A DNA stretch of 36,180 nucleotides from positions 1 to 36,180 of IMG/VR virus record IMGVR_UViG_3300015374_000028; one strand, 5' to 3'. Under the pieces are notes generated by a model. It saw nothing but the letters and a program-made list of their open reading frames with translations. It ran no database searches and was not told the DNA's origin. The position numbers and the translations under genes are program-made. Of this stretch, positions 1 through 36,180 are shown in pieces. How positions within the stretch are numbered: position 1 is the first letter of the stretch; every line of letters starts with the position of its first letter. Origin of the DNA: a virus.

Positions 1-110
1 AAGTATACTTATACTTAGGATAATATAAAATATAAGGCAGCGTAACCCAGATTACACTGTCACTAAGCCCACGATAGGGGGTCCAGGGGGATTTCCTATT
101 ATATAACGTT

Positions 111-165
111 ATGTTTTACATATGTTTTACATATGTTTTACATATGTTTTACATATGTTTTACAT
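111..165. repeat. Five tandem 11-bp repeats (iteron-like)
   Basis: Five perfect head-to-tail copies of ATGTTTTACAT are seen. Each unit is itself an interrupted palindrome (ATGT-TTT-ACAT), and the 11-bp period is close to one helical turn, so bound proteins would line up on one face of the DNA. Such arrays are typical of initiator or repressor binding sites. That role is inferred. Confidence 0.9.
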
Positions 166-175
166 ATCCTTCCAG

Positions 176-196
176 AGATGTTGCGATGATAAAGAG
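176..196 (+). repeat. 21-bp direct repeat, copy 1
   Basis: AGATGTTGCGATGATAA followed by AGAG matches 390-410 at 20 of 21 positions, and the similarity continues weakly into a following GTAAT. It overlaps the last bases of the dispersed motif at 169. The two copies fall in different reading frames of the open frame across this region, so the repeat acts at the DNA level. Confidence 0.75.
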
Positions 197-389
197 TTGT
201 AATCTAGCCCACACCTCTCTCGGCACACTTTTTTTTCTCTCGCTACCTACCCTGAGTCCTAACTCATACAATTATTCAGACGAGTTCGTCTACACTTTAG
301 TCGTTCTAACAGTTAGGCACGCTTTTCGGAACAAGAAGGAATTCAGTACAAAAGATCGTATACTAGATAATAGAGCGAACAGAAGATGT

Positions 390-410
390 AGATGTTGCGA
401 TGATAAGGAG
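390..410 (+). repeat. 21-bp direct repeat, copy 2
   Basis: Second copy of the repeat at 176-196, with G instead of A at position 18, which makes AAGGAG. It lies about 42 bases upstream of the first confident gene (453). Confidence 0.75.
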
Positions 411-452
411 ATCGTAATATCTATTATTTTTACAGTCCTTTATAGTTAAGGA

Positions 453-1340
453 ATGAAAAGGAAAATGATAATAGGTTTTATCGGTATTAGAGGTTATTGT
501 GCGAGTGATAGTGATTTAATAGAGCTAATTAATGAGTATCCTTTTGCTGAATGGTATCATGGTGCAAATTCTGATTTTGATAAACAAATAATGAGAGTAG
601 GTAAAAAGTTTGATATGGATTTAACATCGGTTTGTATTAATCCTAAACCTATGCCTGTATCGTGGATATGCTCGGATTGGAAGGATGAAAGAATTCCATT
701 TAAGAGTGAAAGGCTTATAAAAGCCTCTAATCTGGTTGTTATATTAACAGATAACAAACCTAGAGGTTTAATCGGTCGCACACTTAGATATGCTCAAACC
801 TTAAATAGAGAAGTATTAACTTTAGACCCTATTATAGTAAATGGTGCTGAACGTCAAAATAATATAGAAAAAGCTAGACAAAGAAAAGCAAAGTTAAAAG
901 AGGAAGAAGAAAAGAGAAAGATGATTAACGCGATACATGATGCAGTCAATAGTCCTCGCGTTAAAAATCCAAAAGCAATCAGCTTTATAGGGAGTAAAGA
1001 TAGTACTATAGACCCTTTATATATAAAAAGGATTGCTAAAGAGTTTCCTAAAGCTAAATGGTACTGTGAAAGCGATACTAATAGTTTCTGTAATCAAGTT
1101 ATTGAAGTAGGTAAGAGGTTAAATAGAGAAGTTAACGTGGTTAATGTTAATGAAAGTGAGATACCTAGAACATGGAATAAGCTACAATCCAGGTGTGTGA
1201 AGCTAGTGAAGAATTGTGATATACTTGTCGCGCTATGGAACAGGTCTGAAGAAGGAAGAGTTTTCTTTTGTATCTGCATAGCGAACAATGATGGAAAAGA
1301 AGTAAGAATATGGGACTCTAAAGCTTTAACACTGATATAG
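453..1340 (+). CDS. Tandem SLOG/YspA-like nucleotide-binding protein
   Basis: This 295-residue protein looks like two copies of one Rossmann-like domain. Residues about 5-130 run from IGFIGIRGY through HGANSDFDKQIMRVGKKF to a hydrophobic strand LVVILTDN and GLIGRTLRYAQ. Residues about 175-295 repeat the pattern with FIGSKD, AKWYCESDTNSFCNQVIEVGKRL and CDILVALWN. The order (glycine strand, GA-x-x-D-x-D helix, hydrophobic strand, G[LT] helix) resembles the DUF2493/YspA branch of SLOG proteins, which bind nucleotides or their derivatives. The second copy has lost the glycine/acid motif, so it may be structural. The start is ambiguous: ATG 453 has AAGGA directly against it, and ATG 465 has a better-placed AAAAGGA. 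Family assignment is by motif memory; the function in the phage is unknown. Confidence 0.5.
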   Translation: MKRKMIIGFIGIRGYCASDSDLIELINEYPFAEWYHGANSDFDKQIMRVGKKFDMDLTSVCINPKPMPVSWICSDWKDERIPFKSERLIKASNLVVILTDNKPRGLIGRTLRYAQTLNREVLTLDPIIVNGAERQNNIEKARQRKAKLKEEEEKRKMINAIHDAVNSPRVKNPKAISFIGSKDSTIDPLYIKRIAKEFPKAKWYCESDTNSFCNQVIEVGKRLNREVNVVNVNESEIPRTWNKLQSRCVKLVKNCDILVALWNRSEEGRVFFCICIANNDGKEVRIWDSKALTLI

Positions 1341-1355
1341 GAGAATACATTAGCT

Positions 1356-1553
1356 ATGAGTAACGATCTTACTAAAAAGTTAGCACAAATCGGAGCTACA
1401 GCCGTTATAGAAACACAAGATTTCATTTTTCGATCTTATGATACTCCTTTAGCTAGAAGAAATAATGCTATGCTTGAACGTATAACCAAAGCTATACAAG
1501 CTGCAAATATATCTTCCAGAGATTTAGAGGAGATAAAGCATGGAACAGGATAA
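1356..1553 (+). CDS. Small hypothetical protein
   Basis: 65 residues, not recognised. It is mostly helical in character, with no cysteines or membrane segment. It begins 15 bases after the SLOG-like gene with GGAG about 12 bases upstream, and its last codons overlap the next gene by 14 bases, so it belongs to the same operon. A dispersed motif copy (1513) encodes ISSRD near its C-terminus. Confidence 0.6.
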   Translation: MSNDLTKKLAQIGATAVIETQDFIFRSYDTPLARRNNAMLERITKAIQAANISSRDLEEIKHGTG

Positions 1554-1857
1554 TACTGTTAATAATACTGCTATTAAAGTAGAAGATAACGAGCGTACAT
1601 ATAAACCAGGCTTTACCTACTGTGCCTACTGTGGTCAGACCTTCGAGGTGGATGCTGAAGGGCACCCTAGTAAAGCGGTAGAACCGCCTGATCGTATGTC
1701 TGTACAGGCCGTAAGCCGTCATATTATGACTTGCGCTGCTCATCCTATATCTCATCTTAAACATGATTTTATACGGGCGTTAAGATATTTGGAACAATCT
1801 CATATCATAAGCGCCCCGGAGTTTATTAAGATGATGAAGGAAAAATGGGGAATCTAA
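1540..1857 (+). CDS. Small zinc-finger protein (C2HC)
   Basis: 105 residues. CAYCGQTF near residue 29 and HIMTCAAH near residue 67 give a C-x2-C ... H-x3-C pattern, as in a classical single zinc finger. AGGAG lies a few bases before the ATG. The C-terminal half is helical and basic. DNA or RNA binding is the likely role, inferred from the finger only; no specific family is recognised. It is followed directly by a second, unrelated small zinc-ribbon protein. Confidence 0.65.
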   Translation: MEQDNTVNNTAIKVEDNERTYKPGFTYCAYCGQTFEVDAEGHPSKAVEPPDRMSVQAVSRHIMTCAAHPISHLKHDFIRALRYLEQSHIISAPEFIKMMKEKWGI

Positions 1858-1858
1858 T

Positions 1859-2101
1859 ATGAATATTATTTCCTTCCAGAATTTATCTCCTCCGAGATGG
1901 TGTATGTCCTGCGAACAAGATTTCGATCCTGATGATCCTTATTTCATGGAAATAATTCTAAAGGACGGAATCTATAAGGTACATCTAAATTGCTTTCCAG
2001 AATTTTGCGCGAATGAAATCCCGAGGAATCTATGGAAGATAATAACACCGTTGTATATAGAGATGATACACATGAGGGCGAGGGGAATACAGCCCCTTTA
2101 A
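1859..2101 (+). CDS. Small zinc-ribbon-like protein
   Basis: 80 residues with CMSCEQDF (C-x2-C) and HLNCFPEFC (H-x2-C), probably a single zinc-binding knuckle pair. It begins one base after the previous stop and overlaps the next gene by 70 bases, so the four genes 1356-2508 appear co-translated. Two dispersed-motif variants (1873, 1995) lie inside it in different frames. The function is not recognised. Confidence 0.55.
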   Translation: MNIISFQNLSPPRWCMSCEQDFDPDDPYFMEIILKDGIYKVHLNCFPEFCANEIPRNLWKIITPLYIEMIHMRARGIQPL

Positions 2102-2508
2102 GAGATAACGAGATGCGTCCTACGATGACGGGGTGTATTCCTGTAAAAGATAGCGAAATTCTATATGATTTATATAGAAAACGACCTGATATTTTTAATG
2201 TAATGGTTCGTTGTGCTGTTAAGTTAATAGAAAAAGGTAGCGATTATTGTGATAATGATCCTAGTTATCGTTCTAATTTAATGGCAAGCGAGGAAATAGG
2301 GATACCTGCCTGGAAAGGCGTTATGATTAGAATGATGGATAAGTGGGCTCGTCTTAAAACTTTTGCTAGAAGGGAGTATTATGAGGTAAAAGACGAGAGT
2401 TTTGTCGATACGGCTATAGATAATGCGAACTATTCGATGATTATAGTTACTATATACGAAAGTTTAGCGAGGAATAAGGATGAAAGTAAAGAAGAAAAAA
2501 GGAGATGA
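2032..2508 (+). CDS. DUF1599 / Nmad1-like protein
   Basis: 158 residues. The region about 60-150 carries features I associate with DUF1599 (nucleotide modification associated domain 1): a KGSDY segment, GVMIRMMDKWARL, then DESFVDTAIDNANYSMI. The acidic DESxxDTxxDxANY helix resembles the metal-binding helices of all-alpha NTP pyrophosphohydrolases of the MazG/dUTPase type. A role in nucleotide-pool cleansing or base modification is inferred. ATG 2032 is preceded by GAGGA; starting at ATG 2113 would remove most of the overlap with the previous gene without touching the domain. Confidence 0.6.
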   Translation: MEDNNTVVYRDDTHEGEGNTAPLRDNEMRPTMTGCIPVKDSEILYDLYRKRPDIFNVMVRCAVKLIEKGSDYCDNDPSYRSNLMASEEIGIPAWKGVMIRMMDKWARLKTFARREYYEVKDESFVDTAIDNANYSMIIVTIYESLARNKDESKEEKRR

Positions 2509-3445
2509 AAGAAGGCTAGATTTAGTTTATAAAAATAAGAAAAAGCCCTTATATATAGATGAATATGGAACAAAGGTATTTGCTCTCCATCCTAAAACTA
2601 ATGAACCTATCTGTGGCGCTATAAGTCAGCTAGGAAATGATGAGATATGTATTAGAAAGCCTGTAGGACCTAATGGTAGATGCTGGAAGCATAAAGGTAA
2701 AGCTTATCCGAAGAATACAGCGTTAGCAAAAATGCCCGAAATGAAGGGCATGACGGCCAAATATAGCCATTTACCTCCAGGAATGGTTGGTTCTTTCATT
2801 ACGACGATGCAACTTCCTGACGAGGAAGTTGTGTCGGTAAAGTCAGAGATAGCTTTTATAGATGCTGTTATTTCAGAAGAAATCGAAGGATTTAAGGACT
2901 TCAATTTCGCTTCTATGAAGGTTATAGAAGAACTATCTGCTGATATCATCGAACTTGCAGACGATGTTACCCATAAAGGAACAGAAAAATTAAGGGATAG
3001 AGCATACGCTATTGCTATCGCTGTAGAGCAGTTTAAGAGTAAAAAGGCATCTGTAGATAGAATTAAGACGCATCAGGAGCATAGAAGGAAATTAAGCGAA
3101 ACAGAATCGAAGCTAATTTCTTCTAAAATGCGCCAATTAACAGCAGAACAGGCTATTCAGTTTGCTACTGGACTGGTCGCTATCGTTAATAATCATGTTA
3201 AGGATATAACTATACTGGAGATGATTGCTGATGATGTAGAAAAGCTAATGCAGGTGCCTAAAGGTTCTCTTCCAGGAATTAGGAAGTTTATGGAGGAGCG
3301 CCGAAACGCTGGTTTTATGAAAGAAAGACCTAATATAGTCGATGAAACGAATGATGACGATGTTATTGATGTACCTTTTGGTGTTAACCCTAGTAATTAC
3401 ACTAAACCTATAGAAGAAGATGAAGATGACATGGACGAGGAATAG
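2480..3445 (+). CDS. Putative terminase small subunit-like protein
   Basis: 321 residues with a very basic N-terminus (KVKKKKGDERR). Near residues 51-75 there is a Cys/His segment, ICIRKPVGPNGRCWKHKG, close to the C...GRCxxHGG signature often found in DNA-packaging or small terminase proteins. The middle is helical, and the C-terminus ends in a long acidic tail (EEDEDDMDEE). A basic end, a coiled middle and an acidic tail fit a DNA recognition subunit, but I see no clear helix-turn-helix. The large terminase is about 3 kb downstream on the same strand. The call is tentative; a zinc-binding structural protein is the alternative. Confidence 0.42.
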   Translation: MKVKKKKGDERRLDLVYKNKKKPLYIDEYGTKVFALHPKTNEPICGAISQLGNDEICIRKPVGPNGRCWKHKGKAYPKNTALAKMPEMKGMTAKYSHLPPGMVGSFITTMQLPDEEVVSVKSEIAFIDAVISEEIEGFKDFNFASMKVIEELSADIIELADDVTHKGTEKLRDRAYAIAIAVEQFKSKKASVDRIKTHQEHRRKLSETESKLISSKMRQLTAEQAIQFATGLVAIVNNHVKDITILEMIADDVEKLMQVPKGSLPGIRKFMEERRNAGFMKERPNIVDETNDDDVIDVPFGVNPSNYTKPIEEDEDDMDEE

Positions 3446-3481
3446 TATTATGTGTATTCTTCCAGAGATAAGGGGCGACAA

Positions 3482-3880
3482 ATGCCAGAGTTAGGCGCAG
3501 GAATAGGGCAAACAGTAAAAACTGTTCTTAAGAATAGTTTAGAAGCGGAAACTCCTTTTTTACCTCTCGCAGAGGTGGAAATAGAGGGTAAATATGACCA
3601 TAATATCATTACTAATACTCATATAGAAGGAGGTATAGAGATTGCTGCGGCTCCCGCGATACCTGTATCTCTAAAGCTAGGTGGTTCTAGAGATAGAAAC
3701 GTGACAGATAACTCGAATTTGAGAGTTTATGTAAGGTATTTAAGGCTATCTTTCTTCGGGCCTGGTACGCAGCCTCATAGTGGAGGAGGCGGAACAGATA
3801 GTCCTATTAATCCGCCTACTGATCCTGTAGATGCAGGTACAGAAAGTCCATTTCTAGGCGGAGGTAATCCTCATGCCTGA
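3482..3880 (+). CDS. Hypothetical protein
   Basis: 132 residues, unrecognised. I chose ATG 3482 because AGGGG sits six bases upstream; an in-frame GTG at 3452 would instead translate the dispersed motif at 3459. The protein is beta-rich with an Ile/Ala-rich centre and a low-complexity Gly/Pro/Asp tail (GGGGTDSPINPPTDP), typical of virion-associated or linker proteins. It overlaps the next gene by 8 bases. Confidence 0.6.
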   Translation: MPELGAGIGQTVKTVLKNSLEAETPFLPLAEVEIEGKYDHNIITNTHIEGGIEIAAAPAIPVSLKLGGSRDRNVTDNSNLRVYVRYLRLSFFGPGTQPHSGGGGTDSPINPPTDPVDAGTESPFLGGGNPHA

Positions 3881-4139
3881 TGATGTTTCGGATAAAGCTG
3901 AATGGGGAGAAGCAGTAGAGGCTTTAATTAGGCTTACTGCTAGAGGAGCAGCAGCAGGAGAAGATGAATTAAAAGATAAGGAAATGGTTTTATCAGAATT
4001 GGAAATGGAAGCTGCTGCTACTCCTGTATTTATTAAAAAAGGAGATAAGACAGAAACAGATTACGATAGTAAGGAACCAGGGACGACACCTTTTAAGTAT
4101 AGAGTTCTATACGTTAGATTCCCTAAACCCACTATATAG
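3873..4139 (+). CDS. Hypothetical protein
   Basis: 88 residues, acidic, with an Ala/Glu-rich helical N-terminal half and a short beta-like end (FKYRVLYVRF). GGAGGT lies just upstream, a strong ribosome binding site. The ending YVRF followed by basic/Pro residues resembles the middle of the previous protein (YVRYLRLSFFGPG), so the pair may be partners or distant duplicates. The function is unknown. Confidence 0.55.
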   Translation: MPDDVSDKAEWGEAVEALIRLTARGAAAGEDELKDKEMVLSELEMEAAATPVFIKKGDKTETDYDSKEPGTTPFKYRVLYVRFPKPTI

Positions 4140-4151
4140 AAGGAGACAATT

Positions 4152-4616
4152 ATGACTACGACAGCCGCTCCGAAGAAAACTATCTTTACAGCCGATCCGT
4201 ATGGTGAGACGACTGTTAGAGGAGATATTAGTTTAGGATGGCTTGTTATTATAGGCCATATGTTAGGTTTGGAAGGCGATCTGGAGCATATGGGAATTCA
4301 GGCTCTAAATATGGCTATCAGAGAAGCCTTTCATAAAATCTACATGACTGATGATAAGATTAAGACGATGGCTAAGACTCTTAGAAATAAGGGCTTTACG
4401 TTAGAGACTAAAGGTTTCGATGTTTTAACTAAAGAGATCGGTTATTATATCTGGAAGAAGATAATCCCGATTACATTTGTTGCCAAACAGATATCTAATA
4501 GTCAACATGCTAAAGTAATGGCTATTATGAAAGAAAGTAATCCAGATATAATCAAAGGTACGCAACAAGACATTGTTCGGAGTGTAATGCAGGCTACGGT
4601 TGATCTTACTTTTTAA
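4152..4616 (+). CDS. Hypothetical helical protein
   Basis: 154 residues with AAGGAG eight bases before the ATG, the clearest ribosome binding site of this group. It is largely alpha-helical with no signal peptide or cysteines. It is the last gene before the intergenic promoter/terminator unit, so it probably ends the first operon. Not recognised. Confidence 0.65.
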   Translation: MTTTAAPKKTIFTADPYGETTVRGDISLGWLVIIGHMLGLEGDLEHMGIQALNMAIREAFHKIYMTDDKIKTMAKTLRNKGFTLETKGFDVLTKEIGYYIWKKIIPITFVAKQISNSQHAKVMAIMKESNPDIIKGTQQDIVRSVMQATVDLTF

Positions 4617-4631
4617 CTAAAAAGGGGCTAT

Positions 4632-4660
4632 GTGACGTTACTTGACAACTAGGGTATAAT
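4632..4660 (+). promoter_or_regulatory. Candidate promoter
   Basis: A perfect -10 box TATAAT is at 4655-4660. A GTGACG hexamer lies 17 bases upstream (4632-4637) as a weak -35. A perfect TTGACA is also present (4642-4647) but only 7 bases from the -10, too close for ordinary sigma-70 use; it may be coincidental or belong to another factor. The location in the only sizeable gap on this strand supports a promoter. Confidence 0.5.
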
Positions 4661-4666
4661 GAAGTT

Positions 4667-4764
4667 GGGCTTGGGAGTAGCTTTCTCCTGATAACCTCTA
4701 CACCGACCACACATGAACAGGCGTTATGGGTTATACCTGGAAACAGGTATAACCCTTTTTTTTT
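4667..4764 (+). ncRNA. Candidate small RNA or attenuated leader
   Basis: If transcription starts about seven bases after the TATAAT box and stops at the strong terminator, the product is roughly 98 nt with no obvious coding sequence. It could form a small hairpin GGGAG/CTCCT (4673-4689) before the terminator hairpin. It may be a free small RNA, or a leader whose terminator controls read-through into the protease-terminase operon. No known riboswitch family is recognised. Confidence 0.4.
4728..4764 (+). terminator. Strong intrinsic terminator
   Basis: A perfect 12-bp stem, GGGTTATACCTG (4728-4739) with CAGGTATAACCC (4744-4755), has a four-base GAAA loop and is followed directly by nine T (4756-4764). 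It ends the upstream operon and/or the short transcript starting near 4667. Confidence 0.93.
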
Positions 4765-4786
4765 CGTCTATGTTTAAGGATTAAAT

Positions 4787-6625
4787 ATGGCTGGTTTAGG
4801 TAGAAAGATACCGCAGGATTGGGAGCATGTAGAGAAGTATCCGATTAGAGGTGCAGCTTTACCAGTCCCTAAAAAGGTGGAGACTACTATAACTACACCT
4901 TATATGGATGAATTGATCGTTTTCTATAATCAGGGAAACGAAGGCGCGTGTTTTCCTGCTGGAACTCACATTCTAATGTCTGATGGCTCTATCAAGCATA
5001 TAGAAGATGTAAATCTTCTTGATAGAGTTATGACTGCTGAATGTGGAGTAGGGCAGGTAACTAATTTAAGTGTTAGAAAGTATAAAGGAGATATACTAAA
5101 TTTAGTTATATGGGGTCATAAACATCTTGCTCTCACACCTGAACATCCTGTTCTAACAAAAAGAGGATATATTAAAGCTAAAAATCTTACTGAAGATGAT
5201 TTTATAGCATTCCCTAAGTGTCTTACCGAGTACGTAAGTAAGAAAATAAAGCCTTACAATTATCTTGCAGATATTAATCTTAATAGAATTCAAACTACAG
5301 GAACAAGAAATTGGCAAATTCCTGGTCGTAGAATTTGTACTGTAAGATTAAATCCTGCACCTAAAGAGATTATATTAGATAATGATTTTGGTGTTATAGT
5401 GGGTTTATTTTTAGCTGAAGGAGCTACTACATCAAATAAAGTATCATTCTATTTTGGTGGTCATGAAAGAAAAACACTTGTTCCTAGATTAGATCAGCTA
5501 CTTAGAGAGAAACTAGGTGTTGAGCCTTACGTGCAGATTAGAGGTAATGGTAGTATAGTTGTAACTATATTTGGTAAAATATGGAAAACATTATTTGAAA
5601 AATTATGTGCAACTGGATCAGGAAGTAAGTTTATTCATCCTGATATTATCTCAGGCCCTGATGAATTTCTAGCTGGACTTGTAGAAGGTTGGTTACTAGG
5701 AGATGGTCATTGTAGGTATGAAACTTCTAATGGTAAACGAAATGTAGTTTCTGGAGTTACCATTTCTCATGATCTAGCAATTGGTATGTTTGAGATTATT
5801 AATTATCTAGGCTACCAACCTATTATAAGTACACGCGAGCCCTCTAATAACAGGTATGCTAAGGTTCGACAAAATATATGGGAAGTTGGTTTTCAACTAG
5901 ATACTAATAAACACTGGCGGGCTGAGAGTGATGAACATTATACGTGGAGAAAATTACGTAAAATAGAGAGCACGAAATTCGATGACTACGTATATAATAT
6001 GTCGGTTGAGGGAGATGAATCTTACATAGCTGAAGGTGTAGGCGTACATAACTGTACAGGTTTCTCTGCCTCCTGGGTGATGAGTCTTCTAAATAAACTT
6101 GCTATCCATCTAGGTTATGATGCTTTCTGGCTTTATAGACAAGCACAGTTAGTAGATGGTAATAGAAATACACCTCCACAAGAAGGTTCTACCATACGTG
6201 CGGCTTTTGATACGCTGAAAAATAAAGGTCATGTAATAGAAAATATACGTACTAGATTAAGTAATGGTCCTGATGTTAAAGAAGGCGTTAAAATATATAG
6301 ATGGGCTCAGACAATAGATGATATCAGGGCTGCTATAAATCAGAGAATTCCTTGCGTTTTGGGTTGTAACTGGTATTCGGAATTTGATAGACCAGTTATG
6401 AGGAAACGCGGTGCAATTACTGAATACTGGATTGGGACTAGATCAGATTGGTCTTCTATTCGTGGTGGTCATGCTATTTGTATTAATGGAGCTAGTGATT
6501 CGAGGCAGGCGGTAAAACTTCGAAATTCATGGGGTAAAAGCTATCCTCCTGTATACATATCATATACTTCTCTCCAGAGATTGATCGGGGAAGCTGGAGA
6601 AGTAGGTATTCCGACTGATAGATAA
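4787..6625 (+). CDS. Papain-like cysteine protease interrupted by an intein
   Basis: The 612-residue precursor contains a C1-type protease split by a 368-residue intein (residues 55-422). Joining the flanks gives a 244-residue protein with QGNEGA followed by CTGFSASW. This matches the papain oxyanion Gln (Q49) and, six residues later, the nucleophile Cys (precursor C423, mature C55). The catalytic His is in GGHAICING (H562) and the Asn in RNSWGKSY (N580), so the triad is complete. AAGGA precedes the ATG. It is the first gene after the 4728 terminator and lies six bases before the large terminase. No other protease is seen in the head module, so a role in prohead maturation is possible but inferred. 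No signal peptide is visible. Confidence 0.85.
   Translation: MAGLGRKIPQDWEHVEKYPIRGAALPVPKKVETTITTPYMDELIVFYNQGNEGACFPAGTHILMSDGSIKHIEDVNLLDRVMTAECGVGQVTNLSVRKYKGDILNLVIWGHKHLALTPEHPVLTKRGYIKAKNLTEDDFIAFPKCLTEYVSKKIKPYNYLADINLNRIQTTGTRNWQIPGRRICTVRLNPAPKEIILDNDFGVIVGLFLAEGATTSNKVSFYFGGHERKTLVPRLDQLLREKLGVEPYVQIRGNGSIVVTIFGKIWKTLFEKLCATGSGSKFIHPDIISGPDEFLAGLVEGWLLGDGHCRYETSNGKRNVVSGVTISHDLAIGMFEIINYLGYQPIISTREPSNNRYAKVRQNIWEVGFQLDTNKHWRAESDEHYTWRKLRKIESTKFDDYVYNMSVEGDESYIAEGVGVHNCTGFSASWVMSLLNKLAIHLGYDAFWLYRQAQLVDGNRNTPPQEGSTIRAAFDTLKNKGHVIENIRTRLSNGPDVKEGVKIYRWAQTIDDIRAAINQRIPCVLGCNWYSEFDRPVMRKRGAITEYWIGTRSDWSSIRGGHAICINGASDSRQAVKLRNSWGKSYPPVYISYTSLQRLIGEAGEVGIPTDR
4949..6052 (+). mobile_element. 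Intein with LAGLIDADG homing endonuclease
   Basis: The intein starts at Cys1 (CFPAGT, codon 4949-4951), has the block B TxxH motif (TPEH, precursor T117-H120), and ends ...GVGVHN before Cys+1 (codon 6053-6055). The penultimate His and terminal Asn are present, so splicing should work. Two LAGLIDADG helices are visible: VGLFLAEG (precursor 205-212, acid E211) and LAGLVEGWLLGDG (295-307, acid D306). Both acids are kept, suggesting an active endonuclease. The Cys+1 is the catalytic Cys of the host protease. No copy of the dispersed motif lies inside the intein. Confidence 0.92.
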
Positions 6626-6630
6626 ATAAA

Positions 6631-8321
6631 ATGCTTAAGACGCAATTTCTGGATGGTACTCTTAATAAAGCTATTCAAGATCATGTTATTTCTAGCCTTC
6701 GCGGACAGTCAGATAACGCAAAGAAACCATCTAAATATGCAAAATACACGCGAAGTCCAGTAAAATTCGGGATGCAAGTTCTAGGGGATATCTATACTCC
6801 AGAGATTCAGCGTTTAATGCTGAGTGTGAGAGATAATCCTGTAACTGTAGCAAAAACAGGGAATGCGGTGGGAAAAGTCATGCCGCTGCTAGGATAGCAA
6901 TATGGGCCTTTACTTGCTTCCAGAGAGTTCAGGTCTACCTAGCGGCGGCTCCTCCCGAAAATAATCTGAGAAATATCTTATGGGGTGAAATTAGTAGTAT
7001 AGTAGAAAAACATCCCGAATTATTTGTTGGCTGCGATATCTCGTTTGCTAGCATGTATATTAGACGTTCTAAGCTTGATTTTATCCAGGGATTAACTATT
7101 CCGCTGGCAGGAACACCTCAACAGCGAGAGGCTAAATTCTCTGGAAAGCATAGAGAACACATTTTCTTTATTATTGATGAGGGTGATGCTGTTCCTGATG
7201 AAGTTTATAGAGGAATAGAATCATGTCTCTCGGGTGGTAGTCTGGCAAGATTATTAGTTTTATTTAATCCAAGACGTGCCAGCGGTCCTGTGTATTTTAT
7301 GGAAAGGGATGAAGTTGCGAACGTTGTCGAGATTAATGCTTTATCTCACCCTAACGTGGTTAGTGGGGACAACATTATCCCTGGTGCTGTTACCCGTGAT
7401 ACAACCGTTCGTAGGATTAATGAATGGACTGTTCCTATTCCATTAGGAGATCAGTTAAATTCCGACAGTTTTAAGGTTCCAGAGTACTTAGAGGGATTTC
7501 AGGCTAAAACATATAAGAAAGATGATTTTTATCCTCCCCTTCCTTCTGGGTATAGGAGAGTGGTAAATCCATCGTTTTCTTATATGGTACTGGCTAAATA
7601 TCCTTCCAGAAGTGAGGAGCAGTTAATCTCACAGGAATGGATTGATAAGGCAGTAAGAAATTATAGGAACTATACTAGAAGAACTGGATTATTCCATGTT
7701 CCAGGTATTAGACCAATTATGGGTGTTGACCTGGCGGAAAGTGAACAGGGCGACCTTACGGTTGCGACGCTTCGGTATAATTATTTTGTGGCTCCGCAAG
7801 TTGTTTGGAATGGTATGGATGCTATCAGGAATGGGAATACAGCAGCAGATATTTACATTCCCGCTCACGCTCGATACGCTAATGTGGATTGTTCTGGTTT
7901 AGGATCGGGAACTGTTGTAACCATGATGGGTCGAGGTTGTAAAGCTAATCGCGTTATGGTTCAGTCTGCTGTTAATGAAAAATATCTGACTCAAGAGATG
8001 AAAGATTTAGGGCGGTTTAATAAACTACGCGATCAGATGATGTGGATGATGAGAGAATGGTTAAGGACAGATGAGCACGCTGCAATTCCTGATGATAAAG
8101 ATTTGCATGAAGAACTCATCGCTCCTAACTACGGTAAACATCCTGTCACTGGTAAGATTACTATGGAATCTACTGATGATATTAAAGAAAAGATTGGTAG
8201 ATCGCCAGACCGCTTTATGTCGCTCATGATGACTTTTGCACCTGTGGATGGGGCTTTTAGTTCTGAAGTCCATTCATTCGATTATCTGGGTGGGATAAAA
8301 GATGCCCGTTATCCTTTCTGA
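6631..8321 (+). CDS. terL: Terminase large subunit (needs -1 frameshift)
   Basis: DNA-packaging motor ATPase and nuclease. Codons 1-82 are read from 6631 to AAA at 6874-6876. A -1 slip re-reads base 6876, so AGT follows, and reading continues to 8321, giving about 563 residues. The join recreates the terminase P-loop TGNAVGK-S, followed by HAAARIAIW and YLAAAPP. The Walker B acids are in FFIIDEGD (D183, E184), the coupling segment is LVLFNPR, and the nuclease acids are in MGVDLAE (D367) and NVDCSG (D420). Without the slip, an 88-residue product ends at 6897 with the P-loop but no Walker B. The ORF that opens at ATG 7053 is only the rest of this gene. A missing A in the run would also explain the frame break. 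Confidence 0.88.
6870..6949 (+). promoter_or_regulatory. Programmed -1 frameshift signal in terL
   Basis: The heptamer G GGA AAA (6870-6876) is in the correct zero-frame phase. After a five-base spacer, 6882-6893 (GCCGCTGCTAGG) can pair with 6938-6949 (CCTAGCGGCGGC): 12 consecutive pairs, one of them G-U, enclosing a 44-base loop. A smaller hairpin (6887-6899) competes. The zero-frame stop TAG is at 6895. Slippery site, spacer and stem together match the textbook -1 signal. The function is inferred. Confidence 0.72.
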
Positions 8322-9822
8322 GCAGTTTTATAGTTCTGCTCCCTCTGCTTCAATTCATAGTATCATTAATAATGATAGAAATAAGTATGTTAGTGGTTGC
8401 GATCCTTTAAGATTATATAGAAATTACGTAGAAGGAAAGCAGCAGCAAACTCTAACAATAGGGCAGAGAGAGATTCTACGAGAAGTAATCGGTCACGAGT
8501 TTGCAGATAATGTATGTTTGCAAATTATTGCTGAAGCTGCTGACCGATTAAATATGATTAGATGGACTTGTGAAGATAAGAAAGTTCAAGAGTTTCTAGA
8601 TGCTCTATTTATTACCTCCTCTGTTGAAGATTTTGCAGGAGAAATCCACTTCAATATGATTCAGGATGGTAATCATGTAGTAGCTCTAGGATGGGACCAG
8701 GAAGCACAAAGAGTAACTCTACATTCCGAACCGTGGTGGGATGAAAGAGAAGGAGTATTTATAGCTTACGATGACCTTCGACAGCCTAAATATGGTGTGA
8801 AGGAGTGGTATCCAGGCTATGATGAAGATGGTAATCCCAATGATAATTTGAAAAGAAGGAATATATGGTTTAAGGGTCGTCTAGAGAGATATATTTCTCC
8901 GGGTGGCGGGTCTGAATGGATACCATATTCTCTTCCAGAAGATAACGGTCAATGGCCGCTGCCGTGGAAAAAGGCAGATGGCTCTGATATGGCAATTCCA
9001 TATGTTCACTTTATTAATTCTGGAAAAACAGTAAGAGGAGCGTATGGTAGAAGTGATCTAGCTGGCGGAGTTCTAGGATTTCAGGATCAAATTAATGATC
9101 TACAATATGCTATTACAGCCGCTGCTAGAATGACAGCTTATCAAATGTATACCGCAGCAGGAATTGAACCAAAGAAAGATGCTAAAGGGGATGACTTACC
9201 TCCAGAAGTGGGTCCGGGGCGTTTACTTTGGTCCAGTAATCCTGATGCAAAGTTTGGGAGAATTCCTGCTGGTGATCTCAATCCTTTGCTTTCTGCTTAC
9301 GGTACGAAACAAAGACGTGTAGCACAAATGACCAGAACTCCATTTCACGTTATTTCTGGAGGAGACTGGCCTAGTGCCGATGCATTGAGAATTGCAGAAC
9401 GTCCTGCTGTTCAGAAGGCTAATAGGAACGTAAGAAAAGGAAGAGTAAAATGGTCGGAAGTAGCTCATCGAGCTACGGAAATTAGTAATGCTTTTTCTAA
9501 AGATCAAACTCTGGAAGAAGATGTGGTAAAGGCCCCGATTGTATCGGAGTTTGGGCCTACCGAACGAGTAGAATTCGGCGATATGGCTCAGACTATTCAA
9601 CAGCTAGGTGGTTTTATTTCTCGCAGAGAAGGTCTGAGAAAGATGGGATATAGTGAAAGCAGTGTCGAAAAAATCATCGCCGAAAAGATCAAAGAAACTA
9701 CTGAATTCCAATCCGCCCAAATCGCACGAAACCAATCACAGTTTGATAATAGAAATAGATTCGGACAACAAAATGAGCAAGGAACAGGACCCGATCCAGG
9801 AGCTATTAACAAAAACTTGTGA
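8302..9822 (+). CDS. Portal protein
   Basis: 506 residues, overlapping the terminase end by 20 bases. Size, position directly after terL, and the pattern of an N-terminal acidic/helical region (YRNYVEGKQQQTL), a central beta-rich part and the helical segment FQDQINDLQYAITAAARM fit SPP1 gp6-like portal proteins, which form the dodecameric DNA gate. The C-terminus is Gln/Asn-rich (QSQFDNRNRFGQQNEQG), a common flexible portal tail. GGTGGGA precedes the ATG. The assignment rests on context and overall pattern. Confidence 0.8.
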   Translation: MPVILSEQFYSSAPSASIHSIINNDRNKYVSGCDPLRLYRNYVEGKQQQTLTIGQREILREVIGHEFADNVCLQIIAEAADRLNMIRWTCEDKKVQEFLDALFITSSVEDFAGEIHFNMIQDGNHVVALGWDQEAQRVTLHSEPWWDEREGVFIAYDDLRQPKYGVKEWYPGYDEDGNPNDNLKRRNIWFKGRLERYISPGGGSEWIPYSLPEDNGQWPLPWKKADGSDMAIPYVHFINSGKTVRGAYGRSDLAGGVLGFQDQINDLQYAITAAARMTAYQMYTAAGIEPKKDAKGDDLPPEVGPGRLLWSSNPDAKFGRIPAGDLNPLLSAYGTKQRRVAQMTRTPFHVISGGDWPSADALRIAERPAVQKANRNVRKGRVKWSEVAHRATEISNAFSKDQTLEEDVVKAPIVSEFGPTERVEFGDMAQTIQQLGGFISRREGLRKMGYSESSVEKIIAEKIKETTEFQSAQIARNQSQFDNRNRFGQQNEQGTGPDPGAINKNL

Positions 9823-10174
9823 GGATGAGAAGGTAGTATCTCCTCCTGTAAAGGGGAAAGTTAAACTAAAAGATACTAACTTCTCTTCCAGAGATAAACC
9901 GCGCATTGTAAAAGTGAGGATGGTGATAGATGGATTTTTAGGAGTTCTGGATGGAAAAGGAAATATAGTTCAGGAAATTCCTCTTCAACATATTCCTGGC
10001 AAACAGCCGGTAATTATCTCAACGTTAGATGAAGAAGGATTTGGTCGCGCTTTAGCTGAATGCCTTTCCATCCAGAAATACTATCAAACTGAGATAGATA
10101 AAAGCATAGAATTGGAGAAGGTAAATGAGCGCGACTCTTCAGAGAGCAATCACGCGCGTAATGGACGCAGATGA
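9773..10174 (+). CDS. Hypothetical protein after portal
   Basis: 133 residues from ATG 9773; an in-frame start at 9653 would overlap the portal by 170 bases and add a shadow-like basic stretch, so it is rejected. The N-terminal third is charged and disordered-looking, the middle (VKVRMVIDGFLGVLDGKGNIVQEIPL) is beta-rich, and the end is helical. It overlaps portal and the next gene (50 bases). A motif copy at 9885 encodes FSSRD. Not recognised. Confidence 0.6.
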   Translation: MSKEQDPIQELLTKTCEDEKVVSPPVKGKVKLKDTNFSSRDKPRIVKVRMVIDGFLGVLDGKGNIVQEIPLQHIPGKQPVIISTLDEEGFGRALAECLSIQKYYQTEIDKSIELEKVNERDSSESNHARNGRR

Positions 10175-12623
10175 TTGGGATAAAAATAGTTTTTCAGATG
10201 GTGAAGTTCCCACATTCGATGCTGGTTCTGGTAAGTTTATAGGGAGTTCTGGCGGTAGTATTGATACTAGTACTCTGGTTCATAAAGTTGGAGATACTAT
10301 GACAGGGGAGTTAATAACTCCTAAACTAACTCTGCCTGTCACTGCTACTGCTTCTCCTAACTTTGGAACTCTCTCTATTGGTCCTTCTCCTTTCGATGGC
10401 GCTACTCCAGGCTTTTATGCAGGAAACTCCGCTGGAACATATTTTGCTATAAACACCGCTAACAGCTTTGCTGGTGATATCTTTCATATTCAGAAATTCG
10501 GAGAAACTAAATATAAATTTAGTGCCAATGGAATGTTGCAGCTAGGAAAAATAGATACTTCTGATATTGATCTGACTACTTCTGAATTTGCTGCGGGGAT
10601 TTCTAATGGTTATGCTAGTCTAATGTTTGGAAATGAAGATAACTTATCAGAATTTGTTATCTTCAATAATATAATTCCAAAAACAGGTGGTGGTTATTAT
10701 TTAACAAGTGATGCTGTTGCAGCAGCAAATAGCGGAATGTTTATCTATACATATGGAAATACGCTATCATTCCATACTACAGAGGTAACTACTCCGGGTC
10801 AGCTTCTTAATGTTGGGGGCGATTTTAGTTTACCGCTTATAGTTGCGGGAACGTCTTATGGTGGTATTAATGCTGGTGTTTCTGTTTGTAAAGTAAAAGA
10901 TAGCGTCGGTCCTATTCTTACTGTTACTGACTGGGTACTTTCTCCTACTCTATTTTATATAGATTATACTGGTAGAGTAGGTGCTAATAAACAAATAATG
11001 GCTCAACATCTTGGGTCTTCGGTAAATGATAATACTCAGGATGCTATTAGAATCCAGCCTAGTAGTGCATTATCTGCTAATTATAGAGGTCTTACTCAAT
11101 ATCTAAATTCTACTGATACTAGTCCTACTTTTACACTAAATAAAGATGGAAAATTAGAGTGGGGAGTGGGAGGATCGTCTGCGTTAGATACTTCTTTTCA
11201 GAGATCGGCTGCGGGAGCACTTAGAATTAACTCTAAACTAGGAATTGGTGGAAATGCGATTTCTAGTTTAACTGTTCCTATTGCTCCAACGGTAAATGCT
11301 AACTATGGTTTGTTGTCTCTAGGAGCAGGTCCATTTGACGGCTCGACTACTGGATTTTTTGTTGGAGATGCTACAGCGAGTGGTGGAACTCATATAGCAG
11401 TTAATGCTGTTACTGGATTTGCTGGTAATTTTGTTGATTTGCAAGTTGCTGGTGTGAGGAAATTTAGTGTATCTAATGCTGGCGATATTAGTGTTGGTAA
11501 TAATGTTATAGTAGCTTCTGGTGGTAAAATTCAATTTGGAAGTTCAGGTTTTGCTACTCCAGATATTAATATAAGTAGATTAGCAGCTACTCGATTAGGT
11601 ATTGATGCTCAGACTAAATTTACTGCTTTAGGTTCATCAGTAAATGATAGTACGCAAGATACTGTTAGGATTCAGCCTAGTACTACGTTAGCAGCTAACT
11701 ATAGAGGACTTGCAGTCTATCCCACTTCTGCTGCGACAACTCCTACTGTATATACAGATTCCGCGGGTGCTATACAGGTAGTAGCAGCGAGTACTTGGAA
11801 TGGTGTGGCTCCTTATTTGAATCTAACTGGTAGTATGACTAGTGGTTCTAATGCTGGTGCGGCTTGTTTAATTAGAGCAACTCTTGATGCTAGTAATAAT
11901 AATAATGGATACTGCTACGCTATAAATGGAAAAATAAGTGCTGCTCCTAATGCCACAACTCTTTGTGCTGGAGTAATGGGTACAAATTTATTAAATGTTG
12001 GAAGTAAGACTCAAGTAGCGGTTTATGGTTTAACTGGCGCTATTAATAACCCTAGTTCAACTTCTAAATTATATGGTGCTATATTTGGTGCTGGAAGTAA
12101 TAATGCAACTGGAGCACATGTTATTGGTGTATTAGGACATACAAGAAGTGGTGCTACTATTTCTTATGGTGGGTATTTTACCTTTTATGATAGTGGTGTG
12201 CTAGAAGGGACGCTTCCCACTGTGGGTGGTAGTGGTAGTGCTGCTCTAGCTGCTGATAATGCTGCTATTGCTGCTGATATATTTAGAGCACTTGATAATG
12301 GAACTACGGTAGTTAGTATTGCTGATGGTGGGCAAACCAGACTTTCTATGTTAGGATCGGCTTCTGATGATGTAACTCAGGATGCCCTTAGAATTCAACC
12401 ATCTGGTGCTTTATTAACTTACTGGCGCGGTCTTGCTCTATATAATGCTTCTGGTGGAACAGTTCCTAATTACTCCATCGACAAGAATGTAGTAGTATTT
12501 ATGGGTAATAGTCCTGCTGTTCCTGGTGCTAATCCTACTAATGGTGGTTATTTGTATGTGGAAGCGGGTGCTCTTAAATACAGGGGCAGTGGTGGTACAG
12601 TAACTACTATCGCACCTGCGTAA
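10125..12623 (+). CDS. Fibre-like structural protein with internal repeats
   Basis: 832 residues, rich in Gly, Ser, Thr, Ala and Asn with few Cys, as in phage fibres. HKVGDTMTGELITP near residue 53 resembles a common tail-fibre element. A block starting LGS[SA]xxDxTQDxxRIQPS recurs near residues 296, 502 and 743. A second block (N[FY]GxLSxGxxPFDGxTxGF) recurs near 79 and 393. The C-terminus (GGYLYVEAGALKYRGSGGTVTTIAPA) is typical of fibre ends. It lies between portal and scaffold, not among tail genes, so a head fibre or decoration is possible. GAGAAGG precedes the ATG. Confidence 0.7.
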   Translation: MSATLQRAITRVMDADDWDKNSFSDGEVPTFDAGSGKFIGSSGGSIDTSTLVHKVGDTMTGELITPKLTLPVTATASPNFGTLSIGPSPFDGATPGFYAGNSAGTYFAINTANSFAGDIFHIQKFGETKYKFSANGMLQLGKIDTSDIDLTTSEFAAGISNGYASLMFGNEDNLSEFVIFNNIIPKTGGGYYLTSDAVAAANSGMFIYTYGNTLSFHTTEVTTPGQLLNVGGDFSLPLIVAGTSYGGINAGVSVCKVKDSVGPILTVTDWVLSPTLFYIDYTGRVGANKQIMAQHLGSSVNDNTQDAIRIQPSSALSANYRGLTQYLNSTDTSPTFTLNKDGKLEWGVGGSSALDTSFQRSAAGALRINSKLGIGGNAISSLTVPIAPTVNANYGLLSLGAGPFDGSTTGFFVGDATASGGTHIAVNAVTGFAGNFVDLQVAGVRKFSVSNAGDISVGNNVIVASGGKIQFGSSGFATPDINISRLAATRLGIDAQTKFTALGSSVNDSTQDTVRIQPSTTLAANYRGLAVYPTSAATTPTVYTDSAGAIQVVAASTWNGVAPYLNLTGSMTSGSNAGAACLIRATLDASNNNNGYCYAINGKISAAPNATTLCAGVMGTNLLNVGSKTQVAVYGLTGAINNPSSTSKLYGAIFGAGSNNATGAHVIGVLGHTRSGATISYGGYFTFYDSGVLEGTLPTVGGSGSAALAADNAAIAADIFRALDNGTTVVSIADGGQTRLSMLGSASDDVTQDALRIQPSGALLTYWRGLALYNASGGTVPNYSIDKNVVVFMGNSPAVPGANPTNGGYLYVEAGALKYRGSGGTVTTIAPA

Positions 12624-12635
12624 CTAGGAGATGAC

Positions 12636-12998
12636 ATGGCAGATTTTATAGCTAGAATTAAGAGGACAGTAGAAGTAGAAGAAGAAGTTCCTTTGTTGAT
12701 ATGGCAATGGACTATAGAAAGAGGTGACAGCACTACTCCTTCAGAGATTAATATTCTGTTACGGCCTGTAGATGAAGAAGGTAAATGGATAGAAGAGGCA
12801 CAGGTTTTAAGAGCAAATCTAAAAGATGATATTAGTAATGAAGACCCAATGCTACAGAGACTCGTAACTACACTTATAGATTCTGTTATTCTAGACTCGA
12901 TAATTCCTGAGACTCCTTTTACTAAACAATTTGGAATTGCAGGCCAACCTATACGTGATGGAGGACAGGTTATTTTGAGGGCTATGGGTCAACTATAG
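12636..12998 (+). CDS. Hypothetical protein
   Basis: 120 residues, acidic, with a beta-rich N-terminal half (LLIWQWTIERGD) and a helical region after residue 65. AGGAG lies upstream. It sits between the fibre-like gene and the beta-helix gene, so it may be an accessory or chaperone of those surface proteins; that is inferred from position only. Confidence 0.6.
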   Translation: MADFIARIKRTVEVEEEVPLLIWQWTIERGDSTTPSEINILLRPVDEEGKWIEEAQVLRANLKDDISNEDPMLQRLVTTLIDSVILDSIIPETPFTKQFGIAGQPIRDGGQVILRAMGQL

Positions 12999-13011
12999 AG
13001 GTATAGATGGT

Positions 13012-13737
13012 ATGTCTAAAATTATAGCTGTTATCGGGCATCAAACTAGACCAATTATGGTCAAGGGGCAAAGAGATGTAATTATTCGTTTTGCTACTGG
13101 CGCTTCGTTGGATGTTCCTGGGCAGAATCACGCTATTCATATCGAGCGGTCTAATAAAATAAGGGTGGAGGGCAGTTCTAGTAATACTATTAGATCGTTC
13201 ATCGGTATATGGATTGGGAATACAAATGGGGATTGGGAAGATATTGTAGTAGATGGAGTGAGTGTTATAGGGTGTAGACAGCAGGGAATTCTGGGCGTAA
13301 ATGCTCAGGGCGTCTTGTTGAATAATGTTACTGTTAAAAATGTGGCAGTTCAACATGCTGTCTACTTTGGTAATATTAATCGAGGTATCACAAAGAAAAT
13401 CAGACTTAAGAGGTGTCACTTATCTCATACTGCTCTGGCATGCCTTCAATTTAATGCTGAAAGTGCGGCAGATAAATGTGGTCCCTGTGAGGTAATAGAT
13501 ACGATTGTGGAGAATGATTTTGCGCTAAATCTTCTCTCTACTAATCCAATTTCTTTCCAGAGGTGTACAATTAACGGCGCTACTCATGCTGACCATACAT
13601 TTGCTCGTAATTGGCCTACTAGAGCAGTGTATGATAGTGCTACTAAATTTAGTAGAAAACCAATGGTAATGAGTGGTAGTTCAGTTAGTCCTGTCGGTAG
13701 ATCTATAGAACATGACACAACTACAACGGAAGAGTAA
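13012..13737 (+). CDS. Parallel beta-helix (tailspike-like) protein
   Basis: 241 residues. Several short rungs recur with alternating hydrophobics and Asn/Gly turns (HAIHIERSNKIRVEG, IVVDGVSVIGCRQQGILG, VLLNNVTVKNVAVQHAVYFG, KIRLKRCHLSHTALACLQF). This is typical of right-handed beta-helices of the pectate-lyase/tailspike type, which often bind or cut polysaccharides. It is shorter than full tailspikes and no catalytic site can be assigned. Its place in the head module suggests a capsid-surface protein. It has five cysteines, unusual for this genome. Confidence 0.6.
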   Translation: MSKIIAVIGHQTRPIMVKGQRDVIIRFATGASLDVPGQNHAIHIERSNKIRVEGSSSNTIRSFIGIWIGNTNGDWEDIVVDGVSVIGCRQQGILGVNAQGVLLNNVTVKNVAVQHAVYFGNINRGITKKIRLKRCHLSHTALACLQFNAESAADKCGPCEVIDTIVENDFALNLLSTNPISFQRCTINGATHADHTFARNWPTRAVYDSATKFSRKPMVMSGSSVSPVGRSIEHDTTTTEE

Positions 13738-13743
13738 TTATGC

Positions 13744-14580
13744 ATGTCACAAACAAGAACTGTTTCGCTCTCGTTAGGTGCTACATATATAGGGGCTCTA
13801 TCTAGATTAAGAGCACAATTATATGATACTACTGGAGCATTAGTAGGTGGACTTGTTTCTTCAGGATTTGCAGCAATAGGTAGTAATGGAGATTTCGTAT
13901 TTGTTTACGATTATTTAGATGATTTTAGAGGTGCAGTTCAGTTTTTTGATACGAATGATGGACTGCCTATTCCTAATCTTCCTGTTGTAGCTTTTGATCC
14001 TGAAGGAGCCTCTGCTTCTGCGGGTGCGGGTCCTAATCTAGTTAATCTTACTGTTCAAGATGGTGATGGAAATAACTTGAGTGGAGTATCAGTAAGGTTA
14101 GTAATTGGTATATATTCTTACTCTAATATTACTGATATAAATGGAGTAGCCTCATTTGGGTTAGAAAATGGAACTTATACTCTGGTTATGGAAAAATCAG
14201 GGTATGAATATACTCCTACTGAAGAGACAATCTCTGGAGATGAAGATATTACCAGAGTTATGTCGGCTACAGTAGTTCCTTCGAGTAGTAATCCATTAAC
14301 CACCAATGCGACACTTTACACTTACGATAGAACAGGAGCGCTAGAGGGTAATGTAGATATTACGTTCAAACTAATTGCTGGGCCGGGAGAGGCTGGTCAA
14401 TCACACTATTCTAGGCAATTTATCAAGAGTAGTGACTCATTAGGACTCTTAATGGTTACTCTGTTAAGAAGTTCTACATATCAAGCGTGGCGCGGAGATA
14501 ATGAAGATGCAGTTCGCGTTACATTTACAACAGATGCTACTGGATCATACTTACTTCCAGAGATTTTAGGGTGGGAATAA
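13744..14580 (+). CDS. Ig/transthyretin-like surface protein
   Basis: 278 residues, beta-rich. Residues about 98-165 (LTVQDGDGNNLSGVSVRLV ... DINGVASFGLENGTYTLVMEKSGYEY) match the carboxypeptidase-regulatory/transthyretin-like fold seen in phage adhesive domains. A C-terminal part repeats a similar YDRTGALEGNVDITFKL pattern. It ends TAATG with the next gene. A motif copy (14554) lies 26 bases before the next start, read here as LPEI. It is probably a head-surface decoration, by fold and context. Confidence 0.6.
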   Translation: MSQTRTVSLSLGATYIGALSRLRAQLYDTTGALVGGLVSSGFAAIGSNGDFVFVYDYLDDFRGAVQFFDTNDGLPIPNLPVVAFDPEGASASAGAGPNLVNLTVQDGDGNNLSGVSVRLVIGIYSYSNITDINGVASFGLENGTYTLVMEKSGYEYTPTEETISGDEDITRVMSATVVPSSSNPLTTNATLYTYDRTGALEGNVDITFKLIAGPGEAGQSHYSRQFIKSSDSLGLLMVTLLRSSTYQAWRGDNEDAVRVTFTTDATGSYLLPEILGWE

Positions 14581-15158
14581 TGCCAGACGAAGATATTAAA
14601 AATGAACAGCAGGAAGATAAGAAGCCTGAGGAAAAGAAGCCCGAAGGGGAACAGAAGGAAACTAAAGAGAAAGAATCGCCGAAGTATCTCACCAAAGATG
14701 ATTTTCAATCCGCTGTAAGTGAAGCCGTTAAGCTTGCTCTTAAGAATGTTTCTGAGGAGCAGGAAAAGAGTAATAAGGAGAAAGAGGCTCAAGAAAAGAA
14801 TGATTATAAGTCGCTCTATGAAGAGTCTAAGAAAAAGCTAGATGAACTTACTTCCAGAGATGAGGCGGCGGTACGGTACGCTAAAAAGATTAATGATACC
14901 ATTGACGCTCAGGTGAAGGACTGGCCTGTAAGTGTTAAAAAGTCTGATCCTGGTGCAGAAGATGCAGATGCTAGAATGAATTGGTTCGATAGCCATTCTG
15001 AAATGGCTAAAGAGCTAATGAGTAAATCTACTATTACTACGGAGCATGGTTCTTCTAGAGGTGGTAGCGGTAAAGAGAGGAATGTTGCAGACGAGTACAT
15101 GAATAGTAGGTATGGTGCGATTAAGGAAAATCTTGGTCTAATTGGAGGAAAGAAGTAA
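14580..15158 (+). CDS. Scaffold-like protein
   Basis: 192 residues from ATG 14580, which shares a base with the previous stop (TAATG). The N-terminal half is extremely charged (Lys/Glu/Gln) and predicted coiled coil (SEEQEKSNKEKEAQEKNDYKSLYEESKKKLDEL). The C-terminus is compact with Gly/Arg. Such proteins placed just before the capsid genes usually act as internal scaffolds, removed before DNA packaging. No protease domain is fused to it. The motif copy at 14851 encodes LTSRD. Confidence 0.7.
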   Translation: MPDEDIKNEQQEDKKPEEKKPEGEQKETKEKESPKYLTKDDFQSAVSEAVKLALKNVSEEQEKSNKEKEAQEKNDYKSLYEESKKKLDELTSRDEAAVRYAKKINDTIDAQVKDWPVSVKKSDPGAEDADARMNWFDSHSEMAKELMSKSTITTEHGSSRGGSGKERNVADEYMNSRYGAIKENLGLIGGKK

Positions 15159-15793
15159 TGGCTAGAAGTGCTGTTCTTCGATGGGATAATGTTAAAACAG
15201 CGCCGGTATGGCTTAAGGATTTCCTTGAGCTAGATATGATCTCTCACTACCCTGCTATTATTGATCCTAGCCAGTTTACGGATCAAGGGGGTATTCTAGT
15301 TACTACTAGCGCTATCGCAGCAATTGGTGCTACTTCTGTTGCTGTAACTGCTTTGCCTGATGCTATTCCTGCTGGAACATTTCTTTATTTTGGTGCAGCA
15401 GGATCAGGTAAGATTGCTTATGTTACTGCTGCGGCTGCTAAGGGTGCTACTGCTCTTACAGTAGAAGCATTGGTGGTAGCTCTTGCTTCTGGAGATACTG
15501 CTATTCTCTCCAGATATGGAAGGAAATTTCTTCCTTCTGGTACGCTGTTGGGTCGAACTTATACTGAAAGGGATGCAGGAACAGGTTTTGGTCCTGCGGC
15601 AACTTCAGATGATGAGTTTGGCTTGCTTCTATTTGATAAGGAAGATTTGGTTCGATATCCTGATATCGAACTTCTTCGTCCTAATGCTGGAGTAACTGTT
15701 GCGGAGAATTTTCTCCCTGGGTGGTCGGGACTTTCTTCTGGCCTTAAAGCAGTTGTAAGGGCTCGTTGGAATACTATTACCGGAGCTGATTAA
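15158..15793 (+). CDS. Head decoration/stabilisation-like protein
   Basis: 211 residues, with GGAGG seven bases upstream and the ATG overlapping the scaffold stop. The central part is Ala/Gly/Thr-rich and beta-structured (AIGATSVAVTAL, AGTFLYFG, AKGATALTVEAL, SGDTAILS), like small capsid cementing proteins. It ends two bases before the capsid gene. The role is inferred from position and composition. Confidence 0.6.
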   Translation: MARSAVLRWDNVKTAPVWLKDFLELDMISHYPAIIDPSQFTDQGGILVTTSAIAAIGATSVAVTALPDAIPAGTFLYFGAAGSGKIAYVTAAAAKGATALTVEALVVALASGDTAILSRYGRKFLPSGTLLGRTYTERDAGTGFGPAATSDDEFGLLLFDKEDLVRYPDIELLRPNAGVTVAENFLPGWSGLSSGLKAVVRARWNTITGAD

Positions 15794-15795
15794 TA

Positions 15796-16905
15796 ATGAA
15801 CGAATATTCTATTCCAGGGCTGGTAAATACACTTATTGAGAGAGATGTTTTTAATAAAGTTCTCAATAATCCTTTGGCACAGTTCGGCCCGCCTGAACGA
15901 ACGTATCTCGGACCTACTATTCTTCCAGAGCAAACGGTGGAAGAGAATGAGTATACCGACGATCAGGTAAGGTATCGAACTGTGGTTGCTAATGATGGGA
16001 CTAGATATAGTCCTGTTCAGATCAAGCAATCGGTTATGTTCGGTTCGATTAGTGTAAGGCTTGGGCATCAGGATATCGGTTCTCAGCTTACGGCTAAGGA
16101 TTATGATACCCTGAATAGAATGCTTGCCCGCGCAGGACAGGCAGGAATGGGAACCTTTGAAGCAATGCAAAGGGTTCTCCGATGGTCTGATCTTACACTT
16201 CTCCGACCACTTCTGGATAAGCAGGAAAAGCAGCGATGGGAAGCGATTGTAGATGCTTCTGTTCCTATCGTTGGCGATAATAACTATACGGATACCTTCA
16301 CCTATGTTAATCCTACTGGTCATAGGGTCGCTACAGGTGGTGATTGGGCAAACGATAGTTATGATCCGCTGGATGATATTATTGCTGGTCTTAATTTCCT
16401 TCAGGGAAAAGGATATCGAGCCAAGCGATTTATTACCAGTCTAACGGTTCGTAATAAGATGCTTGGTAATGATAAGATCAGGAACCGTGTTGGTTCGATT
16501 CAGATTGCTTCTGGATCGGTAGTAGGTTTCCCTGGTCGAGTTACTCCGGGCGCTCTTAATCAGATCATGCTCGATAACGAAATGCCCGGAATCGAAACGT
16601 ACGACCTTCAGTATCGTACTCAATCGACAACGGGATGGTTCCTAAAGCGAACCGTTTTCGTTATTATTGCTGAAACTGATAGGACGATTGATCTGGACCT
16701 GGGAGATAACCAAATCCTTCCTATTCAGAATACACTTGGTTATTACGGCATTGGTACTGCTCAGGGTGAGAGTACTCCTGGTCGTATTAGCCACGTAAAG
16801 GCAATTACGGATGAAAAGCCGTATCGCCTTCAGGGACAGGCATGGCAGGCAGGACTTCCTGTAGTTCTTGAACCGGAAGCGATTTACGTTATTACGGGAC
16901 TTTAA
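15796..16905 (+). CDS. Major capsid protein
   Basis: 369 residues. Size, position after scaffold and decoration, and segments such as FQ-poor N-terminus, GSISVRLGHQDIGSQLTAKDYDTL, an E-loop-like Gly-rich region and TVFVIIAETDRTIDLDL fit the HK97-fold capsid group that includes lambda gpE. Codon use differs from the rest: Arg is mostly CGN, and I see almost no ATA, in line with very high expression. The ribosome binding site is weak by sequence (GATTAATA before ATG), so translation may be coupled to the gene before. Confidence 0.82.
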   Translation: MNEYSIPGLVNTLIERDVFNKVLNNPLAQFGPPERTYLGPTILPEQTVEENEYTDDQVRYRTVVANDGTRYSPVQIKQSVMFGSISVRLGHQDIGSQLTAKDYDTLNRMLARAGQAGMGTFEAMQRVLRWSDLTLLRPLLDKQEKQRWEAIVDASVPIVGDNNYTDTFTYVNPTGHRVATGGDWANDSYDPLDDIIAGLNFLQGKGYRAKRFITSLTVRNKMLGNDKIRNRVGSIQIASGSVVGFPGRVTPGALNQIMLDNEMPGIETYDLQYRTQSTTGWFLKRTVFVIIAETDRTIDLDLGDNQILPIQNTLGYYGIGTAQGESTPGRISHVKAITDEKPYRLQGQAWQAGLPVVLEPEAIYVITGL

Positions 16906-16907
16906 TA

Positions 16908-17441
16908 ATGGCTAAAAAGAGTAGTTTGCGGCGACAGATTACAGAAGTAGAGGATACCGGCGAAGATACTGTTGCCGGTCAGACCGCACGTAATGCGGCA
17001 GAAGATATTCTTGCTGCTAGAGAGGCTCTAGAGCAGGAAAGGCAGCAACTAGAAAAAGAAAAGCAGGAGTTTGCTGAACAGCGTCGCCTTTCTGCGGAGA
17101 GAAGCCTGCGTAATATTGAAAAGGCAGATAAAGAGGCTCAGCGCGGTGCAGCAAGAAAAATGGGTAAGTATGCTGTCGATACGGGTGATATTGTAGTTAC
17201 CTTTAGGGGACAGCATTGGGGACCCGGAGTAGTGGATTGCCCTGATCAGGAAACGGGAGAAGCAATTGCTAGAGCGGTCCTTAAAACTCGTCGGGAACGT
17301 CAAGAGGAAGAACTAATAAGGCGTACTCCGCCTCCCGTAGAAGTAGATGAAATGGGACAGGTAAGAGTAGGTAGGTATCCTTCCAGAAATGATAGCGCCG
17401 ACGACGAAGATGAAGAAGAAGTAGAAGAGACGGAAGAATAA
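16908..17441 (+). CDS. Coiled-coil capsid-module protein
   Basis: 177 residues. A long Glu/Gln/Arg-rich coiled coil covers residues about 30-85; a compact segment (YAVDTGDIVVTFRGQHWGPGVVDC) follows, then an acidic tail (DDEDEEEVEETEE). It starts two bases after the capsid stop and ends the head operon before a strong terminator. It may be a minor head protein or a head-to-neck adaptor. Not recognised. The motif copy at 17380 encodes YPSRND. Confidence 0.6.
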   Translation: MAKKSSLRRQITEVEDTGEDTVAGQTARNAAEDILAAREALEQERQQLEKEKQEFAEQRRLSAERSLRNIEKADKEAQRGAARKMGKYAVDTGDIVVTFRGQHWGPGVVDCPDQETGEAIARAVLKTRRERQEEELIRRTPPPVEVDEMGQVRVGRYPSRNDSADDEDEEEVEETEE

Positions 17442-17480
17442 TAACAGGTTACGCTGTTATGATTAGTAGCGTAGCGAGAA

Positions 17481-17527
17481 GGAGAGTAGGGTAAAGTTCG
17501 AGCGGCGCTTTACCCTCTCTCCTTTTT
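17481..17527 (+). terminator. Intrinsic terminator after the head operon
   Basis: GGAGAG (17481-17486) pairs with CTCTCC (17517-17522) and GGGTAAAG (17489-17496) with CTTTACCC (17508-17515). The two stems are stacked across a small TA/T bulge, with an 11-base loop and five T after (17523-17527). Confidence 0.9.
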
Positions 17528-17542
17528 ATAAAGGAACAGTTA

Positions 17543-17980
17543 ATGAGTATAACTGCTGCCGAGGCTCAGGAGTTAATAAGAGAAGAGATTGGTAGTAATG
17601 ATATTCCAGAGATTGAGCGTAGGATTGCTCAATACTGGAGTTTACATGAGAGTAAGAGTAGTAATGTAGAAGTAGTGATGCTATATACGAAGTTATCTGT
17701 TCTTACTATGCTGATGGGAAAGCTAAAAGATTTGGTAGATACTACTGCCGGAACTGATAGCTTTAAGTATAGTCAGAAACTTCGTAATTATCAATCTCTA
17801 TTTAGTATAGAGTTTGGTAAACTTAAAGTTCTTGATCCTACCGTTACGCTAGGTAATTTTGGATCGACTGCTACAGAATCCACTCTTCCAGATGTAACTG
17901 AAGAGTTCGTAGATATGCGTAACCATTATTATTCTGGGTATCCTAAAGGCAGATGTTATCCTAGAAGATGGGGATGGTAA
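17543..17980 (+). CDS. Putative head-tail connector
   Basis: 145 residues, mainly helical, first gene after the head terminator with AAGGA before the ATG. Position (first neck gene) and helical make-up fit head-completion adaptors such as gp6/gp15-type proteins, but sequence motifs are too weak to be sure. The end is rich in aromatic and basic residues (YYSGYPKGRCYPRRWGW). Two motif variants (17604, 17885) lie inside. Confidence 0.55.
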   Translation: MSITAAEAQELIREEIGSNDIPEIERRIAQYWSLHESKSSNVEVVMLYTKLSVLTMLMGKLKDLVDTTAGTDSFKYSQKLRNYQSLFSIEFGKLKVLDPTVTLGNFGSTATESTLPDVTEEFVDMRNHYYSGYPKGRCYPRRWGW

Positions 17981-18361
17981 ATGATTTACCCTCCAGAATC
18001 TATACCAGATATTAATATAGTAACGGCACGCAAAGAAGTTCTGAGATTGCTTACTGCTAATATAACTATTAATAGATACACAAAAAGCGCGACTACGGCA
18101 ACAGGGGGAAAAACTAGGACACTCTTATCTTCCAGAATTGTTAAAGGACTTCTGCAAACTGTTCAGAATTTAGCTGTGGAACAGGATATAGGATCGAATG
18201 TTACTTCTCTCCAGAGATTTACTCTGCTTCTGCCGTGGAATTACGATGCTAACGAATTAGATGAGATTTTACTAGGCGGAGAGGTGTATCAAATTCTGGA
18301 TACTAATAGGAGAGATAGTAATAGAATAACTCTAAAATTATCTCTTATAAGGTTAACGTAA
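17981..18361 (+). CDS. Putative head closure (stopper) protein
   Basis: 126 residues, beta-rich (RFTLLLPWNYDANELDEILLGGEVYQILDTN), immediately after the connector and overlapping the next ATG by one base. Size, order and the pattern of a short beta barrel fit the stopper/adaptor group found between connector and the HK97 gp10-like protein. The assignment is by synteny. Confidence 0.55.
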   Translation: MIYPPESIPDINIVTARKEVLRLLTANITINRYTKSATTATGGKTRTLLSSRIVKGLLQTVQNLAVEQDIGSNVTSLQRFTLLLPWNYDANELDEILLGGEVYQILDTNRRDSNRITLKLSLIRLT

Positions 18362-18711
18362 TGGACATACAGATAAATGTATTCCTAGATCGTATCCGAC
18401 TGAAGGAAATACAGGATACGTTCGAGGAAAGAGTAGACAGGGCGTTAGAGAAGACAGCAGATCAGGCTTCTCTACAAACCCTCCAGAATATATCGGAGAA
18501 GTTTAATCAGAGGTCGGGAGCATTAGTAGAATCTGTGAGTAATGAGAGGATAGCCTGGAATCATTGGAGAGTTAATGTAGGTGCTAGACACGCTATATTT
18601 CTCGAGTACGGGACGGTAAAGATGAGTGCTAAACCGTTCCTTCGTCCTGCTGTTGAGGCGCAGGCAGATAATCTCTATCGCAACTTAAGGATGGAGCTGT
18701 ACGGTCAATGA
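18361..18711 (+). CDS. HK97 gp10-like neck protein
   Basis: 116 residues with the family's characteristic C-terminal run: RHAIFLEYGTVKMSAKPFLRPA, that is AxxxExGTxxMxAxPFLRPA. HK97 gp10 family proteins act at the head-tail joint or in tail completion. Its stop overlaps the next start as ATGA. Confidence 0.75.
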   Translation: MDIQINVFLDRIRLKEIQDTFEERVDRALEKTADQASLQTLQNISEKFNQRSGALVESVSNERIAWNHWRVNVGARHAIFLEYGTVKMSAKPFLRPAVEAQADNLYRNLRMELYGQ

Positions 18712-19145
18712 GAGAAACAGAAGTCGCTAATAGATTTGTGTATAGTAAGCTGGCGGCTTCTGCTCCGCTGGCTGATTTAGTAGATGATAGAATATTTAGC
18801 GATCTACCGTCACACTCTCCTTTTCCGTATATTATTTATTCTCGCAGAGGTGGGGATGACTTTAGATTTATGATGGATATACCCGAAGCGAGAGTAAAGA
18901 TAGAACCTGTATTTCAGGTCAATGCTACTACTCAGGGTGAGGATAAACAGGCAGCTTACGAGATAGCTAACCTGATAGATATGGCTTTAGAAGGAGCGGT
19001 AGACACTATAACTCTGGATGGTATACAGTATAATATTCAGGGATGTTGGAGAGTAAACGATATTGACTACACTTCAGTTGAAGATGGAATTCGTTATAAT
19101 TACATCGGTGGATACTACAGGATGTTTATCTCCAGAGGAGTATAA
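18708..19145 (+). CDS. Tail terminator/completion protein (DUF3168-like)
   Basis: 145 residues, start overlapping the previous stop (ATGA). The pattern IFSDLPSHSPFPYIIYSRRGG, then a hydrophobic strand IEPVFQVNATT, and a final YRMFISRGV, together with position before the tail tube gene, fits the tail terminator family that caps the tube. A TCTCCAGAGG motif variant is near the end. Confidence 0.65.
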   Translation: MRETEVANRFVYSKLAASAPLADLVDDRIFSDLPSHSPFPYIIYSRRGGDDFRFMMDIPEARVKIEPVFQVNATTQGEDKQAAYEIANLIDMALEGAVDTITLDGIQYNIQGCWRVNDIDYTSVEDGIRYNYIGGYYRMFISRGV

Positions 19146-19148
19146 GGG

Positions 19149-20114
19149 ATGGCGCTAAGAGCTTCAGTATTTCAGCACCTTAATATAGGTCCTGAAGTTA
19201 CGCCGGGAACTTTGGTAAGTGCAACTAAAAGATTGCTGGATACTAGGTTTAGCCTTAATCCTAACGTGCCCACTCAGCCGTTCAGGCCAGTAGGTGTTAA
19301 GTTTAATACCGATCTAACTCTGGAAAAGGAATGGAGCACAGGAACGTTTGAAGGAGTTCTAGGCTTTAATGATATTGTTTATATATTAGCATCTGCTCTT
19401 GTAGTTCCTTCTGCTCCTTCGGGTGGTGGTACGGCTAAAACTTGGACATTTATTCCAAGTGGTTGGGACCCTGATGTAATCCAGACTTACTCTATGGATT
19501 ATGGTTCTAGTGCTAGAGCAGAACGTTGTGGATTTGGAGTTTTCTCTGGAGTAGAGATTAATCTAGCTAGAAATGGTCTAACAGTTAGAGGTGATGTATT
19601 TGCTAGAACGATGTCTGAAACTGCTACAATGGCTAGTACTACTAATGTAGCATCTCTTGTAGCAAGCCCTAAACTAGTAACTATATCAGTAGGAGATACA
19701 GTTGGTGGTCTTACTATGCTTCAGAATTGTATATCTGCTAATATACATTTCAGAAATAGGGTAGGACCGGCGTTTTTCCTTCGAGCAGATCAAGATAGTT
19801 ATTCGGATATTGTGGAAATCGCACCTGATTATATGGCTCAAATTCAGGTGGAGCATAACTCTGTGGCTGCTGGTTATATGGCAGACCTTAGGAATTCTGC
19901 TCAGAAGTTCTGTAGATATCTGATTACAGGTCCTCTGGTTCAGACGGGAATTAATGCTTCTATTCAGATTACTTTTCCGTTCAAGTTCCAAACTCCTACC
20001 AGGGGAGATGTAGATAATATCTTTGCTTCGACTTTTTCTCTAATGCCTAATTACGAGAGTGGTACTGGTAATGGGCTGGAAATTGTTGTTATAAATAATA
20101 TCGCTGCTCTATAG
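19149..20114 (+). CDS. Major tail tube protein
   Basis: 321 residues, Gly/Thr/Ser-rich beta protein. It has the usual opening of tail-tube proteins (GPEVTPGTLVSATKRLLDTRFSL) and lies directly before the frameshifted chaperones and the tape measure. It is longer than the simplest tube proteins, so it may carry an added surface domain. A spacer with a TTCTCT/AGAGAA hairpin and a motif copy (20119) follows. Confidence 0.78.
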   Translation: MALRASVFQHLNIGPEVTPGTLVSATKRLLDTRFSLNPNVPTQPFRPVGVKFNTDLTLEKEWSTGTFEGVLGFNDIVYILASALVVPSAPSGGGTAKTWTFIPSGWDPDVIQTYSMDYGSSARAERCGFGVFSGVEINLARNGLTVRGDVFARTMSETATMASTTNVASLVASPKLVTISVGDTVGGLTMLQNCISANIHFRNRVGPAFFLRADQDSYSDIVEIAPDYMAQIQVEHNSVAAGYMADLRNSAQKFCRYLITGPLVQTGINASIQITFPFKFQTPTRGDVDNIFASTFSLMPNYESGTGNGLEIVVINNIAAL

Positions 20115-20162
20115 TTCTCTTCCAGAAATAACGAGGCTGTTAGGCCGAGAGAAAGGATAGAA

Positions 20163-20513
20163 ATGCCGCTCAACATTTCTATAGTTGATAAAGAAGTTGC
20201 TGAACTAGATATTCCGTTTGGTAAAGAGACTATTCACATTAAGTTTTCTCCTAATAAGTATACGGATGAGTTTGTAGAAAATCATAAGGATATGAATTCT
20301 ACGTTGATAGGACTTATTTCGGATTGGGATATTACTCATGATGTAGTGATTAAAGAAGGTAAGAAGGAAGAGACAGTAACTCAAAAGCTTCCTGTTTCAG
20401 AAGAAGGTTTTAAGAAACTTCCTCTTCGAGTTCTTACAGCTATTTGGGACGGTATTATGAATGCTATCGTCCCAAACCCGAAGAAGCAGACCGATGGAGG
20501 GAGTTTTACGTAA
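20163..20513 (+). CDS. Tail assembly chaperone, short form (gpG-like)
   Basis: 116 residues, AAAGGA upstream. Position between tail tube and tape measure, plus the in-phase slippery heptamer near the end, mark this as the zero-frame product of a lambda G/GT-type pair. The short form would bind the tape measure during tail assembly. The C-terminus after the slip point is NPKKQTDGGSFT. Confidence 0.82.
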   Translation: MPLNISIVDKEVAELDIPFGKETIHIKFSPNKYTDEFVENHKDMNSTLIGLISDWDITHDVVIKEGKKEETVTQKLPVSEEGFKKLPLRVLTAIWDGIMNAIVPNPKKQTDGGSFT

Positions 20514-20683
20514 CAAAGGGAATGTCAGGAGAATGTCCTCCTAACGTTGACCTCTTTCGGGCTGCTAAAGCTTTAGGTGTTGCTCCCTGGGAATTGAGAA
20601 CTAAACCCATATACTACAAAACGATGGCTCTACTCTTATTAGAATGTGATGTTTTAAGAGAGACGAGTCCATTACAGGGCTAA
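20163..20683 (+). CDS. Tail assembly chaperone, frameshifted long form (gpGT-like)
   Basis: Made by a -1 slip at C CCA AAC (20471-20477): codons 1-105 in frame zero, then 68 residues to 20683, about 173 in total. The T part reads PEEADRWREFYVTKG and ends VLRETSPLQG. An internal ATG (20444) opens the second frame, but the classical frameshift layout makes independent start less likely. The fusion normally recruits tube subunits to the tape measure. Confidence 0.8.
20471..20477 (+). promoter_or_regulatory. Slippery heptamer CCCAAAC
   Basis: X XXY YYZ heptamer C CCA AAC in the right phase (GTC CCA AAC in frame zero), 36 bases before the zero-frame stop. Slippage by one base joins the two overlapping chaperone frames. 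I see no convincing stem just downstream. Confidence 0.82.
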
Positions 20684-20688
20684 TAAAA

Positions 20689-23600
20689 ATGGCTTCCGAC
20701 GCTACATTAAATGCTAATATAACAGCAAATGATAACGCTTCGAGTGTAATTAGGAACTTCGATAATAATCTCAAATCCGTAGGGAGAACATCCGAGGATG
20801 TAAAAGCTAAACTGCGCGAACTCTATAATGAGTCGCTAGTTCTAAGACGCGCGGGGGAGGCGTTAACCTTTGGGTTAACGGTTCCCCTCGTTGCGTTAGG
20901 TACTGCTGCTATTAATACTGCTACTAGATTTGAGAGTTTAACGCAGGCTCTTAAAATAAATGCAGGCAGTGCTGAAGCAGCTAATAAACAATTTAAGGAA
21001 TTGAGGGAGTTAGCTAAACTCCCTGGTATTGGTTTCGAGGAGGCTATTCAGGGAGCGGTTAGGTTAGAATCTGTAGGTTTGAGCGCACAAAAAGCTGCTG
21101 GATATATGAAGGAATTCTCTAATGCCATCGCTTTGGCGGGTGGGCAGAAGGAAGACCTTTATGAAGTAATGGTTAATGTTCAGCAGATGATGAGCGCAGG
21201 AGTAGTTTCTCAAAGAGAATTGAGAGAAACTTCTCGTCGTATGCCTCAAATCTTCAGTCTACTAAAAGAGCAGTATGGAGATGATCCTGCTAAGAAGATT
21301 AAGGAATTAGGTCTATCTGTTGAGCAGGTAATGGATAGGCTTGTCGAACGTATGCAGAAAATGCCTCGTGCTCCTATGGATACTGCGAGGAATGCGTTCG
21401 ATAACTTTAAGGACTCTGTTAATCAGGCTGCGGCTGCAATAGGACAAACCGCTCTACCAGCTATTACCCAATTTCTGAAAATAATTAATCCTGGCTTGGA
21501 ATTAATGGGGAATTTATTTGCTAAACTCCCTGTTCCTATTCAGGCTTTAGTTGGTGGTTTGGGTTTAGTTGCTGCGGCTGCGGGTCCTGTTATTCACCTT
21601 ATCGGTCAAATTCAGCTTGTATCTCTTGCTTACCAGAGATTTATGTACGACCGCTCTGGTGATGAAGCAAAACAGAAAGCCGAACAGGATAGAATTAATA
21701 ATTCTATTCGTCTAGAAAATGCTTTACTTACCCATCGAACTGCTGTTAATAATCTAGAAGTAGCTGAATATAGAGCAAAAGAGTTACAGAAGACAGCAAT
21801 TGAAAAAGAGCAAATCGCTCAGCGAATGGCTCAGCAAGGTGGCGGTCCAGGTGTTGATAGATTACAGCGGCGGGTAGGAAGTATTTCTGGAAGTATAGAA
21901 GTTGCTTCCAGAGGTATAGAAACTATTGGATTACGGGAAAAACAGCAAGAGCTAACTTTAGAGCAGGCTCTTTTTAAGGAAGAGAAAGCTAAAGAAACAT
22001 TAATTACTGCCGAGGCTGCCAAAGAACAATCCAAAATTGTAGAGGCACAGCGGCGATTAGATTTTGCAAAGCGAGATGCGGACAATAAAGCAGCTACTCT
22101 TAAGAGAACACAAGAAGATAAAGCTATAGCTACTTCCAGAAAAGTAGAACTGGAAGCAGAGTTAAAGCTTAAAGAAAAAGAACTTGCTGATGAGATAGCT
22201 ATGACTAAGCGTGCTGAAGTAGAAATGAATGAAGCACGTTCAGCGCAAAGAGCAGTGGATGAAGCTAATAATAGAGTTGTTTTACAGAGACAAAGAGTAG
22301 CGCAAACTACTGCAAATGTAGAAAGGCTACAAGCTAATCAGGTTGCGGGAGCGGAAGAAGTAGTAGTAGCTTCTACTGTTAACACAGCTAAGACAGAAGA
22401 TGCTGTGTTAAAATTTAAGCAAACTCTTGCAGACGAAGCAGCTATGAATAAGAATTTCGAGTTAGATCGTCTCGCGCAAGAAGGAAAGATTACAAAAGAA
22501 GAATTACAAATAAAGCGTCTCGCTATAGACGAAGAATTAGCTTTAAGAAGAGCTAGTTTGAATTCTACTACTGCTGCTGGAGTAGCTTCTGCTGCTGCTG
22601 TTGCTACTGCTAATGTTCAAGCGGCTACTACTTCTGCAACTGCATGGCAAAAAGTAAAAGGTGCTGTTAGTGGTTGGCTTGGTGGTGGTATAGGTGGGTT
22701 TGGAGCTATCCTCGGCGGACAAATGGCATTAGGCATGCTGCCCGATGGGGGTGTATCGGGGCAGATAAAAGGAGCGGGCAGTAATGCTCTTAATTATCTA
22801 ATGCTCGCTAGTCTAGCAGGTCCTAAAATTGGACCTATGATGACTAACCCGTATGTGTTAGCTGCTATGGCTGCTCCGGTGGTATCAGAATGGTTTGTGG
22901 AAGGGCATGAAAGAAATCAGCAAGGTTTAGACCCAAAAAGAACTCCTGGTGATTGGTGGCGAAATCTTGATCCTCGTAGATTATGGCCCGGTGTTGCTGC
23001 TAAACAGGATGAAGAATGGGCACAAAAACAAGCTGATGAAGCAAAGAATGAAGTACAGGCGAGAATTGCTAGAGAGGGAACTCCTGCTTCCAGAGCTAAA
23101 GCGGCTGCGGCTGCTAAGCAAGTGCAGGATGTATTTGACGAAGAAGAAAAGCGAAGAATTCAGGATAGTCGATATAGGACTAGTTTATCTATAGCTGAGT
23201 CTACTATTTCTGGAGATGAAGATACTAGAGCGCAACAAGAATATAAAGCATATGCTCCTATTATAAAAGAGCGTATGGAGTATCTGAAAAAAGAAGGCGA
23301 CAGACTTTATAAAGATGCGAAAACAGATGCAAAAGCAGCACAGGAAGTTAATAAAACTATTGGCGAGTTCTTTGAAGAGAAAACCAAACTCCAGAAGCTT
23401 CAGCAGGATGCAGAGAACGAACAAAAGGAAAATATAAAGAAGAGTAAAGAAAAGCAAGATAAGATTAATCAAACGCAAAGAGAGGCGATGGCTGCTCAAG
23501 CTGAAGCGATGGTTGCCAGGTTTGCCGACGATCAACAGGATCAAGCCAGGGCAGCAGTAGAAATCCCTCTCCTTCAAAAGCGAATAAAAGAAATTAAAGA

Positions 23601-24579
23601 TCGAATGAAGGCTTTACTTCCTACCATCAAAACTAATAAAGATGATGCACAGGAGTATAACGATCTACAAAAGGAAGGATACGAGAAGGAAAGAGAAGCT
23701 TATGATCTTCTGGGAAGAGGACAAAAGGAAAGAGAACAGAATAATAAGAAGATTGTAGATCAGCAGAGGAGGGATACAGATTCATATTTTGATGCCCTAC
23801 GAGAACAAGCTAAAGCTAGGGTAAATTCAGCAAAAGATGATGTAAAGAAGCAAGCAGAAGCAGAAGTTTTAATTCCTGTTCTTAAGAATGAGCAAGAATT
23901 TCTGTTTAATAAGGCGCAGAGACTTAAAGCAGGAACGGAAGAATATAATAAAGTTGCTAATGATTACTGGAAGTTAGAGGGAGAGATATCTAATATCCAG
24001 ATAGATGCTATAAAGGAACGAGAAGAGAATCAGAAGAAGGCAGAAAGAGAAGCAAAGAAAACAGCCGAGGATCAGCATAACCTTCTTATTCAGAGGACTA
24101 AAACGCAGGAAGAAGCTATTAAGGCTAATCCTTTCCTTAATCCTAGAGAACGAGAACGCGGTCTTGTTAAAGTTCTTATGGAGCGTTATAAGGATATGAT
24201 GCAAGCTGTTTCTGGAGAGACGGAGCTAGAAGCAGAACGACGAAGAACGGAAGCTCAACAAACTAGAAGAGAAATATTCGAAGCAATGGGGATGAATAGA
24301 CGTGGAATGAGAACGTTGGGTGGAGGACCGTTAGGAGGAGCGTTTAATAGAAGAGATATGATGAGTGTCTATAACCAGTTAGGATATATAGATTCTCATA
24401 CTGAACAGAGTAATAATGAAGCGAAACGTATGGCTAATAGAGAAGCTTTAGGTCGTCCTGTTGTATTCCAAATTACGCTCGATCCTAATGCTACACAGGC
24501 TCAGCTCTGGAAGACATTCCAAGAGTGGTTGAATATGATTGCCAGACAGCAATCCTCTAGTCCTATGTATGCGAGGTAA
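20689..24579 (+). CDS. Tape measure protein
   Basis: 1296 residues, the largest gene. It opens like other tape measures (ANITANDNASSVIRNFDNNLKSVG), then has a conserved helical region (FESLTQALKINAGSAEAANKQFKELRELAKLPGIGFEEA). Hydrophobic segments occur near residues 59-75, 285-300 and 665-685 (GGIGGFGAILGGQMALG). The rest is long Ala/Glu/Lys/Gln coiled coil. The length would set a tail of very roughly 190-200 nm by the usual 0.15 nm per residue. It carries three motif copies (21905, 22133, 23087). It starts five bases after the chaperone stop. Confidence 0.92.
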   Translation: MASDATLNANITANDNASSVIRNFDNNLKSVGRTSEDVKAKLRELYNESLVLRRAGEALTFGLTVPLVALGTAAINTATRFESLTQALKINAGSAEAANKQFKELRELAKLPGIGFEEAIQGAVRLESVGLSAQKAAGYMKEFSNAIALAGGQKEDLYEVMVNVQQMMSAGVVSQRELRETSRRMPQIFSLLKEQYGDDPAKKIKELGLSVEQVMDRLVERMQKMPRAPMDTARNAFDNFKDSVNQAAAAIGQTALPAITQFLKIINPGLELMGNLFAKLPVPIQALVGGLGLVAAAAGPVIHLIGQIQLVSLAYQRFMYDRSGDEAKQKAEQDRINNSIRLENALLTHRTAVNNLEVAEYRAKELQKTAIEKEQIAQRMAQQGGGPGVDRLQRRVGSISGSIEVASRGIETIGLREKQQELTLEQALFKEEKAKETLITAEAAKEQSKIVEAQRRLDFAKRDADNKAATLKRTQEDKAIATSRKVELEAELKLKEKELADEIAMTKRAEVEMNEARSAQRAVDEANNRVVLQRQRVAQTTANVERLQANQVAGAEEVVVASTVNTAKTEDAVLKFKQTLADEAAMNKNFELDRLAQEGKITKEELQIKRLAIDEELALRRASLNSTTAAGVASAAAVATANVQAATTSATAWQKVKGAVSGWLGGGIGGFGAILGGQMALGMLPDGGVSGQIKGAGSNALNYLMLASLAGPKIGPMMTNPYVLAAMAAPVVSEWFVEGHERNQQGLDPKRTPGDWWRNLDPRRLWPGVAAKQDEEWAQKQADEAKNEVQARIAREGTPASRAKAAAAAKQVQDVFDEEEKRRIQDSRYRTSLSIAESTISGDEDTRAQQEYKAYAPIIKERMEYLKKEGDRLYKDAKTDAKAAQEVNKTIGEFFEEKTKLQKLQQDAENEQKENIKKSKEKQDKINQTQREAMAAQAEAMVARFADDQQDQARAAVEIPLLQKRIKEIKDRMKALLPTIKTNKDDAQEYNDLQKEGYEKEREAYDLLGRGQKEREQNNKKIVDQQRRDTDSYFDALREQAKARVNSAKDDVKKQAEAEVLIPVLKNEQEFLFNKAQRLKAGTEEYNKVANDYWKLEGEISNIQIDAIKEREENQKKAEREAKKTAEDQHNLLIQRTKTQEEAIKANPFLNPRERERGLVKVLMERYKDMMQAVSGETELEAERRRTEAQQTRREIFEAMGMNRRGMRTLGGGPLGGAFNRRDMMSVYNQLGYIDSHTEQSNNEAKRMANREALGRPVVFQITLDPNATQAQLWKTFQEWLNMIARQQSSSPMYAR

Positions 24580-24582
24580 TCT

Positions 24583-25962
24583 ATGCCTCAGTATACATTA
24601 ACTAGAATAGGGGCAGTAGAGTATTATGGAGATAGCTATCCAACAGCAGATACATTAACAGTAAATGTGGGAGTACTAGAAGCGGGTGTTATATTAATAG
24701 TATTTTTTACAGGATATTTTTACTCTGTTACAGAGTATTTTGGCGACACTTTAGGTTATACTTATTTACCACATGAACTTAATGCTAGAATATTACCTAG
24801 TGATACGCCTAGTGATTTTGCAGTATCAGTAAGAATGGGTACGCCTAGTATTGGTAGTGAAGGTTATAACTGGTCTGCAAATCTAGTAGTGTATAAGCTT
24901 GAAGGTGCTGATCTTTTTGATAGTACTTCTGGTACTATAGCAACCAGGGTTCATAGTGCTGGTTATGATAATGACGACGGTAGTGTTGTTTCAGCAGAGG
25001 AATTATGGACTGCTAGATATAAAAATAATCTAACTGATAAAACAATTTTTGTTATAAGTGAATTTTTTGCTGAAGGTGCTATACAGGTAGATGGAGGTTA
25101 TAGTAAAACAATTGATGAGATGACTCTTGATTACGAGTTTAATGGAAATGGAACTATATCTCCAAGCGCTACTGTACCTTACTATACTTCTGACGGCTAT
25201 CAGCACCATTCCATTTGGTGTAAAGAATTAGCTTATAATGAAGAGTGTGAAGAAAAACTACGATGGGATTACGATACGAGTGATATATATGATCAGAATA
25301 ATGATGCTGTTGGGAGGATGTATCATTATCATCTTACCCATACTATATATTTCTGGTGGTCTGATGGAGGACCGTGGGACCCTAGCCCTGAGCCTGGAAT
25401 GATAGATGTTCTGTATAGTGAATTTGATAAACATAAATATGAAGTAGATGATTGGGATACACATAAAATCTCGTTTAGAACATATAAGGGTGACGGAACA
25501 TTAGATAGGTCGGTAGTTATAGACACTAATACTACGTGTCATCAACCCAGAATATTTGAGTTAGGTAAACACACATTACAGGTCTTCTATAGAAGAGGAA
25601 CGACAGGCTATAAAGCTACTTCCAGAGATAGAGGGAGGACTTGGACTTTGACAACGTTACCTTTCTCTGGAGATATATTAGTATATGAGAGAGCAGGAGC
25701 GTTAGGTAGTTTATCATTTCCTGTTGCTTTAATATATAGTAAATCTGGTAAAACCTGGTCTATTGCAATATATAATAATAGTGCAGATACTTGGTCTTCT
25801 CCTGCTACTATAGCTACAGATGCTAAATTTACTATCGGCAGATTAGTGCAGAAAGGGAGTGGTAATTGGGAGTTTACTTATCAGCAGGACAGCACTGGTA
25901 ATAGGGTTGTAAAGACCTGTAAAAATCTCTCTACTTCTGGAGGGACAGCGACGTTTACATAA
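24583..25962 (+). CDS. Tail tip protein with an Asp-box
   Basis: 459 residues following the tape measure, GAGGT upstream. The N-terminal half is beta-rich and acidic; the C-terminal half looks like propeller blades. SRDRGRTW (residues 347-354) fits the Asp-box consensus SxDxGxTW of sialidase-type beta-propellers, and YSKSGKTWSIAIYN is a degenerate second copy. The position usually holds the distal tail protein. Carbohydrate binding is possible; no catalytic residues can be assigned. The motif copy at 25619 encodes the SRD of the Asp-box. Confidence 0.6.
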   Translation: MPQYTLTRIGAVEYYGDSYPTADTLTVNVGVLEAGVILIVFFTGYFYSVTEYFGDTLGYTYLPHELNARILPSDTPSDFAVSVRMGTPSIGSEGYNWSANLVVYKLEGADLFDSTSGTIATRVHSAGYDNDDGSVVSAEELWTARYKNNLTDKTIFVISEFFAEGAIQVDGGYSKTIDEMTLDYEFNGNGTISPSATVPYYTSDGYQHHSIWCKELAYNEECEEKLRWDYDTSDIYDQNNDAVGRMYHYHLTHTIYFWWSDGGPWDPSPEPGMIDVLYSEFDKHKYEVDDWDTHKISFRTYKGDGTLDRSVVIDTNTTCHQPRIFELGKHTLQVFYRRGTTGYKATSRDRGRTWTLTTLPFSGDILVYERAGALGSLSFPVALIYSKSGKTWSIAIYNNSADTWSSPATIATDAKFTIGRLVQKGSGNWEFTYQQDSTGNRVVKTCKNLSTSGGTATFT

Positions 25963-25966
25963 GGAT

Positions 25967-28093
25967 ATGGCTAGAAAATATGCTATCGCTTCAGTCGAAT
26001 TATTCGACGTATTTGAGTTCCAACCTGTAGTAACTGACAGGGGATTCAGCGCATACTCTACTATAAAGAGTGTGCAAGAACGATCTCTATACAATGCTGA
26101 CCTAACAGGAACACCACTTCTGGAATGGATACCCAAACTAGAAGGTATCATTAATAGAGCATATTGGGTAGCGAAAGATACTACTCTAGCTCAATGGAAT
26201 TCTACTGCGGGAGATACTGGTTCTTGGGAAGAACAGGTTCCTGCTTGGGGAGACTATATTGTAAAAAGGTTAGTTCAGTATGATGGTAATCCTAATATTG
26301 TTGGTAAGAGGATTTCTATCTTTAATCTCCCTATTAATCCTGAGTTTGCTATTAGCTTTATCTTACCTGATACGGTTGAAGGACAGGACGTTGATACTCA
26401 TCCCGCTCATATCAGATTTGAGTTTGGACAGTTTCTATGGTGTATATACATAGATAAGAGTGGGGCTTATGTTCAATTCCGTCCTACTACTTCCGACCCC
26501 TGGTCAACTCTGGAAAGAGTAGGGACTCCTAGTCCAAGTGTAGGAGATACCTCGGACGAGAGATTAATTTTTGTGAGATGTGTTTCTGGAGTGATATTAG
26601 TATCAGGTAATTTTGGAGAGAGTTATAAGCTGGCTACAGTAGAAGGAATACCTGTAAATGTTCCATCTAGTAAAGCTAGACTAACTACAGAAGGTGGAAT
26701 TATAGCTTTCGGGTTTCATCAGCTAAAGCAGGCAGCAGGAAAGATAATTCTCGATCCTAAACTAGATACTCTTACTTCCAGAGTACCGGGAACTATGCTT
26801 GATAGTCTGGAGCCTGTTGCTGATATTCCTAGTCCATCTAATTTAATTCTGGTAGATAACTCCGATCCTCTTCATGGGAGAGTAGGATGGGCTGCTGAAT
26901 TAATTCCAGGGGTAATAGGAAGTGCTACAGCAGTTCCTTTCCAGTGGTATAAAACACCGACGTTATATGCAGTAGATACTAAATATGCGGTAGAATCTTC
27001 TACTCCAACATTAAGTAGTACATTCCCTTGGGATGATAATCTTATAGATGTAAATATAATATTGCCTAGAAGTCTAGATCAAACTACAGCCACTTTTCAA
27101 GTACAGGCTCGTTCCGCAGCAGATATTCTAGCAGCAGAAAGCTATAGGGATAGGGCTGTTAGAATACGACTAGGATATGAGCATCATGATGGGTCTGAAG
27201 AATGGTATGTAATGTTCACCGGATATATTACTGATGTTGTTCCGGTGTGGGATGACTATGGTAAGGTGGTTGTTACTTTTGTGTGTAAGAATACATCATA
27301 CCATCTGGAACGAGCAAAGTGGGATGGGTTTGGTCAGTATAGATTAGGTGGTAGAGCTTTAACTGTTGCTGCGGATTTAGTTCTATATACAGAAGGGCTA
27401 GGAGCTACTTCCAGAAGTTGGTTCCCTTTGGGAGATTATCAGATGCTCCCGTGGGGGCGGCAGGACAAGCCCTTTGAGTTAACGAGGGTTAATGAGGAGA
27501 AATGGAAGACGCTCAAGCGGCTCTTTGGCTACTACGGGTATGAATTAGGTGTAGATAACTACGGAATATTCTATTCTCTTCCGTATAATTATTATCTAGG
27601 AACAGTTTCTAAAACCTTTGATGCTAGAGAAACCAGCACTATACAGAACGCTATTACTCGTATAGCTAATAGATATAAATATGAAGAGAGCGCAACTTGT
27701 GTAGTTGTTCATGGTTACGACCAATACGATCAGTTCGTATTGGCAGCTTCGGTAGATTTTGAAGCTGAGCAAAATCCATTTTCGTTAAGAGCAGCCGCAT
27801 GGCGAACTATTATCATAGAGGAATTATTCGATGGAGTAGACTACCCAACAGCGGTAGAGAGGAATATAGCTATTTCCAGAGATGTGTTCCAAACAAAACA
27901 AGAGCCTATTATCACTACTCCAGTAGATGTATCTGTAGGAAGACGCGCACAAGTTATTGTTGATAACTGTGAGCGTGTTAATATACCTTCAGGAACTCAT
28001 ATGGTGATCGCTTCTCTCACCCATCATTATACTCGCCAGCAAGGTCTATCATCTCTGGAAAGTAATGCTGGACTGGAATTGATAGTGACATGA
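25967..28093 (+). CDS. Tail tip hub / baseplate protein
   Basis: 708 residues, AAGGA upstream. Position after the distal tail protein and the segment RIRLGYEHHDGSEEWYVMFTGYITDVVPVWDDYGKVVVTFVCKN (a strand-rich OB/hub-like element) fit the siphovirus tail hub (Tal-like) group that closes the tube and contacts the cell. No peptidase domain is recognised at the end, unlike many Tal proteins. It overlaps the next gene as ATGA. Confidence 0.6.
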   Translation: MARKYAIASVELFDVFEFQPVVTDRGFSAYSTIKSVQERSLYNADLTGTPLLEWIPKLEGIINRAYWVAKDTTLAQWNSTAGDTGSWEEQVPAWGDYIVKRLVQYDGNPNIVGKRISIFNLPINPEFAISFILPDTVEGQDVDTHPAHIRFEFGQFLWCIYIDKSGAYVQFRPTTSDPWSTLERVGTPSPSVGDTSDERLIFVRCVSGVILVSGNFGESYKLATVEGIPVNVPSSKARLTTEGGIIAFGFHQLKQAAGKIILDPKLDTLTSRVPGTMLDSLEPVADIPSPSNLILVDNSDPLHGRVGWAAELIPGVIGSATAVPFQWYKTPTLYAVDTKYAVESSTPTLSSTFPWDDNLIDVNIILPRSLDQTTATFQVQARSAADILAAESYRDRAVRIRLGYEHHDGSEEWYVMFTGYITDVVPVWDDYGKVVVTFVCKNTSYHLERAKWDGFGQYRLGGRALTVAADLVLYTEGLGATSRSWFPLGDYQMLPWGRQDKPFELTRVNEEKWKTLKRLFGYYGYELGVDNYGIFYSLPYNYYLGTVSKTFDARETSTIQNAITRIANRYKYEESATCVVVHGYDQYDQFVLAASVDFEAEQNPFSLRAAAWRTIIIEELFDGVDYPTAVERNIAISRDVFQTKQEPIITTPVDVSVGRRAQVIVDNCERVNIPSGTHMVIASLTHHYTRQQGLSSLESNAGLELIVT

Positions 28094-28935
28094 ACCAAAG
28101 AAATCCGCTAGATATTCTGGTTTATGAAGAGAGAAGATTAAGAAACGTTGCAAATTCTGATCCTACTATAGTAGGCTCTGGGTCTAAAATAGGTGCCTTA
28201 ATAACAGGAATTATAGAATCAGGATTATGGGTTCCTATAGGAAGAATAGGTATTACTCCTTTTGGTGAGTTCAGGTTAAGTAATAGGAGTACTCGACTTG
28301 TGGCAACTAGACGATATAGTTTTATCAATAACGCTGTAACCGGAGATGATCTCGGTGCAGCAGAAATGAATAAAGATGGAAATGCTCTGGAGGCACTATA
28401 TGTTATTCTTTCAGATATTATGGGTGTTGCAGGTTACATCAAGTCTACGCATGTAAATGCGACAGCCATTTCTGGACAGAAAGCATTAACAGTTTCCAGA
28501 GGTATTCTTAATACAGGGGATACCGTAGATGGGTGGATGTGGGTTGTCATAGATCAGGACTTTACATTAAATGATGCTGCGATAGCAGATGGAACTATAA
28601 CATTAAGTACTACCAATTATTTTTTCTTGAAAAGAGATGGAACCTGGGCGGTAAGAACCACTAACACTCCGCCAGCGCAAACATTAATAGCGTTCTCTGC
28701 TGTGTTTGGTGCGACTGATGCAACCTCTGTAAATAACAATCCTACAGGTAGAAAGAATTTGCTTTCGCTAGATAGTATTAACACTAAACTAGCACAGCAG
28801 ACAGCGTTAACTGCTGCTAATGCGGGAACTATAGATACTACATGGGACTCAACAGAAGTAGCTATTATGGGTAATATGAGGACTAGAATAAACGAGTTAG
28901 AAACTAGGTTACATAATATGGGGGTATTACCGTAG
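28090..28935 (+). CDS. Putative tail fibre or baseplate protein
   Basis: 281 residues; the ATG overlaps the hub stop. The pattern of Thr/Asn/Gly-rich beta structure (ALTVSRGILNTGDTVDGWMWVVIDQDFTLND) and a final heptad helix (INTKLAQQTALTAANAG ... RTRINELETRLHNMG) is typical of trimeric tail proteins. It is the last structural gene before lysis genes. Confidence 0.6.
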   Translation: MNQRNPLDILVYEERRLRNVANSDPTIVGSGSKIGALITGIIESGLWVPIGRIGITPFGEFRLSNRSTRLVATRRYSFINNAVTGDDLGAAEMNKDGNALEALYVILSDIMGVAGYIKSTHVNATAISGQKALTVSRGILNTGDTVDGWMWVVIDQDFTLNDAAIADGTITLSTTNYFFLKRDGTWAVRTTNTPPAQTLIAFSAVFGATDATSVNNNPTGRKNLLSLDSINTKLAQQTALTAANAGTIDTTWDSTEVAIMGNMRTRINELETRLHNMGVLP

Positions 28936-28951
28936 TACCTAGAGGTGCGGT

Positions 28952-29650
28952 ATGTCGGAAGAGAAAGAACTCGATAAGAAAGATCAGATAAATAAGGGTC
29001 ATATTTATGCTTTAACAACGGAGCATCTATACAGAGAGATGTCATCTCTGGAAGAAAAGATAGATGCTAAACGTATTGGTTTAATGGAATCTATAAAGCA
29101 TATTGTAGAAGGAGAGATAGGAATATTACGAGCACGCTTAGATGCGATGGATAAGGTGTTTATAATCTTTAGTGATAACCTGACTCGCGTACCTACGGAA
29201 ACAGATAAACAGGTAGGGCATTTACGAGATTTGCATAGTGAGAGATTCGAAGCTATAAGGGTGCAGTTTAGTGAGAGAGATACTAGGGCAGATCAGTATA
29301 GTCGTGATAATAGAATAGCTATAGATGCTGCTTTACAGGCAGCGAAAGATGCTTTATCAGAACAAAACAAGTGTTCTTCAGAGGCGATTAGAAAAAGTGA
29401 GTTAGGTTTTCAAAAACAAATAGATCAGCAAGCGGCAATGATTAATACTATAGCTAAAGCGCAAGATGATAGATATGGTGATCTGAAAGAAAGAATAGCT
29501 ATTATAGAAGCATCGGCAGCAGGTAGGCAGGAAGAAAAGAAAGATACACATGCTGGTAGCTCTTTATTAATATCTATTGTTTCTATTGTGATCGCTATAA
29601 TTAGTATAATATCGGGTGTTATCGTTGCGTTAGTGATACCGCACAAATAG
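28952..29650 (+). CDS. Coiled-coil protein with C-terminal membrane anchor
   Basis: 232 residues, GAGGTG upstream. Long helical coiled coil (about 20-200), then one strongly hydrophobic span (LLISIVSIVIAIISIISGVIVALVI, about residues 205-229) ending in a basic HK. A tail-anchored protein beside holin and endolysin suggests a lysis accessory or an anchor protein. Not recognised as a known spanin. Confidence 0.6.
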   Translation: MSEEKELDKKDQINKGHIYALTTEHLYREMSSLEEKIDAKRIGLMESIKHIVEGEIGILRARLDAMDKVFIIFSDNLTRVPTETDKQVGHLRDLHSERFEAIRVQFSERDTRADQYSRDNRIAIDAALQAAKDALSEQNKCSSEAIRKSELGFQKQIDQQAAMINTIAKAQDDRYGDLKERIAIIEASAAGRQEEKKDTHAGSSLLISIVSIVIAIISIISGVIVALVIPHK

Positions 29651-29661
29651 AGAAAACCGGA

Positions 29662-30078
29662 ATGGCATCTGATGGTGGGGCGGGAGCAGTAACAGTAGTG
29701 ACAGGAATTATTTCTAGTGTAACTGTAATACTTACACTAATAGTAACGGAAGTATTTAAGGCTGCAGACGCAAAAAGGAGGCATAAATGGGAACAGGAAC
29801 TTGTTAGATCGCAACAAGAAGTAAAGGAATTACAGTTGCAAACTACACATAAAGCCGTACAGGATCGTAAGGAAATTATGGAAAATCAAAGGCAGTTAGA
29901 AAATAAGATAGATGTTAATACGAAAATTACTGCTCATGTGTTGAAAGAAGCAGCTAATGCTGCTGGTAAAACTGTTCCAGAGGTATTAAGAGAAACTAAT
30001 CATGCTCTTGATGAGATGTTACGTAATCACTTAAGCGCAAAAGAAAATATAAATGAAGAAAGGCCGGAAGACCGTTGA
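29662..30078 (+). CDS. Membrane protein, lysis region
   Basis: 138 residues: one N-terminal membrane span (AVTVVTGIISSVTVILTLIVTEVF, about residues 8-31), then a charged coiled coil to the end. This N-in anchor plus periplasm- or cytoplasm-facing coil mirrors the previous gene in reverse order. It may be a holin-like or i-spanin-like partner; the class cannot be fixed from sequence. A GTTCCAGAGG motif variant is at 29975. Confidence 0.5.
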   Translation: MASDGGAGAVTVVTGIISSVTVILTLIVTEVFKAADAKRRHKWEQELVRSQQEVKELQLQTTHKAVQDRKEIMENQRQLENKIDVNTKITAHVLKEAANAAGKTVPEVLRETNHALDEMLRNHLSAKENINEERPEDR

Positions 30079-30316
30079 GGAGTCTAATATTATAAAGGCT
30101 CTAACTCATACGCCCGCTAAGGTAGAAGCTTACGCTAGAATTATCGCGACAGTAAAAATATATTTTGGACAGTATCTAGAAAAGTATCCCGAAAGAGCGG
30201 GTGATGAACGCTACCTCGAAGGTCTGCAATGCAGTCTATTTGGTATCTCTGATATATTAGAGATATTAGATGACTATGAAATACACTATAAGATACAGGA
30301 GAAACATAAAAAATGA
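30053..30316 (+). CDS. Small hypothetical protein
   Basis: 87 residues, soluble and helical, overlapping the previous gene by 26 bases and the next by four. No motif is recognised. The overlap on both sides suggests translational coupling within the lysis cassette. Confidence 0.5.
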   Translation: MKKGRKTVEESNIIKALTHTPAKVEAYARIIATVKIYFGQYLEKYPERAGDERYLEGLQCSLFGISDILEILDDYEIHYKIQEKHKK

Positions 30317-30549
30317 GCGGGGCATATGATTTCTGGAAGAGTAAAACATTCTGGACTGCGCTAATTACAACTCTAGCTGGAGCTATCTGGATTTTCGGGT
30401 TCCAGCATAGACAACCTACAGAGGGAGAGATTCAGATCGCAGTAGGACTATGGATGGCAGTATTCGTGAGGGATACTGTTATGAAAGGAGCGGAGATTAA
30501 GGCAGGAGTTCGAGAGGCTGTTAATAAGGACCCTAAAGTAGAAACGTAA
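30313..30549 (+). CDS. Holin-like small membrane protein
   Basis: 78 residues with GGAG upstream. Two hydrophobic segments (TFWTALITTLAGAIWIFGF, about 12-30, and IQIAVGLWMAVFVRDTV, about 40-56) with a charged C-terminus resemble small holins. It sits just before the endolysin. A two-span holin is the likely call. Confidence 0.6.
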   Translation: MSGAYDFWKSKTFWTALITTLAGAIWIFGFQHRQPTEGEIQIAVGLWMAVFVRDTVMKGAEIKAGVREAVNKDPKVET

Positions 30550-30551
30550 TT

Positions 30552-31103
30552 ATGATAGACTTCAATAATATACCGTTCTTGCAGGCTAAGCAGTATACAC
30601 CTGCTAATAGAACATATATTAGGCTCATAGTTCTTCACAGTATGGAAGCACCTGAAAAGGGAGCTACAGCAGAAGCGGTAGCTAATTACTTCCATAACTT
30701 GAATAGGAAAGCTAGTGCCCATTACTGCGTAGATAATAATAGCATTGTCCAGTGTGTTCAGTGTAAAGATGTAGCCTACGGAGCGCCAGGAGCTAATAAA
30801 GACGGAATACATATCGAGATGGCAGGTTATGCTAGACAGAGTTTAGCGGAATGGAAAGACGAATATAGTCTTAACATGATAGATAATGTAGCTCAACTCT
30901 GCGCTAAAGTTTTGTGCCCTAAATATCATATACCTGCTGTCTATCTCGATGCAGTATCTCTGAAAAGTAAACCTACTGCTAAAGGCTTCACCACACATAG
31001 GATGATTACGGAAGCGTATAAGATGGGAACACATACTGATCCGGGTCCTTTCTTTCCGGTAGATATGTTTCTCGAGAAAGTAAAGAAGTATACAAATCTA
31101 TAA
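30552..31103 (+). CDS. N-acetylmuramoyl-L-alanine amidase endolysin
   Basis: 183 residues, an Amidase_2 (T7 lysozyme/PGRP-like) domain only. It shows RLIVLHSMEAPE with first zinc His (H29), ASAHYCVDNNSIVQCV, and FTTHRMITEAYKMGTHTDPGPFFP, which supplies the second His and the Asp in TDPGP. It cuts the bond between muramic acid and the stem peptide. There is no signal peptide, so export depends on the holin. No cell-wall binding domain is visible. Confidence 0.87.
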   Translation: MIDFNNIPFLQAKQYTPANRTYIRLIVLHSMEAPEKGATAEAVANYFHNLNRKASAHYCVDNNSIVQCVQCKDVAYGAPGANKDGIHIEMAGYARQSLAEWKDEYSLNMIDNVAQLCAKVLCPKYHIPAVYLDAVSLKSKPTAKGFTTHRMITEAYKMGTHTDPGPFFPVDMFLEKVKKYTNL

Positions 31104-31111
31104 AACAGGTA

Positions 31112-31166
31112 CAAAAAAATAGGGGACATTTCCTTCCAGAGATGGAAAGAGATGCCCCCTATTTTT
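31112..31166. terminator. Bidirectional terminator between converging operons
   Basis: AAAAATAGGGG (31115-31125) pairs with CCCCTATTTTT (31156-31166), 11 bp, with A-rich and T-rich ends so it works both ways. The loop can form an inner TTTCC/GGAAA stem and carries a full copy of the dispersed motif (31133-31143). It separates the rightward lysis genes from the leftward ones. Confidence 0.9.
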
Positions 31167-31170
31167 GTGT

Positions 31171-31791
31171 CTACTTAGCTTTAGTATCTGTCGCTAGGCT
31201 CTCAAGAAATGCTTGAGAAATATAGTTTCCGAGCGGTTTATCTTTTATAAATTTACGCTCTCTACCATATCTTAACCATATATCGAACTGTGTTTCTATA
31301 CTACCAGAATTTACTTCGTATGTGTCGCTTGCTTTTACTTTCTTCTTTTCTAAATCATACGTATGTTCGTTAATAACACGAACTGCTCCTGCTTCTTCTG
31401 ACTTATTTTTATCAGGATACACGTAATATTCTGTATTCTTTTTACGCTTCCATTCTTCTAGTTCTTTATTAAGAAGATCACGATCACTATGTATATAAGA
31501 TTCTAGAAAACTTATTTTCTTTCCTATCTCTAACGCATATCTAATCTCTCTACGGGTAGAGCTACCAATGTAACCGAATACATTTACTATATAAATTTCT
31601 TCTGCTAACTCAATTTTACGAAGATGTAATTCGTCTAGTTTATCCTTCACACATTCGGACCAATCGGGTTCTCCCTCGGGTTTCTTCCATACTCCGCAAG
31701 AGAGGACTATGTGTCCTTCCAGAGTTAACTGCTGGTTAACTTTCTCGAACTCTTCCTTAAACCTCGTCGATCCACACAGACAGATAATCAT
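31171..31791 (-). CDS. Nucleoside 2-deoxyribosyltransferase-like protein
   Basis: 206 residues from ATG 31791 (TTG at 31806 would add five). It opens IICLCGSTRFKEEFEKVNQQLTLEGHIVL and has IVNVFGYIGSSTRREIRYALEIGKKI, the strand-turn and GxSTRxEIxxA pattern I associate with the deoxyribosyltransferase/Rossmann family that moves bases between deoxyribosides or cleaves nucleotides. The last 100 residues are an extra region. The neighbouring ThyX supports a nucleotide role. It lies just downstream of a small zinc protein. Confidence 0.62.
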   Translation of the reverse strand: MIICLCGSTRFKEEFEKVNQQLTLEGHIVLSCGVWKKPEGEPDWSECVKDKLDELHLRKIELAEEIYIVNVFGYIGSSTRREIRYALEIGKKISFLESYIHSDRDLLNKELEEWKRKKNTEYYVYPDKNKSEEAGAVRVINEHTYDLEKKKVKASDTYEVNSGSIETQFDIWLRYGRERKFIKDKPLGNYISQAFLESLATDTKAK

Positions 31792-31807
31792 TTGAGTCCA
31801 CTTCAAT

Positions 31808-32035
31808 CTAAAACAAGCTTAACGATGAGTATGCTACTTCTTCCCAGGGAGTTTGTAGAGTTGTTTCGTAAGTCTTCTTGCAAGCTGCACAGTGAACATT
31901 CACCCAACCATGCGGGCCAGTTCCATGTTCTGACCATACTTCCATATCTTTTTCTTCCAGAAATTTACGTAAAGCTAAGAGATGTTCGCATGGAGGATCG
32001 TTATTATAGTAGCCCCACTTAGATTCTTCTGGCAT
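31808..32035 (-). CDS. Small zinc-binding protein
   Basis: 75 residues. PCEHLL, HGWVNVHCAACKKTYE gives C...H and C-x2-C, probably one zinc site. Its ATG shares bases with the ThyX stop (TAATG). The function is not recognised. The motif copy at 31954 runs antisense through it. Confidence 0.6.
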   Translation of the reverse strand: MPEESKWGYYNNDPPCEHLLALRKFLEEKDMEVWSEHGTGPHGWVNVHCAACKKTYETTLQTPWEEVAYSSLSLF

Positions 32036-33027
32036 TAACTTATCTCCGTAATTGTATTATCTTTAATCATATCTCTATGACTTCTCCATCCCTTCAAGTT
32101 ATGCACATATTTGCTTTCAGAGATAGGCATAGCCTGATGCTCTGTAGGGCTAACATGTCGAGGTGTATTTTCTATTAGTCTACAGTACAAGTTAAGGTCT
32201 TCCTCGTAAGTAAACTCCTTTCCCTCGTAAAGTAAAAGAGAAGTTCTCGCGCATCTAGCTGCGGAGATAGCAAAAGCTAGAAGTGATAGATTATTCTTAT
32301 CTTTTATGCAGTTATTTACTAGATTTAAGAATTTATTATTTACTGCAAGACTAGCACCAGGATGTGCTGACATACGTCCGTATGTAGATATTAAACTTTG
32401 TTTCTCATCAAATGATCTCATAAATGGTATATGAGATGAATATACAAAAAAATCTCCTGGGCTTCTAGGAGCAGGTATCCTCCTTAAGTACTCTTTCTTC
32501 ATCATCCTAGCCATTTTAGATAACTCTCCCTGTGCTGCGGAATGATCGCGTAAGGCGAAGAAATTAGCATATCCTTCATCCGTTCCTGTAATAACCTCTC
32601 TTACCCATTGATAAGGTGCTAAAACTCTATTAGCTATTTGTTTATGGACACCTAGAGATATTAACTCCTTCGCATGAGCTATAGCATCTAATCTTCCTCT
32701 TAGCCATACTTCTTTACACTGATCGTATTCTTTACTCCCAAGTTCATAAAATCCCTCTGCTTGCATCCCTTTTTGTTCGATAGGGAATCTTTCTGGAATG
32801 AAAGGGTCCTCTTCTACCATCTGTATAATTCGTTCTGTGCGAATGGTTCTATTAGAAGCAACAGAGCGAGAGAAACATCTATGGCGGCAGAACTCCGCAT
32901 GGACAATAAGAGGATACTTTAACTCGAACGTAGTAATTCTATCACCCGTTATCTTATTAACGGAGTCGGCTATAATCTCGTATTGATAACCCTTCTGTTC
33001 TTCTGGAATAGGCGGTAACTCTGCCAT
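32035..33027 (-). CDS. thyX: Flavin-dependent thymidylate synthase, permuted order
   Basis: 330 residues. It makes dTMP from dUMP with FAD and folate. The signature RHR-x7-S is at 48-58 (CRHRCFSRSVAS); strand FELKYPLIVHAEF precedes it; FIPERFP (76-82), LGVHKQIANRVLAPYQWV (125-142) and ALRDHSAAQGEL (158-169) follow, equal to the dUMP-binding part of known ThyX. The block AARCARTS ... HVSPTEHQA (256-299), which lies at the N-terminus in Thermotoga ThyX, is at the C-terminus here. GGAG precedes the start. The protein is longer than the usual 220-250. Confidence 0.85.
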   Translation of the reverse strand: MAELPPIPEEQKGYQYEIIADSVNKITGDRITTFELKYPLIVHAEFCRHRCFSRSVASNRTIRTERIIQMVEEDPFIPERFPIEQKGMQAEGFYELGSKEYDQCKEVWLRGRLDAIAHAKELISLGVHKQIANRVLAPYQWVREVITGTDEGYANFFALRDHSAAQGELSKMARMMKKEYLRRIPAPRSPGDFFVYSSHIPFMRSFDEKQSLISTYGRMSAHPGASLAVNNKFLNLVNNCIKDKNNLSLLAFAISAARCARTSLLLYEGKEFTYEEDLNLYCRLIENTPRHVSPTEHQAMPISESKYVHNLKGWRSHRDMIKDNTITEIS

Positions 33028-33029
33028 CT

Positions 33030-33380
33030 TTATTTCTTCTCCTGTAGCTGGTCTATCTTACTGCTATCTTTCTGTAACTCTTCCATATGTCCCTTCATCC
33101 CATCTACCGCCATCTTCTGTGCTATATTGTTTATAGCGTTATTAAGGGCAAAAGAATCTACTCCCTCGGGAACGGAGATACATATAGCAGGCTGTACCTT
33201 CTCTCTCATGCAAGATACAGTAATACGGTCTATTATATCTGCTATTTGGTCTCTTATATACGGGAATGGTATCTCAAATCTTATTCTTTCTAAATCCTTT
33301 ATCCATCCTTTTGATTCTAATTCTTGGAGCCTGGTTATCTTTTCTTCCAGAGTTATCGGGTTCGGGTGTGTGATTGCCAT
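33030..33380 (-). CDS. Hypothetical protein overlapping primase C-terminus
   Basis: 116 residues, helical, with AAGG before the ATG. It overlaps the end of the primase-helicase gene by 107 bases in another frame and ends two bases before ThyX. The stretch VQPAICISVPEGVDSFALNNAINNIAQ is the only compact part. Not recognised. A motif copy (33344) lies in the overlap. Confidence 0.55.
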   Translation of the reverse strand: MAITHPNPITLEEKITRLQELESKGWIKDLERIRFEIPFPYIRDQIADIIDRITVSCMREKVQPAICISVPEGVDSFALNNAINNIAQKMAVDGMKGHMEELQKDSSKIDQLQEKK

Positions 33381-35523
33381 TAGGGTTGACCTTCTTCTTA
33401 ATCTTAAATTTCTTCGCTAAAGTAATAGGCTCTATAGGAGTAACATGCCCGTTAAGATCATTCTTAACTTCTACTTCTATAGGAGCGGTAGTTTTAATTT
33501 CGAATCCCGCTTTTACCCATAAATCTTTAATCTCTTCTTCCAGGTAATAATGACTAACAGGACGACCTATCTCTCCTGTTTTATGTGTCTCGACTCTTAT
33601 AACCTTAAGGAGAACTAGATCATCCACATGTAGCTTAACCGTTGTTTTAGGAGTAGCGAGTAATTTAGCTATCTCATTAAGGTCTAGACCATCTCTCTCT
33701 ACTAACACATTAATGATCTTAAGGTTCCATTCCGAACAACTATCTAGAGCTACTTTTCTTATTACGCGAAAGTCATCTTCTGTCACCTCTGCCGGGTATC
33801 TCTGGAGAGCAAGTGCTACCATTAATTTATGTAACTGTATAGCAATCCTACTCCCTAACTCATGCATGGGCTGATATAAAATAGTGTCCTTATACGGGTC
33901 CCGATCTACCGCCGCCCGAAGGTAGGCGACAACTCTGGAAAGAGCTACGATCTTTAAGACATAATCTACTGGTATTAATGGGTAATCCTCTTCCTTTATC
34001 TTATACTCTAAGAAAGATTTAGCCGCTTTATGGAGTACCTCTTTCATCATTACTTGCTTTCCAGAATTGGATATGGCGGCAGTAATTAGGATGTTCTCGT
34101 GCTCCGAGTTCATCTCTGGAAGGCGAAATGTTAATGACCGCTCTCCCATTGTAGTATTACTTTCCGCAAAGAGAACATTCGTAACACCTGCTGCCATAGT
34201 AAATTGACCCGTGTATTCTCTCATAATACCGGAGCCAAAATCTCTCTCTACTTTACCATCAAATGCCCCTCGGAGAACAGCATATACTTCTTCCTTTTGT
34301 TGTTTACCCATCTGTAGAACTTCGGTGAAGTCCTTAAGTATCAGGGTTTTCCCTATAAGTTTAGGGATAAGGCTAGGGTCTTTCCCGACCTTCCATCCTG
34401 ATACTAACGTAGGACGACTTACCGTCGATCTGTTGACGCAGCAGGTTACTTCTGAAGTAGAAGTTAGTAGCTCGCTTTTCCCATATCCGGGCGGTCCAGC
34501 AATGAATAACCATAATGGGCATCCCTCTAATTGATTAGATATGACTACTGCGAATATACAACGCAGAGCGTCTATAAGGGTTTGGGTAAAGAAGAGATAC
34601 TTTCTATATATGTCTATTATTTCTTCCAGAGGTGGTCTCTTACCGGAAGAGAGCAGAGGGTATTCATCTATAGGATTACCTTCAGCTACTTCTTCCAGAG
34701 ATAGATCATCTTCTGGACGAAACTTCTTGATGAACTTCTTTAACTCTTTGAGAGGCTGTCCTGATTTATAGAAGTCTCGTATATCAAACCCGTCGGGTAA
34801 TCCTTCGGGCCAGTATATCTTCTTAACTTTAGGACAGATATTCAAGAGTTTACTAGCAGCCTTCGTTCCTCCTTTCTCCCCATCTATGTCGTTATCATAA
34901 CAGATAACAACATTCCTACCTTCCAGGGGTTTGATCCATTCATCTCTGAAAGAGTTAGCTCCTGGTACTCCTATCGCAACTCCCTTTGTTCCTAATAATT
35001 CCTGCAAACATATCTGATCCCATTTTCCCTCGGTTAAGTATATCGGACATTTTGGATCGTATTTATGTAATAGGTCTAGCCCGATAAGGTATTGTCCCAT
35101 TCCTGTTAACCCCATAGGCTTCGGTTTCTTAGCCTGAGGATCATAGAATAGGAGATTTACCATCGTTCCTTTCTCATTACGAACTGGTATAATCCATTGC
35201 CCATGTTCGTATACTAGACCATGATGTTTAAGGAGTTCTACAGAAATATTCTTGTGTTCGGATAAGTCCTCCCAGGGGAACGAAGCATGATTCTCCCATA
35301 GCATTTCATAGCTCTGGTTAAGGAAGTTATAGATATTCCCTTCACTACCGCAAGACGCAGATTTGCACTGGTATTGTCCTGTTGTTCTGTTAACGTAAAA
35401 CTTATTTGACTTTCCGCAGAAGGGACAGTCGCCATAATGATTTCCTCCTGATTCTCCTACAGGATCAAATCCTAGCTTCTCAAATACTGGAAGATAGTTT
35501 CTATCTACTTTAGATTTCGGCAT
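33274..35523 (-). CDS. Primase-helicase (zinc, Toprim, AAA+, winged helix)
   Basis: 749 residues. Zinc-binding cysteines C33, C36, C53 and C58 (CPFC ... CKSASC) as in CHC2-type primases. A Toprim domain with IYLTEGKWDQI and VVICYDNDIDGEKGG. Then a P-loop (FIAGPPGYGKSELL), a Walker B-like TLILKDFTEV, and a possible arginine finger GERSLTFRLP. Near residues 620-660 lies a winged-helix segment (LNEIAKLLATPKTTVKLHVDDLVLLKVI). The tail is basic. The helicase half does not show the RecA-like DnaB motifs; SF3- or MCM-like AAA+ is more likely. It would unwind and prime at the phage fork. AGGTAGG lies upstream. Confidence 0.8.
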   Translation of the reverse strand: MPKSKVDRNYLPVFEKLGFDPVGESGGNHYGDCPFCGKSNKFYVNRTTGQYQCKSASCGSEGNIYNFLNQSYEMLWENHASFPWEDLSEHKNISVELLKHHGLVYEHGQWIIPVRNEKGTMVNLLFYDPQAKKPKPMGLTGMGQYLIGLDLLHKYDPKCPIYLTEGKWDQICLQELLGTKGVAIGVPGANSFRDEWIKPLEGRNVVICYDNDIDGEKGGTKAASKLLNICPKVKKIYWPEGLPDGFDIRDFYKSGQPLKELKKFIKKFRPEDDLSLEEVAEGNPIDEYPLLSSGKRPPLEEIIDIYRKYLFFTQTLIDALRCIFAVVISNQLEGCPLWLFIAGPPGYGKSELLTSTSEVTCCVNRSTVSRPTLVSGWKVGKDPSLIPKLIGKTLILKDFTEVLQMGKQQKEEVYAVLRGAFDGKVERDFGSGIMREYTGQFTMAAGVTNVLFAESNTTMGERSLTFRLPEMNSEHENILITAAISNSGKQVMMKEVLHKAAKSFLEYKIKEEDYPLIPVDYVLKIVALSRVVAYLRAAVDRDPYKDTILYQPMHELGSRIAIQLHKLMVALALQRYPAEVTEDDFRVIRKVALDSCSEWNLKIINVLVERDGLDLNEIAKLLATPKTTVKLHVDDLVLLKVIRVETHKTGEIGRPVSHYYLEEEIKDLWVKAGFEIKTTAPIEVEVKNDLNGHVTPIEPITLAKKFKIKKKVNPNGNHTPEPDNSGRKDNQAPRIRIKRMDKGFRKNKI

Positions 35524-35584
35524 TACTGCCTACCTCTGTTTTATCATTAGGGTATCCTTTATTACGCCCTATAAGCGGCCTGAC

Positions 35585-36180
35585 TTATATTTTTACTTCT
35601 TCTTTCTCATGCCAGTACGTTCTAGCCCTAGTAACCTCTACTTCCATAGGGATTTCCAGGCGACCTTCTGTATCTCTCATTATGTTAGCCATTGTTCGAC
35701 AGAACTCCAGATCGTCCTGTCCTTCCTTCACTTCGAATATTAACTCATCGTGGACAGGTAATAGAATATGGGCGTCCCATCCGACTTCCTTAATCTTTGA
35801 GTCACATCGAATAATCGACCGTTTACACATATCAGCAGCGGTGCCCTGGACTTCATAATTAACGGAGCGATACGCAAAATCAGGGTCAACACTAAGCTTC
35901 CGTCCGTATTTAGTAATGACAAAACCATCGCGTTTCGTTTTGTTCGAGAGGTAACGGGAATACCTGTTAATCCCAGGAAAAATATCATCGAATTGGGATA
36001 AGAACTCTGCTGCCTCATCTCTGGGACAGTAAAGCATATACATAACTGCTTCAGCACCACCTCCATAAATCTTGGCATAAAAGCAGTTCTTTGCCCTGGT
36101 TCGACTAGCCTTTTTGTTAACACTCTTTTCAGCTTTAACGATATCATAATCGAATCTAGAAAGCCATAGGTCCGCAAGAG
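35585..36180 (-). CDS. DNA polymerase family A, C-terminal part (cut by window)
   Basis: About 197 codons are present; the start lies outside the window. The O-helix motif is RTRAKNCFYAKIYGGG (codons 36103-36058), with R and K four apart and YG eight after K. The residue at the E. coli F762 position is Tyr (codon 36079-36077). VNYEVQGTAADM and the motif C LLPVHDELIFEV follow. It probably replicates the phage genome. Ten to twenty residues from the stop nothing unusual is seen. A 60-base gap separates it from the primase start. Confidence 0.88.
   Translation of the reverse strand, partial: LADLWLSRFDYDIVKAEKSVNKKASRTRAKNCFYAKIYGGGAEAVMYMLYCPRDEAAEFLSQFDDIFPGINRYSRYLSNKTKRDGFVITKYGRKLSVDPDFAYRSVNYEVQGTAADMCKRSIIRCDSKIKEVGWDAHILLPVHDELIFEVKEGQDDLEFCRTMANIMRDTEGRLEIPMEVEVTRARTYWHEKEEVKI

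Follow-up and report, generated by a model that had tools for sequence, protein, structure and literature searches.

A dispersed asymmetric DNA word carried on both strands throughout the genome of an uncultured soil phage

Why would a virus carry dozens of copies of one short sequence? The question was raised by a 36,180-nt stretch of viral DNA, hereafter the window (IMG/VR record IMGVR_UViG_3300015374_000028), in which the 8-mer CTTCCAGA occurs 27 times on the forward and 7 times on the reverse strand, the 11-mer CTTCCAGAGAT 9 and 2 times, and CCAGAGAT 15 and 6 times (Table 1). The initial annotation, made from the sequence alone, had counted these copies exactly. It took their leaning to one strand as reminiscent of Chi-like recombination sites, uptake sequences or polarity signals for packaging and replication. 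To our knowledge, few dispersed recognition words of such strength have been described, namely USS/DUS, HIP1, Chi and KOPS.

Table 1. Copies of the 8-mer and of the 11-mer in the window
Feature	Position	Strand	Context
CTTCCAGAGAT	169..179	+	
CTTCCAGAGAT	1513..1523	+	
CTTCCAGA	1873..1880	+	
CTTCCAGAGAT	3459..3469	+	just within GTG-started ORF 3452-3880
CTTCCAGA	4450..4457	-	
CTTCCAGA	6917..6924	+	
CTTCCAGA	7603..7610	+	
CTTCCAGA	8932..8939	+	
CTTCCAGA	9510..9517	-	
CTTCCAGAGAT	9885..9895	+	
CTTCCAGAGAT	14554..14564	+	
CTTCCAGAGAT	14851..14861	+	
CTTCCAGA	15922..15929	+	
CTTCCAGA	17380..17387	+	
CTTCCAGA	17885..17892	+	
CTTCCAGA	18129..18136	+	
CTTCCAGA	20119..20126	+	spacer ahead of ORF starting 20163
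CTTCCAGA	21886..21893	-	
CTTCCAGA	21905..21912	+	
CTTCCAGA	22133..22140	+	
CTTCCAGA	23087..23094	+	
CTTCCAGA	24506..24513	-	
CTTCCAGAGAT	25619..25629	+	
CTTCCAGA	26775..26782	+	
CTTCCAGA	27408..27415	+	
CTTCCAGAGAT	29044..29054	-	
CTTCCAGA	30332..30339	-	
CTTCCAGAGAT	31133..31143	+	part of terminator-like hairpin 31110-31172
CTTCCAGA	31716..31723	+	
CTTCCAGA	31954..31961	+	
CTTCCAGA	33344..33351	+	
CTTCCAGAGAT	34112..34122	-	
CTTCCAGA	34623..34630	+	
CTTCCAGAGAT	34692..34702	+	

The window holds a siphovirus-like late operon that runs rightward (terminase, portal, capsid, tape measure and amidase endolysin), and its replication genes run leftward. Protein searches with the portal and the primase led to one near-identical IMG/VR contig, IMGVR_UViG_3300015371_000027, 67,071 bp long, which shares 99.8-99.9% identity with the window in two blocks arranged as a circular permutation. 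Given this arrangement, and since the ends of this contig overlap each other by 445 bp at 94%, the map is a circle of ~66.6 kb. With the part added by the 67-kb contig, the phage genome is complete and circularly permuted. The two records are essentially one phage strain, and most of their differences fall close to either end of the longer one. Among the phage products are PolA, a primase, a Sak4-like recombinase, a Cas4/RecB-like nuclease, an SNF2 helicase, an HTH protein and an N6/N4 DNA methyltransferase, whose best solved relatives are DpnA, CcrM and RsrI. No integrase was recognised among the phage proteins searched, and therefore the phage may be lytic.

In the complete genome, the polarity suggested by the window was lost. 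The 11-mer was found 13 times forward and 12 times reverse, which is the lack of strand bias that the initial annotation had itself named as evidence against its reading. For the 8-mer, strand equality was not rejected (41 forward, 27 reverse; binomial p 0.11), and the core of the motif, TTCCAGA, stood at 62 and 47. The 27:7 ratio of the window reflects the late arm, in which the 8-mer is tilted 21:6, as against 20:21 in the early arm (Fisher p 0.02); the largest strand imbalance in any 36-kb arc had a p of 0.02 under random orientation. Polarity is thus confined to a tilt within the late-gene arm, and the strand bias that had suggested replication or packaging polarity signals is not supported genome-wide. 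Neighbouring copies were oriented at random with respect to one another. In called genes, sense and antisense copies numbered 28 and 22 for the 8-mer, and 43 and 42 for TTCCAGA; this equality ruled out a signal acting at the RNA level. As a lesson, strand polarity seen on an incomplete viral contig can be deceptive.

The motif takes the form TTTYCTTCCAGARNT, which is asymmetric, with TTCCAGA as a strict core present in 109 copies genome-wide. A T-rich stretch leads up to the core; the base immediately 5' of it is C in 68/109 and T in 28/109, and on the 3' side come G or A, then any base, then T (94/109). YTTCCAGARNT, the strong form, occurs 82 times (45 forward, 37 reverse), or ~1.2 times per kb. 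Single-base variants of the core stay near background, although CTCCAGA and TTTCAGA are slightly over-represented. The density of the 8-mer is 1021/Mb, about one copy per kilobase. Most copies (50/68) lie wholly within called genes, and because the simple codon score used for gene calling overlooks some small genes, several of the seemingly intergenic others actually sit in ORFs. Copies occupy every reading frame, the three sense and the three antisense ones, albeit unevenly. The copy assigned to a terminator does belong to a strong terminator-like hairpin. Of two copies thought to precede start codons, the one at 20119 indeed lies in a spacer ahead of a start, and the one at 3459 turned out to be inside an ORF. 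Spacing of the core is random (CV 0.97; largest gap p 0.23), and its two long empty stretches, 4.45-6.92 kb and 9.89-13.56 kb, which had been taken as possible marks of younger segments, fit this random spacing. Collectively, the equality of sense and antisense copies, the asymmetric strict core and the random spacing indicate that the motif acts at the DNA level. Two strain SNPs between the assemblies make or break the core through TCTAGAA<->TCTGGAA, showing that single copies are dispensable.

A possibility was that the word is a by-product of composition or of codon or amino-acid preference, with nothing recognising it. As a matter of fact, AGA is the favoured Arg codon of this phage and the commonest sense frame of the motif reads Ser-Arg. 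Yet synonymous codon shuffling within genes brought the 68 copies of the 8-mer down to ~24, none of 200 shuffles giving more than 30, and even this excess is understated since spacers were kept unshuffled. The motif was also over-represented against a Markov control. The enrichment of CTTCCAGA was ~12-fold, and that of CTTCCAGAG exceeded 20-fold. Codon context pointed the same way. The Ser codon ahead of AGA is TCC in 29/38 cases vs 97/1094 elsewhere, the Leu codon ahead of GAA is CTG in 30/71 vs 133/1360, and the Pro codon ahead of GAG/GAA is CCA in 26/69 vs 129/777, while the tripeptide SRD, encoded by TCC AGA GAT, was observed 15 times vs 3.9 expected. The motif shapes codon usage and, to a small degree, the encoded proteins as well, as a DNA-level force would. 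The over-representation proposed by the initial annotation, and its view that codon or protein bias is insufficient to explain it, were both borne out. With copies in all frames, on both strands and in spacers, the shuffles and codon-context tests refute the by-product account for practical purposes, and we give it a negligible chance.

The phage carries, genome-wide, a dispersed, asymmetric DNA-level word with a strict core, indifferent to orientation, and we infer that some machine reads it. Uptake sequences and Chi sites, both suggested at the outset, proved relevant comparisons. For calibration, the best 8-mer score over the first 15 kb was computed for 66 comparison loci, each 10 kb or longer, with a mean of 6.0. 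Clear outliers were the Planktothrix phage PaV-LD (20.6), with the HIP1 word GCGATCGC, and one IMG/VR contig with CTGGCCAG (15.1). In 15-kb segments the present phage scored 9.3-11.0, and its complete genome reached 21.5; HP1, which carries the USS AAGTGCGG, scored 15.6 over 32 kb. Word densities were 656/Mb in HP1 and 540/Mb in PaV-LD, and in both phages the word is found on both strands, with a strict core and no halo of near misses around it.

The likeness to the Haemophilus USS in HP1 is close: an asymmetric word of ~9-12 bp, phage-borne, in genes and spacers, strict in its core, of a similar density class and, like USS/DUS, about equally enriched on both strands (13/12 for the 11-mer, 62/47 for TTCCAGA). 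Pasteurellaceae phages accumulate USS up to a saturation near 750/Mb, which was read as phage-host coevolution, and the large, likely lytic ones are USS-poor (PMC6776037). The present motif differs in sequence and is denser than this saturation value, and its phage is possibly lytic. HIP1, also found about once per kb, has been linked to methyltransferases and mismatch repair (PMC4390886). As in PaV-LD, the present word has a strict core, occurs genome-wide at about one copy per kb and is carried by a phage; the present phage also has a DNA methyltransferase. In contrast, HIP1 is a palindrome with known methylation sites, whereas TTTYCTTCCAGARNT is asymmetric and has flanks.

We looked for other carriers of the word. 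All 29 IMG/VR contigs with a 39-53% identical terminase, the related phages in which the initial annotation had proposed to look for it, were without the motif. Two pattern scans of IMG/VR gave no motif-dense virus besides the present phage among the matches listed, which covered 258 other viral loci; the best other locus among these had 0.5 strong copies per kb vs 1.2 in the present phage. When 85k species genomes were scanned with a 16-mer pattern, no dense stretch appeared among the 117 matches listed. Host genomes were sampled rather than surveyed exhaustively: 1,272 genomes of Patescibacteria, Chloroflexota, Acidobacteriota, Verrucomicrobiota and Actinomycetota (241-287 for each of these phyla, to which belong a gracilibacterium, a chloroflexote, an acidobacteriote, a verrucomicrobium and an actinomycetote) stayed at background, with at most 4 long-pattern matches per genome. 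For scale, the 15-mer pattern matches the ~66.6-kb phage genome 7 times and the 13-mer matches it 16 times, and at this density a 3-Mb genome would hold several hundred. Gene affinities gave no consistent host: the terminase is nearest to Salinibacter phages (39%), the endolysin and the portal to actinobacterial phages, and the affinities of the DNA polymerase and the methyltransferase are mixed. A literature search with the 8-mer as a string returned no relevant paper.

Which machine might read the word? It may belong to the phage: one of the phage's own proteins, acting in DNA binding, recombination, replication or methylation, would use the word as its target at many places in the genome, in a host without the word. 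The replication, recombination, HTH and methylation genes listed above would provide candidates, and neither a host nor a second virus with the word appeared among the genomes sampled and the matches listed. Against this, the viruses with a 39-53% identical terminase lack the word, and DpnA, CcrM and RsrI, which the methyltransferase resembles, target short, mostly palindromic sites. Moreover, no phage protein is known to us to require 80-110 sites per 66 kb, within genes and on both strands. We consider a phage-made word rather unlikely, and it is equally doubtful that a phage-encoded, host-independent system would mark a whole genome at USS-like density, strongly enough to shape proteins. 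A phage immunity repressor binding many asymmetric sites to block transcription, as with the mycobacteriophage stoperators, would also use dispersed asymmetric sites of similar length (~13 bp), and the HTH protein could be such a repressor. Stoperators, however, follow the direction of transcription and sit in promoters and short spacers, and roughly twenty were reported for L5 (PMC9283540). The present copies are several times more numerous, equal in sense and antisense (28/22 and 43/42) and mostly within genes (50/68). This placement and lack of orientation weaken a stoperator role, which we regard as very improbable.

A Chi-like role would have the word halt a host nuclease of the RecBCD/AddAB type and recruit recombination, the phage gathering copies for protection or for concatemers. 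Phages without a RecBCD inhibitor do over-represent Chi, an asymmetric octamer-scale word like the present one, by ~3-fold in lambdoids (PMC3784561). The late-arm tilt of 21:6 would suit such a role, and the headful-type circular permutation suggests concatemers. But the bias along replication or packaging that marks Chi was found in the late arm only; overall polarity is absent (13/12 and 41/27, with 20:21 in the early arm), and this absence weakens a Chi role. The enrichment, ~12-fold for CTTCCAGA and >20-fold for CTTCCAGAG, is several-fold stronger than that of Chi, the sequence is another one, the phage has its own Sak4-like recombinase, and no candidate host with the word appeared among the genomes sampled. 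We therefore hold a Chi-like role to be improbable.

The reading we tentatively prefer, at somewhat less than an even chance, is that a recognition sequence of the host, uptake- or HIP-like, has left its imprint on the phage; this seems somewhat more likely than a phage-made word. A host machine is the most economical reading since the two characterised phages that show this signature each bear the word of their host. The host word, whether an uptake sequence or a HIP-like methylation or repair word, would be read on any DNA in the cell; the DNA-handling machine of the host would favour or protect DNA bearing it, and phage lineages so favoured or protected would gain and keep copies. Such carriage would parallel that of USS in Haemophilus phages and of HIP1 in PaV-LD. 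Counting against a host imprint, no genome above background was found among the 1,272 sampled, and no second motif-dense virus among the 258 other viral loci. The present phage is also possibly lytic, whereas the large, likely lytic phages of Pasteurellaceae are poor in USS (PMC6776037).

A word of this kind in an uncultured soil phage offers a sequence tag that could help to pick out, in metagenomes, its host or further phages of the same host. Its presence would also suggest an as yet undescribed system of DNA uptake, repair, recombination or marking in that lineage.

The two assemblies of the phage genome differ at ~38 positions, and 2 of these differences change TCTAGAA to TCTGGAA. Each thus gains the motif core, and both hit the same position of the motif. 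We also found a full copy of the motif at the tip of a very stable terminator-like hairpin between the convergent arms (-30.5 kcal/mol, z -6.6).

At the left end of the window, we noticed that the 11-bp word TATGTTTTACA occurs as five exact copies in tandem, directly upstream of the first motif copy of the window. Incidentally, the palindromic units TACTTAGTACTA and AGTACTTAGTAC are clustered ~100 bp or less to the left of window base 1, in the reversed contig that reaches beyond it (L012). This cluster may be an operator, or else an origin, between the early arm and the late arm.

Iterated words were also observed in other viral contigs. The palindrome CTGGCCAG is present 8 times in the 14.6 kb of IMG/VR contig 3300030027_000035, vs 0.25 expected, and this is another viral contig bearing an iterated word resembling HIP1, the iterated palindrome of cyanobacteria. 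In two further contigs, L134 and L114, copies of GACTTTGG are often spaced by ~135-160 bp, and they probably represent a repeat within a gene.

Coordinates of the features (window positions unless a contig is named)
Feature	Position	Orientation	Copies
Tandem TATGTTTTACA array	106-166		5
Papain-like peptidase gene, interrupted by an intein (Pfam Intein_splicing)	4787-6625		
Terminase large subunit, two frames	6631-8321		
Slippery heptamer in terminase gene	6870-6876		
Motif core gains	30178 and 36158		
Terminator-like hairpin	31110-31172		
TACTTAGTACTA / AGTACTTAGTAC units	L012 (reversed contig) 36449-36524		
GACTTTGG repeat	L134 7259-9888 and L114 9715-12096	Single	11, two contigs

The terminase large subunit is divided over two frames, with the break exactly within the Walker A motif (TGNAVGK / SHAAA). 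There the gene contains G GGA AAA, a -1 slippery heptamer of canonical form. A strong hairpin lies a few bases further along (101 nt, -42.7 kcal/mol, z -3.3), and the two assemblies are concordant at this split. This appears to be a -1 programmed frameshift, required for making terminase.
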